DNA from: a virus
Virus record (IMG/VR): IMGVR_UViG_3300021961_000024
Coordinates: 1 to 64,000 of that record
Direction: 5' to 3' (one strand)
DNA: 64,000 nucleotides
The notes beneath the pieces were generated by a model that saw only the letters and a program-made list of their open reading frames with translations, made no database searches and was not told where the DNA came from. A program made the position numbers and the translations under genes. The stretch's first letter is position 1. Every line of letters begins with the position of its first letter. Below are positions 1 through 64,000 of the stretch, piece after piece.

Positions 1-99
1 GCTTTCGAATCTGGACTGACAATTGAAGAATGGTGGGACAACTACATAAATAGTTGCACCATGTCAGAACCCGTAGACGGAATGGAGATTATCGAATGA
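1..99 (+). CDS. C-terminal end of an unidentified ORF
   Basis: An open frame runs in from the left edge and ends at TGA 97-99. The visible 32 residues (AFESGLTIEEWWDNY... ending GMEIIE) resemble nothing I recognise. Its stop overlaps the ATG of the next gene (ATGA at 96-99), the usual translational-coupling arrangement in this genome. The late promoter at 45-52 lies inside it, as T4 late promoters often lie in the end of the preceding gene. Only the tail is visible, so it may not be a real gene. Confidence 0.4.
   Translation, partial: AFESGLTIEEWWDNYINSCTMSEPVDGMEIIE
45..52 (+). promoter_or_regulatory. T4-type late promoter (CATAAATA)
   Basis: CATAAATA differs at one base from the T4 late -10 element TATAAATA read by the gp55/gp33/gp45-modified polymerase. 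The same CATAAATA string recurs before other structural genes in this window. It lies about 44 bp upstream of the glycine-zipper envelope protein gene. Confidence 0.5.
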
Positions 100-512
100 A
101 AAAGCTAATCCTTGCTGCAGCAATGGCAGTGTCAGCTTCGGCCGGTCTTGCTGATGAAGTTCAGCGTACTAAGGTAGAAGCCACTATTACTGATTATTAT
201 CGTACAGCTCTCATTCGGACTCCTAGCGAACAGATTATATGTCAGGATCGCACCGGAGCATCTGCTGGAGATATTCTTGGTGGGATCATTATTGGTGGTC
301 TGATTGGCAAAGGTGCTACTGGACAAGATCAAGGCGCGGCGGCGGGTGCCGTTATTGGCGGTATGATTGCTGCTGATAAGAATCAGGGCCCTCGTCGGGA
401 TTGCAGAACTGTAACACAGTATCACAATGTCCAAGATCTGATCTATGATTACAGTACTATCACCTTTTTAAGCGGTGACCGTACGATGACGCTAACTTTT
501 ATGCGTTACTAA
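96..512 (+). CDS. Secreted glycine-zipper protein (surface-antigen-like)
   Basis: A protein of 138 aa starting MKKLILAAAMAV, with a clear signal peptide (hydrophobic to about residue 18, ASAGLA-D cleavage-like site; no lipobox cysteine). Residues about 52-90 are a glycine-zipper segment (GDILGGIIIGGLIGKGA, then GAAAGAVIGGMIAA) like that of the 17-kDa surface antigen and YMGG families, which insert in or line the outer membrane. I chose ATG 96 rather than the upstream ATG at 54 because it gives the signal peptide and has GGAG ten bases upstream. A phage copy could alter the host envelope, but that is inference. Confidence 0.75.
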   Translation: MKKLILAAAMAVSASAGLADEVQRTKVEATITDYYRTALIRTPSEQIICQDRTGASAGDILGGIIIGGLIGKGATGQDQGAAAGAVIGGMIAADKNQGPRRDCRTVTQYHNVQDLIYDYSTITFLSGDRTMTLTFMRY

Positions 513-521
513 ATAATGATT

Positions 522-597
522 GGTTCCGTAGCTCAGTGGATAGAGCAACCGCCTTCTAAGCGGTTGGCCGAGGGTTCGAATCCTTCCGGGACCGCCA
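522..597 (+). tRNA. tRNA-Arg (TCT)
   Basis: A full cloverleaf. The acceptor GGTTCCG pairs with CGGGACC, the anticodon stem ACCGC/GCGGT encloses loop CTTCTAA giving anticodon TCT (reads AGA), and a GTTCGAATC T-loop is present. The CCA end is encoded. Confidence 0.95.
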
Positions 598-600
598 TTT

Positions 601-686
601 GGCTCCTTGGTGGAATGGTAGACACTAGAGACTTAAAATCTCTTGCCCGTACGGGCGTGCCGGTTCGAGTCCGGCAGGGGCTACCA
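601..686 (+). tRNA. tRNA-Leu (TAA)
   Basis: A class II tRNA with a long variable arm (TTGCCCGTACGGGCG). The anticodon stem AGAGA/TCTCT encloses CTTAAAA, anticodon TAA (reads TTA). T-arm CCGGTTCGAGTCCGG and an encoded CCA are present. The first acceptor pair is G-T, so the 5' end could be shifted by one base. Confidence 0.93.
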
Positions 687-717
687 ATTTGTTATGAAAA
701 ACAAATTGGAAAATACT

Positions 718-1350
718 ATGAAAGTAGACATTAAATATCTCCCCCTGGTGGGGCTATTAACAATTCCTTTAGGATTTTCTATAGGTTATATAAATCGGGA
801 AAATCCTATCGATAGGTTTGAATTACTTACTGTACCTATCTACAATCCCCCGAGTGTAGTATTAACAGTACCAGAACCTGAAGTTATTATTCAAACGGTT
901 TTGAAAACTGAAACAGTGATTGAGACTGAAACTGTAATAGAAATACAAGTGACAGATTCTCCGGTTTTAACTGCAATACAATATATTGGATTAAATGAAA
1001 GAACAGATAAAAGAGAGTTAACAGATCTTCTTGGGGTAGATCCTACAAGAGTAGCTTGGTGTGCTGCTTTTGTAAATATAATTCTAGATCAGCACAATAT
1101 CGAAGGGACAGGATCTTTACTTGCTCAAAGCTTTTTAGAGTGGGGAACAGAAGTAGATTCTCCGAGGATAGGCGATGTTGTTATCTTCGAAAGAGGGGAT
1201 GAAGGTTGGCAGGGCCATGTAGGATTCTATATAAATACTGTAAAACAGGGTGGTGTAGAATATTATAAAATTCTGGGCGGCAACCAAAGAAATAATATAT
1301 CCTTCGAACTATATCCGGTTCGAAAAGTTTTAGGGATTCGAAGAATTTAG
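718..1350 (+). CDS. Membrane-anchored TIGR02594/NlpC-like cell-wall hydrolase
   Basis: A protein of about 210 aa. Residues 6-24 form one hydrophobic segment (YLPLVGLLTIPLGFSIGYI) near the N-terminus, which could be a signal anchor. After a Thr/Glu/Val-rich linker, the C-terminal half has the pattern of TIGR02594-type cysteine peptidases: AWCAAF with the nucleophile Cys, GHVGFY with the general-base His, and GGNQ. This family cleaves peptidoglycan cross-links, so it is a good candidate for the phage endolysin. The start is not certain: ATG 694 is also in frame, but 718 has GGA upstream and 694 abuts the tRNA. The last base of its TAG is the first base of tRNA-Ser. Confidence 0.72.
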   Translation: MKVDIKYLPLVGLLTIPLGFSIGYINRENPIDRFELLTVPIYNPPSVVLTVPEPEVIIQTVLKTETVIETETVIEIQVTDSPVLTAIQYIGLNERTDKRELTDLLGVDPTRVAWCAAFVNIILDQHNIEGTGSLLAQSFLEWGTEVDSPRIGDVVIFERGDEGWQGHVGFYINTVKQGGVEYYKILGGNQRNNISFELYPVRKVLGIRRI

Positions 1351-1439
1351 GATGGGTGGCCGAGTGGTTTAAGGCTCTGCTCTTGAAAAGCAGCGTGCGT
1401 GGAAGCGTACCGTGGGTTCGAATCCCACCCCATCCGCCA
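1350..1439 (+). tRNA. tRNA-Ser (TGA)
   Basis: A class II tRNA. The acceptor GGATGGG pairs with CCCATCC, the anticodon stem CTGCT/AGCAG encloses CTTGAAA, anticodon TGA (reads TCA), followed by a long variable arm, T-arm GTGGGTTCGAATCCCAC and encoded CCA. Its first G is the last base of the preceding hydrolase stop codon, so processing this tRNA would cut the mRNA exactly at the stop. Confidence 0.95.
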
Positions 1440-1454
1440 TAAAAGGGGAATTGT

Positions 1455-1781
1455 ATGTATAGAGATCCAAGAATACCAGATATAGCAGTTGAGGTTTTTT
1501 CAGTTGCACATCTTCCAAAATGTGCTCGTTGCTACAAACATCTAGAAGGAGTTGATTCTGATCCTGTGTTTGCAATGATCTGCCATGGGTGTGCATCAGT
1601 AATGCATACATTCTTTTACGACATTGAGCATGGATATCACCGACACCTTCCGATCAACTTGACTAGAGATGTTGATGAATTCATTCAAACATACGTCAGA
1701 CCAGAGTTGAGTAATTTGACCTGGACATTGATTGATGAAAAGTTTAAAGATTTTGCAATACCAAACCATTATAGACTATAA
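1455..1781 (+). CDS. Small putative zinc-binding protein, unknown function
   Basis: A 108-aa protein that I do not recognise. Residues 23-26 CARC and 43-46 CHGC make a four-cysteine knuckle typical of a small zinc ribbon; the rest is mixed helix/strand without membrane segments. The AAAGGGGAA Shine-Dalgarno, nine bases before ATG, is one of the strongest in the region and supports the start. It lies between tRNA genes among small accessory genes. Confidence 0.6.
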   Translation: MYRDPRIPDIAVEVFSVAHLPKCARCYKHLEGVDSDPVFAMICHGCASVMHTFFYDIEHGYHRHLPINLTRDVDEFIQTYVRPELSNLTWTLIDEKFKDFAIPNHYRL

Positions 1782-1802
1782 CTAAATAAAACGGAGATTT
1801 TT

Positions 1803-1931
1803 ATGTCTGAGGAACAAAAAGAAGAATACTGGCGTATTCAATGGGATATCGCTATTACAGACGATAGAGAAAGAAAACTTCTTCAAAGACAAGAAGAACT
1901 TCGTTCAATTCCCAGCACTTCTACCAAATAA
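1803..1931 (+). CDS. Small charged ORF (42 aa)
   Basis: A 42-aa ORF (MSEEQKEEYWRIQWDIAITD...) with a good CGGAGA ribosome-binding site. It is helical, highly charged and of unknown function. It begins 21 bp after the preceding gene and ends just before the G-tract promoter at 1951. Confidence 0.5.
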   Translation: MSEEQKEEYWRIQWDIAITDDRERKLLQRQEELRSIPSTSTK

Positions 1932-1950
1932 TAGTAGGAAAATGTCATAG

Positions 1951-1986
1951 GGGGGGGTTTACAAACGTTGATTGATATATTATATT
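1951..1986 (+). promoter_or_regulatory. Early-type promoter: G-tract, TTTACA, 17 bp, TATATT
   Basis: A run of seven G (1951-1957) is followed directly by TTTACA (1958-1963), a 17-bp spacer and TATATT (1981-1986). This matches a host sigma70-type or T4 early-type promoter. It drives the gene at 2014. The same G-tract plus -35 layout occurs at 4326 and 19219. Confidence 0.75.
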
Positions 1987-2013
1987 ACTACTATCAACAA
2001 TGGAGATTCCGCT

Positions 2014-2241
2014 ATGAATATGATTGGACTTAATACTGCTTCTCAACTAGGTATTGTGGCTTTCGATGTTCTTCGTAACGATTTTCATCGACCAATTGTG
2101 GACGGTAAGTGTAACCGAGAGAATATTGAAGATGCTATTATTGATGGCATATATAAGGGTGAATTAGATCCTATGAACAAAACCGATGTGGAATTTGTTT
2201 GTAATCTAATCGACGATATGATTGAAATGTATGCCAAATAA
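2014..2241 (+). CDS. Small acidic early protein, unknown function
   Basis: A 75-aa protein (MNMIGLNTASQLGIVAFDVL...). I use ATG 2014 rather than the upstream in-frame start at 1972, because 1972 lies within the promoter while 2014 has TGGAG nine bases upstream. No family is recognised. The stop TAA ends at 2241, immediately before the tRNA-Pro 5' end. Confidence 0.6.
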   Translation: MNMIGLNTASQLGIVAFDVLRNDFHRPIVDGKCNRENIEDAIIDGIYKGELDPMNKTDVEFVCNLIDDMIEMYAK

Positions 2242-2318
2242 CTCGGTGTAGCGCAGTCTGGTAGCGCAATTGCTTTGGGAGCAATGGGTCGGGAGTTCGA
2301 ATCTCTCCACCGAGACCA
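2242..2318 (+). tRNA. tRNA-Pro (TGG)
   Basis: The acceptor CTCGGTG pairs with CACCGAG (C1 start as in bacterial tRNA-Pro). Anticodon stem ATTGC/GCAAT encloses TTTGGGA, anticodon TGG (reads CCA). An encoded CCA end is present. Confidence 0.95.
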
Positions 2319-2324
2319 ATTTTT

Positions 2325-2400
2325 GCCGGTTTAGCTCAGCTGGTAGAGCAACTGATTTGTAATCAGTGGGTCGGGAGTTCGAGTCTCTCAACCGGCACCA
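2325..2400 (+). tRNA. tRNA-Thr (TGT)
   Basis: The acceptor GCCGGTT pairs with AACCGGC. Anticodon stem ACTGA/TCAGT encloses TTTGTAA, anticodon TGT (reads ACA). A GTTCGAGTC T-loop and encoded CCA are present. It lies six bases after tRNA-Pro. Confidence 0.96.
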
Positions 2401-2410
2401 TAGAAGGATA

Positions 2411-2418
2411 CATAAATA
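2411..2418 (+). promoter_or_regulatory. T4-type late promoter candidate (CATAAATA)
   Basis: CATAAATA lies eleven bases after tRNA-Thr and upstream of the small membrane-protein gene at 2503. It is the same variant late element as at 45, 11381, 19203 and 22524. Confidence 0.5.
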
Positions 2419-2419
2419 A

Positions 2420-2491
2420 ATGCAGGATAATATCCCGTCTCTTTGGGATGATCCTTGTGATGATTGTACTCATTGGATTGGTTTGATTTAG
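2420..2491 (+). CDS. Possible 23-aa peptide
   Basis: A short ORF (MQDNIPSLWDDPCDDCTHW...) with AGAAGG twelve bases upstream. It contains a CDDC pair. The late promoter at 2411 would initiate downstream of its start, so it could be translated only from read-through transcripts. Weakly supported. Confidence 0.2.
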   Translation: MQDNIPSLWDDPCDDCTHWIGLI

Positions 2492-2502
2492 AAAGGAATA
2501 AA

Positions 2503-2754
2503 ATGGAAAACGAAGATCTAGATCCACAGGATGTTCATGCGAATCTTGTGGCTAAAGGCGATCCAGTCGCTTCACACTTTACTTACTGGTTTGCCTGGTT
2601 TTGGGGGATTGTCAGCGTTGTATACTTTTTTCTTATCACGTTTATGGAAGTCCCCGCGTCAGGTGAAAACTTTGCCAATATTATTCTTGGCTTCTTGCTT
2701 GGTACTGCTGTATCTACTATTATCAACTTCTTCTTTGGTAATAGCGATACCTAA
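2503..2754 (+). CDS. Small two-helix membrane protein (holin candidate)
   Basis: An 83-aa protein with an acidic N-terminus and two hydrophobic segments, about residues 29-49 (WFAWFWGIVSVVYFFLITF) and 59-78 (ANIILGFLLGTAVSTIINFF). AAAGGA before ATG 2503 supports this start over the longer reading from 2464. Size and topology suit a class II holin, and a cell-wall hydrolase lies 1.2 kb upstream, but no family signature proves it. Confidence 0.6.
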   Translation: MENEDLDPQDVHANLVAKGDPVASHFTYWFAWFWGIVSVVYFFLITFMEVPASGENFANIILGFLLGTAVSTIINFFFGNSDT

Positions 2755-2762
2755 TTAAATAT

Positions 2763-2848
2763 GCGGGTGTGGCGAAATTGGTAGACGCACCAGATTTAGG
2801 TTCTGACGCCCAAAAGGCGTGGGGGTTCAAGTCCCTCCACCCGCACCA
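2763..2848 (+). tRNA. tRNA-Leu (TAG)
   Basis: The acceptor GCGGGTG pairs with CACCCGC. It has a long variable arm, anticodon loop TTTAGGT giving TAG (reads CTA), T-arm GGGGGTTCAAGTCCCTC and encoded CCA. The last pair of the anticodon stem is a C-A mismatch. Confidence 0.93.
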
Positions 2849-2853
2849 TATAT

Positions 2854-2928
2854 ACTCTTGTAGCTCAACGGTAGAGCTCGGCGCTCATAACGCCTAGGTT
2901 ATAGGTTCGAGTCCTATCGGGAGTACCA
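2854..2928 (+). tRNA. tRNA with CAT anticodon (Met or Ile2)
   Basis: The acceptor ACTCTTG pairs with CGGGAGT (two G-T pairs). Anticodon stem GGCG/CGCC encloses CTCATAA, anticodon CAT, with T-arm ATAGGTTCGAGTCCTAT and encoded CCA. Since the other phage tRNAs serve A-ending codons, this may be an ATA-reading tRNA-Ile2 (lysidine-modified) rather than elongator Met. Sequence alone does not decide. Confidence 0.9.
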
Positions 2929-3060
2929 GATCGTGGTTCCGTTCCCACGTAACAACTGAACGGATGGTGCCGCTACCTGGGTCATCTCGGGAAGATGTAA
3001 AACTCGCCCTGGTCGGAGTATGGCCCGATCACCTGGTCATGTGATTAAACTGACCTCTTA
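2929..3060 (+). ncRNA. Structured leader RNA with two nested pseudoknots
   Basis: A 146-bp gap between tRNA-CAT and the next ORF is rich in complementary segments. 5' pseudoknot: stem CGTGG 2932-2936 with CCACG 2945-2949, whose loop holds TCCGTTC 2938-2944 complementary to GAACGGA 2958-2964. A middle hairpin pairs CATCT 2983-2987 with AGATG 2993-2997. 3' pseudoknot: ATCAC 3028-3032 with GTGAT 3041-3045, whose loop holds GGTCA 3035-3039 complementary to TGACC 3051-3055. GATCG 2929-2933 can instead pair with CGATC 3026-3030, excluding both first stems. It ends just before the Shine-Dalgarno of the gene at 3075, so a cis-regulatory RNA or riboswitch is likely; a stand-alone RNA processed with the tRNAs is the alternative. 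Confidence 0.65.
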
Positions 3061-3074
3061 TAAAAGGATTACCT

Positions 3075-3335
3075 ATGTCAGATATTTTCGACTTTGGCTT
3101 TACTGCAGTAGATGAAGATGAACTTACTGCAGTACAAACTGCAAAAGCTGCAGCAACTGAAGTATCAACAACAGCAGAGGCGACCCAGGATAAGCTGGAC
3201 CGCCTCTACAATAGTATTCAAGGTTTGTTAACGAATCTAAAGAAGAATCCTGAAAAAGAATACATTCTTTGGCCCGATCGACTTTCTAAGGTAGAAGCTT
3301 TTGAAGCTCACCTTCTATCGATCTATCAGTCTTGA
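3075..3335 (+). CDS. Conserved T4-like marine phage protein, unknown function
   Basis: An 86-aa protein starting MSDIFDFGFTAVDEDEL, an opening I recall from small conserved proteins of T4-like cyanophages with no assigned function. Residues 20-70 are predicted helical and Ala-rich; the C-terminus is mixed. AAAAGG eight bases upstream marks the start, and the leader carries the pseudoknotted RNA. Its 3' end overlaps the convergent nuclease gene by ten bases. Confidence 0.7.
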   Translation: MSDIFDFGFTAVDEDELTAVQTAKAAATEVSTTAEATQDKLDRLYNSIQGLLTNLKKNPEKEYILWPDRLSKVEAFEAHLLSIYQS

Positions 3336-3799
3336 TTTTTGGCCGCTTCGTATTCTTCTCTAGATACCACGCCTTCGTTTAGTAGGCGTTCTCTGTTTGC
3401 CATATGTTGGGCTTGAACGTCTTCTTTTGCCCCACCGAAATAAGGAACACAGTGTCCTTCTTCGATCATAATCTCAGTTACCAGACGACCGTCAGCTGCA
3501 CGGAAGTCTCCAAGAATACGTCCAAATTTGCCTTTCATATCTTCGCCATTGGCATCTTCAGTAGTAATAAGCTTTGCATCTTTTTCAAGTAATTGGTAAA
3601 GACGGTTCTTAGCAGCAAGACCGAATAGCTTTTCTACTGGATCTGCTGTACGGGATTCGGGGGTGTCGATTCCCATAATACGAACTCGTTCGTCTTTTAG
3701 CCATATGCTAAAGCCTAGATCAATATCTACATCTACTGTATCGCCATCGACGATCTTGACTACATGTACATCGTACTCATTCGTATTAATCTTCGTCAT
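3326..3799 (-). CDS. Staphylococcal-nuclease-like (SNase) endonuclease
   Basis: A 157-aa protein of the SNase/thermonuclease fold. Residues 17-20 DGDT provide the calcium-ligand Asp, RVRIMGIDTPE (about 38-48) holds the first catalytic Arg with the DTPE motif (metal-ligand Asp, catalytic Glu), and KFGRILGD (about 90) supplies the second Arg. All active-site residues are present, so it should be a Ca-dependent nuclease, perhaps for host DNA breakdown or nucleotide scavenging. No signal peptide is seen, so it probably acts in the cytoplasm. It overlaps the upstream membrane-protein gene by 14 bp and is convergent with the gene at 3075. Confidence 0.85.
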   Translation of the reverse strand: MTKINTNEYDVHVVKIVDGDTVDVDIDLGFSIWLKDERVRIMGIDTPESRTADPVEKLFGLAAKNRLYQLLEKDAKLITTEDANGEDMKGKFGRILGDFRAADGRLVTEIMIEEGHCVPYFGGAKEDVQAQHMANRERLLNEGVVSREEYEAAKNQD

Positions 3800-4127
3800 T
3801 TGATCTTCTACCTTTCAGAGCATCAGCTCCAAAGAATGCCGAAACTAAAACTGCAATCGATGCAAAGTAAGTTGGAGCAATATCTGCGATTAATTGTGCT
3901 GCAGTATCAAGACCAAAGAAAGACGTTGCGAAAATCCCTAGTGGGTATAGTAACAATCCGAACAAGGCAAACCATGCCATCTTACGAATCGCGTCACGTT
4001 GAGCGTCTTCGTCTTCCATTTCGAGCATCATCTTTTTTACGCGAAGTTCTTCCTCAGTGACTAGTCCGTCATTATTGAGGTCTGCATGTTTAGGATCATA
4101 TTTTGATTCTTTTTGGCGAGGTGCCAT
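3786..4127 (-). CDS. EF-hand membrane protein
   Basis: A 113-aa protein. Residues 16-27 (DLNNDGLVTEEE) form a canonical EF-hand calcium loop, followed by a charged helix and two hydrophobic segments (about 49-70 and 79-100). It is co-transcribed with the SNase gene (14-bp overlap), so a calcium-binding membrane protein is paired with a calcium-dependent nuclease. A role in lysis or as a membrane partner of the nuclease is inference. Confidence 0.7.
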   Translation of the reverse strand: MAPRQKESKYDPKHADLNNDGLVTEEELRVKKMMLEMEDEDAQRDAIRKMAWFALFGLLLYPLGIFATSFFGLDTAAQLIADIAPTYFASIAVLVSAFFGADALKGRRSNDED

Positions 4128-4188
4128 GTTGATATCCTTTCTGTTATACTCAGGTAATAGTATAAGAATAATTTAAGGAGACCAAGTC

Positions 4189-4341
4189 ATGCCAACTGTA
4201 TTTATACGCGGAGGTACTATGGAACATCAAGAAAGATACCACGAGTGGATCCTTCGAAGGATCAGGGAAGAGCGGGAAGCTAAGGAAAAAAAAGAAAAAA
4301 AATCAGAAAAAAGTGAAAAAAGTTGGGGGGAGGGGGGTTAA
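4189..4341 (+). CDS. Small Lys/Glu-rich ORF (50 aa)
   Basis: A 50-aa ORF starting MPTVFIRGGTMEHQERYHEW with a good AAGGAG site. The second half is a lysine/glutamate run encoded by purine-only DNA, ending in the G-tract that precedes the next promoter. It is not recognised. It diverges from the EF-hand gene, so the 61-bp gap 4128-4188 should hold divergent promoters, though I see no clean -35/-10 pair there. Confidence 0.5.
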   Translation: MPTVFIRGGTMEHQERYHEWILRRIREEREAKEKKEKKSEKSEKSWGEGG

Positions 4342-4366
4342 CAAAGCTTCTCTGAATGATTATATT
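4326..4366 (+). promoter_or_regulatory. Early-type promoter: G-rich tract, TTAACA, 17 bp, TATATT
   Basis: A G-rich tract leads into TTAACA (4338-4343), a 17-bp spacer and TATATT (4361-4366), then the same TACTATTATCA-like start region seen after the 1951 promoter. The upstream part overlaps the end of the 50-aa ORF. It drives the five-to-eight-gene operon that follows. Confidence 0.75.
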
Positions 4367-4391
4367 ACTATTATCAAAAAGGAGATACACT

Positions 4392-4757
4392 ATGATCACC
4401 ATCTATCAGATCCAAATCACCAACCGCCAAGCAGATGATTTCAATGCTGGTATTTCGGTCCCTTCGATCGAAGCAAGCCGTAAGTTGATGTTCGGTTCCA
4501 AAGGGTTCACCCCTGATATGCTTCAGCACTTCACTCCTGTTTTTGAAGTTGAGACTGACGATCTTGATAAGGCCTTTGAACTTACCAATCTCTGGAACAA
4601 TGGCCATCTTGTTCGTGCCCTTCCTGGCACTCGCGGTCATTCGTCATCTGTTGGTGACATCTTTGCTCGTGATGGTCGGTTCTTCATGGTCGATTCGTTC
4701 GGCTTTGAAGAGCTTCGTTTGTTCAATGATGAAGTTGAAATGTTGGAGGCGGCATAA
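4392..4757 (+). CDS. Conserved phage protein, SVGDIF/MVDSFGFEEL type
   Basis: A 121-aa protein. The central ELTNLWNN and the C-terminal SVGDIF...FFMVDSFGFEEL resemble a family of small phage and plasmid proteins of unknown biochemical role that I recall only loosely. ATG 4392 has AAGGAGAT upstream and lies 26 bp after the -10; the longer upstream reading would start inside the promoter. The stop overlaps the next ATG (TAATG). Confidence 0.65.
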   Translation: MITIYQIQITNRQADDFNAGISVPSIEASRKLMFGSKGFTPDMLQHFTPVFEVETDDLDKAFELTNLWNNGHLVRALPGTRGHSSSVGDIFARDGRFFMVDSFGFEELRLFNDEVEMLEAA

Positions 4758-4954
4758 TGGCCAAAAAAGATTTTACCTACCGCACTTATGAACGTAAGGG
4801 TGAGACATTATGGGGCGTTTACTTAGCAAGGAAAATACTCTATACAACATGTAGGACGGAAGAAGAGGCTGCTCGTTCTGTTGACCTGTTGAATGAGGAC
4901 CCTTACTTTTTCGAACGCCAAGACTGGAAACGATTCATCTCTCAAAGGACTTAA
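4757..4954 (+). CDS. Small basic early protein, unknown function
   Basis: A 65-aa protein (MAKKDFTYRTYERKGETLWG...), basic and aromatic-rich, with no recognised family. It is coupled to both neighbours by TAATG overlaps (4755-4759 and 4952-4956), placing it firmly in the 4392 operon. Confidence 0.6.
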   Translation: MAKKDFTYRTYERKGETLWGVYLARKILYTTCRTEEEAARSVDLLNEDPYFFERQDWKRFISQRT

Positions 4955-5223
4955 TGATGACTACTGCTACTACACATGCTGAACGCCTTGCTCTTATCGC
5001 TTCTCTTGCCCCTAAATATAACGCTCGGGCAAAAATGCGGAAGGCGGTAAAAAAGTCGAGCGCTAGCGCATCCGCCGCCGCGCGTAAGAAGGTTAAAAGG
5101 GATTTCATGAATATCCCTGAAGAAACCAATATCTACGCCTATACGGACGCTCCTAAGTACGCTAAGGAGTATTATGGCGAAACCATGTATCACACCACTA
5201 AGTTTGATAATGATTGGGATTAA
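4954..5223 (+). CDS. Small protein with very basic Ala/Ser/Lys-rich middle
   Basis: An 89-aa protein. Residues 25-50 are a lysine/arginine/alanine/serine tract (AKMRKAVKKSSASASAAARK) that could bind nucleic acid; the C-terminal 35 residues are acidic and aromatic. The tract is coded by a GC-rich patch (about 5055-5090) unlike its surroundings. Start could be ATG 4954 or 4957. Function unknown. Confidence 0.55.
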   Translation: MMTTATTHAERLALIASLAPKYNARAKMRKAVKKSSASASAAARKKVKRDFMNIPEETNIYAYTDAPKYAKEYYGETMYHTTKFDNDWD

Positions 5224-5226
5224 ATC

Positions 5227-5469
5227 ATGATAAATAAACAAGAGATTAATGCAATGCTTCGCGAGGGCGTGCGGACGGTCACGTTCACGAAAGCAGATGG
5301 CACAGAACGTGTCATGAAGTGCACTTTGATGGATTCTTATCTACCTGAACAGATGGATGTAGAAGAATATATTTCACGTAAAAAGAATGACGAAGTCTGT
5401 GCCGTTTGGGATATCGAATCCAACGGTTGGCGGTCATTCCGTATCGATTCAATTAAGGAGATTGTCTGA
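5227..5469 (+). CDS. Small SH3-barrel-like phage protein (DUF2693-type)
   Basis: An 80-aa protein whose pattern (VRTVTFTKADGTERVMKCTL... then VWDIESNGWRSFRIDSI) matches small beta-barrel phage proteins annotated DUF2693 or SH3-fold: a 'force through a template' strand followed by an Asp-x-Glu...Trp-Arg-Ser-Phe-Arg strand. The role of the family is unknown. The last base of its stop is the first base of the next ATG. Confidence 0.65.
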   Translation: MINKQEINAMLREGVRTVTFTKADGTERVMKCTLMDSYLPEQMDVEEYISRKKNDEVCAVWDIESNGWRSFRIDSIKEIV

Positions 5470-5681
5470 TGTTTGGATTCGACCCGCTTTTATCCGCAAT
5501 TGTTGTAACTGGTGTTACTTGCGGTTTGGGATATTGGTATGGTCGAGGATCTAAACATCAGTTGATCGGTGATGTTATCGAATCAACTATTGATAAGCTT
5601 ATCGCGGATGGTTACCTCCGTTATCGATACAATGATGAAGGGGAAATGGAAATGCTGAAGTGGAATGAAATTGATGGCTAA
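5469..5681 (+). CDS. Small single-pass membrane protein
   Basis: A 70-aa protein with one hydrophobic segment at residues 7-24 (LLSAIVVTGVTCGLGYWYG) followed by a soluble tail (IDKLIADGYLRYRYNDEGEMEM). Similar short proteins with a D-G-[YF]-[LI] tail motif occur in T4-like phages, function unknown. ATG overlaps the preceding stop. Confidence 0.6.
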   Translation: MFGFDPLLSAIVVTGVTCGLGYWYGRGSKHQLIGDVIESTIDKLIADGYLRYRYNDEGEMEMLKWNEIDG

Positions 5682-6132
5682 AGAACCTGTAGCAAAAAAA
5701 CCTCGTAAACCCCGCAAACCAATGACTCCGGAGCAAAAGGCGAAAGCTGTTAAGGCTCTGGAAAAAGCTCGTGCTAAACGAGAAACCGTCAACCCTCCGC
5801 AGTATAAAAGCCTAGATCCAGATGTTGTCGCTCTTCCTGATGACAACACATTTAGTCGTAAGAATGTAATGGACTGGATTAAGCGGCAAAAAGAAGAAGT
5901 TGCTTTCCAGCGTAAACAAGTTAAGATGCAAGATAAGGGCGCTGAATCTAAACTTGATAATGCTCTAGCGTATATCCGAGAACTCGAATACTATCTTAAG
6001 AACGGTATTTACGTCTCTGGATTCTATGGAGCTGAAGGTAAATCCATTGTCAGGTGGAAATGTGTTAAACCATCCTACGATAGTGAAGGTAATCTAAAAA
6101 AATCTTTTGGTGTTGATTACAGTAGGATATAA
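5674..6132 (+). CDS. Basic-N-terminus phage protein upstream of gp33
   Basis: A 152-aa protein. Residues 1-45 are Lys/Arg/Pro-rich (AKEPVAKKPRKPRKPMTPEQ), suggesting nucleic-acid contact; residues 60-110 are charged and helical, and the C-terminus has a compact GFYGAEGKSIVRWKC segment. I prefer ATG 5674 over 5665, since 5665 has no spacing from the Shine-Dalgarno-like GTGGAA. It overlaps the preceding gene by eight bp. Function unknown. Confidence 0.65.
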   Translation: MAKEPVAKKPRKPRKPMTPEQKAKAVKALEKARAKRETVNPPQYKSLDPDVVALPDDNTFSRKNVMDWIKRQKEEVAFQRKQVKMQDKGAESKLDNALAYIRELEYYLKNGIYVSGFYGAEGKSIVRWKCVKPSYDSEGNLKKSFGVDYSRI

Positions 6133-6134
6133 AT

Positions 6135-6365
6135 ATGATTGAGAGTAAGTTTATGAATCGAGCCACCTTTACTAAAATGGTGGAAGAAGCAGTCTTTAAG
6201 AAAAAACTTTCGTACATCGATGCGGTCGTGCACGTGTGCGAACATTATGGAATTGACCCAGAGGATTCTAAAAAGTTTATTTCCCCCGTGGTCAAGGAAA
6301 AACTCGAAGGTGAGGCGATCAGGTTAAACCTACTGCCTCGACAAAATACTTTGATGTTCGAGTAA
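6135..6365 (+). CDS. 33: gp33-like late-transcription coactivator
   Basis: A 76-aa protein (MIESKFMNRATFTKMVEEAV...). The pattern FTKMVEEAVFKKKLSYIDAVVHVCEHYGIDPED...ISPVVKEKLEGEA...NLLP matches the short gp33 accessory proteins I recall from T4-like cyanophages. T4 gp33 binds the RNA polymerase beta flap and links it to the gp45 clamp at late promoters. Position just before gp32 also fits T4 synteny (33 lies close to 32). It is shorter than T4 gp33 (112 aa). The initiator could also be Met-7. TATAAATA at 6128-6135 overlaps its ATG. Confidence 0.6.
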   Translation: MIESKFMNRATFTKMVEEAVFKKKLSYIDAVVHVCEHYGIDPEDSKKFISPVVKEKLEGEAIRLNLLPRQNTLMFE

Positions 6366-6373
6366 CTTTGTTA

Positions 6374-6402
6374 TGTACAAACCAAAATATATCTGATATA
6401 AT
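6374..6402 (+). promoter_or_regulatory. Promoter for gp32: TGTACA, 17 bp, TATAAT
   Basis: TGTACA (6374-6379), a 17-bp spacer and a perfect TATAAT (6397-6402) lie 37 bp upstream of the gp32 start. There is no G-tract here, unlike the other early-type promoters in this window. Confidence 0.65.
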
Positions 6403-6438
6403 ACAGTTCTATAATTCAGTAATACGGAGAAAATACAC

Positions 6439-7377
6439 ATGTCATTTGCAGATCTTAAAAGTCGTCGTCAATCGTCTATCTCGAAACTTACCGCAGCAGC
6501 CGAAGCAGTTGGTGGTGGTGAAAAGAAAAGCTACACAGACGACCGAATCTGGAAATTCCAGCGTGACAAACAAGGTAATGGTTACGCTGTCCTTCGCTTC
6601 CTTCCTGCTGCGGAAGGTAACGAGCTTCCATGGAACCGATTCTGGGACCATGGCTTCCAAGGACCTACTGGTCAGTGGTACATCGAAAACTCCCTTACAT
6701 CTCTTGGTCAAGAAGATCCAGTTGGTCAGCTGAACGCTCGCCTTTGGAATTCTGGACATGAGGCTGATAAGGAAAAAGCACGTAAGCAGAAACGTCGACT
6801 ACACTATGTGGCTAACGTTCTGGTTGTTAGCGATCCTGCTAATCCCCAGAATGAAGGTCGTGTGATGATCTATCAGTTTGGTAAAAAGATCTTCGATAAA
6901 CTCATGGATGCAATGAAGCCTGAGTTTCAAGATGAAGAGCCTTTGAACCCATTTGATTTTTGGTCCGGCGCGGACTTTAAACTAAAGGCTCGTGTCGTCG
7001 ATGGTTGGGTGAACTATGATAAGTCGGAGTTTGCTGCACCTCGTGCCCTATCCGAAGATGACGAAGAACTAGAGCGTATCTACAATAAGCTCCACGATCT
7101 TCGTGAGTTTACTGATCCCAAGAAGTATAAGTCATATGACGAACTTAAGTCTCGCCTAATGACCGTACTGGGTGAAGAAGCAAATGGTGGTACTGCTACT
7201 ATGCGGCAAGAAGCACAGCTTGGTAATCAAGCAGCTGCTCCTAGCTACCGTGCAGAAGACGTCGAATTGGATGATGATATTCCTTACGATCGTTTTAATA
7301 GTAACGACACCGCATCGAAAGAGCCAGCTGAAGAAGAGGATACGCTATCCTATTTTGCTAAGCTGGCTGCCGGTTAA
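6439..7377 (+). CDS. 32: gp32 single-stranded DNA-binding protein
   Basis: A 312-aa protein, close to T4 gp32 (301 aa). The basic N-terminus LKSRRQSSISKL (residues 6-17) corresponds to the cooperativity domain; the core carries GNGYAVLRFLP, GQWYIENS, VANVLVVSDPANPQNEGRV and YQFGKKIFDKL as in gp32; the C-terminal 40 residues are acidic, ending LSYFAKLAAG. The cysteines of the T4 zinc subdomain (T4 CPVCQ) are replaced (DPVGQ at 93-97; the whole protein has no Cys), so it should fold without zinc. It coats ssDNA in replication, recombination and repair. Strong GGAGAAA site. Its TAA shares bases with the stop of the convergent tape-measure gene. Confidence 0.95.
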   Translation: MSFADLKSRRQSSISKLTAAAEAVGGGEKKSYTDDRIWKFQRDKQGNGYAVLRFLPAAEGNELPWNRFWDHGFQGPTGQWYIENSLTSLGQEDPVGQLNARLWNSGHEADKEKARKQKRRLHYVANVLVVSDPANPQNEGRVMIYQFGKKIFDKLMDAMKPEFQDEEPLNPFDFWSGADFKLKARVVDGWVNYDKSEFAAPRALSEDDEELERIYNKLHDLREFTDPKKYKSYDELKSRLMTVLGEEANGGTATMRQEAQLGNQAAAPSYRAEDVELDDDIPYDRFNSNDTASKEPAEEEDTLSYFAKLAAG

Positions 7378-8831
7378 CGAGTATAACCGTACATCCCTCC
7401 GCCAGGAATTCCTCGATACATTCGGTTAAATCTATTATCGATAGTATCACCCATAGGAACTTTCGGAGCTTCAACATTAACAACTGGGGCGGGAGCTGGC
7501 TGGCTTCCGCCCTGAACTATTACTACATTACCGCTACCACCTTCTTCAGAAAGCATACTACCTGCAGTTTCTCTAACGGAAGAAGGTAATACAGATAAAT
7601 CATTATTTTCAGTTACTAATCTGGACAGTTCTACTATTCTATTAAAAGTATTTTGATCAACTTGGAACCCTTCAGGACCTTCAGCCATAATCTCTTCCGT
7701 GCTCATACCCTGTAATACATGGTCTTTAATACGATTAGAAAGGAGGTTGTATTCAGTAGCTAGATTTATAAGCCCAGCTTCTCCTCCAAGTCTAAAATCA
7801 GTTAAAGCTCTGATTATTGTATTATAGTTTTCATCGTCTACCCCATAATTCTCTGCCACCATATTCGCTGCATTATATGCGGTATCCCGTACGGGCGCCA
7901 GATATTCTTGGTTTTGTAATTTCAGATATCCTTCTTGCACTACCTGCGTAAAAGCTTCTTGCGCAGAAGGATCCCCTGCTTGAGCAGCCGCCGCTATTTC
8001 TGAAAATTTATCTCTTTCAGTAGGAGTCATGCCTTCTAGTGCCGCATCTACTGCTTGAGGTGCAGTAATTCCGGGTGTTAATTCAATCGGCATTGAAGAA
8101 ATCGCATTTCGTTGTTCGGGAGTTAATCTAGGAGCTAGAAAATCAGATGCAGATGTGGATGGGTCAGCGCCCATGGCGGCCAAAGTATCATTAACATCTC
8201 TTTCAAATTCAGCACGTTTTTCATCCATCCAATTAGTCAATGCTTGGGCTGCGCCATATGCAAATCCTGCAATAGAACCCACAACTATGCCAGGAGGACC
8301 GAATATGGATCCGAGAGCCCCCCCTTTTGTAGTCCATTCTGCAACGTCACCCAATGACTCATTTCCCGTTAATTCCGTAAGAAAATCTCCAAGTTCCTCT
8401 GCTGCAAAATATGCGACACCGGCGGCTAATCCTCTTGATGCAAATCCCAATGCCCTAGCCGCACCTGCTCGGGATAGCATTCCTGCGCCAAGACCTCCAA
8501 GTGCACCAGAAATAAAAGAAGAAGCCGCTCCACCACCAGCGCCTGAAGCCGATGCGGGGATAGCAGTATCATTCGGAATAAAAGATCCGCTTGCAGCAGT
8601 AGTTTTTGATTCCAATCTGGTTTCAAGATCGTCTAAATTAGATACCAATGCTTCTAAGATTTTATCTGAAACCTCGTTTAGTCGATTTAATTGTTCGACC
8701 ATCTCGCCAGTTCCTTCAGTGATCCTTTGAGATTTAATATTTAAAATACTTAATTGCGTAACAATAAAATCGCTCGCATCAAAGGCGCCCTTCGAAGCAG
8801 AAAGTGAGGTATTTAGTGCGGATAAGCTCAT
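7374..8831 (-). CDS. Putative tail tape-measure protein (gp29-like position)
   Basis: A 485-aa protein. The N-terminus is helical (heptad-like, residues 15-75), residues 90-210 are Gly/Ala-rich and hydrophobic (SFISGALGGLGAGMLSRAG, IFGPPGIVVGSIAGFAYGAA), the rest is helical and acidic, and the tail is Pro/Gly-rich. I call it a tape measure mainly from position: in tailed phages the frameshifting chaperone gene sits directly between tube and tape measure, as here. At 485 aa it would be shorter than T4 gp29 (590 aa), implying a shorter tail. Its ATG overlaps the stop of the frameshift extension (ATGA, 8828-8831). A different inner tail or hub protein is the alternative. Confidence 0.6.
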   Translation of the reverse strand: MSLSALNTSLSASKGAFDASDFIVTQLSILNIKSQRITEGTGEMVEQLNRLNEVSDKILEALVSNLDDLETRLESKTTAASGSFIPNDTAIPASASGAGGGAASSFISGALGGLGAGMLSRAGAARALGFASRGLAAGVAYFAAEELGDFLTELTGNESLGDVAEWTTKGGALGSIFGPPGIVVGSIAGFAYGAAQALTNWMDEKRAEFERDVNDTLAAMGADPSTSASDFLAPRLTPEQRNAISSMPIELTPGITAPQAVDAALEGMTPTERDKFSEIAAAAQAGDPSAQEAFTQVVQEGYLKLQNQEYLAPVRDTAYNAANMVAENYGVDDENYNTIIRALTDFRLGGEAGLINLATEYNLLSNRIKDHVLQGMSTEEIMAEGPEGFQVDQNTFNRIVELSRLVTENNDLSVLPSSVRETAGSMLSEEGGSGNVVIVQGGSQPAPAPVVNVEAPKVPMGDTIDNRFNRMYRGIPGGGMYGYTR

Positions 8832-9004
8832 TTGTTAGCCTTTGCTTTTTTCTCTTCTAGATGCTGTAATAGCAAGCCGACATAAATGTCTCTTTCATAG
8901 GGTAGCATATTATCCAGTTCAGTTAGACTGTATTTGTGGTGCTGCATTAATGCGAAATTGGTCTTATAATGATTGAGGAGATTATCATTACTTGACCAAA
9001 TTAA
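8828..9004 (-). CDS. -1 frame extension of the tail-assembly chaperone (58 aa)
   Basis: This frame has no ATG near its beginning and no ribosome-binding site, yet is open from the poly-T slip site to a TGA that overlaps the tape-measure start. The first residues after slippage are LIWSSNDNLLNHYKTNFALM and the end is LEEKKAKANK. It is a helical, charged segment like the T part of lambda gpGT. It is read only if ribosomes slip by -1 at 9004-9010, giving a 293-aa fusion with the upstream chaperone. An internal ATG (Met-20) could in principle start a shorter product, but it has no good Shine-Dalgarno. Confidence 0.75.
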   Translation of the reverse strand, partial: LIWSSNDNLLNHYKTNFALMQHHKYSLTELDNMLPYERDIYVGLLLQHLEEKKAKANK

Positions 9005-9010
9005 AAAAAA
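8958..9010 (-). promoter_or_regulatory. Programmed -1 ribosomal frameshift signal
   Basis: On the minus strand the zero frame reads CAT TTT TTT TAA. The heptamer T-TTT-TTT (9010-9004) is a canonical -1 slippery site just before the stop. Four bases on, TTGGTC (8999-8994) pairs with GACCAA (8963-8958), and inside it TAATGAT (8990-8984) pairs with ATCATTA (8973-8967), separated by a symmetric 3x3 internal loop and closed by a 10-base loop. A slippery heptamer, short spacer and 13-bp two-part stem are the standard parts of a -1 signal. Confidence 0.8.
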
Positions 9011-9708
9011 TGTTTAGCTTCTTTCACTTCGTAATGATTATCGTGCGAACACGAGATACATCTAAAATCAATATTATAAATTAATTTAGGGCGATCCTCG
9101 ACAAACTTATGAATCTCTTTAAACTGTTGTTCATTTAAAGATTCTACGAAGTTAACAACATCTTCAAATTTCTCCTCTGATACATCAATAACTTCATCAC
9201 TGGTGTATATTAATTTGATTGAATGCGCAATAGTTTTAATTACCTTTTCATGACGTTGTACTGTATTCATTAGATCTTCATCATCGATCAATTGTAAAAA
9301 TGATGGGATTTTTAATTCTACTGAGATGCTCTCGTCTAATTTAATTTTTTTATTAGCCTCTTTTTGTTCACTAATTACCGAATCTATATTTACAGATACT
9401 TCATTTGAGGTATTGCACTTAGAACATTTTACTTTTAGATTTGCTTCTTCTCCTGACGATTTAGAACGAATCTTAGTAAACATATATTCAAGATCGTACA
9501 TTGTCAGTTTACTAATATCCGCTTGATCGCCAATACAAGCTTGTACTGTTTCAGCGATTGCTTTATATCCATGCTTTTTGTCTTCCGACTGAAAAGCTGT
9601 TAGAAGCACTTTTTCTTCTTTTACCTTATAGGGCCGGAAACGAATCTCCTTACCCGTTGAAGGAATAACTAAGTCATATTTTGGGGTATCGTTTAACGTA
9701 GGAATCAT
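9001..9708 (-). CDS. Tail-assembly chaperone / gp26-like protein (short form)
   Basis: A 235-aa protein, zero-frame product. It has a strand-rich N-terminus (KYDLVIPSTGKEIRFRPYKV), then helices, with two cysteine pairs, CSKC at 95-98 and CISC at 217-220, that could form one zinc site. T4-like phages carry gp26-type baseplate hub/chaperone proteins of this size (T4 gp26, 208 aa). By position between the tube-family protein and the tape measure it corresponds to lambda gpG. Its ATG overlaps the preceding stop. It ends in AKHFF at the frameshift site, so a longer form with 58 extra residues is expected at low frequency. Confidence 0.7.
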   Translation of the reverse strand: MIPTLNDTPKYDLVIPSTGKEIRFRPYKVKEEKVLLTAFQSEDKKHGYKAIAETVQACIGDQADISKLTMYDLEYMFTKIRSKSSGEEANLKVKCSKCNTSNEVSVNIDSVISEQKEANKKIKLDESISVELKIPSFLQLIDDEDLMNTVQRHEKVIKTIAHSIKLIYTSDEVIDVSEEKFEDVVNFVESLNEQQFKEIHKFVEDRPKLIYNIDFRCISCSHDNHYEVKEAKHFF

Positions 9709-10283
9709 TCTTCAATCCATCTCTTATATGATAATTGTACACTCAATTCAGTAGGCTCACCACTAGCGTCATTAAATTGAATAGCATTGACAGTGGTTGG
9801 ATAAGCCTTTAAAAGTTTAATTTTATGTTTCCTCTCTCCATCCATTCCTAGTTGGATGATAGAAACATCTTGAACGTATTCGTCTCTAAATTTGGGGAAA
9901 TGCGCGCCGGGACCATTAGACACAACGGCTGACTGTTGCCAAGCTTCAAAATAAGATTTAATAAAATAGTTTTCAGTTAATTGGAAACTTAATCCGACAT
10001 CATCAGAGGCATACCCGTATGCAATTTTATTATAGGTTAGGCCGACACGACGATCAACACTTAAAATCTGTTTACCTGGCATATTTGTTGCACGACAATA
10101 TATTGAAAATATATTTGCGACTTGTTCGGCGTTTTGATCAAAAAGTGCAGAAGTCGTATTGGTTCCTGGAATAAGAGTCCCAAACGCAAGATTAGGTAAG
10201 TTAATCATAAATCGGTTTTGTTTAGCGAAACCACCATCTGCTTTCGCTTGCGCCAATAAAGTATCTACACTAAATGTTGGCAT
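9705..10283 (-). CDS. gp19-family tail-tube / tube-initiator protein (gp54-like)
   Basis: A 192-aa protein of the gp19 tube fold: NRFMINLPNLAF near the N-terminus, CRATNMPGKQILSVDRR in the loop after the first strands, GYASDDVGLSFQLTENYFIKSYFEAWQ, and a final strand pair PTTVNAIQFNDASGEPTELSVQLSYKRW. The T4 tube protein gp19 and the baseplate tube initiators gp48 and gp54 share this fold; this copy lies apart from the main tube/sheath genes, so an initiator (gp54-like) is most likely. It starts at ATG 10283, which is also the last base of the preceding stop. Confidence 0.8.
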   Translation of the reverse strand: MPTFSVDTLLAQAKADGGFAKQNRFMINLPNLAFGTLIPGTNTTSALFDQNAEQVANIFSIYCRATNMPGKQILSVDRRVGLTYNKIAYGYASDDVGLSFQLTENYFIKSYFEAWQQSAVVSNGPGAHFPKFRDEYVQDVSIIQLGMDGERKHKIKLLKAYPTTVNAIQFNDASGEPTELSVQLSYKRWIEE

Positions 10284-10867
10284 TAGACTGCTCTCCTAGA
10301 ATCTCTATATACCTTACTCTCCGAAGCTTTCTTAAACTGTGCGGTCGGTAAGAAAGTTGCGATCTCCCACTCGGGCGGCGGCACGTACGCGAACCTACTT
10401 TTTACTTGGTTACTTAAATAGTGTTTAAAGCAGGGCTTAAAGTACTTCAACTTGCTAGATCCTTGTAGCAGCTCATAATTTGCGGCCATACGTGTTGTCT
10501 CATCGAACTTTTTATTGTTTATGTTATCCATCAATCCATCGAGCATTTTAGCGCGTAGGGTCGGTGGAAGATAATGTAAATTCAAACCATGGAACCCACC
10601 AGGTGCTGGACCTACCAGAACTACAAGAGGAAACGTATCATAATATGGCAATGTGTCTTTGTGTTTAGGATCATAAAAATACATATACATTGAACCAGGT
10701 TTAAAAGAACTAACCTGCTTCAAAGGATCTTGCCGCATTAAAGATTCATTACTAAAACCAGTCATGGCACCGGCTTTCTTACGAAACCATTCGATAGATT
10801 GCTTGGTGCGAGGTTGAATACCTTTTCGAAAGGCTTCTAACTCTAACTGTTGGAAGATATTATCCAT
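10283..10867 (-). CDS. Virion protein, possibly gp2-like DNA-end protector
   Basis: A 194-aa protein with the distinctive core LPYYDTFPLVVLVGPAPGGFHGLNLHYLPPTLRAKMLD, which I associate with T4-like phage proteins annotated as DNA end protector (gp2). T4 order 2-4-53 partly supports this: gp4 is directly upstream here and gp53 lies across the divergent junction. No nuclease or binding motif is visible, so the name rests on memory of the family. Part of the gene (10366-10395) is an unusually GC-rich patch coding FAYVPPPEW. Confidence 0.5.
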   Translation of the reverse strand: MDNIFQQLELEAFRKGIQPRTKQSIEWFRKKAGAMTGFSNESLMRQDPLKQVSSFKPGSMYMYFYDPKHKDTLPYYDTFPLVVLVGPAPGGFHGLNLHYLPPTLRAKMLDGLMDNINNKKFDETTRMAANYELLQGSSKLKYFKPCFKHYLSNQVKSRFAYVPPPEWEIATFLPTAQFKKASESKVYRDSRRAV

Positions 10868-10876
10868 TTATAATTC

Positions 10877-11371
10877 CTAAGACTTCTTCCTTTTATTTAT
10901 GTTATTTTTCAGAGGTTTTAACGCTGGAAGTTTTTGCTGTTTCATAATACCTATAGCTCTTAATGTATCTTCTGTCCACACTTCAAACTTCCATCCACGA
11001 TCTTCCGCATATTCTTTTGCAGCTGCCCATTTGTTTTGATTCTTGACAAAGGTAAAAGATTCTTCAAGATAACGTTTAGTACGTCTGCCTTTGAATTCCG
11101 GGGGTAGAGTTTCTTTCTTTGGTTTAATTTCTACTAAAACAGTTTTATCTTCAAACTGTATAAGTAAATCGACAAAGTATCTGTGATAGCGTTTATCGAC
11201 ATCATAGAAATACGGAATAACAACCTCTTCACTAACCCAGGACTTAACACTGCTATTCGTATCGCACCACATAAAGCATTGCTTTTCCCATAGGGATCGA
11301 TAGACAATACCATTCGGATTGCCTTTGTACTTCTGTTTATTTTTTAACGTGTATATACCTGAATAAGCCAT
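10877..11371 (-). CDS. 4: gp4 head-completion nuclease (TnsA/PD-(D/E)XK-like)
   Basis: A protein of about 164 aa. MAYSGIYTLKNKQKYKGNPNGIVYRSLWEKQCFMWCD is the characteristic gp4 opening; RYFVDLLI...VLVEIKPKKE supplies the Asp and Glu-x-Lys of a PD-(D/E)XK nuclease core related to the TnsA end-cleaving subunit. In T4 gp4 (50/65) acts in head completion, thought to trim the DNA end before tail joining. I chose the internal Met (11371) because the family begins MAY; ATG 11383 is four codons upstream. First gene of the minus-strand block, diverging from gp48. Confidence 0.85.
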   Translation of the reverse strand: MAYSGIYTLKNKQKYKGNPNGIVYRSLWEKQCFMWCDTNSSVKSWVSEEVVIPYFYDVDKRYHRYFVDLLIQFEDKTVLVEIKPKKETLPPEFKGRRTKRYLEESFTFVKNQNKWAAAKEYAEDRGWKFEVWTEDTLRAIGIMKQQKLPALKPLKNNINKRKKS

Positions 11372-11380
11372 AAATTTGTA

Positions 11381-11388
11381 CATAAATA
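11381..11388 (+). promoter_or_regulatory. Late promoter candidate for gp48-gp53-hub genes (CATAAATA)
   Basis: CATAAATA on the plus strand lies 36 bp before the gp48 ATG, a normal distance for a late -10 element. It overlaps the upstream alternative ATG of the divergent gp4 gene. Confidence 0.55.
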
Positions 11389-11405
11389 ATTAGAAAGATT
11401 TTAAC

Positions 11406-11413
11406 TATTTATT
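11406..11413 (-). promoter_or_regulatory. Possible minus-strand late promoter (AATAAATA)
   Basis: On the minus strand AATAAATA, one base from TATAAATA, lies 35 bp upstream of the gp4 Met at 11371. With the plus element at 11381 it would make a pair of back-to-back late promoters, each inside the other gene's leader. Confidence 0.35.
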
Positions 11414-11423
11414 GGATAAAATA

Positions 11424-12281
11424 ATGCCATCTTTTCCGCTACATTTCAATGAAGATAATTTAGGTAACTCTAGAATTACCTTCACTAGAACTCGGGCTTT
11501 GCCAAATAGGTCGGCGTCGAGGGCCATTGGGCTAGCAAGCGATCCTGGTACTGGAAGAAGATTAGTGGCTGATGGCGATAGTATTACTATGTATGTTCCT
11601 CAGGGTCTAGTTTTTCCAGATGGCGCTTCTTATTCGAATACTGATCTTGGTTTAATTGGGGCAGCCGCCGGGGCATTTGCCAGAGGAACAGCAGGAGAAG
11701 ATTTAGCAGCTACCGTGCAGAATATTACATCAGAAGACGTAAGATCAATGCTTGCAAGAGGTCTTGTAACTTCAGGAGCTTCATTGGTAGGTAATGCGAT
11801 TGGTCAAATATTTGGATCGGGAGCTCCTGGAGCAGCAATCGGGGGTTTAGGCGTTCAAAATGGCATTAACTTTGGGGTTGGACGTATCTTTAACCCAAAT
11901 ACTAAATCATTGTTCCAGGGCGTAAACATTAGAGGTTTCACGTTCCAATTCCAAATGATCCCTCAAAGTAAAGAAGAGGCTGATGAAGTTGCTTCTATTG
12001 TTAAAGCTTTCCGCGCAGGAGTTTATCCTGAAAGAACCACCGATAGTATTACTGTGAAATATCCTCCTAAGTGGATAATCAGAATTGATCCAGGTCCAGA
12101 TCAAACTGATTCTCAGCACGTAATTAAGTTTAAACCGGCTTTTTTAATTAATGCTAGTACCTCATATAATCCAGGATCTCAAATGTATCACAGTGGCGGT
12201 GCACCAGTAGAAACAACTATCACTATTAGTTTCTCAGAAGCAGAAACTTTGGATCAACAAGATATTGCGGATGGATTCTAA
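11424..12281 (+). CDS. 48: gp48 baseplate tail-tube cap
   Basis: A 285-aa protein. The C-terminal half, FTFQFQMIPQSKEEADEVASIVKAFRAGVYPE then KYPPKWIIRIDP... and INASTSYNPGSQMYHSGGAPVETTITISFSE, is the gp48 tube-like domain that caps the hub and nucleates the tail tube. The N-terminal half has a Gly/Ala-rich helical insert (residues about 75-140). ATG 11424 is used; the longer reading needs TTG at 11412. The ribosome-binding site is weak. The stop overlaps the gp53 ATG. Confidence 0.85.
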   Translation: MPSFPLHFNEDNLGNSRITFTRTRALPNRSASRAIGLASDPGTGRRLVADGDSITMYVPQGLVFPDGASYSNTDLGLIGAAAGAFARGTAGEDLAATVQNITSEDVRSMLARGLVTSGASLVGNAIGQIFGSGAPGAAIGGLGVQNGINFGVGRIFNPNTKSLFQGVNIRGFTFQFQMIPQSKEEADEVASIVKAFRAGVYPERTTDSITVKYPPKWIIRIDPGPDQTDSQHVIKFKPAFLINASTSYNPGSQMYHSGGAPVETTITISFSEAETLDQQDIADGF

Positions 12282-12994
12282 TGCCTTATTTTCCTAATTT
12301 CCCAACAGTTAATTATAAATTTGGAAATGAGACATATGATGTTTTATTTCCAAATCTTGCAGCTTATTCTAATATTCTTGATGAAGTAAAAAAGTCAAAT
12401 GTATTTTATAGCAAATACTATATTAAGGAAGGTATGAGACCAGATCACGTCTCATATGAATTATACGGTACACCAGATTATCATTGGACCTTCTATCTTT
12501 TAAACGACCATATCCGGGAACAAGGTTGGCCGCTTGATCATTCTAATCTTGAAAAAAAGATTAACGAAAACTTTCCAAATACGGTATTAGTTACTCATGA
12601 TGCAATTCACAATAAATTCAAAGTCGGTCAAACCATTACGGGATTATCATCTGAAACCACTGGAACTGTTATTAAACGTAATCTTGATTTAGGTCAGATC
12701 TGGATTTCTGGTACAAAAACATTTACTGCCGGTGAGCTTTTAGAAGATGCTAATGGGGAATTTATTACATTGCACTCATATTCATCTGAAAGAGAAGCAG
12801 CAATTTATTATGTAGATGCCGATGAAGTACAGACAGATATCGATCCATTTACAGGTCCCGGCGAATTGCTAACTAAGGTTTCTTATGCTAATTACATGGA
12901 AAATAATAACGAAGATCATCGCAATATGATTATATTAAAGCCATCTAATATTTCTCAGTTGGTAGCTCAATTTAAGAAAATTATGAGAGAATAA
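12281..12994 (+). CDS. 53: gp53 baseplate wedge protein
   Basis: A 237-aa protein. RPDHVSYELYGTPDYHWTFYLLNDHIREQGWPL (about residues 50-83) is the LysM-like gp53 signature. gp53 closes the wedge onto the hub in T4 (196 aa); this one is longer, with a beta insert around residues 110-170 (FKVGQTITGLSSETTGTVI). It starts at a TAATG overlap with gp48 and precedes the hub gene by two bases. Confidence 0.88.
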   Translation: MPYFPNFPTVNYKFGNETYDVLFPNLAAYSNILDEVKKSNVFYSKYYIKEGMRPDHVSYELYGTPDYHWTFYLLNDHIREQGWPLDHSNLEKKINENFPNTVLVTHDAIHNKFKVGQTITGLSSETTGTVIKRNLDLGQIWISGTKTFTAGELLEDANGEFITLHSYSSEREAAIYYVDADEVQTDIDPFTGPGELLTKVSYANYMENNNEDHRNMIILKPSNISQLVAQFKKIMRE

Positions 12995-12996
12995 TA

Positions 12997-14343
12997 ATGG
13001 CAGAATTCGTTCAGACGCCTTATACTTTTAAATATGAAACCGCCCGATTAACAGCTGATCGAGGTGGTGAATTGAATTTAATTGACGCTATTTTAGAATT
13101 GAATATCTATGAATCCATATCTTCTAACTATCTTACTGGTGAAATTATTATTGCTGATACCGTCAATATTAACGAGATTGTAAATTGGCAGGGTACTGAA
13201 AAGCTTGAAATCAGAATTAATAACGGGGTTGATGAAGAAAATGAATTCCATAAAAATTTTGTGGTTATTCAAATTAACGAATCAAGAAAAGGTACTGATG
13301 CCTCTGCGGTATATGTCCTACAATTAGTAGAAGATATCTATTTTAAGAGCGCTATAGAACTTAGTAATAAATCTTATGTGGGTCAACCGCATGAAATGAT
13401 TTCCCAGATTCTATCAGATTCTAAATTAGAAAAAACGTTAGATGTATTATCTAATCCAGTGCAGTCTAGGTTTAGATATATTACCCCGAATATCCCACCT
13501 TTAGAAGCCGTAGAAAATATTTCCTTGGTCTGCACTGATGAGGATGGACTTCCTTACTATTGCTATTCAGAATTAGGATCCGATAAACTTGTACTAAAAT
13601 CATTGGGGGAAATCCTCGAAGATCGCCCACATGGTAAAATCGGATTTACTTTTAGACAGCAAAAAACTGGTAAGCAGGATGCTATTTCATTAAATATTTC
13701 TTCTAGAATTATTGAAGATTACAACCATTATAATTCAGTAAACATTTTAAGACAATCTGAAAACGGTGCAATTGGTTCTGATTGGACATTCTTAAATTTA
13801 AATCAATTTTCTACAAATGATAAACATCATTCTATTGTTGAAAAGATTCCTTTATTACAAAAGCATTTACCGCGAAATCAACAAACAGTTTTATACGATG
13901 AATTAGCTTTTGATGGAATGCATAATAAAAAAAGTGCCAGAATTGTTTATCCTTATCTAAGTAATCTTTATAGTGATTACGAGTTTAATATTAATGACGT
14001 AGATGATCAAGATGGATACAATAGAAGATCCACCTCTCATGCATTTAGATCGTTACTTTCTAAAGATCCTATTGATGTTAAAATCCCAGGATATCATTTC
14101 TGGCCTAAGGATCAAAAGGGTAAAAGTATCGGTCATGTTATACCATTAGTTTTCTATAACAACTATGTAGATGCTGATGTTGATAATTCTGGTCCAGAAA
14201 CTACTATAGATAAAAAAATGTCGGGTGAACATATTATTACGCATTGTCGACACCATTTCAATCGCAATCGGTATGATGTATATTTGACATGTACAAAATT
14301 CTCTAGCGGTTCGAACGTAGATCCGGAGACAGTAGGACCATGA
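12997..14343 (+). CDS. gp27-like baseplate hub protein
   Basis: A 448-aa protein. It opens with a beta-barrel module (GGELNLIDAILELNIYESISSNYLTGEIIIADTVNI) typical of gp27/gpD hub rings, followed by QLVEDIYFKSAIELSNKSYVGQPHEMI and DEDGLPYYCYSEL in the second ring domain. In T4 gp27 (391 aa) forms the trimeric torus to which the gp5 spike binds; the next gene here is the gp5-like OB protein (overlap ATGA at 14340). Confidence 0.8.
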   Translation: MAEFVQTPYTFKYETARLTADRGGELNLIDAILELNIYESISSNYLTGEIIIADTVNINEIVNWQGTEKLEIRINNGVDEENEFHKNFVVIQINESRKGTDASAVYVLQLVEDIYFKSAIELSNKSYVGQPHEMISQILSDSKLEKTLDVLSNPVQSRFRYITPNIPPLEAVENISLVCTDEDGLPYYCYSELGSDKLVLKSLGEILEDRPHGKIGFTFRQQKTGKQDAISLNISSRIIEDYNHYNSVNILRQSENGAIGSDWTFLNLNQFSTNDKHHSIVEKIPLLQKHLPRNQQTVLYDELAFDGMHNKKSARIVYPYLSNLYSDYEFNINDVDDQDGYNRRSTSHAFRSLLSKDPIDVKIPGYHFWPKDQKGKSIGHVIPLVFYNNYVDADVDNSGPETTIDKKMSGEHIITHCRHHFNRNRYDVYLTCTKFSSGSNVDPETVGP

Positions 14344-15173
14344 GTGGAAATTTTATCTGGTGGTATGGCGTAGTAATTAATACTGCTAACGATCCATTAC
14401 AATTAGGCAGAGCTACAGTTAGAATCCAGGGGGTTCACGGCCAGGATATTCAGGATGAAGAACTCCCCTGGGCTTCAGTAATTGTGCCAACAACTGAAGG
14501 TGGAGTTTCTGGAATTGGTCAGAATGCCCAATTAAAACCTGGCGCTAGGGTGATCGGATTCTTTTTAGATGGATACTTAAAACAAAATCCAATTATTTGG
14601 GGATCGGTTCCAGGGGTGGAAGGGGATATATCTCTTAGCCCCTATTCACGTGCTGCCGGAACTTCCGGAAGTAATCAACAGAGTCAAACCGGAATACCAG
14701 TATCTAATCCAAATAGAATCGCTGGAGGATATCCGGATGATTTAAGTCAGGGCGAAATAGAACAGTGGATTACGGAAGAAGCAACTCTTAGAAATATAGA
14801 TCCCCAAGTTGCTATTGCAGTATTTAGAGCTGAAGGCGCTGGATCGTACCAATCAACTATTGCTAGATCTGGGAATGGTTCATTAAATGGAAGAGAAGCT
14901 TCCTTTGGCCCTTATCAATTGTTTACAGGTGCAGGATTGGGAAATACATACGAAAGATCGACCGGGCGGGATCTCGTTACTGATAACACTAGAGAAGGTA
15001 TTCGAAATCAGATCAGATTCGCATTAGATCAAGCTGCTACTGGTGGTTGGAGTCCGTGGTATGGCTATGATGCCGTTTACGGAGCAAGACGGGATAGTAG
15101 AAATAGACCAAGCGATCCTGCTCATTATAGGCAGGGTCTTAACGGCGCAAGAGCCGTAACTAACTGGAGTTAA
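14340..15173 (+). CDS. gp5-like spike base: OB-fold plus lysozyme-like domain
   Basis: A 277-aa protein. Residues 4-95 (WWYGVVINTANDPLQLGRATVRIQGVHG..., LPWASVIVP, PGARVIGFFLDG, NPIIWGSVPG) are the gp5/VgrG OB-fold that sits on the hub. After a linker, residues 135-277 (AIAVFRAEGAGSYQST with a candidate catalytic Glu165, then SFGPYQLF) resemble lytic transglycosylase/goose-lysozyme domains. T4 gp5 also has OB-lysozyme order, but its beta-helix is covalently attached; here the helix is a separate gene at 17070. Confidence 0.78.
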   Translation: MSGNFIWWYGVVINTANDPLQLGRATVRIQGVHGQDIQDEELPWASVIVPTTEGGVSGIGQNAQLKPGARVIGFFLDGYLKQNPIIWGSVPGVEGDISLSPYSRAAGTSGSNQQSQTGIPVSNPNRIAGGYPDDLSQGEIEQWITEEATLRNIDPQVAIAVFRAEGAGSYQSTIARSGNGSLNGREASFGPYQLFTGAGLGNTYERSTGRDLVTDNTREGIRNQIRFALDQAATGGWSPWYGYDAVYGARRDSRNRPSDPAHYRQGLNGARAVTNWS

Positions 15174-15175
15174 TA

Positions 15176-17059
15176 ATGGTAGTATCTATTAAATCACTTA
15201 GTTCAGCAATGAAAAGTATTGCAAACGGGGTTGTTTCTTCCTCGGTTGGTATTACTGCACCATTACCTAAATTGGCCCAGGCGGTAAGAAATAGTGAATT
15301 CGGTCAAAGTTCCGGACAAACGATCGCTGGGATTACTACTATTACTGAGAATTTATCACAGAATGGTTTAACACCACAAGTCTTCCAGCAACCTTTTGCA
15401 GTACTTACGGATAAAATCCCGGGGTTATACGATGATCTCGTAGATCCAATTCCTAGTGGATTGCAATCTGGTCTAAATGCATTAGAAGGAACTATTGATG
15501 GGGCTGGTACCGCTAAGCCCAATTTTTTACATGAAGTAGTAACAATGGCTACTCCTCAAGCAATTAATAATGTCCTAGGAAACTTAACCGGTAAATCATC
15601 TCAAGAATTAGAACCTATTTTAAAAAAGATTTCACCAAAGGGAGTATCCGGTCAGGTTCTAGACGGATTAAAAGAGTTTGATGAATCGGCCATTACTACA
15701 CCTAAAATTAAAAACGTTTTGGAAAATACTGCAGGGGTTTTAGATTCATTAGTTTTACCAGTAGGTCCAGCCATAATCGATAATATTGCAATTGATATTG
15801 ATCCTGATATTCAGGAAAGACTACAATTAGTATTAGATGCGAACAGGGTTCCCAAAAAAGTAAAAGCAAGTATTTTATCTAATATCTATTCAGGTAATTT
15901 GGACGCGGCGGCGAAAATTGTACAGAGTTATCCTACTGGATTAACGGATATTTCTGAAATTATTACCGAATTGAAAAAGATTGAACTAGATCCAAATGTT
16001 GTTATCGGGGGGAGAGGCCATACTGCTTCTTCTATTAATTCTGGTGATAAAACCTTTGGCACTCTCCAACATAAATTTGAATATGTAGGAACTTCTGAAG
16101 AATTTGAAGCTATTATTGCCGGATCAACAAGAACCATTAGCACGTTTATTCTTCAGTCTACTGGAACAGAGAAAGATCTTTCGTCCGATGAATTCAACCA
16201 AATCCATAATCAGGCAGGATACGACGGTAATCAATATCACTTTATTATTAGAAGAGACGGTATTGTACAAAAGGGAAGACCTATAAACACTGCTGGATCT
16301 TCGACTTCCGGAATTAGTGGAACCGAAGTTGTAACTATAGCATTTGTAGGAACTTCCGGAATTAACATACCACAGTCAATTTCATATAAGCATATTACTA
16401 AAGCCGTTTATAGAATTATCCCTGGCGCCCAATTTATAGAGTCAGCGCAGCTTTCTAATATTGAAACACGATCACCATCAGCTCCTAAACAAATTGGATT
16501 TAATCCGGGTACAGTTAATAATTGCATTAGTGGTGCAGGCGGTGATGCTGGAACATATGTACCCGGACAAGGTGTTGTTCCTAGAGTAGCAGCCTACGGT
16601 CAACCAGGGTTGGCTAAAAACCTACAGCCGGATCTTATTGCTATTCTTGAATATGCTGCAGCAAATACTCAGGGAGTTACCGGTCTTCAAACTACTTCAG
16701 GAGTAAGACGAGCTTCAATCGGTTCTGGAAGACATTATGAGGGCTGGGCATCTGACACTGCCATTCTTGGACAAGGTGGTAGAAAACTTCATGTTGCTGA
16801 TGCCAATCATCCAGAGGATTTAGAAATTATTCAAAACTTCTGCAGGTTGTTTATTGCTAAATCCAAATCGGAAGGATTCCAACCTTCCGTTGGGGTAGCT
16901 AACCCAGCTATACCTAATAGAAGACTTTATATGGGCGGTGATCATTTCCATTTTGATATTGCTGCTGGAAGAACTACAGTAAAACAGGTATCTCCTGCTA
17001 CTTGGGGACAGTCAAGTCCACATGGAGCGCCTCCCCAGTGGCTAGTAGATATGTATTAA
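15176..17059 (+). CDS. Hub peptidoglycan hydrolase: degenerate amidase plus M15-like peptidase
   Basis: A 627-aa protein. Residues 1-275 are helical and unrecognised. Residues 315-425 resemble the Amidase_2 fold (YHFIIRRDGIVQKGRP, then VVTIAFVG), but the usual HH pair of the first strand is LQS and the later GAH is AGS; only H355 remains, so it is probably inactive. Residues 480-600 look like an M15/D-Ala-D-Ala carboxypeptidase: TSGVRRASIGSGRHYEGWASDT with H520 and D527, and GGDHFHFDIA with H590/H592, a complete set of zinc ligands. It lies between the OB protein and the beta-helix and likely digests peptidoglycan during penetration. Confidence 0.7.
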   Translation: MVVSIKSLSSAMKSIANGVVSSSVGITAPLPKLAQAVRNSEFGQSSGQTIAGITTITENLSQNGLTPQVFQQPFAVLTDKIPGLYDDLVDPIPSGLQSGLNALEGTIDGAGTAKPNFLHEVVTMATPQAINNVLGNLTGKSSQELEPILKKISPKGVSGQVLDGLKEFDESAITTPKIKNVLENTAGVLDSLVLPVGPAIIDNIAIDIDPDIQERLQLVLDANRVPKKVKASILSNIYSGNLDAAAKIVQSYPTGLTDISEIITELKKIELDPNVVIGGRGHTASSINSGDKTFGTLQHKFEYVGTSEEFEAIIAGSTRTISTFILQSTGTEKDLSSDEFNQIHNQAGYDGNQYHFIIRRDGIVQKGRPINTAGSSTSGISGTEVVTIAFVGTSGINIPQSISYKHITKAVYRIIPGAQFIESAQLSNIETRSPSAPKQIGFNPGTVNNCISGAGGDAGTYVPGQGVVPRVAAYGQPGLAKNLQPDLIAILEYAAANTQGVTGLQTTSGVRRASIGSGRHYEGWASDTAILGQGGRKLHVADANHPEDLEIIQNFCRLFIAKSKSEGFQPSVGVANPAIPNRRLYMGGDHFHFDIAAGRTTVKQVSPATWGQSSPHGAPPQWLVDMY

Positions 17060-17069
17060 GGAATAGAAA

Positions 17070-18353
17070 ATGTCATATGACGATTTATCTAAATTAGGTC
17101 CAAATTATCAAAGAACTTATACTGACGATGAGGTATTTGATATCATTAATCGTCAAACTAGAGTTGTAGATTCTGCAGACATATATGATGACAGAATTCT
17201 AAGATTGATTAGGTCTGAAGGTTTACCAAGAGTTGAAAATGCCAATCAACCTACTACTAATTCTTATGTTACCACCGGTTCTGGTGCACAACTAAGAACC
17301 AATTCTTCAATTGCTGGGCAGAATCTTTCATGTAATTCTGAACGTGGTTCTCAATACGGTCAAGTCTCTGTTACTCAGACCGAAGGCGGTCATGTTATTG
17401 AATTAAATGATACATTGGGATCTGAGAGAATTCTAATTAAACACGTAAACGGTAGCGGCGTGGAAATTAGAGCTGATGGTTCCATTTTAATATCTAGTAA
17501 AAATATTGTTTTTGACGTCGAAGGCGATTTAAATTTTGTTGCTACAGGTAATTTGAATTTTAATTCTAGAGGTAATGTTACATTTGATACCGGGGGACAA
17601 CTCGTAACCAAGAATACAGGTTATCAGAATATTGTTGAAGGCAGCGCAGTAGAAAGTATTAGCGGTAGAAAAGACGTATCTATTAGGGGTAATTCGAATA
17701 CATTAGTCCGAGGAACTACCACTGCAACTCACGTCGGAGCCCAAACTATAACCAACCTAGGAGGCATGCAGCAGTCCGTACGAGGCGATCTCACACTCAG
17801 AGTGGATGGTAATGGTGGAATTTATTCTAGTGGAAATCTAGGTTTAACGGCACAAACAAGAGCATTTATGTCTTCGCCTTCTGTTGCTATTAACTCGAAT
17901 AATATGCAAATCATTGGCGCGACTGGTACGATTGGCGGTGGTGATATTGTCATGTATAACTATAATATGTACACAAGCCATACCATAACAGCTGGGGATA
18001 CGCTGGAGACGCAAGCTGTTCATGCAGATAGGGTAAATGCTATAAGTATGCATGCTACTACATTCCACGGAGATTTGAACGGTAAAGCATCGACTGCAGC
18101 TTTAGCTGATAAGGCAACTGGAGCTACTACTGCAGGTAGTCTTGGTAGCAGTGGTACGGCTGGGTCTATTACGAATACGACACAAGATGACGTAGAGCTT
18201 GATGATAAAGCTACATTCCTACCAACCTCCGCAATTGCTGATGCAAGACTAAAAACATTACTCAATGGTGTTAGACAGGTACAAGTTGATCCTGGAAATT
18301 ATATTCGAAATTCGATCGATAGATCCTATGCTACTACAGGGACACAACAATAA
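17070..18353 (+). CDS. Central spike beta-helix protein (gp5 C-terminal-like)
   Basis: A 427-aa protein. Residues 90-310 are short beta repeats: GGHVIELNDTLGSERILIKH, GSGVEIRADGSILISSKNIVFDVEGDLNF, then many V-x-I-x-G rungs, as in the triple-stranded needle of T4 gp5 or VgrG. The C-terminus has STAALADKATGA-type linker repeats and a helical end. It lacks an OB-fold, so it must attach to the OB-lysozyme protein as a separate chain. No PAAR tip gene was seen nearby. Confidence 0.78.
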   Translation: MSYDDLSKLGPNYQRTYTDDEVFDIINRQTRVVDSADIYDDRILRLIRSEGLPRVENANQPTTNSYVTTGSGAQLRTNSSIAGQNLSCNSERGSQYGQVSVTQTEGGHVIELNDTLGSERILIKHVNGSGVEIRADGSILISSKNIVFDVEGDLNFVATGNLNFNSRGNVTFDTGGQLVTKNTGYQNIVEGSAVESISGRKDVSIRGNSNTLVRGTTTATHVGAQTITNLGGMQQSVRGDLTLRVDGNGGIYSSGNLGLTAQTRAFMSSPSVAINSNNMQIIGATGTIGGGDIVMYNYNMYTSHTITAGDTLETQAVHADRVNAISMHATTFHGDLNGKASTAALADKATGATTAGSLGSSGTAGSITNTTQDDVELDDKATFLPTSAIADARLKTLLNGVRQVQVDPGNYIRNSIDRSYATTGTQQ

Positions 18354-19195
18354 TGGCTACAAGAAATAGATTAGATTCACGTGCAGTAGTTAGCCGTTTA
18401 AGAAACGATAACAATAGAAGTAGTGCGCTATTTTTACAAAATCAAATTGGTGAAGGTACATTAGATGCTAGTTCAATTACAGGTTCTCCGCCTTCATTTC
18501 CTTTAATTAGAACCGGGGGAAAAAAGCCTGTATCTGGTATAACACGACTTGGTAGTGGGGTTTCAACATCCAAAGAATTTACTCCATCCCCTAAACTATC
18601 TAAGTTTATTCCCAATACTCAATTTAATCCATTCGTATCGATGCACGAAGGTGGAGAAGTTTCTGGCCAAACAATGTTGACTAAAGATATTCCTTTAGGA
18701 ACATATCTAAATGGAGAAACCCAAAGAACTGTCTTTGACGATATTAAACCTGAAGATCAGGGCAAAATGTTAAAATACGCTTACGTTCAAGCAGAGATGT
18801 TAAAAGCAGCTAGATCGCGACCAGAGTTTCAGGGATATGATATTAAGGTTGAAGATGGAATATATGTATATGAAGATGTTGAAACTAGGAAAACCGGAGA
18901 CCTAGCAGATTATGGTGCATACGCACGGGCTATTTCATATACGGCTAAATACTTTAAGACTGGAGCTACTGATATCCTTAAAACTTTCCAGTTAGCAGAA
19001 TACTGGGCGGGGCTTCCGTGGTATGGTAAAATCCAAGTTGATTATTATACTTTTGAAGGCGATACAAAAATTAGAACATTTTTGATTTTACCTGAATTGG
19101 ATAATGCATATAACGGAAATTGGACTAGAAGATTAAATACAAGTTTTAATTTGAAAACAATGAGCGAAACCTTATTATTGCTAGATATTTCTTAA
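18353..19195 (+). CDS. Unidentified virion or baseplate protein
   Basis: A 280-aa protein between the spike and gp25. The N-terminal 100 residues are low-complexity (SRAVVSRLRNDNNRSSALF...), the middle has a helix, and the C-terminus WYGKIQVDYYTFEGDTKIRTFLILPELDNAY looks beta-rich. I recognise no enzyme motif. TAATG overlap with the spike gene indicates co-expression, so a small baseplate or spike-associated protein is likely. Confidence 0.6.
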   Translation: MATRNRLDSRAVVSRLRNDNNRSSALFLQNQIGEGTLDASSITGSPPSFPLIRTGGKKPVSGITRLGSGVSTSKEFTPSPKLSKFIPNTQFNPFVSMHEGGEVSGQTMLTKDIPLGTYLNGETQRTVFDDIKPEDQGKMLKYAYVQAEMLKAARSRPEFQGYDIKVEDGIYVYEDVETRKTGDLADYGAYARAISYTAKYFKTGATDILKTFQLAEYWAGLPWYGKIQVDYYTFEGDTKIRTFLILPELDNAYNGNWTRRLNTSFNLKTMSETLLLLDIS

Positions 19196-19202
19196 TATAA
19201 CA

Positions 19203-19210
19203 CATAAATA
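19203..19210 (+). promoter_or_regulatory. Late promoter candidate upstream of gp25 (CATAAATA)
   Basis: CATAAATA eight bp after the preceding stop, 80 bp before the gp25 ATG. It is followed at once by an early-type promoter, so gp25-gp6 may be transcribed from two promoter classes. Confidence 0.5.
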
Positions 19211-19218
19211 ATAAAAAT

Positions 19219-19251
19219 GGGGGTTTACAAATCGTAAATTTCCGGTATAAT
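19219..19251 (+). promoter_or_regulatory. Early-type promoter: G5, TTTACA, 16 bp, TATAAT
   Basis: GGGGG (19219-19223), TTTACA (19224-19229), a 16-bp spacer and consensus TATAAT (19246-19251) lie 32 bp upstream of gp25. An early-type promoter in front of baseplate wedge genes is unexpected. Confidence 0.7.
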
Positions 19252-19282
19252 ATAAAAGACCTTTTAGGGCAGGATAGAATAC

Positions 19283-19723
19283 ATGGCAAGAGCCTTTTCA
19301 GTAGAAGACGGTAACCTATCGAATAGTATCATTAGCGCACGTGGTACTAAATCGTATAGTGACATCGATCTACTATTTGGTATCAATAACGTTGGTGATG
19401 TGTACAAGAAAAAAGATGCTGCAGCTGTTAAGCAATCAGTGAAAAATATCATTCTAACAAATTACCAAGAAAAACCTTTTAATCCACTTTTTGGTACATC
19501 TGTTGGGAATCAACTATTTGAACTTTTTTCATCTACTACTGAATCTAGAATTGCTTTAGATATAGAATTAGCTATAGAAGCTTTCGAACCTCGTGCAAAA
19601 TTAGAAAGCGTAAAAGTCAAAAAACTCGAAGAACAAAATGCATTGTATGTAACTGTCGAGTTCTATGTAGTCAACGTCGAGGAGTTGGTTACACTAAACG
19701 TCACACTGGCAAGGTTAAGATAA
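19283..19723 (+). CDS. 25: gp25 baseplate wedge protein
   Basis: A 146-aa protein matching T4 gp25 (132 aa), which is also the conserved TssE-like wedge/sheath initiator. It shows the diagnostic E-P-R motif (FEPRAKL, Glu102-Arg104) and the NPLFGTSVGNQLFELF core. It precedes gp6 with one base between, as in other T4-like phages. Confidence 0.93.
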   Translation: MARAFSVEDGNLSNSIISARGTKSYSDIDLLFGINNVGDVYKKKDAAAVKQSVKNIILTNYQEKPFNPLFGTSVGNQLFELFSSTTESRIALDIELAIEAFEPRAKLESVKVKKLEEQNALYVTVEFYVVNVEELVTLNVTLARLR

Positions 19724-19724
19724 T

Positions 19725-21560
19725 ATGGTTACTACAGTTCAATCAACAGATCTAGATTTTAACGCTATTAGAAATAAATTAAAAGATTTCTTTGCGGCAT
19801 CTGATCAGTTTGCGGATTACGATTTTGAAGGCGCAGGTCTTTCAAATATCCTTGACGTATTAGCATATAACACACATTTTAACTCGTTGGTTGCTAACCT
19901 GGCGATTAACGAATCTTTCCTTGAAACGGCACAGCTCAGATCGAGCTTAATCACTCACGCGCACTCGCTCGGGTACTTCCCCCGCTCGCGTACGTCCGCG
20001 AAGGGTTATATTAAACTATCAACGAATCTTTCATCCTTTGTTGGTTCTAGACCCGTTGCTCTTACTATAGCTACTGGTAAAACATTTACATCTAATATTG
20101 ATGGAACAACATATACGTTTAGAACAAGAGAAACTCTCTCAGCTGAAGATGATGGTAATGGGATTTATAGATTTACCACAGCAGAAGGATCTCAGAATTT
20201 TTACATTTACGAAGGAACTGAGAAAACCAAAACGTTCTTTGTACCAGATACCGCAGACGATCAAATATATGTTATCCCAGATCTGGGTTTAGATACTTCG
20301 ACTGTTGATGTAAGGGTTTATCCTAATACTTCTACTACAAGTTATGAAACCTATACTAATATTAAAGACGCTGTTGCTATTAATAATGATTCCCGTTATT
20401 TTCTTTTAAAAGAATCCCCAAATGGATATTATGAACTTCAATTTGGCGTAGGAGATAACTTTGGTAACAAACCCCAACCTGGATATAAAGTTACTGTAAC
20501 ATATCTTTCTAGTTCAGGTGCGGATGCAAATAATGGTAAAGTTTTCACACCTTCCTCGGGTATTACAGTTAGTGGTCAGACTTTCCCCTTAACCGCTACA
20601 ACTACAACAAGATCTGCAGGTGGCGCCGAAAAAGAAACATTAGCCGAAATTAGAAATAATGCACCTTTAACTTATGCTACTCAGCATAGAATGGTTACAG
20701 CAACAGATTATGATACTTTAATCCGTAGTAATTATCCAGTAGTACAGGATGTTACCTCGTGGGGTGGACAAGACAATATTCCAGTTGATTACGGTGTAGT
20801 TTATATTTCTCTTAAATTTCCTTCTGGCACCGATGCATCTACTATTACGACCACTAAAAACGATATCGCTTCTAATCTTGTAACACCTTTGGCTGTTCTT
20901 TCTATTCGTCCCAAATTTGTGGATCCTGAAACAACTTATCTAAAACTTAATACTACTTTTGATTTTAATCCTACACTTTCGGGTGTTACTCTACAAACTA
21001 TGCAGCAAAATGTTACTTCGACAATTAACTCTTATTTCGGAAGTAATCTAGACGCATTTAAGAAAGAGTTTAGAAGATCCAATCTTTTAACTATTATTGA
21101 TGATATTAGTCCTGCTGTTCTATCCTCTAAAATAGATGTTAGAATGGTTCAGAGATTTACACCTAAATTATACACGAATAGAAATTATACCATTAATTTC
21201 CCAACTACAATTGCTGGTACTGATGACGTAAACAGAATCATTACATCTTCAAGATTCATTTATAATAACCAGGTATGTATTATCCAAAACGCTTTATCTG
21301 GATATAATTTACAGGTAACAACTGCGGGCGGTGAAGTTCTTTTAAATAATATTGGTACTTATTATCCAGGTACAGGTGTCGTAGAATTAACAAGCTTTAA
21401 TCCTGAAAGCATTATTGGTGGTATTAGTTATATTAAAATCCAAGCCACTCCTGCCAATCCAGCTACCATTAAACCTTTAAGAAACTATATTCTTTCTTTA
21501 GACGAAGAATCTACAGTTAAAGGTAATATTGATTATCAAACCGTTAGAGTAAGTCTATAA
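19725..21560 (+). CDS. 6: gp6 baseplate wedge protein
   Basis: A 611-aa protein (T4 gp6 660 aa). The N-terminal DYDFEGAGLSNILDVLAYNTHFNSLVANLAINESFLETAQLRSSL is the conserved gp6/J-like wedge sequence; the middle has the baseplate ring features GGAEKETLAEIRNNAPLTYATQHRMVTATDYDTLI. It forms the continuous ring of the baseplate core. A 50-bp stretch coding SHAHSLGYFPRSRTSAK (19956-20002) is strikingly GC-rich against its surroundings. The stop overlaps the next ATG. Confidence 0.92.
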   Translation: MVTTVQSTDLDFNAIRNKLKDFFAASDQFADYDFEGAGLSNILDVLAYNTHFNSLVANLAINESFLETAQLRSSLITHAHSLGYFPRSRTSAKGYIKLSTNLSSFVGSRPVALTIATGKTFTSNIDGTTYTFRTRETLSAEDDGNGIYRFTTAEGSQNFYIYEGTEKTKTFFVPDTADDQIYVIPDLGLDTSTVDVRVYPNTSTTSYETYTNIKDAVAINNDSRYFLLKESPNGYYELQFGVGDNFGNKPQPGYKVTVTYLSSSGADANNGKVFTPSSGITVSGQTFPLTATTTTRSAGGAEKETLAEIRNNAPLTYATQHRMVTATDYDTLIRSNYPVVQDVTSWGGQDNIPVDYGVVYISLKFPSGTDASTITTTKNDIASNLVTPLAVLSIRPKFVDPETTYLKLNTTFDFNPTLSGVTLQTMQQNVTSTINSYFGSNLDAFKKEFRRSNLLTIIDDISPAVLSSKIDVRMVQRFTPKLYTNRNYTINFPTTIAGTDDVNRIITSSRFIYNNQVCIIQNALSGYNLQVTTAGGEVLLNNIGTYYPGTGVVELTSFNPESIIGGISYIKIQATPANPATIKPLRNYILSLDEESTVKGNIDYQTVRVSL

Positions 21561-22507
21561 TGTCTTCTAGAACTTTAATTGAGAAAAATCGTAGGTTTCC
21601 TAACCTAAGAAAATCTAAAATCACGGAAGTTCTTCCGGAATATTTTGGTGAGTCATACCCGAATCTAATTGCCTTTCTAGATGAATATTATGAGGCGATG
21701 GACCAGGAAGGGGAACTTACGGATACTCTTGAATACGGTCTAGTATCTTTACGTGATATTGACGAAATTAGTCTACAGTATATGGATAGACTTTTCTTTG
21801 AGATCGGTAATGGTGCAGCAAAAGATTATTTTAGTGATCCTCGATTTGCTGCTAAAGTTATTTCTTTTATTATTCAGAATAAGGGTAACACCTTTTCTTC
21901 CCAATTATTCTTCGGACTTTTCTTTAATGAAGAACCAGAGATTACGTTCCCAAAGGATAATATCCTTTATACCTTTAGTGGTGACAGTGATAGATTAGGC
22001 GAGGCTATTATTGGTCCTGAAGGCCTTCGTTATATGCAGGACGGCGCAAAATTCCAGATCTTGTCTATTTTAATTAAGTCTGGTCAAAGTTTAGATAAAT
22101 GGGCAGAATTATATAAACGATTTGTTCATCCAGCTGGTTGGTATCTTTCATCAGAAATTGGCACCCAAGGAGTCGCTATCTCTCCGTTTTCAGCAGCTTC
22201 TGTTATTAACGAAGTAGAAACAACTATTCAATTCGAACTTCCTGCCACTATGGATTTTGGAACCCCATATCCAGAGATTACTTTCCTAACGGATTCGGGT
22301 GGAACAACATTTATTACAAGCATTCATAGAACTATATCTTATTTTGCGGATTTCACGATTAGTTTTATAAATTCGGCATATGATGATATATTCCATTCAT
22401 CACAATTGGTGAGATTTACATTTGATGATTCATCGACTTCCGGAGGTGTTCAGTTTGATGCGGCATTTGAAACTATGGATATGGATAATTACGATTCTAC
22501 GTGGTAA
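21560..22507 (+). CDS. Baseplate wedge-region protein (gp7 position)
   Basis: A 315-aa protein. KITEVLPEYFGESYPNLIAFLDEYYEAMD and DIDEISLQYMDRLFFEIGNGAAKDYFSDPRFAAKVISFII are characteristic of a protein that follows gp6 in T4-like marine phages. T4 places gp7 here, but this protein is one third of gp7's size, so I treat it as a gp7-position wedge component without proven homology. ATG overlaps the gp6 stop. Confidence 0.6.
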   Translation: MSSRTLIEKNRRFPNLRKSKITEVLPEYFGESYPNLIAFLDEYYEAMDQEGELTDTLEYGLVSLRDIDEISLQYMDRLFFEIGNGAAKDYFSDPRFAAKVISFIIQNKGNTFSSQLFFGLFFNEEPEITFPKDNILYTFSGDSDRLGEAIIGPEGLRYMQDGAKFQILSILIKSGQSLDKWAELYKRFVHPAGWYLSSEIGTQGVAISPFSAASVINEVETTIQFELPATMDFGTPYPEITFLTDSGGTTFITSIHRTISYFADFTISFINSAYDDIFHSSQLVRFTFDDSSTSGGVQFDAAFETMDMDNYDSTW

Positions 22508-22523
22508 TTCGTTATAAAAAGTA

Positions 22524-22531
22524 CATAAATA
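22524..22531 (+). promoter_or_regulatory. Late promoter candidate (CATAAATA)
   Basis: CATAAATA lies 31 bp before the fibre-like gene at 22562, in the short gap after the gp7-position gene. Confidence 0.55.
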
Positions 22532-22561
22532 AAATCAAAGATCTTTAACATTGGGCAAAAA

Positions 22562-23344
22562 ATGACTAGAGAAAACATTTATACCGGCGGATCGGCTAAC
22601 GATGGCACTGGAGATACCCTCCGCGCCGCCGCTACTAAGATCAATAACAACTTTATCGAAATTTATAATGCGTTTGGTATCAGCAATGATAACCTTTCTG
22701 TTAACGTGACTTTAGATAGTGATAATGTTGTTTTTGCCGGTACGTCTTATAGTACTTCTCTTGGTGCTACAGATCCTTCTGCAAATAGAGCTATCACACT
22801 ACCAGATGCCGCTGGTACTATTACATTAAATACTGCTACTCAGACTCTTACAAATAAAACAATTCAGTCTCCAGCAATTAATGATACTAATAATAATGAA
22901 TTGATTAAGTTTACTACGACAGCAAGCGCAATCAACGAATTTACTATTGCGAATGCCGCATCTGGCGGTAAACCTAAGATCTCTGCCACCGGCGGCGGTA
23001 CTAACATTTCGATGCAACTTGTACCAAAGGGCACTGGTTCCGTTGAGATTCAAAAGGCTGCATTTACTTCTTCTACTATTACTGGTGATGGCGCTGCTTC
23101 AGATACTGCAAGTTATATTATCTGTAATAAAGCTACTGCATTAGCGGTGTCAGTTGCAGATGGTACTGTAGTTGGAGAGATTAAATATATTTCAAACAAG
23201 GGTGCAGGTACAGCAACTGTAACCCCTGCTAATTTTGCTGCAGGCACTTCAATTGCTATCGCACAATATGCTGCAACATCAATCATATGGGATGGTACTA
23301 ATTGGTACATTACTGCCGCTCCATCCGGCGTTACCGTAAGCTAA
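22562..23344 (+). CDS. Fibre-like virion protein with LTNKT repeats
   Basis: A 260-aa protein. Its start, ENIYTGGSANDGTGDTLRAA and NNNFIEIYNAFG, is common to tail-associated proteins of T4-like marine phages. [18 protein letters not shown] is a beta-rung repeat shared with the fibre at 58710. The C-terminal half is an Ala/Thr/Gly-rich beta domain (TGSVEIQKAAFTSSTIT...). It is probably a short baseplate-attached fibre. Weak Shine-Dalgarno. Confidence 0.65.
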   Translation: MTRENIYTGGSANDGTGDTLRAAATKINNNFIEIYNAFGISNDNLSVNVTLDSDNVVFAGTSYSTSLGATDPSANRAITLPDAAGTITLNTATQTLTNKTIQSPAINDTNNNELIKFTTTASAINEFTIANAASGGKPKISATGGGTNISMQLVPKGTGSVEIQKAAFTSSTITGDGAASDTASYIICNKATALAVSVADGTVVGEIKYISNKGAGTATVTPANFAAGTSIAIAQYAATSIIWDGTNWYITAAPSGVTVS

Positions 23345-23356
23345 TAGGAATTAACA

Positions 23357-24697
23357 ATGACAGCAACTCTTACAGATCCACTTAAGAGACAAATCCTAGA
23401 CAGAGTTTTATATTCTATTGGCTCTGACTCGGACACGTATTATATCGCGATCGGGAGATCGGAACAGTGGAATGACTCTGACGTAGCCACTACCCCAGAA
23501 AATCATGAACATGATGAAAGAAATTTCCGTCTTTCAATGCAATCTGTTAAATCTGCAGAAGATGCTTCATACGTGGTTCCCCGTAATAACTGGACAGCTG
23601 GTTCGGTATATTCGGCTTATGATGATAAAGTAATCGGCCACCCAACACAACCCTATTTCGTAATTACTGATGAACAAAACGTTTATCTTTGTATTCAACG
23701 TGGTTTAAATACAGATGGTACAACAAAGCAATCATCCGTTAAACCTACTGGTACTTCTACCTCATTACTTTCTACCGGTGACGGTTACGTTTGGAAATAT
23801 ATGTATTCGGTGCCAACAGCATCTGCACAAAAATTCCTTTCTTCAAACTATATGCCGGTTCAACAAGTTGATTCGGATCTTGCCGTTGCAAACCCAACTA
23901 CTGACGGTCTTCAGTGGGCCGTTCAAAATGCGGCGGTTGGTGGACAAATTACACAGATTAAAGTAGTTAATGGTGGTAGTGGATATACTTCTGCACCAAC
24001 AGTGACTATTGATGGCAATGGTTCATCGGCAGCTGCTACCGCATTTGTATCTGGTGGCCAAGTTACAAAACTTGAAATGAGCAATCGTGGTTCTGGATAT
24101 CAATTTGCTTCTATTAGCTTCACGGGCGGGGGTGGATCCGGTGCGTCAGCAAGGGCAGTCATTGCTGCTAATAAACAAGGCATAGGTGATAATCCTATTA
24201 TCGATTTCCGTGCTAAAGCGGTCATGTTAAACTCTAAACCAGATGGTCTTGAAAATGGCGACTTTATTCTAAATGATTATCGTCAAATTGCTATTCTAAA
24301 AAATCCAACTACGTATGCTAATGATAGTGATTTCTATACTGGAACTAGCGGCCTTGCGCTTAAAACTATCCGTCTTACATTAACTGGCGATGCTAGCACT
24401 TTTGCAAATGACGATATTATTACTGGCGGCACTAGTGGCTCATCGGCTGTTTTAGATTGGGTCGATTCTGATACTCTATATTACCATCAAACAGATACAA
24501 CAGGATATGGATCTTTCATTTCAGATATTACTGGAGCAATTACATCTGATAACGGCGGCGCTGGTACTGTTAGATCAGTCATAGATAGTTCAGACGTTAA
24601 TCCATTCTCTGGTGAAATTCTATATCTAGAAAATAGAGCAGCGATTACTAGATCGTTAGTTCAAACCGAAGATTTAAAAGTGATCATCCAACTTTAA
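23357..24697 (+). CDS. 8: gp8-like baseplate wedge protein
   Basis: A 446-aa protein. LKRQILDRVLYSIGSDSDTYYIAIGRSEQWND and TGDGYVWKYMYSVPTASAQKFLSSNYMPVQ are the conserved gp8 segments. It is longer than T4 gp8 (334 aa) owing to beta inserts around residues 195-270 (GGSGYTSAPTVTIDGNGSSA). gp8 is part of the wedge between gp7 and gp10. Confidence 0.82.
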   Translation: MTATLTDPLKRQILDRVLYSIGSDSDTYYIAIGRSEQWNDSDVATTPENHEHDERNFRLSMQSVKSAEDASYVVPRNNWTAGSVYSAYDDKVIGHPTQPYFVITDEQNVYLCIQRGLNTDGTTKQSSVKPTGTSTSLLSTGDGYVWKYMYSVPTASAQKFLSSNYMPVQQVDSDLAVANPTTDGLQWAVQNAAVGGQITQIKVVNGGSGYTSAPTVTIDGNGSSAAATAFVSGGQVTKLEMSNRGSGYQFASISFTGGGGSGASARAVIAANKQGIGDNPIIDFRAKAVMLNSKPDGLENGDFILNDYRQIAILKNPTTYANDSDFYTGTSGLALKTIRLTLTGDASTFANDDIITGGTSGSSAVLDWVDSDTLYYHQTDTTGYGSFISDITGAITSDNGGAGTVRSVIDSSDVNPFSGEILYLENRAAITRSLVQTEDLKVIIQL

Positions 24698-24709
24698 GGT
24701 TAAAGAAAT

Positions 24710-27700
24710 ATGGCAACTACACTTATCCAAAATACGTTTGCGAATACCTATAGGGATGATTTTAGGGATAGTGATCATTATCACCGTATCCTTTTTAATG
24801 GTGGTAGAGCAGTTCAACCACGTGAACTTACTCAAATGCAGACCATCATCCAAAGGGAAATGGAAAGATTTGGTAATAATATCTTTAAAGATGGCGGAGC
24901 GGTTAACCCTGTTCATAACGTCCTTATTGATAATAATTACTCATTCGTTAAATTACAAGATGAAACCACACTTGATTCTGAATCTTTAGTTGGTACAGTC
25001 TTTGAAGGCACATCCGGCGTTAAAGCTAAGGTTCTTAAAACTGTATCTGCAGTAGATTCTGATCCCGCTACGCTATATGTTCAGTATATCTACGGCTCGG
25101 GTATTTCATCTTATTCTACCTTTCAAGCCGGTGAAACTATTAATAACGGTACGGATTCATTTACTGTTCAAACTACTAATACTACTGTTAATCCAGCAAT
25201 TGGTGTTGGAACAAAAGCAAGCGTTGGCCAAGGCGATTTCTTTGCCGCAGGTCACTTTGTATTTGCTGAAGCTCAGGAAATTATTTTAAACAAATATTCT
25301 CCAAATGCTTCTGCCGTATTAGGATTTAAAGTTATTGAAGATATCGTCACGGAATCAGATGATATTGGTCTTTATGATAACTCTAAAGGTAATCCTAACC
25401 TAACTGCTCCTGGTGCACACAGATATAGAATCAGACTAATCCTTATTGATCAAGCTGATGTTGCTGCGACTGATACATTCATTTATGTTTGCAATGTCGT
25501 AAATGGTATAGTAGAAGAATTAAATACTGGTCGTGATGACTATAGTAAAATTCTAGATCTTCTTGCTGAAAGAACTCGTGAAGAATCTGGTAGCTATGTA
25601 GTTAAACCATTTACAGCATTCTTTGAAACTGATTCTGATGATGCTTATCTTAAATTAAATATTGCTGATGGTATTGGATATATCAATGGTTATAGAGCTG
25701 CGCCAGGCCCTCAAAAAATTAGAGTAGCAAAACCGACAACTACCGAAACATTTAATAATGAAGCTGTTCCAGCTAATTATGGTAACTTTATTAATGTTAC
25801 CTCAATTAAAGGCTTACCGAATATTGGCACATATGAAAAATGGAATCTAAGAGATAATGCTACATATGCCAGCGGTAATACTATTGGTACTCTTCGCATT
25901 CGTGCAGTTACAGAAAATGCTGGTAATTATAGATTCTATGTTTTCGATCTTAAAATGCACACCGGAAAGAATTTCCGTGATGTAAGATCTATTGGTACAA
26001 GTTCAGTCCGTAATGCTCAATTAGTACTTGAGAATGGGGTGGCGGTAATCAAAGAGGCGAATAATAACAACGTATTTTTTGCCTTGTCTAAAACCAGACC
26101 TTCTTCAATCGGCAACGATCATACCTATGATGTTATTCGTTATGCTTCGGGTACAGTAAGTTCAAACCAGACCACAATTTCTAATGCAGGTTCAAGTGAG
26201 GCTTGGGCTAATACCGGTCAATGGATCGTTACAAGAGGTGATACTGGTGCTATCGTAACTCCTTCAAGTGTTTCGGTTTCGGAACCGAATGCTGTTATTA
26301 ATACCACAGGTATCGGTGATGGTGTTACTCTTGAAGTTATGGCTATCGTTCAAAAGGGTGCAGGATCACCAGTCCCATATAAAACAAAGACCCTAACAGA
26401 AACAACTGTTACTGCAGATGTTATTACGGATTCTGATGGTACCTATGTTGATCTTGGTAAATCAGACATCTGGGAAGTTTTAAGAGTTCGTACAACAGAT
26501 TCAGATGGTACTGATGTATCTTCTCGCTTCTATCTTGACAATGGCCAGCGTGATAACTTCTATGATCATGGTCGTATGGTTCTTGCGCCGGGCCAATCAG
26601 ATCCTGGTACTGACGTCTTCGTCCGCTTTAAATATTTTGCCCACTCTGGTACTGGAGACTTCTTTGCAGTAAACTCCTATCCAGTTGGTTCAGGCGCCAA
26701 TCAAATCACTTATGCGGAAATCCCATCCTATCGTCAAAGAAACGGTGATAGAATTGATCTGCGTGACGTATTAGACTTCCGTGGCACCATTGATAATACT
26801 GGTGCAGCTTATAGTGGTACGGGCGGTATTGTTGCAGATCTTCCTGCTAATACTGATCTGGTTACTATCGATCCTACATATTATGTACCACGTAAAGATA
26901 AACTTACTATCGAACAAACCGGCAGCTTCCAATATATCGAAGGCGCTCCATCGTTCGATGCTAAATATCCCAAAGTGCCCGATGGATCACTAGAGCTTTA
27001 TCAGATTTCACTTAATCCTAATACGTTGGATAATAAAGATCTTATTACTCGCTATATCGACAACCGTCGTTATACAATGAGAGATATCGGTAAACTCCAT
27101 AAGAAGATTAATAAAGTAGAAGAGCTTGCTACTCTTAGCCTACTTGATATAGCAGCTTCGACTCTTGAAGTTCTAGACTCTAACGGTCTTTCAAGAACCA
27201 AAGCAGGTTTCTTAACTGATGATTTTAAAGATCATCGTGCCGCAAACGTTGACGATTTAGAATATCGTGCTTCTATCGATCCTACTGCTGGTATTATGAG
27301 ACCTGGATATAGAGAAAAGAACATTCCGCTCGTTTTCGATTCCGCAGATGGTTCTATTTCTAATACCGTTCTACTGGGCGATAATATTATGCTAAGCTAT
27401 ACTGAGACCCTAATGGCTCAGCAAACCCAAGCTTCGCGTATTCATAACGTCAATCCCTATACTGTTATTAATTATAACGGTACTCTTACTCTTTCACCTA
27501 ACTCAGACGAATCTCGCGATCCCCAAACTATCTCGCTTCGTACTAATGGCCAGAGTGAAATCAGTATTGAAACATTCCTTAATAACGTTCTTGGTACACA
27601 GGATACTCAGAACGTCCTTAATACCATCTCAAATAACCCTGAATTTGGTGGACGTGAAGAATTTATTCGTAATAATATTTCTCTACAAAATGCTAATAAC

Positions 27701-30001
27701 TTTACCTCGCAGGGTTCTTTAGCGGCGGCTCTTACAACTTTACCGCCTTCAGTTGGCCAAATCCTTGCTAGCGTCTTTGACCGTATTTCTCCAACCTGGA
27801 GAGAATATGCTTGGGGTTGGGCTGGTATCGATTCTAGAGAAACAGAAGAAAAACTTCTAAACGGTGGCATTGGTTCTACTAATGAACAAACCTTCGGTCG
27901 TTTTGCTACTCGTCTCTTCATTCCTCGTATCCGCGCGCGTGAAGTAAGATTCCGTGCTTCCGGTCTTCTACCTAATACTAAACACTATCCATTCTTTGAC
28001 GGGGTTCGTGTAGATAGCTATTGCGTTCAGTTCAGCCGGATCGGTGTTGATTTTGGTCCGGTTGACAGAGGCGTATGGAGATGGGCCCGCAGAGGTGATT
28101 GGTGGACGTGGCCATCTTTTGGCGGAAGACTTTTCAGAAGATATGCTTGGCAATATTGGCACCCACATTGGGATGCTACGCAGCCAACTTCGAACCAAGC
28201 AGCTCTTATTTCAAATGATAACGGCGTAATCGAAGGATCGTTCTTTATTCCTAACGACGATAATTTACAGTTCTTCGCGGGCGCTCGGGTATTCAGTCTC
28301 TTTGATATAACTGCAGAAGACACTGAAAATTCTACTTCAAGATGTTTTGCAACATATACGGTTGAAGGTACGAATCCAGTAAACTTCGAAAGAATTCCTG
28401 ATCCAGTACAACAAATAAGACAACGCCGCCGCGGTCTTTACGGTCTATTTAGATTTGACCCTATCGCACAAACATTTAGAGTGAATAATCCTGAAGGTGC
28501 TTTTGTTACCAAAATTGGGGTTTACTTCCAATCAAAAGATACGTTAAATAATATCCCAGTCGATTGCGAAATCCGTCCGGTCGTCAACGGATATCCATCA
28601 TCTGATACCATTGTGGCAAACGGATTTAAACAGCTATCTCCTTCGGATGTTAACGTTTCTTCTAATGCTTCTTCGGTAACATATTTTGAATTCGATAACC
28701 CAGTTTATCTAATTGGTGGTGGTACTGAATATGCTATGATCCTAAGAGCAGCAACCGATGCTTATAACGTTTGGATCTCTCATGTCGGCGACTTTGTACT
28801 TGGTACAACTGATAAGAAGATTACTAAGCAACCGTCAATTGGATCATTCTTTAAATCTCAGAACGGTTCAACATGGGAAGCTTCTCAGTGGGATGACCTT
28901 AAGTTTGATATCTATCGTGCTAACTTTGCTACAAGTGGTGTTGCAGTTTTCCATAACGATAAACTTCATCCTAAACTTCTAGTGCCAAATCCAATCTTAT
29001 TCGACAGCGGTGATGCTACTGTTCGTATTATCGATCCTAACCACGGTCTAATGGTTAACGACGTTATCCAACTTCATAACATTGACTCGGATGCAAACTA
29101 CCCATTAACTAATATTAATTCTATCGTCGGTGATAGAACAATTACTAAAGTCGATGGTTCTGGCTTTACATTTGAAGCAGATTCGGCAGCAACCGCCTCT
29201 ACTAGAACTGGCGGCTATGGTGTATATACTGCTGATAACGTGCTTATGGATACGATTTATCTTTCGATGGAAACTGAAAATCCACCAACTACTACCGTTT
29301 CTTATAAAGGCAAGTTTATGTCCGGTAAATCTTTTGCTGGCGCTGAAACCCCTTATGCTCTAGAAAGCACATACGGTCACGACCTGGCCCCATTTGAGGA
29401 ATATAATTTTGATGCACCTCGCATGGTTGCTTCGGAAGAGCTCGAAGGTGTTGGAGGGAATCCTACTCATAGTACTTACATTAAAGCCACTCTGAATTCA
29501 GGTTCTACATGGGTTTCTCCTGTTATCTCAGCAACTAGATGCTCTATTACTGCCATGAATAACGTTATTGATAGACCTGATTCATCATCTACCACAAACT
29601 ATAACGTTCCAATTAGTTACATTGCAGAAACTGATCCATTCGGCGGTTCATCTCTTGCTAAATATGTTACTAAACCGGTAACACTAGAAGAAGCTGCTGT
29701 TGGTCTTAAGATTATTCTTGCTGCTAACAGACCAAATGGTACATACTTTGATATCTACTATAAGACAATTACAAGTGATGGTTCACTAAACGATACTAAC
29801 TGGATTCTCGCTACGGCAGATAACACTGTACAGACTGATGAAAATCCAAATCGCTTTAGAGAATATCGCTATACTATCGGTGGTGAAGGTGGCTTCTTAG
29901 ATGCCTTTACGACCTTCCAAGTTAAAATTGTTATGAACTCTACTAATAGTTCTAAAGTTCCAGTCTTTAGGGATTTCAGAGCTATCGCGCTAACGGTATA
30001 A
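24710..30001 (+). CDS. Giant baseplate/peripheral tail protein (DUF4815-type N-terminus)
   Basis: A 1763-aa protein. The N-terminus (YHRILFNGGRAVQPRELTQMQTIIQREMERFGNNIFKDGGAVNP) matches the DUF4815 proteins of T4-like marine phages. Long beta-rich domains follow; near residues 1100-1180 is a Trp/Arg-rich segment (DRGVWRWARRGDWWTWPSF). The C-terminus has Ig/lectin-like beta repeats. It takes the place where T4 has gp9-gp10-gp11, and probably forms the baseplate rim to which fibres attach. It begins 13 bp after gp8. Confidence 0.7.
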   Translation: MATTLIQNTFANTYRDDFRDSDHYHRILFNGGRAVQPRELTQMQTIIQREMERFGNNIFKDGGAVNPVHNVLIDNNYSFVKLQDETTLDSESLVGTVFEGTSGVKAKVLKTVSAVDSDPATLYVQYIYGSGISSYSTFQAGETINNGTDSFTVQTTNTTVNPAIGVGTKASVGQGDFFAAGHFVFAEAQEIILNKYSPNASAVLGFKVIEDIVTESDDIGLYDNSKGNPNLTAPGAHRYRIRLILIDQADVAATDTFIYVCNVVNGIVEELNTGRDDYSKILDLLAERTREESGSYVVKPFTAFFETDSDDAYLKLNIADGIGYINGYRAAPGPQKIRVAKPTTTETFNNEAVPANYGNFINVTSIKGLPNIGTYEKWNLRDNATYASGNTIGTLRIRAVTENAGNYRFYVFDLKMHTGKNFRDVRSIGTSSVRNAQLVLENGVAVIKEANNNNVFFALSKTRPSSIGNDHTYDVIRYASGTVSSNQTTISNAGSSEAWANTGQWIVTRGDTGAIVTPSSVSVSEPNAVINTTGIGDGVTLEVMAIVQKGAGSPVPYKTKTLTETTVTADVITDSDGTYVDLGKSDIWEVLRVRTTDSDGTDVSSRFYLDNGQRDNFYDHGRMVLAPGQSDPGTDVFVRFKYFAHSGTGDFFAVNSYPVGSGANQITYAEIPSYRQRNGDRIDLRDVLDFRGTIDNTGAAYSGTGGIVADLPANTDLVTIDPTYYVPRKDKLTIEQTGSFQYIEGAPSFDAKYPKVPDGSLELYQISLNPNTLDNKDLITRYIDNRRYTMRDIGKLHKKINKVEELATLSLLDIAASTLEVLDSNGLSRTKAGFLTDDFKDHRAANVDDLEYRASIDPTAGIMRPGYREKNIPLVFDSADGSISNTVLLGDNIMLSYTETLMAQQTQASRIHNVNPYTVINYNGTLTLSPNSDESRDPQTISLRTNGQSEISIETFLNNVLGTQDTQNVLNTISNNPEFGGREEFIRNNISLQNANNFTSQGSLAAALTTLPPSVGQILASVFDRISPTWREYAWGWAGIDSRETEEKLLNGGIGSTNEQTFGRFATRLFIPRIRAREVRFRASGLLPNTKHYPFFDGVRVDSYCVQFSRIGVDFGPVDRGVWRWARRGDWWTWPSFGGRLFRRYAWQYWHPHWDATQPTSNQAALISNDNGVIEGSFFIPNDDNLQFFAGARVFSLFDITAEDTENSTSRCFATYTVEGTNPVNFERIPDPVQQIRQRRRGLYGLFRFDPIAQTFRVNNPEGAFVTKIGVYFQSKDTLNNIPVDCEIRPVVNGYPSSDTIVANGFKQLSPSDVNVSSNASSVTYFEFDNPVYLIGGGTEYAMILRAATDAYNVWISHVGDFVLGTTDKKITKQPSIGSFFKSQNGSTWEASQWDDLKFDIYRANFATSGVAVFHNDKLHPKLLVPNPILFDSGDATVRIIDPNHGLMVNDVIQLHNIDSDANYPLTNINSIVGDRTITKVDGSGFTFEADSAATASTRTGGYGVYTADNVLMDTIYLSMETENPPTTTVSYKGKFMSGKSFAGAETPYALESTYGHDLAPFEEYNFDAPRMVASEELEGVGGNPTHSTYIKATLNSGSTWVSPVISATRCSITAMNNVIDRPDSSSTTNYNVPISYIAETDPFGGSSLAKYVTKPVTLEEAAVGLKIILAANRPNGTYFDIYYKTITSDGSLNDTNWILATADNTVQTDENPNRFREYRYTIGGEGGFLDAFTTFQVKIVMNSTNSSKVPVFRDFRAIALTV

Positions 30002-30002
30002 T

Positions 30003-30203
30003 ATGAATATAAAGATTGAAGGGCATCCAGATCTAGTAAAAGATCCTAGATCTGGTGCCGTAATAAATACAAATGTTCAAGACATGCAAACAGCCAGAAT
30101 GCGAAAAGAACGCATGAAAGCAAAAAATAATAGGATTGAACAATTAGAAAGTGATGTAACTGAAATTAAGGGAATGCTAGAAAAAATTCTAAGCAAATTA
30201 TAA
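30003..30203 (+). CDS. Small coiled-coil protein
   Basis: A 66-aa protein starting MNIKIEGHPDLVKDPRSGAV. Residues 30-66 form a charged coiled coil (RMRKERMKAKNNRIEQLESD...GMLEKIL). Similar short proteins follow large baseplate genes in marine T4-like phages; function unknown. One-base gaps link it to both neighbours. Confidence 0.6.
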   Translation: MNIKIEGHPDLVKDPRSGAVINTNVQDMQTARMRKERMKAKNNRIEQLESDVTEIKGMLEKILSKL

Positions 30204-30204
30204 T

Positions 30205-30771
30205 ATGGCAATAAGAAATTTAATGGACGTAGGACCCTTTCACGGGTTTTCTGAAAAATTAGATAGTTTAAATAATTTCGCGAAATCAAATATTGTTGAA
30301 TTGATTTGGTGTATTCGTAATGGCGATTTATCTGTTACAGTATGTACTTTTAACTTTGACGCTTTTGAATCGATGCTTGATGGACCGCATAAAGATATAA
30401 TTCTTGAAAGAGTTAATCGTGGTGCGAATGGTTGGGCAGTGGATTTAGAATATTTGGATAATCCCAATATGGGGAAATATTATGAATATTTTTTAAATGC
30501 CGATAAAGTAGCTACAGGATATAATCTTAATAGTGAAGGCATTTATGAAGTAAAAGAATATTATCAGTCAGATGAATATCTTCGTGCTAGCAAAAAGGGC
30601 GAGGAAGTTCAAATGGATAAACAGATCGAGTCACAGATCCTAGAAAAAGAATGGCCAGGACCTGTAGAATTAATTAATATTTGTAATGAAAGAAAACTTT
30701 GGAAAGGTTTTTCTTGTAAAAAAGATAAAGACCAATGGTATATGAGAATTCGCGACATAGGTATCTTATAA
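30205..30771 (+). CDS. Unidentified protein (188 aa)
   Basis: A soluble, acidic protein without recognised motifs; it has scattered cysteines and a C-terminal KLWKGFSCKKDKDQWYMRIRDIG strand-like end. It lies between the coiled-coil gene and the first fibre gene, and its last codons contain the late promoter at 30767. Confidence 0.5.
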   Translation: MAIRNLMDVGPFHGFSEKLDSLNNFAKSNIVELIWCIRNGDLSVTVCTFNFDAFESMLDGPHKDIILERVNRGANGWAVDLEYLDNPNMGKYYEYFLNADKVATGYNLNSEGIYEVKEYYQSDEYLRASKKGEEVQMDKQIESQILEKEWPGPVELINICNERKLWKGFSCKKDKDQWYMRIRDIGIL

Positions 30772-30774
30772 ATA
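30767..30774 (+). promoter_or_regulatory. Consensus T4 late promoter (TATAAATA)
   Basis: A perfect TATAAATA overlaps the stop of the preceding gene, 24 bp before the fibre gene at 30798. It is the last good late element before the modification cassette, which probably depends on it. Confidence 0.7.
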
Positions 30775-30797
30775 AAATAAACCTTAGGGAAATTTAG

Positions 30798-31598
30798 ATG
30801 ACGCAAATTAACACTTCTGATACCTTTAATGCTTGGAGACTAGCGTATAATGCGCTAGATTCTGATGTTAGAGCCAATGCTTTGTTCAGAAATTCTCTTT
30901 CTGTAGTAGATGCCGGTGGCGATGGATCATTTACTTATGATTCTGCTACTGGTCAGTTTACTTATACCGGGCCAAGTGCAAGTGAGGTTAGATCTAAAAT
31001 TTCAGCCAGTGGAAGCATTTCATATAATTCTTCAACTGGCGTTATATCATACACTCAAAGAACAGATCAACAGATTAGAGACCTATTTTCCACAGACGGA
31101 AGTTTATCTTATGATAGTGCGACAGGACAATTCTCTACGATAACATATACAGATGCCACTACTACTGTTAAGGGTATTGCATCTTTTGATGCAAATGATT
31201 TTACTGTTACCAGTGGCGCGGTTTCGTTAAAAGCGCTAAGTATTAATACCGGTGATATTGTTGATGATGCCGTAACATATGCCAAAATCCAGAACGTTGC
31301 TACAGCGAATAGATTACTAGGGTCTACATCAGCTGGCGGTATTGTTAGTGAAGTTCAAGTTGCTACTGCAATGGTTGCAGATGATGCCATAACATATGCT
31401 AAGATCCAGAACGTTGTTACTGCTAATAGGTTATTGGGTTCGACGAGTTCCGGCGGTATTGTTAGCGAAGTTCAAGTTGCTACTGCAATGGTTGCAGATG
31501 ACGCAATCACAAGAGCAAAATTGGCTGATGAAGTTTCATTGATAATTTATAACTCAGCAGGGACAGCAGTAAAGACACTCTATGGCGCAGGATCTTAA
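30798..31598 (+). CDS. Tail-fibre-like protein with modular repeats
   Basis: A 266-aa protein. Residues 35-120 hold three copies of a G-S-[LIF]-x-Y-[DN]-S-[AS]-T-G-x-[FI] beta module also used in the 1498-aa fibre at 51276. Residues 159-236 are two near-identical 39-aa units ([20 protein letters not shown]). The end, [17 protein letters not shown], is the same as that of the fibre at 58710, so the two share a C-terminal tip or assembly module. AGGGAAA-type site upstream. Confidence 0.75.
   Translation: MTQINTSDTFNAWRLAYNALDSDVRANALFRNSLSVVDAGGDGSFTYDSATGQFTYTGPSASEVRSKISASGSISYNSSTGVISYTQRTDQQIRDLFSTDGSLSYDSATGQFSTITYTDATTTVKGIASFDANDFTVTSGAVSLKALSINTGDIVDDAVTYAKIQNVATANRLLGSTSAGGIVSEVQVATAMVADDAITYAKIQNVVTANRLLGSTSSGGIVSEVQVATAMVADDAITRAKLADEVSLIIYNSAGTAVKTLYGAGS
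31272..31505 (+). repeat. Two tandem 117-bp coding repeats
   Basis: Unit 1 (31272-31388) and unit 2 (31389-31505) encode the same 39 residues with few changes ([16 protein letters not shown] against NVVTANRLLGSTSSGG). The third-position differences show the duplication is not brand new. A single, more diverged copy lies in the fibre at 58710. Confidence 0.9.
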
Positions 31599-31600
31599 TA

Positions 31601-32554
31601 ATGGCAGTAAGAAGACCACTTATTCTCGATGGATCAAATAATCTCATCGAGATGACCGATGCCCAAATTTTAGAAGTAAAAAATCGTTGTAGGTATCTCT
31701 ATGGCGCTTCTCCTTCTGTCACCCTTTCAGTAGTTGCTTCTGGCGGATCTCTTGGTACTATCAATGATACCAGATTACAAGCAGGTGCATATAGTACAAG
31801 GGTTGGTGACGGGGTGGCAGGTGACGCGGGTGCTGGAGAATATCCACCAGAAACTACAACTGCTGAACCTTCAGTCGTCACTGTTGGTCACGCCAGAGTT
31901 AGTGAAACAGTAGCTACAGTAACTGAGCCAGCTGATACGAATTCTAGAGCATTTCCAGTATTTAATAATAGCGGAAATATTCAAGCTATGACCGCTACGG
32001 ATATTTACGATACATTCATTTATGATGCTGTTGATACTCTCCAGGGCTCAGTTGGTCAGCCCGGAACATATTACGTTCATACATCTACGTCTCTTACAGG
32101 ATATACTTCAGTAAGCGGATCTATTATATTTAGTGACACGCGAGCTGATACCTCTCTATATACTGCGGCTGGCATTCCAGAAGCATTAGATCAACCTACT
32201 ACAATTAATAACTATTATCTATTAGCCGCAAATAATATTGCAGCACCCTCTATGTCGGTTCCGATCTTTGTTAGATCTGACGGAGATCTTCAACAATTTA
32301 GTCAAGCTAACTTTGATACTCAATTCCAAGACTTTATGAGATATGCAGCCGCTTCTATTGTTGGTACAAGACTAAGATATAATTTTAATGGTAGCGGAAC
32401 GATACAGGGTTCTGGTATGGTAGACACAAGACTAAACGGATCCGGAAATTATCAAACGTTCTTTGGCGGAGTTGATGATTATCGAGCACAAGAATTCCCA
32501 GATGGTACTGCAGTTACTATTGCAACGCATTATTTAAAATTGAATCAAACATAA
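31601..32554 (+). CDS. Virion structural protein, unknown
   Basis: A 317-aa protein starting MAVRRPLILDGSNNLIEMTD, an opening seen in fibre-associated proteins of marine T4-like phages. It has a Gly/Ala/Thr-rich linker (residues 65-110) and beta-rich C-terminus. No enzymatic motif. Two bases after the preceding fibre gene. Confidence 0.6.
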   Translation: MAVRRPLILDGSNNLIEMTDAQILEVKNRCRYLYGASPSVTLSVVASGGSLGTINDTRLQAGAYSTRVGDGVAGDAGAGEYPPETTTAEPSVVTVGHARVSETVATVTEPADTNSRAFPVFNNSGNIQAMTATDIYDTFIYDAVDTLQGSVGQPGTYYVHTSTSLTGYTSVSGSIIFSDTRADTSLYTAAGIPEALDQPTTINNYYLLAANNIAAPSMSVPIFVRSDGDLQQFSQANFDTQFQDFMRYAAASIVGTRLRYNFNGSGTIQGSGMVDTRLNGSGNYQTFFGGVDDYRAQEFPDGTAVTIATHYLKLNQT

Positions 32555-32569
32555 TAAGGTATTAAAATT

Positions 32570-33277
32570 ATGGCATATCCCTTTGAAGGAAAACAAATTT
32601 ATAGTGTTACATATACTAATAAAGAAAATGATACAGTTGAATTAGTTTGGAATGAAGGAACAAAAGAATCTCCTGAATTACTTTCTTTTTTCGGTGATCC
32701 ATCGGATCCATCTTTTAATAAGTGGTTAACTGATAATGATTATGGTCATGAAGTAATTTATGAAAACACGCGGGATATGAATGCCGCTGATGCTAAAAAC
32801 TTTGTTCAAATGATTCAACAATATGCTGACCCATATGTTAAGAAGATGAAAGAGGAATATGAAACTAATTTTGAAAAGTTTAAAAAGCAACTTATAGATG
32901 ATTATGAAGGATATCACGAAAAGATTAAACAAGATTATGAATCTTCATTTAGACAGATCGAAAGCGAATATAGAGAAAAAATCTCTGTAGTAGAATTAGA
33001 AGAGAAATTTCTTATAGATCTAAAAGAAAAACAAAAGCTTTCTTTCGAAGAAATGAAAACTCAATTAGAAAGACGTGAAATGAAGCAAAGTGATATTATT
33101 CAATATATTGCACAAAATAACTCTGATGAAGAAGCTATATTTAGAGCGAAGTTATCTATTTTTGAAATACCCTCTATTAAGAATTCTAAAGATCGTACAT
33201 TAAAAACTAATATCCGTAAAGCTAAATCTATTGCTGAACTTATTTCTTTTGCACAAGGGGTCGGGGCTTTTGAATGA
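32570..33277 (+). CDS. Long coiled-coil protein at the edge of the modification cassette
   Basis: A 235-aa protein. Residues 1-80 are a small mixed domain (FEGKQIYSVTYTNKENDTVEL...); residues 85-175 are an almost unbroken charged coiled coil (YVKKMKEEYETNFEKFKKQL...). The C-terminal helix ends in SIAELISFAQGVGAFE. It could be a fibre or a chaperone. Its TGA overlaps the ATG of the first cassette gene (33274-33277), so the cassette is translationally coupled to the structural genes. Confidence 0.6.
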   Translation: MAYPFEGKQIYSVTYTNKENDTVELVWNEGTKESPELLSFFGDPSDPSFNKWLTDNDYGHEVIYENTRDMNAADAKNFVQMIQQYADPYVKKMKEEYETNFEKFKKQLIDDYEGYHEKIKQDYESSFRQIESEYREKISVVELEEKFLIDLKEKQKLSFEEMKTQLERREMKQSDIIQYIAQNNSDEEAIFRAKLSIFEIPSIKNSKDRTLKTNIRKAKSIAELISFAQGVGAFE

Positions 33278-33930
33278 ATGTAATCTTTGTGAAATGGGGT
33301 ACAAAGTACTCCATTGATGATGTAAATAGATTATTTGAATCTTTATACAAATATCGGCCAGATTTTAATTATTATTGCTATACTGAAATCCCAGGTGATA
33401 GCAAAAAAGATATCGATTCTCGAATTACTATTATTGATATCCCATTCAAACCAGCATTAAAAAAATGGTGGAATAAACTTCGGATGTTTAGTCCGGAGTT
33501 TCCTCTTGTGGGGAAAACTATCTATTTTGATTTGGATATTATGATAAATTCAGATCCCTTTGGCATTTTAGATAGTGTCGATTGGGATAAGTTAACTTTG
33601 ATTAACTGCCATTGGAAATCAGGAAAGATTTACGATAGAGCCACTAATTATGACGTCAGGATTAATTCTTCGGTTATTACGTGGACTGCAGGAAATTCCG
33701 ATATCCATCAACTTTGGAATCATTTTTATCTAGGCGGGTTAAAGGATTATTATCTTCGTAAATATGTAGGTATTGACCGATTCATCGTGCACGAAGAATT
33801 TGAATATAATACATTCCCCTCAGAGTTTATTCATTCATATAAATACGAATTAGATAAGATTGCGCCTATTACTACATTTGAGGAAGTTCATGATAAATTC
33901 GCCATTGTATCACGCTCTGAAGACGATTGA
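33274..33930 (+). CDS. GT-A-like glycosyltransferase (cassette gene 1)
   Basis: A 218-aa protein with a nucleotide-sugar GT-A-type layout: an N-terminal strand (NVIFVKWGTKYS), and KTIYFDLDIMINSD with D86-x-D88 as the candidate DxD metal motif. The C-terminal EFIHSYKYE resembles the end of small GT8/GT24-type transferases. Short for a GT, so it may work with a partner. It is the first of 18 coupled genes. Confidence 0.6.
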   Translation: MNVIFVKWGTKYSIDDVNRLFESLYKYRPDFNYYCYTEIPGDSKKDIDSRITIIDIPFKPALKKWWNKLRMFSPEFPLVGKTIYFDLDIMINSDPFGILDSVDWDKLTLINCHWKSGKIYDRATNYDVRINSSVITWTAGNSDIHQLWNHFYLGGLKDYYLRKYVGIDRFIVHEEFEYNTFPSEFIHSYKYELDKIAPITTFEEVHDKFAIVSRSEDD

Positions 33931-34537
33931 AACTGTATATAAAGAATCTCAATACGGCATAAACGATTTATATCGTATCGTGGACATTGTACATTCTTTA
34001 GATAATAATCATTTTCGCAGTAAGCAATGGTTAGTTAATACATTTAAAGAAATCTATGATGGCGTATATGGTCAAAACTCAGGTGGTAATTTTTATATCG
34101 CCGGCGGGTGGTATGGGTTATTAGGTGATCTATTAAAAAAAGCATATCCTCAAGATAATTACCATGTTACTTCTGCCGATATGGATCCGTTTTCAGATAT
34201 GCTAGGACAGAAGATTTTTCCGGATCATAAGTTTCATTTTAAAATAGAAGATATTACCGAAGAAATAGATATATCGAATGTTACAGCTTTAATCTCTACT
34301 AGTTGTGAGCACATCGACAGAGAAGATTTATGTGAATTGGTAAGTAAAAAACCAGAGAATGCTTTTGTAGTATTACAAAGTAATAACTATTACGATTTAG
34401 ATTCACATATTAATTGTTCACCCTATCTAGATGAATTTGTGGGATATATTGAACCACATTTGTCGAAGAGATGGATTGCCTATAAAGGTGCAATGGATCT
34501 TGGTGACTTTACTCGTTACACCCTAATTGCTCAGTGA
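33890..34537 (+). CDS. SAM-methyltransferase-like protein
   Basis: A 215-aa protein from ATG 33890, which has GAGGAAG seven bases upstream. NFYIAGGWYGLLGDLLKKAY gives a strand-glycine loop like motif I of class I methyltransferases, VTSADMDPF an acidic end of strand 2, and ALISTSCEHI fits the later strands. The target could be a sugar or peptide made by the cassette. It overlaps the preceding gene by 41 bp. A non-methylating Rossmann protein is possible. Confidence 0.5.
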   Translation: MINSPLYHALKTIETVYKESQYGINDLYRIVDIVHSLDNNHFRSKQWLVNTFKEIYDGVYGQNSGGNFYIAGGWYGLLGDLLKKAYPQDNYHVTSADMDPFSDMLGQKIFPDHKFHFKIEDITEEIDISNVTALISTSCEHIDREDLCELVSKKPENAFVVLQSNNYYDLDSHINCSPYLDEFVGYIEPHLSKRWIAYKGAMDLGDFTRYTLIAQ

Positions 34538-34544
34538 GGAATAA

Positions 34545-35426
34545 ATGACTAATAAAATAATCTTTAGTATCTACGTTGATATTCCAGAAGAGAATTTGGA
34601 TAATCCAGGTTGGTGGGAAAACGGAGTACAAGTACAAACACGTAAAAGTTTGGAGGCTAAGTTAGCCTTTAAAAGATGGAGTTCTACCATTATAAAGCGG
34701 CATAAATGGTATGCTGAAACGATTGGTGCAGATTATAGACTTTATCAAAGTAGCGAAGACTATAAAGAATATTACGAAACTTTTCATAAAAAATATCCTC
34801 AGATTTCCGAATACGATATTATTAATTTTTATAAGCATCATCTTATGAAAGAGATTGCCGAAAAAGAGGATTATGACTTAATCTGTTATATGGATTTCGA
34901 TGTTATTCCAAATACATCTGAAGACATTTTTGATGAGCATGATCCGTGGAATAATTTCTGTTGTGCTGAATCAAATGACGAAGCCATCCGCGGAAAAGAG
35001 ATAGAAGCGGACAGATATAATTTCTGTATTAGAAATCCTGCTTCGAAATATTGGAACACCCATGCAATGTTATTCGAAGAAGGATATGAACCAGATAACG
35101 ATGTGTTTAATACTGGTATTATGGTTGCAAGTAAAGATATGATTAATAAGCTTGATTACTTTGGTAATTTTGAAGAGGTTTTAGAGCTTATGACAGATCT
35201 TAAACATGATGAAGATTCGATGTATCCTACAAACATTCGTAGAGTATTTAATTACGATAACGAAACCGTGTTCTCATATAAACGAGTAGTTAACGAAGTG
35301 CCCATCCAATTCTTTGACGATTATTGGCACAGAAGAGTCTTTGATATTGATACTTCTACTGATGGCGCAAAAATGTACCATGTCATTAGTAAACTATTCT
35401 CTACAGTAATGCCATATGATCCATGA
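34545..35426 (+). CDS. GT-A-like glycosyltransferase (GT8-like)
   Basis: A 293-aa protein. YDLICYMDFDVIPN supplies D117-x-D119 as DxD, and DNDVFNTGIMVASKDMI is the acceptor-side N-x-G segment found in GT8-type enzymes. The end, KMYHVISKLFSTVMPYD, may hold the metal-binding His. It has the most complete glycosyltransferase pattern of the group. It ends in an ATGA overlap with the next transferase. Confidence 0.62.
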   Translation: MTNKIIFSIYVDIPEENLDNPGWWENGVQVQTRKSLEAKLAFKRWSSTIIKRHKWYAETIGADYRLYQSSEDYKEYYETFHKKYPQISEYDIINFYKHHLMKEIAEKEDYDLICYMDFDVIPNTSEDIFDEHDPWNNFCCAESNDEAIRGKEIEADRYNFCIRNPASKYWNTHAMLFEEGYEPDNDVFNTGIMVASKDMINKLDYFGNFEEVLELMTDLKHDEDSMYPTNIRRVFNYDNETVFSYKRVVNEVPIQFFDDYWHRRVFDIDTSTDGAKMYHVISKLFSTVMPYDP

Positions 35427-36088
35427 AAATATTTTGTGTTCGTATCGGTGACAAATATGGAATCGAATACGAGAATTATATAAATCAAAAATTAAAAGAT
35501 TACGAGGTGATTTGGATCCATGAACCGTTCCATCCATCGGTAGTCTTACAATGGAATAAAATGTATGCGATGGGTTTGTCTCTAGATGAACCCATTTGCG
35601 TTATTGACGTAGATATTCTATTAGTCAATGACTATAAACAGATATTCGATTATCCCATAAGACGCGGAGAGTTTTTAAGCATTCCATCTTGGTGGAGAGA
35701 TAGTCCTTGCAAAATTAACGGGGGATTCTTTAAGTATTATCCTATTGATTGCAATCCCATTTATGATAAGTTTATGAAAGACCCTGCTTACTGGCAGAGT
35801 TATTATATTAAGAATAAAATGACTGTAGGTCCAGTAAATGGGGAACAGAACTTTGTATTCGATTCTATAAATGAGTTAGAATTAAAACTTAAATACATTC
35901 CAAATGAATGGATTACTCGTTGGGTTTCAGATAAGTTTATGTCTGACGAGTGGAAGAATGAAATGGAACGTCTTTATAAAGGTTGGATATATAAGAATGG
36001 AGAATTCAATCCTGAAATTAAAATGGTTCATTTTACAAATAGCCTAAACAAGCCGCATGAGTGGAAAGAATATGTCAAATACATATAA
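35423..36088 (+). CDS. GT-A-like glycosyltransferase
   Basis: A 221-aa protein. ICVIDVDILLVND has D62-x-D64, PCKINGGFFKYYP matches the acceptor strand of GT8-like enzymes, and KMVHFTNSLNKPHEW at the C-terminus is the His/Lys-Pro-Trp metal and phosphate motif. It is distantly similar in layout to the 33274 protein, so duplication is likely. It overlaps the radical-SAM gene by 17 bp. Confidence 0.62.
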   Translation: MKIFCVRIGDKYGIEYENYINQKLKDYEVIWIHEPFHPSVVLQWNKMYAMGLSLDEPICVIDVDILLVNDYKQIFDYPIRRGEFLSIPSWWRDSPCKINGGFFKYYPIDCNPIYDKFMKDPAYWQSYYIKNKMTVGPVNGEQNFVFDSINELELKLKYIPNEWITRWVSDKFMSDEWKNEMERLYKGWIYKNGEFNPEIKMVHFTNSLNKPHEWKEYVKYI

Positions 36089-36875
36089 AGAAAAAGAGCT
36101 CGTCGCTTGGATTGATATATCCACATTTTGCAATGCTGCTTGTCCTCAGTGTCATAGAACTAATCCAGAGGGGTTAGGCAAAATAGATTGGCTTCCACTT
36201 ACTCAGTGGACTTTAAGCGAATTTATGAAAACTTTTACCCCCCAGGATATGGAAAAAATATGGAAATTTGAAATTTGTGGGACATGGGGAGATCCCGCTA
36301 TGAATAAAGATCTAAAAGAGATCATTGCATATATTATAAAATTTAGCGAATGCTATATTCAGATTAATACGAATGGTGGAATACGTGATGAAGATTGGTG
36401 GTGGGAACTGGGATGTATCGGCCGAAAAAGATTAGAAGTCTATTTTGATATTGAAGGCGTTACCCCCGAAATGCATTCTAGATATAGACAGAAAGTAGAT
36501 CTAGAAAAACTAAAAGCTAATATTCACGCATACGTGGCCTCGGGCGCCCGCGCGAACGCGCACGTGATTGTATTTAAACATAACGAAGAACACCTATATG
36601 ATATTCTTCATATGATTGATAATGAGTTAGAAATTAAAGGTGATATTATTATCCAGGCATCGAATAGATTCCACAAGGATGGTAAGATGACATTTACAAA
36701 TGAAGATGGTGAAAAGATTACTATAGAAGAAGTAACGAATAAAGAACATCCCCTTCTTCAAGACATTGTTCCTACCCGTGATCATGAATGGTGGGAAAAG
36801 ATTGGAAAACATAACCTCACATGGGGATTGTGGACACCTAGTAATAAGGTAGAAAATGAGCAACACTCCGAATAA
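36072..36875 (+). CDS. Radical SAM enzyme lacking its own SPASM domain
   Basis: A 267-aa protein. WIDISTFCNAACPQCHR carries the Fe4S4/SAM motif CxxxCxxC (C20, C24, C27), and FEICGTWGDPAMN stands where GGEP-type SAM contacts lie. The chain stops after the barrel, and the next gene supplies the cysteine-rich SPASM-like part. ATG 36072 follows GTGGAAAG. The product should perform radical chemistry on a sugar or peptide; substrate unknown. Confidence 0.82.
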   Translation: MSNTYKEKELVAWIDISTFCNAACPQCHRTNPEGLGKIDWLPLTQWTLSEFMKTFTPQDMEKIWKFEICGTWGDPAMNKDLKEIIAYIIKFSECYIQINTNGGIRDEDWWWELGCIGRKRLEVYFDIEGVTPEMHSRYRQKVDLEKLKANIHAYVASGARANAHVIVFKHNEEHLYDILHMIDNELEIKGDIIIQASNRFHKDGKMTFTNEDGEKITIEEVTNKEHPLLQDIVPTRDHEWWEKIGKHNLTWGLWTPSNKVENEQHSE

Positions 36876-37218
36876 AAATAATATTGTTTGTCGATGGATG
36901 GAAGAAGATAAGTTTCTAGTAAACCCTGATAAACAAGTTTGGCCATGCTGCTATCTTGCGAATCAAGGATATAAGTGGAGAGTTACTGGTAAGTATAACG
37001 ATCCTGATATTCTTCATAGAGGTGTAGATGATATTACTAATCCGGTAATGCAAGAGTATTATAAGAACGAAAAAGAACTAAATCTAATGAACAATTCATT
37101 AGAAGATATTTTAAATCATGATTGGTTTAAAAAGACATTGCCAGAATCTTGGGATACTGATAACCCACATAGACTTTGTATGGTAATGTGTTCTCGATAT
37201 TTGGACGATGAAGAATGA
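36856..37218 (+). CDS. Stand-alone SPASM/twitch-like Fe-S domain protein
   Basis: A 120-aa protein. C12, C31-C32 (VWPCCYLANQG), C108 and C112 (RLCMVMC), with SLEDILNHDWFKKTLPESW between them, form the pattern of a SPASM or twitch auxiliary cluster domain normally fused behind a radical-SAM barrel. A TAG lies just upstream in its frame (36850), so it is not a simple frameshift of the preceding gene. Initiation is coupled, overlapping the barrel gene by 20 bp. Together the two may make one split enzyme. Confidence 0.72.
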   Translation: MSNTPNKNNIVCRWMEEDKFLVNPDKQVWPCCYLANQGYKWRVTGKYNDPDILHRGVDDITNPVMQEYYKNEKELNLMNNSLEDILNHDWFKKTLPESWDTDNPHRLCMVMCSRYLDDEE

Positions 37219-38288
37219 GTTTAAATGAAGAAGAACCGAAGGATAGTTACGGTGTAAACGGTCCGTGTAATGCCCCGTGGAATAATATGTATTTTACCGT
37301 ATGGGGTAAATGTTCACCTTGCTGGAAACTACCCGGATTATGTGATCAATGGTCAGAAGACAGATCTATCATGGACATTTGGAAAGGTGACAAGTTCCAA
37401 ATGTATCGTGATGCATTATCTGAAAACAAATTTATTAATAGATGCCAAGAGTGTGAAAAGGATATTAAGTGCGAAGTGTGGCCACTCGCTAAAGCATATG
37501 AAAAGTTTCCAGTTAGAGAATATCCTTCTCTTATGGAATTGGAATTAAGTAACCAATGCAACCTCGAATGTGTAATGTGTAATGGAACCTTGAGTAGTGG
37601 TATCAGAAAGAATCGCGAAAATTTACCTCCTATCCCAATGATCTATACTCAAGTATTTAAAGATCAGTTAGAAGAGTTTATACCGCATCTTGAAGAATTA
37701 AGATTTAATGGCGGTGAACCATTTGCACAACCTATCGTTCTAGAAATCTGTGAAATGGTTGCAGTGATTAAACCGTCTCTAAAAATTAATATCGCTACTA
37801 ATGGAACAGTTTACAACAAACGTGTACAACGAATTTTAGATTCGTGTAACATTCATTTAAATATCAGTATTGATAGTTTTATTCCAGAGAGATATGAACA
37901 AATTCGTATTAACGGTAAGTTCGATAAACTCATGAAGAACTTTGACAAATTTAATAAGTATTGCAAAGACTTCGATCGAGAGATTGCTGTAATGGTTAAT
38001 CCCATGAACAATAACTGGGATGAAATGGTTAATGCCGCAAAGTGGTGTGATAGTAAAGAGGTAAATTTATGGTTTAATACTATCCTATATCCAGAGCATC
38101 TTGCTATTTGGAATAGATCTTCAGATGAATTGAAAAACATTTATGCTACTATGTCATACCAAATGAAAAATTATAAAGAAGGTCGTAACAGACATATTGC
38201 CGAACACTTAGTCGAAAATCAAGTAAAGATGTGGCTACTTGATAGTTATGTTGGTGATTATGCCGGAAGGATCGACATTAAGTTATGA
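37215..38288 (+). CDS. Twitch-domain radical SAM protein A
   Basis: A 357-aa protein. An N-terminal cysteine domain comes first (CNAPWNNMYFTVWGKCSPCW, C18/C33/C36, then CQEC C77/C80 and a C86), followed by the radical-SAM barrel with QCNLECVMC (C115, C119, C122) and LRFNGGEPF. This order, twitch before barrel, is that of the N-twitch radical-SAM family found in several marine phages. It is linked by ATGA overlaps on both sides. Confidence 0.82.
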   Translation: MSLNEEEPKDSYGVNGPCNAPWNNMYFTVWGKCSPCWKLPGLCDQWSEDRSIMDIWKGDKFQMYRDALSENKFINRCQECEKDIKCEVWPLAKAYEKFPVREYPSLMELELSNQCNLECVMCNGTLSSGIRKNRENLPPIPMIYTQVFKDQLEEFIPHLEELRFNGGEPFAQPIVLEICEMVAVIKPSLKINIATNGTVYNKRVQRILDSCNIHLNISIDSFIPERYEQIRINGKFDKLMKNFDKFNKYCKDFDREIAVMVNPMNNNWDEMVNAAKWCDSKEVNLWFNTILYPEHLAIWNRSSDELKNIYATMSYQMKNYKEGRNRHIAEHLVENQVKMWLLDSYVGDYAGRIDIKL

Positions 38289-39427
38289 GTTTCTGTGTAG
38301 CACCGTGGAAAAATTTTTGTATTGAGCCAGATGGATTTGTTCGTCCTTGCTGTTATTTTTCCCATGATAGAAACTTAATGCCTTATATTGAAAATAAAAC
38401 TATAGGAGAAATATATAACTCTCAATATTTTAAAGATTTAAGAAATCAATTTCTTAAGGGTGAAAAGCCTGATACATGTAAAAGATGTTGGGACATAGAG
38501 CAGTCTGGCAGTGAAAGCCACAGAATTAAACATAACAATATAGAAAAATTTGATATTAATGAATTTACTGAAACTGCTGAATACCCAACTCGATTCGATC
38601 TTAAATTATCTAATATCTGTAATCTTAAGTGTAGAAATTGTAATGGTTATTCTTCTAGCTTGATAGAAAAGGAAGAAAAAAAATTTACGAAGGAACGCCG
38701 TAATTATCTTTTATCAAATAAAATACTGGGTACTCGCAATGAAAAAGAGTTTATAGACTATATTAATAATATTACTTTCATCGAGTTAACCGGAGGAGAA
38801 CCCTTTGTAAGTCCTGAAAATAGGAATTTGATTTTTAAGTTAGCAGAATTAGATGTGGCTAAGAATATTCATTTGGCAATTACTACTAATGGTACAACGT
38901 TTGACCGAAAGATTATTGAAAATCTAAATCAGTTTAAAAAAGTTGACATTGCTTTTAGCTTAGATGATATCTACGAAAGAGCTGAATATGCCAGACACGG
39001 CCATTCTTTCGATAGTATCGTAGAGAACTTAAAAACCGCTATTAGTGAATTAGATAGTAATAAGATTAAACTAAGAGTTCATAATACAGTTGGGCTTATG
39101 AATATATATTACTTAACTGAATTTATAGAATTTATGGAAACGGAATTCCCAGAAATATCCTATGGGTTTTCACCTCTTGATACTCCTGCAATTTTAAACG
39201 TAAAAAATTTATCCCCAAGAATAAAATCTGAAATATTTGTTAAATTGTATAATCAATCTCATAAATTAAAAGAAATTATAAAATACATGCTGAGTGAGGA
39301 TAGCCTTTACTGTTACGAATCAATGAATGCATTTTTATCAAAAATGAGAATTTTGGATTTAAAGCGAAAAGAATCTTTTGAAGACACTTATCCAGAGTGG
39401 TATACTGTTTTGGAAAAACATCTATGA
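38285..39427 (+). CDS. Twitch-domain radical SAM protein B
   Basis: A 380-aa protein. Its N-terminal domain is FCVAPWKNFCIEPDGFVRPCCYF (C4, C12, C22, C23) plus CKRCWD (C65, C68), and the barrel starts ICNLKCRNCN (C112, C116, C119) with ELTGGEPFVSPEN. It is paralogous to the proteins at 37215 and 40383. It overlaps both neighbours by four bases. Confidence 0.84.
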   Translation: MSFCVAPWKNFCIEPDGFVRPCCYFSHDRNLMPYIENKTIGEIYNSQYFKDLRNQFLKGEKPDTCKRCWDIEQSGSESHRIKHNNIEKFDINEFTETAEYPTRFDLKLSNICNLKCRNCNGYSSSLIEKEEKKFTKERRNYLLSNKILGTRNEKEFIDYINNITFIELTGGEPFVSPENRNLIFKLAELDVAKNIHLAITTNGTTFDRKIIENLNQFKKVDIAFSLDDIYERAEYARHGHSFDSIVENLKTAISELDSNKIKLRVHNTVGLMNIYYLTEFIEFMETEFPEISYGFSPLDTPAILNVKNLSPRIKSEIFVKLYNQSHKLKEIIKYMLSEDSLYCYESMNAFLSKMRILDLKRKESFEDTYPEWYTVLEKHL

Positions 39428-40386
39428 ATGAGTTCACGCATTATATCAAAACAATTTATAAAGGAATAAAAGATAGCAACGAAATTGTGGAAATCGGTGC
39501 TGGTCAAATTTGTAGATTTAGTAGACAGGATGTGGGACCTTATGCAAATATTATTTTTCTATTATCATATTACTTTTGCATGGCGCAAGTTATGCATGAA
39601 GATGGTTTTTATAAGGGCCCTTTAAGATTATCGGTAATACTTCCCGTAAAGGCTTATGGAAAATTTAAAGAAGGAGATTCTGAAGAAATCTATCATAGAA
39701 TTATTTGGTTTTTAGAAAATTTTGCAGATCCTCCCAATGGGGCTATTATTTCTGTTTATATTAGTTCATCATATTGGAATGATGGATGTTTTGATACCCC
39801 ATGGATAGCAAATACTTTGTGGCATACAAAAAAACAGTGGGATCCGGAAGTAGGCAAAAAAAGTAATTATATTACATTGCAACCTCATAGTGAAAGATGG
39901 CAATATAATGATCGAGAATCGCCACACCGCATTAAAATCAGGGAACAAGTTGAAATTGTTAAAGAATGGGCTTCATATAATAACATTGAAATAATCAATG
40001 TAGATTATACGAGTCCAATCGACGAAGTATATAATTTTATGCTTGGAGCAAAGGCCCATATAGGATATCTTGGTGCAACTAGTTATATCCCCGCTATTTG
40101 TGGCACTAAAACTCTATACATTGGAAGACGGTTTAATTATCTAGATATTCATAGGGATATTGGCAAGACCGAGCTTAGCCGCGATAAAATTAATAGAATT
40201 CCTGGTGGAACTTACGAAAGACTTCCAGATCATGCTATTGGATTCGTATCTTATCCTGAATATGGCCATTTAATTAGATATCATCAAGAATGGAAAAGAA
40301 TAGTACAAGACCCTATCAGATACCAAATAGATATTCATGCAGATGAGTATGAAATAACCTTACCTGAAGCATTGGAAAACTTATGA
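39424..40386 (+). CDS. Putative transferase of GT-B-like type, paralog of 47405
   Basis: A 320-aa protein from ATG 39424. GAGQICRFSRQD near the N-terminus and KAHIGYLGATSYIPAICGTKTLYIGR in the C-terminal half have counterparts in the 47405 protein (GQSYIVRFDRHS; KAHFSYTGSFYSLAPHIGIPTIGIGR). The second motif resembles the nucleotide-sugar-binding loop of GT-B enzymes such as heptosyltransferases, where a reduced-access check (a 'too-small-to-be-seen' Gly/Ser loop) precedes a strand. I do not recognise the family, so a glycosyltransferase role is inference from fold hints and neighbours. Confidence 0.5.
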   Translation: MNEFTHYIKTIYKGIKDSNEIVEIGAGQICRFSRQDVGPYANIIFLLSYYFCMAQVMHEDGFYKGPLRLSVILPVKAYGKFKEGDSEEIYHRIIWFLENFADPPNGAIISVYISSSYWNDGCFDTPWIANTLWHTKKQWDPEVGKKSNYITLQPHSERWQYNDRESPHRIKIREQVEIVKEWASYNNIEIINVDYTSPIDEVYNFMLGAKAHIGYLGATSYIPAICGTKTLYIGRRFNYLDIHRDIGKTELSRDKINRIPGGTYERLPDHAIGFVSYPEYGHLIRYHQEWKRIVQDPIRYQIDIHADEYEITLPEALENL

Positions 40387-41627
40387 AAGTATATCCTAAA
40401 TCATGTATTGCGCCTGTTGTTGGATTTACATTAGATCCTAAAGGTGAGATTGCGTTGTGCTGTAATTCAAGAAGGGTCGGCACTAAATTATCTGATATTA
40501 GTTCAATTAAGGATTTTTTCCTAGATGAAAAATATAAAAATTATAGAGAGATTAATAATGATAAGGGCTGGGATAATATCACTGAATGCTATGGATGCAT
40601 ACGCGATAAAAAACTAAACAGAGAGTCGAATGTACATTGGTTTGAAACCCAATTAGATAAACCTTACGAATATTATAGAGATAATCTAAAATTTAGATTT
40701 TTAGAAGTTACCACTAGTAATATCTGTAATCTTAGTTGTGCGATGTGCAACAGTTATTTTAGTTCAATGTGGCATAAAATTCATGAGCAGGTGCTCGGTA
40801 CGCCTCTCGATCCTAATGCTCTAAATAAAATATCTGATCATGACTTAGAAAAAGTATTAAAAGTTATTCCTGACTTAGAAGTCCTAATGATTAAAGGCGG
40901 TGAACCATTTGCGGATAAAGCAAATACAAAGATCCTAAAAAGTTTAATCGGCGTGAATAAAAATTGCAAGATAACTATTGTTAGTAATATGCACACCATG
41001 TCAAAAGAAAATCTGGATATTATGAAAGCCTTACATAAACAAGGTAATAAAATTTCTCTTTCGGTTAGTATTGATGGGGTCGGAGAAACCTATGATTGGA
41101 TTCGAGGTGGGGCTTTTCAGACTACCGTAAAAACTATGGAAAGATATTACAAAGAAACGCAAGCGAAATTTGCTATTCAAGTTACTGTCTCCGTTTGGAA
41201 TATACTTAGGTTAAAAGAAATCTATCAGTATTTTAAAGATAAGCCTTATCTTACTAAAATCAATTTCGAAAATATTATAGAATCTCCTTATTATGGTTCT
41301 CCTAAACTACTAAGTCAGGATATATTAGATGAATATATTTTAGACTTTTATACCGAGGTTAAACATACAGAGAGACAAGCAGAAAAAAAATTTATTGAGG
41401 ATAAATATTTTCATCCGGAAAAGGGATTACGATACTATCCATATAAGACTATAATTAAAAACCTACTTAATTTAAACTCTTATGAATTAGAAATGAACGA
41501 TTGGGACAAAGAGAAAAAACGAAATTATTATCAAGCGTTTACAGATTATACAAATAATTTAAATAAGGTTAGAGGTTCTAATATTTTTGATATCCAACCC
41601 GACTTAAAAGACGCGATGGCTATGTAA
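40383..41627 (+). CDS. Twitch-domain radical SAM protein C
   Basis: A 414-aa protein. Its N-terminal cysteines are C8, C26-C27 (EIALCCNSRR), C69 and C72; barrel motif NICNLSCAMCN (C115, C119, C122) and MIKGGEPFADK. It is longer than its paralogs, with a Lys/Tyr-rich helical C-terminus that may bind the substrate. ATGA overlap upstream; its stop overlaps the carbamoyltransferase ATG. Confidence 0.84.
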   Translation: MKVYPKSCIAPVVGFTLDPKGEIALCCNSRRVGTKLSDISSIKDFFLDEKYKNYREINNDKGWDNITECYGCIRDKKLNRESNVHWFETQLDKPYEYYRDNLKFRFLEVTTSNICNLSCAMCNSYFSSMWHKIHEQVLGTPLDPNALNKISDHDLEKVLKVIPDLEVLMIKGGEPFADKANTKILKSLIGVNKNCKITIVSNMHTMSKENLDIMKALHKQGNKISLSVSIDGVGETYDWIRGGAFQTTVKTMERYYKETQAKFAIQVTVSVWNILRLKEIYQYFKDKPYLTKINFENIIESPYYGSPKLLSQDILDEYILDFYTEVKHTERQAEKKFIEDKYFHPEKGLRYYPYKTIIKNLLNLNSYELEMNDWDKEKKRNYYQAFTDYTNNLNKVRGSNIFDIQPDLKDAMAM

Positions 41628-42943
41628 TGTATACTGGATTATCATACGGATTTCATGATGCGGCTATAGCATATATTGAGGATGATCAGATCCTATTTGC
41701 TGAACATGCTGAAAGGATAAGTCGTAAGAAAAACGACAGACATCGCATTGAAGACTGGGAGATTAAAGGCGAGTCAGTATATTATGAAAAGCCATTTAAA
41801 AAGAATCTTCGTAGACTATATGCTGGGCAGAAATGGAAATCTATGCCTAAGCATGATCATTATGTAGAACATCATTGGTCTCATGCAGCCGCAGCCTATT
41901 ATACTAGACCATTTACAAGTGAACCAGTTTGTGTTATAATTGACGCAATCGGCGAGTGGGATACGGCATCTATTTGGTGGAAGAAGAAAAAGGTTTGGAG
42001 TATGAAATACCCCAAATCTATTGGTTTGTTCTACAGTGCTATTACAGATTACGTCGGACTAAAACCTATGGAGGATGAGTATATCCTTATGGGTATGGCT
42101 GCATTCGGTAAGCCGACACAATCTTTATATCATGTATTTGATTCGAATTGTCATAGAGGGGCGAGAGATTTAGATCTCGGAGATAACTATGAAGATCTCG
42201 CTGCAAGCGCACAGTTAAGAGTAGAACAAGAGATTCTTCACATTATGGAAAAAGCCAGAAAGTATTCTGACTATCTTTGCTATGGCGGCGGTGTGGCTTT
42301 AAACTGCGTGGCTAATTCTAAGATCCGACCCATGTTTAAGGATATGTGGATTATGCCATGTCCCGGTGATGCCGGATCATCGTTGGGTGCTGCAGCAGCA
42401 ATTAATGGACATATGCTAGATTGGCAAGGGCCATATCTAGGATATGATATCAGGAGGAATGTAAATGTTAAAGAAGTTGTACAACATCTTATTGATCATT
42501 CTTATTGTGGCATTGCAAATGGTCGTGGTGAGTTTGGCCCTCGTGCCCTTGGCAATCGTAGCTTGCTTGCTGACCCTAGACGAGATGTTAAGGATACGGT
42601 TAATCAAATTAAGCGGCGACAAAAATTTCGACCCTTTGCGCCGGCGATCCTGGAAGAATTTGCTGAGGACTATTTCGAAGGTCCTATGAATGAATATATG
42701 CAATACGTCGCAATCGCAAAGCACGATCACGCGAGCGTGACGCACGTGGACGGTACCGCGCGGGTACAAATAGTAAAGTCTGATTGTAAATCTATATTGC
42801 GACCTATTCTTGAAGAGTGGTACGAACAAACATCCTGCCCTATGTTACTTAATACATCCCTAAATATTAAAGGACAGCCAATCGTTAATAATGAGAAAGA
42901 TGCAGAAGATTTCGAAAAAGAATATAAAGTAAAGGTTTTTTAA
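41627..42943 (+). CDS. Carbamoyltransferase (NodU/CmcH/TobZ family)
   Basis: A 438-aa protein, shorter than NodU or TobZ (about 570 aa). SYGFHDAAIAYIEDD and EHHWSHAAAAYYTRPF (H82/H83/H86) belong to the Kae1-like ATP and metal domain; GGGVALNCVAN, GRGEFGPRALGNRSLLADPR and MLLNTSLNIKGQPI are the carbamoyl-transfer signatures. The enzyme uses carbamoyl phosphate and ATP to carbamoylate a hydroxyl, usually of a sugar. A GC-rich patch (42714-42768) codes KHDHASVTHVDGTARV. Confidence 0.88.
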   Translation: MYTGLSYGFHDAAIAYIEDDQILFAEHAERISRKKNDRHRIEDWEIKGESVYYEKPFKKNLRRLYAGQKWKSMPKHDHYVEHHWSHAAAAYYTRPFTSEPVCVIIDAIGEWDTASIWWKKKKVWSMKYPKSIGLFYSAITDYVGLKPMEDEYILMGMAAFGKPTQSLYHVFDSNCHRGARDLDLGDNYEDLAASAQLRVEQEILHIMEKARKYSDYLCYGGGVALNCVANSKIRPMFKDMWIMPCPGDAGSSLGAAAAINGHMLDWQGPYLGYDIRRNVNVKEVVQHLIDHSYCGIANGRGEFGPRALGNRSLLADPRRDVKDTVNQIKRRQKFRPFAPAILEEFAEDYFEGPMNEYMQYVAIAKHDHASVTHVDGTARVQIVKSDCKSILRPILEEWYEQTSCPMLLNTSLNIKGQPIVNNEKDAEDFEKEYKVKVF

Positions 42944-43881
42944 TGTCTTATATTTTAGCTCACGGGTGTAGTTATACTAATAAAAATTATAAACCCTATG
43001 TAGATCCAGATGTTATAATTGATTTTTTATTTTGGCCAGAACTTCTTGGGATAGATTTAAATTGTGATGTAGTCAACTTGGGATCTAATGGCCATGGTAA
43101 TCATAGAATTTGCATGGAAACAGTAGATTATTTATTTGCAGCTAAAGAAAAACCAAAAGCTGTATTTGTATTACTATCTGGCTGGGATAGGCATCATATT
43201 TTAGGAGCAGTAAATTTTAACCCTACTAATGAATTAACATCACTTTATGCAAAAATTGAGGAAAATAAGATAACACATGATCAAATAGAATTAAGAAATG
43301 TTATTAAAGGTATGGAAAATTATGATCCTTCTATTAAAGAAAGTGATCATATAAAGCATTTAAAACTAAAACTTGCATTTACAAAATATCAAATAGAAGC
43401 CAACCGGCATAGTATGAAGCCGGAAACTATTATAAGTTCTAATCTAAGACCTGTTGAATACTTATATATGATTTGTGATTCTATGAATATTCCTCTTTTT
43501 ATAATGCAAGGGTTAACCCCTACTGGATTTTACGCAATTGAAAATAGAATACCAGATTATATTAAAAAATTACAATCGGAAGGCAAAATCAACGGTTTGA
43601 ACCTTTTTAATTATAAACTTTTTCACAAAGCTTTAATGGGTAATCAATATTTTAATAATATAGATGATAGAGAAGATAGACCAATCGGATGGCCATTTTT
43701 TCCAGAGTTAGGGGGATATTATCTAGATCATATTATAAGTCGTTTAGAGAAAGATAATAATTATACTTATGAAACAACACCATATAGGATATCGCTTTTA
43801 GATAGGCATCCTAATGGAAATGGTCAAATGTTAATTAAAAAATACTTTCTTAAAGAATATAGGGATAGAATAAATGAATGA
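42943..43881 (+). CDS. SGNH hydrolase/acyltransferase-like protein A
   Basis: A 312-aa protein. The N-terminus ILAHGCSYT carries the block I Ser (S10), NLGSNGHGNHRI is a block II/III-like Gly-Asn loop, and LLDRHPNGNGQ near the C-terminus gives the Asp-x-His dyad (D287, H289). The family removes or adds acyl groups on sugars. The gene is more AT-rich than its neighbours. Paralog of the next gene. Confidence 0.65.
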   Translation: MSYILAHGCSYTNKNYKPYVDPDVIIDFLFWPELLGIDLNCDVVNLGSNGHGNHRICMETVDYLFAAKEKPKAVFVLLSGWDRHHILGAVNFNPTNELTSLYAKIEENKITHDQIELRNVIKGMENYDPSIKESDHIKHLKLKLAFTKYQIEANRHSMKPETIISSNLRPVEYLYMICDSMNIPLFIMQGLTPTGFYAIENRIPDYIKKLQSEGKINGLNLFNYKLFHKALMGNQYFNNIDDREDRPIGWPFFPELGGYYLDHIISRLEKDNNYTYETTPYRISLLDRHPNGNGQMLIKKYFLKEYRDRINE

Positions 43882-44764
43882 TTATATTCTTTGCGGAGGC
43901 TGCAGTTTCACGGCTGATCAATATGATTTTCCAGTGTGGCCCGCATTAGTAGGAAAACATTACAATATAAGAGTTAATAATGTGGGAGTAGGTGGAGGAG
44001 CTAACGATTCCCAATTTGATAAAATTATAGATGTTCTAATAAAGAAAAAAAATAATAAACCCAAGCATTTATTATATGCAATGACGGAATTTTATAGATT
44101 TTATGCGCAATTTCCAGAAGATGAAAATTTTAGAGTTTTTTCTTCTTCGAATCAAATGTCCTACGATCAATTTGTTCAGTTTTCAATGGAAAACGGATAT
44201 CCAGATCCTAATCAGAGTGCTGAAGATTATAATATAAGAAGATATATCATAGATTTGGGTCTTCAAATTTATTTTGATACCAGACTCTTTATAGATTATA
44301 ACTTTAAACTATTAATTAGATTAATAGATACCTGTGAACTTTTAAATATTCCTATTACAGTGGGTCTTGCGTTTGCTCCCCACGCTTCAGGTGTAACACT
44401 TCCTTCACCAACATCAGTTGACGGAAAATTCAGCTTTGACAGATACCAAGGAATTAGGTATGCAAAATATATATCGCAAGTCAGAAATTTCGATTTAAAA
44501 GATCCTTATATGGTAGACAGAGATAATTTTAACACAGAATTTTTAAAAAATCCATATTTTAAAAAGATAGATCAAGACCCTAAATATTACTCTAAGATTA
44601 TCGGATGGCCATTTATAGAAACCTTTGGCGGTCATGTTTTAACAAATTGGAACTGGGATGAGCATGATAAACATGTTATATCGCCAACGGATGGGCACCC
44701 AAATAAATTAGGTCAAGAATTTATGGCTGAACATTTTATCAAACATATAGGATCAACTCTATGA
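43874..44764 (+). CDS. SGNH hydrolase/acyltransferase-like protein B
   Basis: A 296-aa protein with the same architecture as its neighbour: LCGGCSFTAD (S11), NNVGVGGGANDSQFD, and SPTDGHPNKLGQEF (D273, H275). It lacks a signal peptide, so it should act on a cytoplasmic precursor rather than on exported polysaccharide. It overlaps the preceding gene by eight bp and the 39-aa peptide by four. Confidence 0.68.
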   Translation: MNDYILCGGCSFTADQYDFPVWPALVGKHYNIRVNNVGVGGGANDSQFDKIIDVLIKKKNNKPKHLLYAMTEFYRFYAQFPEDENFRVFSSSNQMSYDQFVQFSMENGYPDPNQSAEDYNIRRYIIDLGLQIYFDTRLFIDYNFKLLIRLIDTCELLNIPITVGLAFAPHASGVTLPSPTSVDGKFSFDRYQGIRYAKYISQVRNFDLKDPYMVDRDNFNTEFLKNPYFKKIDQDPKYYSKIIGWPFIETFGGHVLTNWNWDEHDKHVISPTDGHPNKLGQEFMAEHFIKHIGSTL

Positions 44765-44880
44765 AAATAAAAAAACTAAGAATTTGGAAATATAGAATCC
44801 TACTGTTTTTAAGTAGATTCCGCAAAAAGGAACCGGATCGAACTTATAATTTTATTTACGAAGACGATTTAGACGAATAA
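44761..44880 (+). CDS. 39-aa basic/acidic peptide upstream of a radical-SAM-SPASM gene
   Basis: A short ORF starting MKIKKLRIWKYRILLFLSRF, with an acidic end (YEDDLDE). The first half is basic and amphipathic, possibly membrane-binding; no cysteines. The ATGA overlap with the SGNH gene and a position 10 bp ahead of a radical SAM gene support expression. It is a candidate substrate peptide or small membrane adaptor; neither is proven. Confidence 0.5.
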   Translation: MKIKKLRIWKYRILLFLSRFRKKEPDRTYNFIYEDDLDE

Positions 44881-44890
44881 GGAACCCACT

Positions 44891-45850
44891 ATGTTGCCGA
44901 TTAAAAAGGCAGTAATTGAAGTATGTGGATCATGCAACTATTCATGTAAGTTTTGTCCACAGTCATTAGAAATGGGTGGTAGAGAATCCCCATTTAAACG
45001 AATGATGAACTTCGATTTGTTTTGTAATACTCTCGATCAGTTAAAAGATAGTGAGGTAGAAGAAATCTATCTCGAAGGTTCTGGTGAGCCGACTATGAAT
45101 AAAAGACTTGCCGATTATGTTCAGGCTGGTACTGATCGTGGATTCCGAATGTGTTTTATTACGAATGGCTTTTGGTTTAAAGATGATCTAATGAAACGAG
45201 TAGTAGATGCAGGATTGCATTTCGCTCGTATTTCTGTTACTGGTTATAATCCAGAACTTTATCACAAGTGGATGAGCAAAGACGCTTTTTATGAAGTTAT
45301 GGATAACGCTAATGCCGCTATTGAATATGGAGGCGCAGGTAAAATTGGATCTTATCATCTTATACTAGATAATAATCAAGCAGAGTTTGAATCCCAGGAA
45401 TATCAGAATAATTGGATTAATCATGTTCCCGGTATTAAGTCTTCAATTTGGAAAATGCACAATTGGTCCGGGGTGTATGATGAGATTAACTGGAGAAAGA
45501 AACCAGAGAAAAGATCTTGCGGTAGACCATTTTCTCCTGACCTAATTGTTCGCGCGGGCGGGAATGATGGTAAACAAGGTGCCGTGGTTCCTTGCTGTAT
45601 GGTATTGGGACAAGATAGCAAAGGCGTCTTAGGTCATTTATCAGATCAAACCATAGAAGAGGTTTGGAACGGGGATAAATATCAATGGCTAAGACAAATG
45701 CATAGAGACCATCGCTTTGATGAAATCGACTTTTGCAAAAACTGTGATATGTTATATGACGCGCCAGAAGCATTGGTTTGGTCTAACTTTGAAACAAGTT
45801 ATGACAAATTAACTGGAGGGGCTTTCAGTATGAAAGAGTTTAGAATATGA
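44891..45850 (+). CDS. Radical SAM enzyme with intact SPASM domain
   Basis: A 319-aa protein. The barrel begins CGSCNYSCKFCPQ (C15, C19, C22), with EGSGEPTMNK as the SAM-contact segment. The C-terminal SPASM part holds C211 (SCGRPF), C236-C237 (VVPCCMVLGQDSK), LGHLSDQTIEEVWNGDKY and C283/C286 (DFCKNC). SPASM enzymes mature peptides or modify sugars with auxiliary Fe-S clusters. ATG follows AAGGAACC. Confidence 0.88.
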   Translation: MLPIKKAVIEVCGSCNYSCKFCPQSLEMGGRESPFKRMMNFDLFCNTLDQLKDSEVEEIYLEGSGEPTMNKRLADYVQAGTDRGFRMCFITNGFWFKDDLMKRVVDAGLHFARISVTGYNPELYHKWMSKDAFYEVMDNANAAIEYGGAGKIGSYHLILDNNQAEFESQEYQNNWINHVPGIKSSIWKMHNWSGVYDEINWRKKPEKRSCGRPFSPDLIVRAGGNDGKQGAVVPCCMVLGQDSKGVLGHLSDQTIEEVWNGDKYQWLRQMHRDHRFDEIDFCKNCDMLYDAPEALVWSNFETSYDKLTGGAFSMKEFRI

Positions 45851-47415
45851 AAATATTAATGGCTTATCCAAATCTTCCCATGATGCTAAGTCCACCTTTA
45901 TCAGTAGCATACTTTACTGATATTTGCGACAGGGAAGAAGTTGAATTTCAGCTATTCGAAACATCAACATATGATGACGCAAGCTTTGCAGATGCCCAGA
46001 CTCGTAAAGAACAGTTGGGTGCCGGTAGAGCTATGGTTGATTACGAAGACGCCTTTGAAATGTTAAAGCCTACACAAGAAATGATTCCTGATTTTGTGAA
46101 AAAGGTCAATGAATATAAACCGGACTTAATTCTATTATCCATCGTCGAGGATACTTACTTTGATGGTATGAAAATGTTAGAATCGGTTAACCACCTAAAT
46201 ATTCCTCATATTGTGGGCGGCGTATTTCCTATTAATGCACCTGATCTTGTTATTGCCAATCCACTAGTAAAAGTTATGTGTCGATATGAGGGCGAATATG
46301 TCGTAAGAGATGTTATTCGTAAAATGAAGGGCGGCGAATCTATTCAGGATGTAAAGGGATTGTGGATTAAAAATGAAGATGGCACAATATTAAAAAATCC
46401 TCCACAGCCTCTAGTAGACTTGTCCGAGTACTATACTAATTACAGATTGTTTAGTGAAAAAAGATTCTATAGACCTATAGGAGGAAAAGTTAGACGAACA
46501 CTACAATTAGAAACTTATAGGGGCTGTCCATATAGCTGTACATATTGCAATTCTCCTACTACTCGTGATATGGATAAAAAATTTGTAAGAAGAGATTCTT
46601 TAGATTCTGTTAAAAGAAAAATAGAAAGAACTATTAAAGATAATAATCCTCAATTCTGGTTTATCTTAGATGATTCGTTTACTGCTAGGCCAAAAAGGGA
46701 ATTGTTTCCTCTTTTAGATATTTTAAAAGATGCTGGTATTCCCTGGTGGTGTAATACTAGATTTGACGATATTGATGAAGAGATTCTTGCCGCAATGAAA
46801 GAGGGACATTGTGAAAGAATCCAGTTCGGTTTAGAAAGCGGTAATGAGTATTATCGTATTAATTATCTAAAAAGAAATGTGAGACAAGAAGTATATTATA
46901 AAAAGGCAGAAATCATGAATGCTTCTGGTATTCCTTATGGTATGAATGTTATTATTGGTTTACCTCTAGAAACCAGATCTATGGTAATGGATACTGCTAG
47001 ACTCTGTAAAGATATCGGAGGATATGATGGATTGGGCGTTTCTTTATTTGTTCCATATCATGGTACTGGTCTAAGGAAAGTAGCACTAGAGCATGGATTT
47101 ATTAAAGAGGATCAGATTGGTAGCAACGGGGGATTCCAGGGGTTACCATTTATGAGAATGCCGAAACCCTATTTGCAGTTGGATGAAATGCAGGATCTTA
47201 CTGAGAAATTTAAATATTACGCATATTTTAAAGAAAGTATGTGGCCAGAGATCGACGCTGCAAAAGATCTTTCTAAATACGAAAAAATATACCAAGAGGA
47301 ATTCTTTTCTAGTCCCATTGCTCAATATGGTGATGAACACGTAGCCTCTCGTAAAAAGAGTAAATGGGCATGTGAAGCAGACGAATATATGGACTTTAGG
47401 CAATATGCATGTTGA
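45847..47415 (+). CDS. Radical SAM protein with B12-binding-like N-terminal domain
   Basis: A 522-aa protein. Residues 1-165 have the Rossmann layout of B12-binding radical SAM enzymes (KILMAYPNLPMMLSPPLSVAY; PDLILLSIVEDTYFDG; HIVGGVFP), but no D-x-H-x-x-G, so cobalamin would bind base-off or not at all. The barrel starts YRGCPYSCTYCNSP (C227, C231, C234), and IQFGLESG and GMNVIIGLPLET are typical of this class. Many such enzymes are methylases or ring-forming enzymes. It is coupled to both neighbours. Confidence 0.82.
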   Translation: MKILMAYPNLPMMLSPPLSVAYFTDICDREEVEFQLFETSTYDDASFADAQTRKEQLGAGRAMVDYEDAFEMLKPTQEMIPDFVKKVNEYKPDLILLSIVEDTYFDGMKMLESVNHLNIPHIVGGVFPINAPDLVIANPLVKVMCRYEGEYVVRDVIRKMKGGESIQDVKGLWIKNEDGTILKNPPQPLVDLSEYYTNYRLFSEKRFYRPIGGKVRRTLQLETYRGCPYSCTYCNSPTTRDMDKKFVRRDSLDSVKRKIERTIKDNNPQFWFILDDSFTARPKRELFPLLDILKDAGIPWWCNTRFDDIDEEILAAMKEGHCERIQFGLESGNEYYRINYLKRNVRQEVYYKKAEIMNASGIPYGMNVIIGLPLETRSMVMDTARLCKDIGGYDGLGVSLFVPYHGTGLRKVALEHGFIKEDQIGSNGGFQGLPFMRMPKPYLQLDEMQDLTEKFKYYAYFKESMWPEIDAAKDLSKYEKIYQEEFFSSPIAQYGDEHVASRKKSKWACEADEYMDFRQYAC

Positions 47416-48388
47416 ACATTTAAAAACCATTTATATTAATTGTGAATCTGATGGGAAAAGAGCAGAATTAGGCCAGAGTTATATCGTAAGATTTGATCGG
47501 CATTCTATCCACACAGTGGTAACTCAAGTATCTAAAATAGGAAAAATGTTTTGTGATGCGCATCTTATGCAGCAAGATGGACTAATGCGATCGACAGATA
47601 TAGTTAATATAGTCTTATTATTAACCCCCGCTTGTTTTTGGAATATCTATGGGCATAAAGATAGCGAATCATCTGTGGATCGAATCTATTGGATGATTAA
47701 CAATTTTAAACTTCCAAATATAGGAATGAGAATATCTGTCTATACCGGTGAGGAGATGGATATTAACATTGATGGAACATTTAGTCTGTTTTGGTTATGG
47801 CCGACAAAAGAACAATGGAATAAAAATAATACAGAAAACTATATCACATTTCAAAAACCCGAAGCAAATCCTAATAAAGTTTCTTGGAATAGAATTAATA
47901 TAAAAAAATGTATTAATACAATCGAGACTTATGCTTCGGAAAAAAATTTAGACATTAAATATCTAGATTATACACAAAAATATGAAGATGTGTATAGAAC
48001 TCTTTTAAAAGCAAAAGCACATTTTTCTTATACCGGTTCTTTTTATTCTTTGGCGCCGCACATAGGTATTCCTACTATTGGGATAGGTAGACCAGCAAAA
48101 GATCATTCTATTCTTTATCGTAATCCGTTTGCAGATACTATGGACTTATCTGAAAGATATATGGATATTAAAAATCATCTATATGGTAGAACAATATCTG
48201 ATAGTGGAAGAGTACAACATCTTTTTCCGGATGGAAAACTTTACAATTATCCAGTCATTAGTATGATAGATACAAATAGCCCAGATCATATTAAAGAAAT
48301 TATAGACAATCTTGATCGTTTATCTAGATTTTCAATAGAATGCCCCTCAACGGATTCTTATCTGTTAAATCATCCTAGGGATAAATAA
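47405..48388 (+). CDS. Putative transferase of GT-B-like type, paralog of 39424
   Basis: A 327-aa protein from ATG 47405, inside the end of the radical-SAM gene. It shares GQSYIVRFDRHS, WPTKEQWN (39424 has HTKKQWD) and KAHFSYTGSFYSLAPHIGIPTIGIGR with the 39424 protein, so the two are duplicates that diverged. The Gly-rich C-terminal loop hints at a GT-B nucleotide-sugar site. Function inferred only. Confidence 0.5.
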   Translation: MHVEHLKTIYINCESDGKRAELGQSYIVRFDRHSIHTVVTQVSKIGKMFCDAHLMQQDGLMRSTDIVNIVLLLTPACFWNIYGHKDSESSVDRIYWMINNFKLPNIGMRISVYTGEEMDINIDGTFSLFWLWPTKEQWNKNNTENYITFQKPEANPNKVSWNRINIKKCINTIETYASEKNLDIKYLDYTQKYEDVYRTLLKAKAHFSYTGSFYSLAPHIGIPTIGIGRPAKDHSILYRNPFADTMDLSERYMDIKNHLYGRTISDSGRVQHLFPDGKLYNYPVISMIDTNSPDHIKEIIDNLDRLSRFSIECPSTDSYLLNHPRDK

Positions 48389-48389
48389 A

Positions 48390-48911
48390 ATGAAAGTTAA
48401 TAAACCGTGGGAATACTATTATACCGATAACTTTCTTCCGGAAGATCAATATAACTCTTTGTTGGATCAATGTAAATCCCTTTTTAAAGATAGTACGAAA
48501 GATGTAGACCGCTATATCTTGGATCATGATCCAACTCCGCAGATTAAGAATTACATGAACTACTTTAATGAAAAAAGAGGATATTATAACCTAGCTAAGT
48601 TTATACATTTAACTTCTACTAAAGCCAACTTTGTGCATCCTATGCACGTCGATTCTGAATTCAAGATTATGTCTGCGGTATTATATCTGGGGGAAGACAA
48701 TAATGGTACTCGGATTTATGCAGAAAAAGACGGTGAGGTTGTAGCAGAAGTTGACTGGAAGCCTAACAGATTATTCGTATTCTGCGGAAAGAACGATGTA
48801 ACTTGGCATGATTATACTAGCAAAGGCCAAAGATTTACCTATAACTATTTCGTTGTCGATCCATCCAAAATTGAAAATCCTGAATATAAATCCGGATTAG
48901 TAAAATTTTAA
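48390..48911 (+). CDS. 2-oxoglutarate/Fe(II) oxygenase (prolyl-hydroxylase-like)
   Basis: A 173-aa protein. HPMHVDSEFK has the iron-binding H86-x-D88, VTWHDYTSKGQRFTYNYF the distal His (H140) and the 2-oxoglutarate-binding Arg (R148). Residues about 66-155 form the double-stranded beta helix. Such enzymes hydroxylate proteins, sugars or nucleotides. Last gene of the cassette; a collagen-like fibre and other virion proteins downstream are possible targets. Confidence 0.82.
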   Translation: MKVNKPWEYYYTDNFLPEDQYNSLLDQCKSLFKDSTKDVDRYILDHDPTPQIKNYMNYFNEKRGYYNLAKFIHLTSTKANFVHPMHVDSEFKIMSAVLYLGEDNNGTRIYAEKDGEVVAEVDWKPNRLFVFCGKNDVTWHDYTSKGQRFTYNYFVVDPSKIENPEYKSGLVKF

Positions 48912-48923
48912 AATGTAAATTAT

Positions 48924-48931
48924 TATAAATA
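48924..48931 (+). promoter_or_regulatory. Consensus T4 late promoter (TATAAATA)
   Basis: A perfect TATAAATA in the 81-bp gap after the cassette, 62 bp before the next start at 48993. It restarts late transcription of the fibre genes. Confidence 0.72.
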
Positions 48932-48992
48932 ATACTAACATATGGAGCAGGGGCGTGATCGCGCGTCCGACAAAGAAATCGAAAGGTATTTC

Positions 48993-49346
48993 ATGGCCCA
49001 GTACGAAGAATTTACCATCGACCAAGGGTCTGATGTGGCAGTCGAAATACACTGCGTTGATAAGGATGGGTCTAAGAAAGACCTTACCGGATATTCAGTA
49101 TCCGCAAAGCTAAAGAAAACCTACACTAGTGATAGTGATGATACGGTTTCTTTTACGTCTATTATTTCTGTACCAGAAGAAGACGGAATCCTTACGATCT
49201 CTTTAAATAATACCCAAACTGATCTGCTTAAAGCGGGTCGGTACGTTTATGATGTGGAACTTTCATATCTTGACAGTGATGGAAATACTGTTATTGAAAG
49301 AATTTTGGAGGGTAGAGCCCAAGTCACTCCGTCAGTAACGAGGTGA
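48993..49346 (+). CDS. Small beta-rich virion protein (fibre or baseplate adaptor)
   Basis: A 117-aa protein from ATG 48993, which has GAAAGG seven bases upstream; the longer reading from 48942 lacks a good site. FTIDQGSDVAVEIHCVDKDGSKKDLTGYSVSAKLKK and LLKAGRYVYDVELSYLDSDGN are an Ig-like/BppU-N-type beta sandwich, common at the base of phage fibres. Confidence 0.65.
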   Translation: MAQYEEFTIDQGSDVAVEIHCVDKDGSKKDLTGYSVSAKLKKTYTSDSDDTVSFTSIISVPEEDGILTISLNNTQTDLLKAGRYVYDVELSYLDSDGNTVIERILEGRAQVTPSVTR

Positions 49347-49350
49347 TAGA

Positions 49351-49605
49351 ATGGCGATTACGGTAACTAGCAACCAAACACTAGTTCAAAGAGTTGTACC
49401 AGACCAAACTACTATTGTAAAAACAATTAAGGTTGGTACTCCAATTCGGAGAGTAAATGCTGCGGGTGCTGGCATTGAAACACTTGGTGATGTAGATACG
49501 ACAAGTAAAATTAACGGAAGCATTTTAATATATAATTCTTCAACTAGTAAGTGGACAGCTTCTAACGATTTAGAAAATCAAAATATTAACGGAGGAAGCT
49601 ACTAA
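49351..49605 (+). CDS. Small fibre-associated protein
   Basis: An 84-aa protein (MAITVTSNQTLVQRVVPDQT...). The end, LIYNSSTSKWTASNDLENQNINGGSY, has the same GG[ST]Y terminus as the next fibre (DGGTY). Beta-rich, no other motif. Its stop TAA overlaps the next ATG. Confidence 0.55.
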   Translation: MAITVTSNQTLVQRVVPDQTTIVKTIKVGTPIRRVNAAGAGIETLGDVDTTSKINGSILIYNSSTSKWTASNDLENQNINGGSY

Positions 49606-51203
49606 TGGCGTCCATTATTAGGATTAAAAGGTCTACCGGTACCGCTGCGCCAGGAACGCTTAAAACCGGTGAATTAGCATACTCAGCCGGTACCGGTACA
49701 TCAGCTAACTTCGGTGATCGCTTATTCTTTGGTAAAGGCGATGATGGTTCGGGTAACGCAACAACCGTAGAAGTTATCGGTGGTGCCTATTTCGCAAATC
49801 TTGCGGATCATACACCCGGTACTCTTACTGCCAACAGTGCTATTATCACAGATGGTAGTAGCAAGATTGATCAGTTAATTGTTGATAACGTCGATATTAA
49901 TGGTAATACCATTAGTACTACTTCTGGTGATTTAATTCTTAATCCTACTGGCGATATTGATGCTAGCAGCAATCAGATTAAGAATCTTGCAACTCCAACC
50001 CTTTCTACAGATGCTGCTACAAAGGCTTATGTTGATGCGGTTTCAGGTGCATCATATTTTACAGTAAATGGTGACACGGGTTCAGACACCGTTAATCTAG
50101 CGGATTCGGCCGTTACAATTACTGGCGGAACTGGTCTATCATCTGCCGTAACAAATAATACTGTTACAATTAATCTTGATAATACTTCAGTTTCTCCAGG
50201 TTCATACGGTTCTGCAACTGCTATTCCAACATTTACGGTTGATCAACAGGGTCGTTTAACTGCTGCAAGTACTGTTAGCGTTGCTACTACACTTAACCTT
50301 GCAGGCGAGACTGGTACTGGTTCAGTATCAATCCTTGATTCTGATTTAACTATCGCAGCTGGCGAAGGTATTAATACAGTTGCTTCAGGCACAACTATTA
50401 CCATTTCAGGTGAAGATGCAACTACCTCTAATAAAGGTATTGCAAGCTTCGAAGATAGCGACTTTATTGTAACTGCCGGTCATGTTAGAATTAAAGAAGG
50501 CGGTGTTTCGAATGCACAGCTTGCTAATTCTACTATCACCTTAGGTTCTTCTACCCTAACCCTAGGTGCAGCGACAACTGATGTTGACGGATTAACTTCT
50601 CTTATCGTTGATGATATCAAGATCGACGGAAGTGTTATTTCTAACCTTTCAGCTTCTAATTCACTATACATTGACCCAGCTCCAGTTGGTGATTCTGCCG
50701 GTGGCTTTGCTGGTCAACTTGTTATTCGCGGTGATCTAGTTGTTCAAGGTAGTACCACAACTGTTAACTCGACAACAGTTTCTATCAACGATCTAAATCT
50801 AGTACTTGCTGATTCTGCTGCAAATGCTGCTGCTGCGGATGGTGCCGGTATTACGATCGGTGGTGCTGGCTACTCTGGCACTAAAGCTACCATTCTATAC
50901 GATGGCGCTACAGATCGTTGGGATCTCAATAAAGGTCTAGAGTTTGCTGATTCAATCGGTGGGACAAATACCGTTTATTTCTCTGGTACTAAACTTAGCC
51001 ATGCTACTTTGGATCTTATTGCTACTTCTCTATTCGAGGGCGAAGGCATTGATCTATCTTATAACGTCGGCTCTCGTACCTTTACTATTGCAGCCGAAGA
51101 TGCTTCGGTTACTAATAAGGGTGTTGCAAACTTTGACTCTGATCAGTTTACAGTTACCGGTGGTCTTGTTACTGTATCAGTTTTAGACGGCGGTACTTAC
51201 TAA
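49605..51203 (+). CDS. Tail fibre protein with Mtd_N-like start
   Basis: A 532-aa protein. IRIKRSTGTAAPGTLKTGELAYS...DRLFFGKG is like the N-terminal domain of major tropism determinant and related fibre proteins. The body is made of beta rungs (TDGSSKIDQLIVDNVDINGN, STTSGDLILNPTGDID, PTLSTDAATKAYVDAVSGA), including SSTLTLGAATTDVDGL repeats. Ends in VSVLDGGTY. A strong hairpin terminator follows. Confidence 0.78.
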   Translation: MASIIRIKRSTGTAAPGTLKTGELAYSAGTGTSANFGDRLFFGKGDDGSGNATTVEVIGGAYFANLADHTPGTLTANSAIITDGSSKIDQLIVDNVDINGNTISTTSGDLILNPTGDIDASSNQIKNLATPTLSTDAATKAYVDAVSGASYFTVNGDTGSDTVNLADSAVTITGGTGLSSAVTNNTVTINLDNTSVSPGSYGSATAIPTFTVDQQGRLTAASTVSVATTLNLAGETGTGSVSILDSDLTIAAGEGINTVASGTTITISGEDATTSNKGIASFEDSDFIVTAGHVRIKEGGVSNAQLANSTITLGSSTLTLGAATTDVDGLTSLIVDDIKIDGSVISNLSASNSLYIDPAPVGDSAGGFAGQLVIRGDLVVQGSTTTVNSTTVSINDLNLVLADSAANAAAADGAGITIGGAGYSGTKATILYDGATDRWDLNKGLEFADSIGGTNTVYFSGTKLSHATLDLIATSLFEGEGIDLSYNVGSRTFTIAAEDASVTNKGVANFDSDQFTVTGGLVTVSVLDGGTY

Positions 51204-51212
51204 TATATAAAC

Positions 51213-51240
51213 AGTCTGGGATATTTTTATATCCCAGACT
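51213..51240 (+). terminator. Strong hairpin (12-bp stem, T4 loop)
   Basis: AGTCTGGGATAT (51213-51224) and ATATCCCAGACT (51229-51240) pair perfectly round a TTTT loop, followed by TTAAAC and soon T6. It separates the 532-aa fibre from the 1498-aa fibre. The T-run directly behind the stem is short, so it may act partly, or as an mRNA 3'-end stabiliser. Confidence 0.75.
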
Positions 51241-51275
51241 TTAAACTAATACCTTTTTTAAGGAAGATATAATAA

Positions 51276-54200
51276 ATGTCTACAACTAAGATTATACTTA
51301 AAAAATCTTCGGTATCTTCTAATGCGCCGGCAGTAGGAGATCTTGATTACGGTGAAGTTGCTCTTAACTATGCCGATGGTAGACTCTATTATAAAAACTC
51401 TTCCAACCAAATTAAACATTTTATTGACTCTGATCGTGTTGCAATCATCGGAGCCAATCTTCAGAGTGGTATTCTTGCATATGCAGATAGTGCTTATACT
51501 ACTCCTGCGGAAGTGTATTCCCTTATTGATTCAAGCTATTTAAATAATAAACACATTGACGCAAAAACGTTAAATGGTCAGTTAGGTTCTTATTATTTAG
51601 ATTATAATAATCTAACTAACGTTCCAGCAGGACAAAATTTAGATTCTGATAACATTAAATCAATCTTTAGTGTTTCTGGTGATCTTTTATATGATTCTGC
51701 TACTGGTCAGTTTAGCTTTACAGAAACCCCTGAAATTACAGACTCTGAAGTTAGAGCATTATTCGGTGCTTCTGGCTCATTAAGTTATAATCAGGCAACT
51801 GGCGTATTTTCTTATACTGAGAGAACCGATACTCAGGTCAGGGCGTTATTCAATGCTGGCGGGGATCTTTCTTATGATTCCTCTACTGGTACATTTAGTT
51901 ATAATACGGATTATTATACTAAGTCAGAATTCGATTCTGATTTTAATACTCGTTTTGGTGTTGCTACTACTGATAGTTTAGGTGAAGGTTCTACGAATCT
52001 TTACTTTACTGATAACCGTGCATATACTGCAATTGATAATCGTGTAACATCTGGATTTATTAATGGTCTCGGAGTTAATGCTATTACTCTTGATAGTGCT
52101 TCTCCCGGATATTACTTAGATTATACCAATTTTACAAATACACCAAACGTCCTTGATAGTGCTAATATAAGAAATATCTTTAGCGTTGCAGGCGATCTTG
52201 CATATGATTCTGCCACCGGTCAGTTCTCCTATACTGGGCGGACGGATCAAGGTGTGCGGGATCTATTCTCAGTTTCCGGGGATCTTGCATATGATTCTTC
52301 TACTGGGCAATTTAGCTTTACCCAAAGAACGAATCAACAAGTACGAAACCTATTCTCAGTAACAGGTGATATTTCTTATGATTCTTCTACAGGTCAATTC
52401 AGTGTTACAACTTATAAGAATACCGATTTTGATAATAGATTAGCTACAAAGTCAACAGATAATTTAAGCGAAGGTTCTACCAATCTTTACTATAAAGATA
52501 GCTCTGTTAGATCACTTCTATCTGGTGGTACTGTTGTTGATATTAGTATAAGTGGGGATCTTTCTGCTACTAATGCTGATATTACGGGTAATCTTAATGT
52601 TCAAGGTACTACGACGACCGTTAACCAAGCAACGCTGACCGTCTCTGATTCGAAGATCTTCCTTGCCGATGGTAACCCAAGTGATGCTATTGACGTAGGT
52701 ATTTTCTTTAACTATTATGATGCCGATAGTTTATTTGCTGGTATTTTCAGAGATGCTTCTACAGAAGCTATTACAGTATTTGATGGATATAATCAGGCTA
52801 TTGGTAGCACGATCAATACGAACCACATTAGCTTTAATCTCCCAACGCTGAAAGCTGGGGAATTTGACGGTTTACTTAATTGGACGAACCTTTATAATAA
52901 AGACAGCGTAAACTTTGCTTCGGTCACGGTTGAAAACCTAACGGTTACTGGAACGCAAACCGTTAATAACGTTGCTTCGGTTTCTACTGCCAGCCCACTT
53001 ATTATTCTTAACGATAGTGCGACAACATACGTTGACGTGGGTCTTATTGGTAGCTATTACTCAGGCGGGCAAACACTAAACTCTGGTGTATTCCATGATG
53101 CTACAGACGGTCGTTGGAAATTCTTTAAAGGTTCAACTCAACAGTTTATCGATAGCACCTATGTTAATACAAGTGCTACAGGATATACTCTTGCCCCAGT
53201 ACAAGCTTCAGAATTTATCGGTTCAGTAGCATGGTCTAATATCACAGGAAGACCTAATACAACTGATGACTTCTCTGAAGGTTCAATTAATAAATTTTAT
53301 TATAGATCCAGAGCGGATTCCGATATCGGTGACGGTCATTTAACAGCTATCGGACTAGGTAACAATGCGACCTTTAGTTGGAATAACGTTGATCATACGG
53401 TTGACTTAGCTTATGCAGGAACAGGTGTTACCCTGCAAGTTGGCCAAGAACAACATATGTATGTTAAATCGACTGAAATCATTCCAGACGGTTCGTTGGT
53501 TATGTTCGATAGTGCCGGATTTGATACTATTTGGATTTCTAAGTGTGATCCTAATTCTGTAGGATTTGACCCTGAAAAGATTTTGGGTATTACTACTCAA
53601 GATTTTAATTCAGATGAAGCTGGATATATTACTATCTACGGTAAAGTTAGAGGTATTGATACGTCTGCATTTAATGAAGGCGATTTCCTCTATATGCATA
53701 CTTCGACTAAAGGCGCTTTAACCAACGTTAAGCCCTCCGTTGGAAATCACGTTCAACAAATTGCTGTTGTTACTAAAAAAGATGGGATTAATGGTTCTAT
53801 CTTTGTTAGACAAGATCATATTCCTGATACAGATGATATTCTTGAAGGTGAAACAAATAAGTATTATACTACAGCAAGATTCGATTCTGATTTTGCCGAT
53901 AATACTACTACAAATTTAGCTGAAGGTACAAACCAATACTTTACTAATGCCAGAGCAAGATCTGCTATTTCGGTAACAGATGCTGGCGGGGATGGATCTC
54001 TCGCCTATAATTCCGGAACTGGTGTTATTACCTATACTGGACCTTCCGCTTCAGAAGTCAGAGCCCACTTCTCCCAAGGAACCGGTGTTACAATTACTTC
54101 AGGCCAGATCGCAATTGGACAGGATGTTGGAACAACTGCGGATGTTACGTTTAATTCGGTTACTGTAGATAGTTCTCCTATTTACGGTCAGCAATACGGC

Positions 54201-55772
54201 GGACTTTCATTCAATCATGATAGAAGTCTAGGAGATAGTACTGAAACCTTATTTGAATTTGTATCTCAAGATTCTACCACAGCCTCTATTATTGGTATCG
54301 GTGTTCATAACAAATATACGCATGCTATCGGAGTTACTCCTAATTCTCAATTCGTATTTGGTACTCAAGCTGCTGCAACTGGATTTGCATTTAGAAAAAA
54401 TATGGGCACCAGCCCTATTGGTTTAACCACAGGTGACGATCTTCTTACAATCGCAGCAAATACTGGTAATACTTCATTTAAATCTTCAACTGAAGCAACC
54501 ACAAAAACCTCGGCATCGGTTACGCTGGTCGGGGGTCTAGGTGTTGATAAGACTATCAGAGCACAGGATATCGTTGTTGCAAATAATATCACAGCAGGTA
54601 CAAATGGCACTGGTAAGTTTATCGGGGGCGTAACTGGCACCGTTTCTAGCATTGCTAACCACACTACTACTGCTCTTGCAGAAGGCACAAATAAGTATTA
54701 TACTACAGCAAGATTTGATTCTGATCTTGGTGCTTCGACTACTGACGATCTTCCACAAGGTTCTACTAATAAGTATTACGACTCTGCTACCACAACATCT
54801 ACTGCTCGTCATGCAATTAGCATAAGTGATAATGGTGGTGACGGTTCTATTACATATAATGCTACTACTGGCGTTCTTACGTATACGGGCCCGAGCGCGG
54901 CGGAGGTGCGGTCGCACTTCAGCGCGGGTACGGGCGTAACACTTACTAACGGTCAAATTAGCATTGGGCAAGCAGTAGGCACCAACGACTCCGTCCAATT
55001 CAGCGGTATGACTGTTCTGAATAACGTGGTTATCGAAGGCGACCTTTACGTTGCTGGTACTCAAACAACTGTATCACAGTCTACGCTTTCTGTTAATAGC
55101 TCATTCATTCACGTTGCAGATAGTAATACTGACGACGTAGTGGATATCGGTATTATTGGTCACTACTCTGATGATGGTGGTACAACATCCCGTCACACTG
55201 GTTTTATTCGTGATGCTACAAACGGTGAATGGTATGTCTTTGATGGATTGATTCAGGACACCTTAGATAGTTCCCCACCTGCAACTACTATTAATATTGG
55301 AGGACCTGGTTGGAATCTTCCTACTTGGAACTTTGGTAGGCTACGCGGTCAATATCTTGGCTTCGATTCTGACTTCCGAGTATTCTCGACGAATTATACC
55401 GTATATGATTCCGATTTCACTGCTGTTTCAGCTGGTAGATATGCAGTAAATACAACGAACGGGCAGGTACAATGTACCTTGCCTATTAATCCTACAACGG
55501 GGGATTATGTTAAATTAATCGATGTATCTAACTGGAGTGGCGCTAATACGGTCTTAGTTAATCGTAACGGTTCGACGATCGAAGGATATTCTGATAACTT
55601 TGAATTAGATTTGGGACAAAGTATAGTTGAATTTATCTACATAAATAACACATGGAACATTTACTCATCTATCGGTCAAAGAGGACCACAGGGATTAAAA
55701 GGTGATTCAGCAGACGTTGCTAGTTTTGCAACACAAACACAATCAATCGCATATGCAATTGCACTAGGATAG
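51276..55772 (+). CDS. Large tail fibre (1498 aa) with repeated beta modules
   Basis: It starts with an Mtd_N-like segment (KIILKKSSVSSNAPAVGDLDYGEVALNYADGRLYYKN), then at least seven copies of an S-G-D-[LI]-x-Y-D-S-[SA]-T-G-Q-F unit that also occur in the 30798 protein, with TTDSLGEGSTNLYFTDNRAY linkers. Residues about 420-800 hold TTTVNQATLTVSDSKIFLADG beta domains. Two DxGGDGSxxYN...TGPSA[SA]EVR[AS]HF units lie near 890 and 1190; the second is written in GC-rich codons. A C-terminal beta tip ends in QSIAYAIALG. Shine-Dalgarno AAGGAAG. Probably the long fibre. Confidence 0.82.
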   Translation: MSTTKIILKKSSVSSNAPAVGDLDYGEVALNYADGRLYYKNSSNQIKHFIDSDRVAIIGANLQSGILAYADSAYTTPAEVYSLIDSSYLNNKHIDAKTLNGQLGSYYLDYNNLTNVPAGQNLDSDNIKSIFSVSGDLLYDSATGQFSFTETPEITDSEVRALFGASGSLSYNQATGVFSYTERTDTQVRALFNAGGDLSYDSSTGTFSYNTDYYTKSEFDSDFNTRFGVATTDSLGEGSTNLYFTDNRAYTAIDNRVTSGFINGLGVNAITLDSASPGYYLDYTNFTNTPNVLDSANIRNIFSVAGDLAYDSATGQFSYTGRTDQGVRDLFSVSGDLAYDSSTGQFSFTQRTNQQVRNLFSVTGDISYDSSTGQFSVTTYKNTDFDNRLATKSTDNLSEGSTNLYYKDSSVRSLLSGGTVVDISISGDLSATNADITGNLNVQGTTTTVNQATLTVSDSKIFLADGNPSDAIDVGIFFNYYDADSLFAGIFRDASTEAITVFDGYNQAIGSTINTNHISFNLPTLKAGEFDGLLNWTNLYNKDSVNFASVTVENLTVTGTQTVNNVASVSTASPLIILNDSATTYVDVGLIGSYYSGGQTLNSGVFHDATDGRWKFFKGSTQQFIDSTYVNTSATGYTLAPVQASEFIGSVAWSNITGRPNTTDDFSEGSINKFYYRSRADSDIGDGHLTAIGLGNNATFSWNNVDHTVDLAYAGTGVTLQVGQEQHMYVKSTEIIPDGSLVMFDSAGFDTIWISKCDPNSVGFDPEKILGITTQDFNSDEAGYITIYGKVRGIDTSAFNEGDFLYMHTSTKGALTNVKPSVGNHVQQIAVVTKKDGINGSIFVRQDHIPDTDDILEGETNKYYTTARFDSDFADNTTTNLAEGTNQYFTNARARSAISVTDAGGDGSLAYNSGTGVITYTGPSASEVRAHFSQGTGVTITSGQIAIGQDVGTTADVTFNSVTVDSSPIYGQQYGGLSFNHDRSLGDSTETLFEFVSQDSTTASIIGIGVHNKYTHAIGVTPNSQFVFGTQAAATGFAFRKNMGTSPIGLTTGDDLLTIAANTGNTSFKSSTEATTKTSASVTLVGGLGVDKTIRAQDIVVANNITAGTNGTGKFIGGVTGTVSSIANHTTTALAEGTNKYYTTARFDSDLGASTTDDLPQGSTNKYYDSATTTSTARHAISISDNGGDGSITYNATTGVLTYTGPSAAEVRSHFSAGTGVTLTNGQISIGQAVGTNDSVQFSGMTVLNNVVIEGDLYVAGTQTTVSQSTLSVNSSFIHVADSNTDDVVDIGIIGHYSDDGGTTSRHTGFIRDATNGEWYVFDGLIQDTLDSSPPATTINIGGPGWNLPTWNFGRLRGQYLGFDSDFRVFSTNYTVYDSDFTAVSAGRYAVNTTNGQVQCTLPINPTTGDYVKLIDVSNWSGANTVLVNRNGSTIEGYSDNFELDLGQSIVEFIYINNTWNIYSSIGQRGPQGLKGDSADVASFATQTQSIAYAIALG

Positions 55773-55782
55773 GAAATTTATA

Positions 55783-58695
55783 ATGGCTAAAAAGCTTATT
55801 AGAGAATATTATTTTACACCGGGAGTTGCTGGATCTGCAACAATTGAAGTTCCTGGTCGATATACTTTAGATAAACTTCTTTTGATTACTAACGTAACCG
55901 ATAATGTTGTTTTATATAACTTTGCAGATGCTTCATTTGCCGGAACTACTGCCGTATTTACAGAAGCTGATGGTACTAACTTCCCTAGGATTACTCAGGC
56001 TCATGATGGTTATACCACATTTACTTTGCAGTATAATGCTTCTGCAATGAGTTCAACTGATAAACTACAAATTTATGTTGAAGATCAAGAAGATTACGGG
56101 CAAACAATTAGACCATGGGCATTTGGTACAGACGCTATTGAACGTATGCGGGTATCTAATCCACAGGCAATGATCGATGCTGACTTTGAATATGGCCTGC
56201 AACCTACTAAATGGGCTGGTTATGGTACTGTGAAAGGTTATCCATCAGTATATGAATTACCGGGTGTTGATCTAGTTGTTAGCACTATGACAACAGATTA
56301 TCAGACTACTTCTACTACAAATAGTGTTATTACTGTTACATTCACAACAAGCCACGGTCTTTCAGTTGGTAATGTAGTAAACGTATCCGGATTAAATGCC
56401 GGTACGTCAGGATTCTCTCGTGCCGATGGTAGTTTTATTATCTATGCTGTTCCGTCTTCTACTAGCCTTAGTTATTTTGCTCGTGGCTTAGTAGGTACAG
56501 CCAGTGGTCAATCATTATATACAGAAGAAACTCTAGTAAAATTAGGGGCTTTATATGAAAATGCGAGTATTCCCGTAAGCAGCGTTTCATCAGATGGTTC
56601 TGATCCATCTGTAATTACGGTTAACTTTTCTGCCCCTCATGGTCTAATTCCAGGAACAAATATCCACGTTGATATCGCTTCTGGTACAAATGTATCATAT
56701 GCCTCTGGTCCATTCTTTATTAAATCTACCCCTAGTTTAACTTCATTGACGTATACTGCAAGACCGGGTGCTTCAGTTACTTCTCCTTCTAATGCCACTT
56801 TCTATGCACTTTCTAACTCTACTATTGTTCATAGACCTGCTGATGGTGGTGTTATTCTTTCTACAAAAACCCCAACATATGCGGCTCAGGTGGTCCGTCA
56901 AACCAAACGGTATTTCAGATATCAATCTGGTAAAGGTTTCCTTTGGTCTTCGGGTACATTATTTGCACCGAACTATGATATCCAAAGCATTACGGCATCC
57001 GGAACTACTTCAGGATCAGAAATTACTGTTAAAACCGACGATATTGATCACGGCCTTCAGCCCGGCGCCGTCGTTCAACTTTCTGGGGTATTAACTAGTG
57101 GATATGAAGGCCAATATACCGTTGATAGTATTGTAGACGACTATACATTTAAAGTTTTAGCTACTGGAGCATTAGGCGATACAACTGCAGTTCTTGCGGC
57201 AAGATCCTCGGTTTACGTAAAATCTTGGATTGGTGCTGCGGTTCGTGGTGGATTATTCGATGACCAAAACGGCGTGTTCTTCGAATTTGACGGCAACCAA
57301 ATGTTCTGCGTTTCTCGTACATCAACTAATAATATTTCCGGTACTTTGGCGGTCACTCAGAATAGTCAGTCAATTACTGGCACCAATACCAGATTCTCGG
57401 AACAACTCCATGCCGGTGAAAGAATTATTATCAGAGGTATGACCCACTTTGTTACACAAGTAGTAAGTAATACCCAGATTTATATTTCTCCAGACTATAG
57501 AGGTATTACTGCTTCAGGCGTGCGTGCGCAGGCGATTACTGAAAGAAGAATTCCGCAAGTGAAGTGGAACCTTGACAAATGCGATGGTACAGGCCCTTCC
57601 GGATATAACTGGAACTTTAATAAAATGCAGATGGTCGGCATTGAATATTCTTGGTATGGTGCAGGCTTTATTCACTTTATGGTTCGCGGTTCTGATGGTA
57701 AGTGGGTATATGTCCATAGAATTAAAAATAACAACGTAAATAATGAAGCCTATATGAGATCCGGCAACCTTCCGGTTCGTTACTCTATTGACAATGATGC
57801 GCCTTTAACTTACTTAACTTCTAATATCGATTCATCTGCTACGACAATTCCATGTGCAGATCTTCAGGAATTTACGGACACCGGTACCTTATATATTGAC
57901 AACGAAATTATCAATTATACCGGGAGATCTGCTACTGACGGGCCCGGTAACTTTACTGGGTGTACTCGAGCCGGTACATTAGTACAATATCAACAGGGTT
58001 CTACTAATAACCTAACCGCGGGTTCGGCAGTTCCTCATACATCTGGAACCGGGGTATTAGAGGTTTCCAATACCTGTTCGCCGACCCTAACTCACTGGGG
58101 TTCAGCTTTAATGATGGATGGTGGATTTACATATGATCGTGGTTATATGTTTAACTTTCAACGTGAACATATCTATACAACTACAACTAAACTAACTCAG
58201 TTCTTAATTCGTTTGGCTCCTTCTGTTGATAACGGGCTAGTTGGACGACTGGGGGCTAAACAGCTTTTGAATAGATCACAACTATTGCTACAGGCTATTA
58301 CAATTGCCGGAGCGAACGGTACTTCTTCAGGTGCTATTATCGTTGAAGGCATTCTAAATCCAAGGAATTATGTATCAGCAACGTGGCAAAGCTTAACATC
58401 CCAAGCGGATGGTGGACAGCCTAGCTTTGCTCAGATTGCCACATCGGTTACATATTCAACTGGAACATATGCTCTACCCGGTGAACAGATCTTCGGTGCG
58501 GTGTTCCCATGTGCAGATACGGGATCTATTTCTGAAACGCTTCCTCTTACCGATCTAAAAGAACTTACGGGCGCACCATTGGGAGGTGACTTTAAATTCC
58601 CAGATGGTCCTGACATTCTAGCTATTAATATTAGAACTACTACAGGTAACGCTCGGGTGTCAACAATGTTAAGATGGTCTGAAGCTCAGGCATAA
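55783..58695 (+). CDS. Large virion protein, tail fibre-associated
   Basis: A 970-aa protein. The opening (KKLIREYYFTPGVAGSATIEVPG) and IRPWAFGTDAIERMRVSNPQAMIDADFEYGLQPTKW are recurring in T4-like marine phage structural proteins. Two Ig-like segments (ITVTFTTSHGLSVGNVVNVSGL and ITVNFSAPHGLIPGTNIHV) precede a larger beta body with a LGTLYIDNEIINYTGR-type repeat. A long fibre or spike protein is likely; no enzymatic motif. Confidence 0.65.
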   Translation: MAKKLIREYYFTPGVAGSATIEVPGRYTLDKLLLITNVTDNVVLYNFADASFAGTTAVFTEADGTNFPRITQAHDGYTTFTLQYNASAMSSTDKLQIYVEDQEDYGQTIRPWAFGTDAIERMRVSNPQAMIDADFEYGLQPTKWAGYGTVKGYPSVYELPGVDLVVSTMTTDYQTTSTTNSVITVTFTTSHGLSVGNVVNVSGLNAGTSGFSRADGSFIIYAVPSSTSLSYFARGLVGTASGQSLYTEETLVKLGALYENASIPVSSVSSDGSDPSVITVNFSAPHGLIPGTNIHVDIASGTNVSYASGPFFIKSTPSLTSLTYTARPGASVTSPSNATFYALSNSTIVHRPADGGVILSTKTPTYAAQVVRQTKRYFRYQSGKGFLWSSGTLFAPNYDIQSITASGTTSGSEITVKTDDIDHGLQPGAVVQLSGVLTSGYEGQYTVDSIVDDYTFKVLATGALGDTTAVLAARSSVYVKSWIGAAVRGGLFDDQNGVFFEFDGNQMFCVSRTSTNNISGTLAVTQNSQSITGTNTRFSEQLHAGERIIIRGMTHFVTQVVSNTQIYISPDYRGITASGVRAQAITERRIPQVKWNLDKCDGTGPSGYNWNFNKMQMVGIEYSWYGAGFIHFMVRGSDGKWVYVHRIKNNNVNNEAYMRSGNLPVRYSIDNDAPLTYLTSNIDSSATTIPCADLQEFTDTGTLYIDNEIINYTGRSATDGPGNFTGCTRAGTLVQYQQGSTNNLTAGSAVPHTSGTGVLEVSNTCSPTLTHWGSALMMDGGFTYDRGYMFNFQREHIYTTTTKLTQFLIRLAPSVDNGLVGRLGAKQLLNRSQLLLQAITIAGANGTSSGAIIVEGILNPRNYVSATWQSLTSQADGGQPSFAQIATSVTYSTGTYALPGEQIFGAVFPCADTGSISETLPLTDLKELTGAPLGGDFKFPDGPDILAINIRTTTGNARVSTMLRWSEAQA

Positions 58696-58709
58696 AGAAA
58701 GAATAAAGA

Positions 58710-60338
58710 ATGGTAGTTAAACTAAGCAGTTTCTTAAGCACGTCTCTAGCTCAAGGTCTAGATTCTGCTACGGTTACAAATATCATCGATGCATCGGTAA
58801 TCCCGCTAGACTCCGGTACTAGCGGGCCATACTTAGCTGGGGTTATTCACGGTAATGGTATTATAGTAACCGGTAGTGGTTCTCATGAAGCTACTGCTAC
58901 CATCAATGTAGATTCTTCAAAAGTTGCATATCTAACTTCTACCCAAACCTTAACGAATAAAACCATTAACCTATCAAATAACACTTTAGTTTCGACATTT
59001 AACCAGATTAATGCCGCCGTTTCTGGTGAAACTCTTGTGGGTATTGGTGCTACTCAAACTCTTACTAATAAAACACTAACGTCTCCTACTATTACTGGTC
59101 CTACTATTACTGGACCTGCATCTCTTACTAAGATTTCTACGTTCGGTCTTAGAGATACTACAACTACAAGTTATGATACAAGATTCGCATCGACTAGTAC
59201 AACTGCTCTTACCCAAGATAGACTATTAACATTCGATATTAAAAATGGCGATAAGACAATTACACTTGGGGGCGGGTTAACTCTTGGAGGTGCATTCACT
59301 ACTTCTGGTGCACATACAACTACTTTAACTACATCAGGAAATACTTCAGTTACTTTGCCAACTTCTGGTACTCTTGTATCAAAAGATGGCTCTGGCAATG
59401 TTACGATTGCCGGAACATTAACTGCAGGAAATCTATCTGGAATTTATTTAGGATTTGATTCTGATTTCGGAGTAGCAATCGCCGCATCTAGTACTACCGA
59501 TTTATCCGAAGGAACTAATCTATATTATTTGAAATCAAGAGTCGATAGCGATATCGATTTAAGAGTTAATGCTTCGTTTATTAATACTCTAAGCGGAGTG
59601 GATGCTGATACATTAGGCGGACAAGCTGGATCTTATTATTTAAATTATAATAACTTCTCGAATACGCCAACGATCCCAACCGTGTATAATAGTACAATTA
59701 AGGTATTTGCTGGATCCGGTATTAGCGGAAGTGCAACGTTTAGCATTAACAATCCGCTTGATAGTGATATCACTATTACTAACACCGATAAAGGTTCTTC
59801 GCAGAATATCTTTAAAAATATTGCAGTTAGCGGTCAATCAACTATTGTAGCAGATACAAATGATGACACCTTAACATTAGCTGCTGGGGCTGGTGTTACT
59901 CTTACAACGAATGCAACTACTGATACAGTTACAATCGCGGCTTCGGCTGCTGTTCCTACTGGTACTACCCCGCCTGCATCTCCTTCTTCTGGCGCGCTTT
60001 GGTGGGATGATTCAGCTGGGGATCTTTACATTTACTTCCAAGATAGTGATACCTCCCAATGGGTTCAAGCTTCGCCTTCTATTCTCCCAGATGGCATCGT
60101 ATCTAATCTTAAATTGGCCGATTCGGCTGTTACTACGGATAAGATTGCATTTGATGCAGTAACATATAACCGTATGCAAAATGTGGCAACAGCCAACCGG
60201 GTTCTTGGTTCAACGAGTGCCGGAGGGCAAGTTTCCGAGGTTCAGGTCAATCAAGCAATGTTGCAAAGTGCAGTAACGCTTGTCATATATAACTCAGCAG
60301 GATCTGCTGTTAAAACACTATACGGAGCAGGAGCATAA
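58710..60338 (+). CDS. Tail fibre with LTNKT rungs and shared tip module
   Basis: A 542-aa protein. [17 protein letters not shown] and [20 protein letters not shown] are beta-helix rungs as in the 22562 protein; [22 protein letters not shown] is shared with the 1498-aa fibre. The C-terminus [26 protein letters not shown]...[18 protein letters not shown] is the same module as in the 30798 protein. TAATG overlap with the collagen-like gene. Confidence 0.78.
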
Positions 60339-61537
60339 TGGCTAGATTAAATTTTCCTGGCAGTCCTACGAATGGACAGGTTTATACTATAAATGGTAAT
60401 ACCTATACGTATTACTCTGATCCTGGTATTTGGAAAGCCACGTCATTTAAAGATGCTCCAAAGGGTACTGCTGCAACAATTACTATTGGCACTGTATCTC
60501 TATTAGATTCCGACCAAACGCCGACTGTAACAAATTCTGGTGATACAACCGCTGCGACATTTAACTTTGGGTTAACTCGGGGGATTAGAGGTTTAACCGG
60601 ACCAACTGGTCCTAATGGACCTAATGGACCTACCGGGCCAACAGGGACAATTGCTGTTGGAACTGTTACTACAGGTCCAGCGGGTGGTTCGGTATCAGTT
60701 ACAAACTCTGGTACATCAACGGCTGCTGTATTCGACTTTACTATTCCAGTCGGGGACACTGGATCAACCGGACCGACTGGTCCTACCGGTCCCGAAGGTC
60801 CTACGGGACCTACCGGACCAGTTGGGCCTCCAGGACCATCAAACGCAGATACACTTGATGGCATTGACAGTCTATCATTCCTTCGTAGTGATACTACTGA
60901 TGCGTTTACTGGTACCGATATGCAATTCGGTACTTCTTCTAAAATATCATTCGGGTCTGCAACTAGACAGATGGTAGATCTTTATGCTTCTAGCTACGGT
61001 TTGGGCGTTCAATCAAACACTTTATACTTCAGATCCGCCAGCAGATTTAGTTGGTTTACTAGCGGATCGCATAGTGATACCGAGAATAATGCTGGAACCG
61101 GTGGTACGGTTCAAATGACGCTTACAGGTAATACTTTAACTTGTAGCACTTTCTCTGGTAATGCAACGTCAGCTAACTTTGCTGACCTCGCAGAAAGATA
61201 TCATGCAGATAAAGAATATCCTATTGGTACGGTTTTAGGTATTGGTGGCAAAAATGAAGTCACACTATACCAAGTTGGGCTTCCTCTTGCAGGTGTTGTT
61301 TCCGAAAATCCTGGATTAAGAATGAACGATGATGATGAAAAGCAAAATGATCCACTTTGGCCGTTTATTGCTCTTAAAGGTAGAATTCCTGTAAAAATTC
61401 ATGGTTTGGCTAAAAAGGGCAATTATATTATTGCAGGTGGGTCTGGATTTGGAATTGCATCAGAAACCTATCTCCCAGGACTAACCGTTGGCGTCGCTAT
61501 AAATAGTGGTGAAGGTCAAGTAGAAGTGAAGGTATAA
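60338..61537 (+). CDS. Collagen-like fibre protein
   Basis: A 399-aa protein. Residues 85-105 ([20 protein letters not shown]) and 142-170 ([20 protein letters not shown]...) are Gly-x-Pro/Thr repeats of a collagen triple helix. The C-terminus from residue 285 ([21 protein letters not shown]) is a knob domain common in phage fibre ends. It could be a substrate of the oxygenase at 48390 (prolyl hydroxylation is the classical collagen modification). It lies three bases before the Cys-repeat gene. Confidence 0.8.
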
Positions 61538-61540
61538 ACC

Positions 61541-62074
61541 ATGGGATCGCCCTGTCCTGCTAATAACCAATATTCAACAGTTGCTGCCGGCACTCTTATT
61601 GATGCCGTTGATTGGAATAATATTCGGGATCAAGCTATCAATGAATTAACACGTAGAGGTGCTTCTACTACAAGTACTAACTGGCCTGCTGCTTCTGCAG
61701 GAAATGCAATTACTGCTGCTCGTTTAAATAATCTTGCAGCAGATTTGACAGCTAGAATTGGTACTTTCCCCTATTCTACAGCATCGGCAGTAATTCAAGC
61801 TACTGAATTTAATCAGTTAACTACTCAATTGAATACTTGGTCAGCAGCATGTCTATGTAACTGTAACTTCTGCACTTGTAACTGTAACTTCTGTACTTGT
61901 AACTGTAATTTTTGTACATGCAATTGTAACTTCTGCACTTGTAACTGTAACTTCTGCACTTGTAACTGTAACTTCTGCACGTGCAATTGTAACTTCTGTA
62001 CCTGTAACTGCAACAAGTGCTGCTCTGATCCTGTTGTCAAAGAAAATATTAAAGGACTAGATGGAAGGAACTAA
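61541..62074 (+). CDS. Cysteine-repeat virion protein with truncated S74 start
   Basis: A 177-aa protein. Residues 1-100 are a helical Ala/Thr/Asn-rich domain (NNIRDQAINELTRRG). Residues 106-161 are seven exact CNCNFCT units and a terminal CNCNKCC, 26 cysteines in about 58 residues with the preceding C-L. The last 16 residues SDPVVKENIKGLDGRN match the opening of the S74 intramolecular chaperone domain, then the chain stops. The rest of S74 lies at 63365. The repeat could bind metal, form disulfide ladders, or be modified by radical SAM enzymes. Confidence 0.75.
   Translation: MGSPCPANNQYSTVAAGTLIDAVDWNNIRDQAINELTRRGASTTSTNWPAASAGNAITAARLNNLAADLTARIGTFPYSTASAVIQATEFNQLTTQLNTWSAACLCNCNFCTCNCNFCTCNCNFCTCNCNFCTCNCNFCTCNCNFCTCNCNFCTCNCNKCCSDPVVKENIKGLDGRN
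61856..62023 (+). repeat. 21-bp coding tandem repeat (CNCNFCT x7 plus variant)
   Basis: Seven 21-bp units and one variant unit at 62003 encode CNCNFCT. The nucleotide units vary at third positions (TGT/TGC, AAC/AAT, TTC/TTT, ACT/ACA/ACG/ACC) while the amino acids stay identical, which shows selection for the peptide, not merely recent slippage. Confidence 0.95.
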
Positions 62075-62081
62075 GTGAAAG

Positions 62082-62453
62082 ATGTTAGTAAAACATATTG
62101 AAAATAGTGATTTTTTTAAAAGAAATTTTTCAGAAGTTTCTAATAGTGATGATTTATTATTGTTTATGATGTGGGGATATTTAACTAACGATAATATCTG
62201 TGGGCAGGAAGTAGACGGAGTGGAATTTGATACCCCAGCATTTTATAAAAGTGGGGTTCAATATATTGAAGGTCCGTTAACAGAAAGGTTTGGAGCTGAC
62301 AATGTTTCCCGGGTTCTTTCGGAATTTATGACAACTATTAAGAATAAACCAGATACTTCTAAAAATACTGCAGGTGGAAGATCCCGGCAATTATATAATC
62401 CTCTTAGCGATCTTTATAGCATTCTTTGGATATGGAGTGAAAAGAATAAATGA
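62082..62453 (+). CDS. Unidentified protein inserted between the S74 halves (1)
   Basis: A 123-aa protein (MLVKHIENSDFFKRNFSEVS...), mainly helical with an acidic stretch and the end SDLYSILWIWSEKNK. I do not recognise it. It overlaps the next gene by four bases (ATGA), so the three ORFs here form a unit. Confidence 0.5.
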   Translation: MLVKHIENSDFFKRNFSEVSNSDDLLLFMMWGYLTNDNICGQEVDGVEFDTPAFYKSGVQYIEGPLTERFGADNVSRVLSEFMTTIKNKPDTSKNTAGGRSRQLYNPLSDLYSILWIWSEKNK

Positions 62454-63010
62454 GCTGGACGAAACAGGAAAAGGCTTCTATTATTTTAGAATGCTGGAAA
62501 AAATCTTTAGATAGAGCACTGAGAATGGAAGTAGCGGGATCGCCCGTGGGTATGCCCGTATATTTTTTAGCTGAACTTTTAGTAAGAATATATCCTGAAA
62601 ATAATGCTTGGCAAGATTTATTAGATAACAAATATGTTGAACATTATGCTATTGCCGGTGCATCGAACATGGCATTACTATTAGAAGATTTTAATGCTTT
62701 CGGATTTGATTTTATCGAAGGCGCTGATCCATCCAGTCTAAAAATTGGTGACATGCCTTTATATAATCGTACCGATCCTGATCACATTGGTAGACATACG
62801 ACATATCCTGCGATTTATTTAGGTGGGGAAATGTTCCCGAGCTCTATGTGGGGCATTATTAGAATCGAAGATTATGATTTTCCTCCTCATTTAGTTGCAA
62901 ACATCTATCCCAATTTCAAAGGAGAAGGCGAATTAATTAATGGTAAATACTGTAGACCCCACGGTCCAGATGATAAAGCCTCATGGGATGAATTTTGGGG
63001 GGATCTATAA
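62450..63010 (+). CDS. Unidentified protein inserted between the S74 halves (2)
   Basis: A 186-aa protein. The first third is helical; the middle, IEGADPSSLKIGDMPLYNR...DHIGRHTTYPAIYLGGEMFPSS, slightly recalls the GD-x-x-x-Y and H-x-G strands of NlpC/CHAP hydrolases, but no catalytic Cys context is seen, so I make no assignment. The end is ASWDEFWGDL. Coupled to both neighbours. Confidence 0.5.
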   Translation: MSWTKQEKASIILECWKKSLDRALRMEVAGSPVGMPVYFLAELLVRIYPENNAWQDLLDNKYVEHYAIAGASNMALLLEDFNAFGFDFIEGADPSSLKIGDMPLYNRTDPDHIGRHTTYPAIYLGGEMFPSSMWGIIRIEDYDFPPHLVANIYPNFKGEGELINGKYCRPHGPDDKASWDEFWGDL

Positions 63011-63381
63011 TGACATTAGTTTCGGATAAGGGTATTAATCAATTAGCTCTTACAGAAGTTAGAGGCTTTTTAAAACCTGGGATGGTAATAGAAGTAGATC
63101 CAGAAACACCATTACCAGATATTTCAGAATGGAATAAGTATGGAGCAAAGATCGTTACAAATAACTTTCTTATTATAATGAGTAAAAAAGAAAATACTAC
63201 TCGAAAGCCTATGCCCGGTACTTTTAATTATGCTGCTGAATGTTGTATGTGGAAAAATAGAAGTTATACCTATACTTTAAAATATGACGGGGTCACTCGA
63301 AGCGAAGTTGAACAATTTCTAACTGATAATGGAATTGAATGGAAAACAAGAGAGTTTGAAAAATATGGAATGGGCGGATAG
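63010..63381 (+). CDS. Unidentified protein inserted between the S74 halves (3)
   Basis: A 123-aa protein from ATG 63010 (GGGGGATC Shine-Dalgarno-like sequence upstream; its A overlaps the preceding stop). It has a beta-rich N-terminus (GFLKPGMVIEVDPETP) and KNRSYTYTLKYDGVTRSEVEQFLTDNG in the C-terminal half. Not recognised. It overlaps the S74-like gene by 17 bp. Confidence 0.5.
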   Translation: MTLVSDKGINQLALTEVRGFLKPGMVIEVDPETPLPDISEWNKYGAKIVTNNFLIIMSKKENTTRKPMPGTFNYAAECCMWKNRSYTYTLKYDGVTRSEVEQFLTDNGIEWKTREFEKYGMGG

Positions 63382-63652
63382 ATTATCTACTGTTGGAATT
63401 TACAAATATAGTTATAAAATAGATTCGCCTTTTAGACCGAGACACGAAGAAATCGGTGTACTAGCACATGAATTAGAAAATGTAGATCCTCTTTTAATAT
63501 GGATAGATAGTGATGGTACTAAAAGAGTCGATCATCGAGGATTGGCGGTATTAACATTAAAAGCCAATCAAGAACTTAGACAAGAAGTTCTAAGTTTAAA
63601 ACGTGAGTTAGAGGAGATTAAACTTGCATATAGAAATCAACACAACAAGTAA
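63365..63652 (+). CDS. Stand-alone C-terminal part of an S74 chaperone domain
   Basis: A 95-aa protein from ATG 63365. WADRLSTVGIYKYSYKID...HEEIGVLAHELENVDPLLIWIDSDGTKRVDHRGLAVLTLKANQEL is the body of a peptidase S74/endosialidase chaperone domain (G-x-x-A-x-E-[VL], then V-D-x-x-x-L), ending in the usual coiled coil (VLSLKRELEEIK). The domain's normal first strand, SD-x-x-x-K-E-N-I, is missing here and is found at the end of the Cys-repeat protein. S74 domains fold and release trimeric fibres. Confidence 0.78.
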   Translation: MEWADRLSTVGIYKYSYKIDSPFRPRHEEIGVLAHELENVDPLLIWIDSDGTKRVDHRGLAVLTLKANQELRQEVLSLKRELEEIKLAYRNQHNK

Positions 63653-64000
63653 ATGTAACTTAAAGTGTACCTATTGTTCTGAAGGCGACGCCTGCGGTTT
63701 ATCTTCTGCTTTTCAGCAACATACTGAATTAAGCGCTGGGGATCTTATCGAAAAGATCAGCGGAGTAGATGATAATGACATTAACATTTACTTCTGGGGC
63801 GGTGAACCCATGATGAATATGAAACTTTGTATGGATGTTATGAAGGGTCTTATGGATGACCGTAGAGTAACATTTATGTTCTATACAAACGGGGTTTATA
63901 TTAAGAAATACCAAAAAGAGTTGCTATGGCTTCGCGATGAGTTTATGAAACATCCTAAAAGAACTCGTCAGCCAAGGCTTCATATCCAGATTTCTTATGA
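63624..64000 (+). CDS. Radical SAM protein, N-terminal part (runs off the window)
   Basis: An open frame from TTG 63624 to the window end (125 codons visible). GAGGAG eight bases upstream, inside the S74-like gene, supports the TTG start. SKCNLKCTYCSEG gives the CxxxCxxC motif (C11, C15, C18) and INIYFWGGEPMMN the GGEP motif. It is close to twitch- or SPASM-type enzymes. It sits directly behind the Cys-repeat/S74 region, not in the main cassette, and might act on that protein. Confidence 0.82.
   Translation, partial: MHIEINTTSKCNLKCTYCSEGDACGLSSAFQQHTELSAGDLIEKISGVDDNDINIYFWGGEPMMNMKLCMDVMKGLMDDRRVTFMFYTNGVYIKKYQKELLWLRDEFMKHPKRTRQPRLHIQISY

Follow-up and report, generated by a model that had tools for sequence, protein, structure and literature searches.

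The DNA analysed here (the window) comprises positions 1–64,000 of the 157-kb virus record IMGVR_UViG_3300021961_000024, from a marine T4-like phage, and its genes are named by their start coordinates. ORF analysis places 18 tightly coupled genes, all on the + strand, at 33274–48911 between tail-fibre genes, just as a preliminary description of this DNA had reported. Seventeen are ORFs of 120–522 aa and the other is a 39-aa ORF at 44761–44880; the junctions between them range from -41 to +10 bases and are mostly -4 or -1. Structural genes flank the cassette on both sides, again as described earlier, with fibre genes 30798 and 31601 on one side and 48942, 49605 and 51276 on the other. The GC content of the cassette is 31–36%, as compared to 37–43% in most of the flanking sequence. 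No membrane segments were predicted in the 18 proteins (best 19-residue Kyte-Doolittle mean 1.52), a sugar-nucleotide synthesis gene is absent from the cassette itself, and a megablast search of the region against phage records returned zero matches. The cassette had been said to hold neither late promoters nor terminators. There is indeed no excess of terminators, but one T4-late-like TATAAATA occurs at 33838, inside the cassette, although such late-promoter patterns are not enriched above chance in the window. The genes of this region are as follows.

31601..32554, +: tail-fibre/structural protein, near-obligate partner of the cassette core (linkage counts in relatives)
32570..33277, +: coiled-coil-like protein between fibre and cassette; homologue at the same position in several relatives, no significant family
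33274..33930, +: GT8-like glycosyltransferase (GT), core; profile match to glycogenin, E 0.01; conserved in the slot
33890..34537, +: methyltransferase/spermidine-synthase-like protein, core; profile E 0.0014–0.0024 to a putative methyltransferase and spermidine synthases
34545..35426, +: second GT-A-like protein, core; invariant DxD in alignment, LgtC match sub-threshold
35423..36088, +: GT8-like glycosyltransferase, same family as 33274 (shared alignment); weak glycogenin profile match, E 0.01
36072..36875, +: radical SAM (rSAM) enzyme forming a split pair with 36856; PF04055, 41 bits
36856..37218, +: SPASM-only protein; PF13186, 22.2 bits (cut-off 21.5)
37215..38288, +: N-twitch-like rSAM enzyme; NF033640, 130 bits, under the cut-off of 170
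38285..39427, +: N-twitch rSAM enzyme; NF033640, 297 bits (cut-off 170)
39424..40386, +: possible GT-B glycosyltransferase; AlphaFold model, pLDDT 67.6; weak matches to POMGNT2, TibC and WaaC
40383..41627, +: N-twitch rSAM enzyme; NF033640, 202 bits (cut-off 170)
41627..42943, +: NodU/TobZ-type O-carbamoyltransferase; PF16861 6e-46, PF02543 3e-41, phrog_1601 9e-86
42943..43881, +: SGNH hydrolase-like protein; GxS...DxHP conserved in alignment
43874..44764, +: SGNH hydrolase-like protein; predicted model matches GDSL/SGNH structures
44761..44880, +: 39-aa ORF; not found ahead of the homologous rSAM gene in relatives
44891..45850, +: BtrN-like rSAM-SPASM enzyme; best profile match BtrN 1.7e-12, also BlsE and DesII
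45847..47415, +: B12-type rSAM enzyme, AprD4/HpnJ-like; AprD4 4.5e-20, HpnJ 114 bits; B12-binding match sub-threshold at 27.4 bits
47405..48388, +: possible GT-B glycosyltransferase, paralogue of 39424 (alignment)
48390..48911, +: probable 2-oxoglutarate oxygenase; HxD...H...R by eye, phrog_274 6.6e-9
48942..49346, +: fibre assembly/tail protein closing the slot; phrog_3304 'L-shaped tail fiber protein assembly', 2.4e-16

Enzyme families of the cassette

Of the three GT-A-like transferases proposed in the preliminary description, 33274 and 35423 show weak profile similarity to glycogenin, and 34545 has its invariant DxD but lacks an above-threshold match to LgtC. The methyltransferase-like protein kept its assignment; its ORF opens at 33860 and the start is probably at 33890. 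The alignment of this family is highly divergent. Overlooked previously was that 39424 and 47405 form a single family, possibly of GT-B glycosyltransferases according to the predicted model of 39424, for which the fold search was only suggestive.

Six cassette proteins exceed the Pfam Radical_SAM cut-off with CxxxCxxC intact in every one, in agreement with the earlier count of six rSAM enzymes plus a separate SPASM domain. The split pair 36072/36856 is kept in six other loci. By the NF033640 threshold, 38285 and 40383 are N-twitch enzymes and 37215 falls short, and the PDB matches of these rSAMs are mixed (SkfB, viperin, BlsE, BtrN). For 44891 and 45847, the aminoglycoside and deoxysugar rSAMs BtrN, DesII, BlsE and AprD4 rank first or nearly so among solved structures, but the similarity is low and a sugar substrate for the two proteins is only putative. 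An rSAM of the 44891 type occurs in 31 of 80 carbamoyltransferase loci.

The carbamoyltransferase assignment is clear: both the N- and C-terminal Pfam domains of the NodU/CmcH/TobZ superfamily score above cut-off in 41627. The protein is not NodU itself (122 bits against a NodU cut-off of 1000). Both SGNH-like proteins also stand: the block I GxS and block V DxHP were found, and the top matches of the 43874 model are GDSL/SGNH structures (Foldseek probability 1.00, TMt 0.5–0.65, E just above 1e-3). For 48390, the motif read by eye supports the oxygenase proposed earlier, but phrog_274 carries a label other than 2-oxoglutarate oxygenase.

A three-gene core is the almost obligate partner of one fibre

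The GT8-like transferase, the methyltransferase-like protein and the second GT form a core that nearly always occurs together with fibre 31601, in either orientation. At least two of the three core genes lie within 10 kb in 36 of 37 distinct loci of the 31601 fibre family and, in the reverse direction, a 31601-family fibre is present in 29 of 31 GT loci; the comparison across relatives suggested in the preliminary description thus found a core that is not scattered. The core is on the + strand in 6 of the fibre loci, on the - strand in 18 and mixed in 13. The accessories (rSAM, carbamoyltransferase and SGNH genes) are gained and lost between relatives and blocks are inverted, so the region is a modular slot rather than the single fixed pathway envisaged at first. 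It had also been argued that six rSAMs are more than a sugar pathway needs. This argument is weak, because related carbamoyltransferase loci can have as many as five tandem N-twitch rSAMs alongside GT and epimerase genes. Neighbours in related loci include GT8, GT25, NAD-epimerase, aminotransferase and 2-oxoglutarate oxygenase genes.

For example, the cultured Pelagibacter phage Mosig EXVC030M (MT647606, 61–73 kb) has a homologous slot that shares the 31601 fibre homologue (50%), the methyltransferase-like gene, the second GT (38.5%), a carbamoyltransferase and rSAM genes. It differs in that the core lies on the other strand, facing the fibre, and that the slot additionally holds a DegT sugar aminotransferase, a nitroreductase and an epimerase. 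A large gene (24710–30001) and then fibres precede our cassette, and the homologous fibre of Mosig adjoins annotated VrlC. A 'host recognition cluster' of pelagimyophages has been described in the tail-fibre part of the structural region, bounded by VrlC and gp14 (PMC7029224). The cassette shares with it the gene types and the modular turnover, with glycosyltransferase and rSAM sets that differ from phage to phage, and probably also the place after VrlC/fibre genes. The part of that paper drawn on here names no core, fibre partnership, carbamoyltransferase/SGNH role or cysteine-repeat/rSAM pair; new here is the partnership of the core with fibre 31601, with swappable accessories, within what is probably this known cluster.

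Proposed function of the cassette

We tentatively favour, at slightly under an even chance, a carbohydrate-modification set in the phage host-recognition region, whose acceptor is most likely a host surface glycan, with the fibre itself a close second. Gene content, coupling, families, fibre linkage and modularity are observed; the sugar substrate, reaction order, acceptor and benefit are what we infer. The core would travel with fibre 31601, and the accessories would alter the sugar by means of dehydrogenase/deoxygenase-type rSAMs, N-twitch rSAMs, the O-carbamoyltransferase and (de)acylation-type SGNH proteins. The acceptor would be the surface glycan (LPS core or O-chain) recognised by fibre 31601, and its change late in infection would cause progeny and rival phages to cease binding. 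Enzymes of the GT8/GT25 type are typical of LPS, and this type, together with the absence of membrane proteins, fits LPS-core enzymes. Also in favour are KDO-8-P-synthase-type and cytidylyltransferase genes (98244–99752) and a UDP-sugar dehydrogenase elsewhere in the record, the sugar-type relatives of 44891 and 45847, the SGNH fold, the sugar genes beside related loci and a published proposal for the host recognition cluster (PMC7029224). Several weak GT assignments, the mixed PDB matches of the N-twitch rSAMs and the lack of sugar-nucleotide synthesis within the cassette count against the carbohydrate reading.

The linkage to a single fibre fits decoration of the fibre just as well. Here the core GTs would act in the cytosol to glycosylate 31601 or neighbouring proteins, and the resulting glycan would be decorated by the accessories, with effects on host range or fibre hiding, a possibility that we rate somewhat lower. 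It draws on the near-obligate reciprocal link with a single fibre family, whichever the orientation, on the solubility of all cassette proteins, which include no flippase or lipid-carrier enzyme, and on the neighbourhood of late genes; the usual LPS role of GT8/GT25-type enzymes speaks against it, however, and fibre linkage is also compatible with a receptor-matched surface change. That the genes are hitch-hiking cargo gathered at a recombination hot spot, without a shared function, would suit the high turnover and inversions of the accessories but is improbable given the core retained in nearly every fibre locus, the intact frames and the tight translational coupling.

DNA hypermodification, with the carbamoyltransferase, GTs and rSAMs acting on hydroxymethylated pyrimidines, seems more doubtful still. 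A 5-hydroxymethylcytosine carbamoyltransferase of the same family as 41627 is known (eLife 2021, PMC8670742), and the record has a thymidylate-synthase-like protein (102605–103384) besides ThyX. However, 41627 shares only 25% identity with that enzyme and sits in a different neighbourhood, its neighbours in relatives being GT8, GT25 and epimerase genes. Thymidylate synthase adjoins the DNA-acting carbamoyltransferases, and GT neighbours occur in unmodified contigs (PMC8670742), whereas the thymidylate-synthase-like gene lies about 60 kb from 41627 and no hydroxymethylase of this type adjoins it. Least probable is a role in making or attaching a modified ribosomal peptide, which the weak peptide-maturase matches of some N-twitch rSAMs might suggest: no precursor-like ORF was found in the cassette, the 39-aa ORF does not turn up ahead of the homologous rSAM gene in relatives, and the best matches of 44891 and 45847 are sugar enzymes. 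Of the earlier alternatives of a decorated sugar or a modified peptide, the evidence supports, for the cassette, a sugar set tied to fibre genes and not the peptide.

A second cluster pairs radical SAM genes with a cysteine-repeat tail protein

The peptide idea fits instead a separate cluster at 61541–68568. The nine rSAM genes of the record comprise the six in the cassette and three at 63.6–67.2 kb, the latter overlooked previously.

61541..62074, +: tail protein with eight cysteine heptads (CxCNCN[F/K]) and the beginning of an S74 chaperone domain (sequence; reciprocal rSAM association)
63624..64000 in the window, to 64910 of the record, +: first peptide-maturase-type rSAM gene (NF047865)
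64911–65996 of the record: second peptide-maturase-type rSAM gene (NF047865)
66270–67166 of the record: third peptide-maturase-type rSAM gene (NF047865)

The heptads lie at about 61850–62020. Proteins with CxCNCN[F/Y] heptads frequently stand directly in front of an S74 fibre chaperone. Each of the three rSAMs has NF047865 (PapB) as its top family, and their scores of 69, 151 and 62 bits, all below the cut-off of 340, place them outside the PapB ranthipeptide maturases. Among solved structures, CteB is closest to 64911 (2.5e-26), and the seven-cysteine SPASM motif is invariant. The SCIFF/ranthipeptide maturases CteB and PapB, which supply the nearest solved structure and NCBIfam model, act on a short precursor peptide, whereas the putative substrate here is a tail protein; the second-cluster rSAMs would, we infer, work like peptide maturases.

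Relatives of 64911 were retrieved with an alignment query; a single-protein query confirmed none. A cysteine-rich ribosomal candidate substrate beside a SPASM rSAM, the RiPP-type arrangement, was found in both directions: 35 of the 38 contigs identified by the repeat alone carry an rSAM, the other three being cut at the repeat gene, and 48 of 58 rSAM loci have the heptad repeat. Among 18 control carbamoyltransferase phage records, matches to the 64911 profile all fell below 27 bits and the heptad repeat was absent. Conversely, the second GT of the cassette is missing from 16 heptad-repeat records, 14 of which also have no carbamoyltransferase (the genome studied here served as positive control). 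On these records, a single system made up of the two clusters was rejected.

From these sequence associations, we consider it reasonably probable that SPASM-type rSAMs modify, probably by thioether or C-C crosslinks, the CxCNCN[F/Y] heptad tail protein in many tailed phages, which would give a covalently laced fibre or spike tip. Such a system, if real, would represent RiPP-like chemistry on virions. The pairing is apparently undescribed: no report was found in the open-licence literature, and a prior description elsewhere is possible. In lambda-like siphophages, a distant second version would combine a (CT)n tail protein with rSAMs. The Campylobacter phages CP220 and CPt10, which carry 11–12 rSAM genes (PMC2853527), encode a 36% homologue of 64911, near which a CNCN[F/Y] heptad protein was not found.

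Discussion

The abundance of rSAM genes in some large phages was termed highly unusual in 2010, with no firm explanation offered there (PMC2853527). In the phage analysed here, these enzymes split into two testable groups, one of sugar type in a fibre-linked slot and one of peptide-maturase type with a cysteine-repeat protein, and such a split may explain the high rSAM counts of some phages. The fibre-linked decoration slot is also found in a cultured SAR11 phage, Mosig. If the second system is true, virion parts would bear enzyme-made crosslinks of the natural-product kind. Studies of adhesion tips, host range and fibre stability would then change, and new crosslinking enzymes would become available.

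Gene content of the cassette

In this T4-like marine phage, whose virus record runs to 157,283 bases with the window as its first 64 kb, the cassette (33274-48911; genes are named by start coordinate) comprises 18 genes on a single strand, 17 encoding proteins of 120-522 aa and one a protein of 39 aa. Gene junctions measure -41 to +10 bases. As the preliminary description had stated, fibre genes border the cassette on each side; Pfam likewise confirms its six radical SAM (rSAM) proteins, separate SPASM protein and carbamoyltransferase. GC content drops to 31-36%, and no membrane segment was predicted in any of the 18 proteins. At window 36072-37218 the rSAM and SPASM domains are divided between two genes that overlap, and this split arrangement is kept in at least six other phages. 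A T4-late-like TATAAATA occurs at window 30767, 48924 and 61498, closely 5′ of fibre genes 30798 and 48942 and of a cysteine-repeat gene, its window-wide count being not above chance.

In profile searches of solved structures, 33274/35423 weakly matched glycogenin (GT8; E 0.01) and 33860 matched methyltransferase/spermidine-synthase proteins (E 0.001-0.002); the second glycosyltransferase (GT), 34545, in which DxD is invariant, had no significant match. The predicted model of 43874 (pLDDT 74) had GDSL/SGNH structures as its top matches, and the SGNH catalytic residues GxS and DxHP are conserved; the model for the 39424/47405 family is of low confidence and matches GT-B structures weakly. Three cassette rSAMs fall within or near N-twitch family NF033640 (297, 202 and 130 bits; cut-off 170 bits).

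A fibre-bound core with exchanged accessories

Scanning with fibre gene 31601 retrieved 37 distinct loci, each with at least 5 kb downstream, and 36 of these carried two or all three of the core genes (GT8-like 33274, methyltransferase-like 33860 and the second GT). At least one rSAM-like gene was present in 33 loci, the carbamoyltransferase in 17 and an SGNH gene in 16; core orientation was + in 6, - in 18 and mixed in 13. When the second GT served as query instead (31 full loci, a set that may include near-identical contigs), the fibre was found in 29, and the methyltransferase-like and GT8-like genes in 30 each. Because of these two-way counts (36/37; 29/31), set against the variable rSAM, carbamoyltransferase and SGNH genes, the core is bound to fibre gene 31601, whereas the remaining cassette genes are exchanged. 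The proposed link to fibres therefore stands, but the single fixed pathway does not: in the suggested comparison across related phages core and fibre stay together, while accessories change between loci.

Another locus (L058) retains much of the cassette with the same flanking fibre genes on either side. Carbamoyltransferase neighbours in 80 viral loci include GT8, GT25, 2OG-oxygenase and epimerase genes, with the BtrN-like rSAM in 31 loci and as many as five N-twitch rSAMs in some. The same slot exists in Mosig EXVC030M, a cultured Pelagibacter phage, where it includes genes for a DegT sugar aminotransferase and for an epimerase. PMC7029224 already notes GT and rSAM cassettes in a host recognition cluster and proposes a change of the host O-chain; the present cassette is in kind the same cluster.

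Proposed sugar and peptide chemistry

The whole record holds nine rSAM matches, three of them just past the cassette, at 63.6-67.2 kb. The best match of family 44891 is BtrN (1.7e-12), with BlsE and DesII lower in the list, and 45847 matches AprD4 (4.5e-20); the substrates of these four enzymes are sugars or aminocyclitols. The matches of gene 64911, in a second cluster (61541-68568), are CteB (2.5e-26), anaerobic sulfatase maturase, ChlB and SuiB, all enzymes that act on peptides or proteins. Matches of the N-twitch family favour neither side. Judged by such matches, the rSAM families of this phage fall into separate groups (44891/45847 versus 64911). Sugar decoration by the cassette, as originally suggested, is supported by its BtrN/AprD4-type rSAMs and by the GT8, GT25 and epimerase genes beside related carbamoyltransferases; the suggested modified peptide loses ground for the cassette, where 44891/45847 match sugar-type enzymes, and gains it for the neighbouring cluster, where 64911 matches CteB.

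Most likely, the core GTs would transfer a sugar that the accessories would oxidise or deoxygenate, carbamoylate and (de)acylate. A host surface glycan is the most plausible acceptor, because of the GT8/GT25 type and KDO-type genes elsewhere in the genome. The fibre would come second, since linkage to the fibre gene is strict, and DNA a distant third, given 25% identity to the 5-hydroxymethylcytosine carbamoyltransferase and a thymidylate-synthase-like gene some 60 kb off.

Elsewhere in the record, KDO-8-P-synthase-type, cytidylyltransferase and UDP-sugar dehydrogenase genes lie at 98244-99752 and 105091-105936. The thymidylate-synthase-like protein adjoins an asparagine-synthase-like protein (102605-104679), with ThyX also present (109763-110425), and base modification is possible. 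Two further islands, at 120-125 kb and 148-157 kb, carry SGNH-like (GCSF) and sugar-enzyme-like genes.

A cysteine-heptad protein and its rSAM neighbours

Genes of the second cluster (locus L009; record coordinates)
61541-62074: cysteine-heptad tail protein, inside the window; eight heptads CxCNCN[F/K]
63624-64910: rSAM gene 1
64911-65996: rSAM gene 2
66270-67166: rSAM gene 3
68023-68568: 2OG-Fe(II) oxygenase

Among NCBIfam models, all three rSAMs score highest against that of the ranthipeptide maturase PapB, though below its cut-off. The heptad protein ends in the apparent start of an S74 chaperone domain. This domain is seemingly split (window 62020-63652), its start ending the cysteine-repeat gene (62074) and its remainder lying in 63329-63652, beyond three small intervening genes.

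Used alone, the heptad DNA pattern found 38 viral contigs: 22 had a 64911-type rSAM directly, 13 more by name match in a second scan, and the last three start or end within the repeat gene. Conversely, rSAM alignment retrieved 58 loci at ≥150 bits, 48 of them with the repeat; both counts take in several near-identical contigs, kinship being ignored. Where both are present they always share a strand, at a median gap of 1.9 kb (maximum 3.2 kb). Of the other ten loci, four (L161, L163, L180, L194) lie on contigs that end, to one side, less than 1 kb from the rSAM; L141 keeps both ends of the repeat gene, the repeats themselves being missing, L192 has a variant repeat and three are Campylobacter phages, leaving L196 as the sole unexplained case. 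The repeat was absent from 80 carbamoyltransferase loci, 79 cellular loci and 18 carbamoyltransferase phage records, and in those 18 records all 64911-type rSAM matches were below 27 bits.

Of 99 repeat ORFs (a tally counting the same contig twice where fetched twice), 40 have the S74-start motif after the repeat, and S74 scored above the Pfam cut-off in all four repeat ORFs tested. The closest cellular relatives reach at most 29% identity, apart from one phage-like contig binned as archaeal. Far relatives (25%) occur in lambda-like siphophages; there a gpJ-like tail gene comes first, then a (CT)n protein and, immediately after it, the rSAM. In this siphophage version (L204-L211, e.g. L206:9388-11257) two rSAM genes, the distant relative first, follow the (CT)n tail protein. 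Campylobacter phages CP220 and IBB_35 encode very cysteine-rich proteins of CxxC type (27 and 49 Cys; L137:19842-20213, L138:15609-16160), at a distance of 6-7 kb from the rSAM of 64911 type.

On the simplest reading, the second-cluster rSAMs modify the cysteine-heptad repeat, their putative substrate; the repeat may instead be metal-binding or disulphide-rich, with the rSAMs needed for another reason. Sixteen records with the second cluster lacked the second GT, and 14 of them also lacked a carbamoyltransferase, with this phage's own genome serving as positive control. Since the 18 carbamoyltransferase phage records are without the second cluster and these 16 without the second GT, the two are independent, and this phage just has both. 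The peptide idea belongs to the second cluster, near the cassette; the cassette is a variant of an already known type of host recognition cluster.
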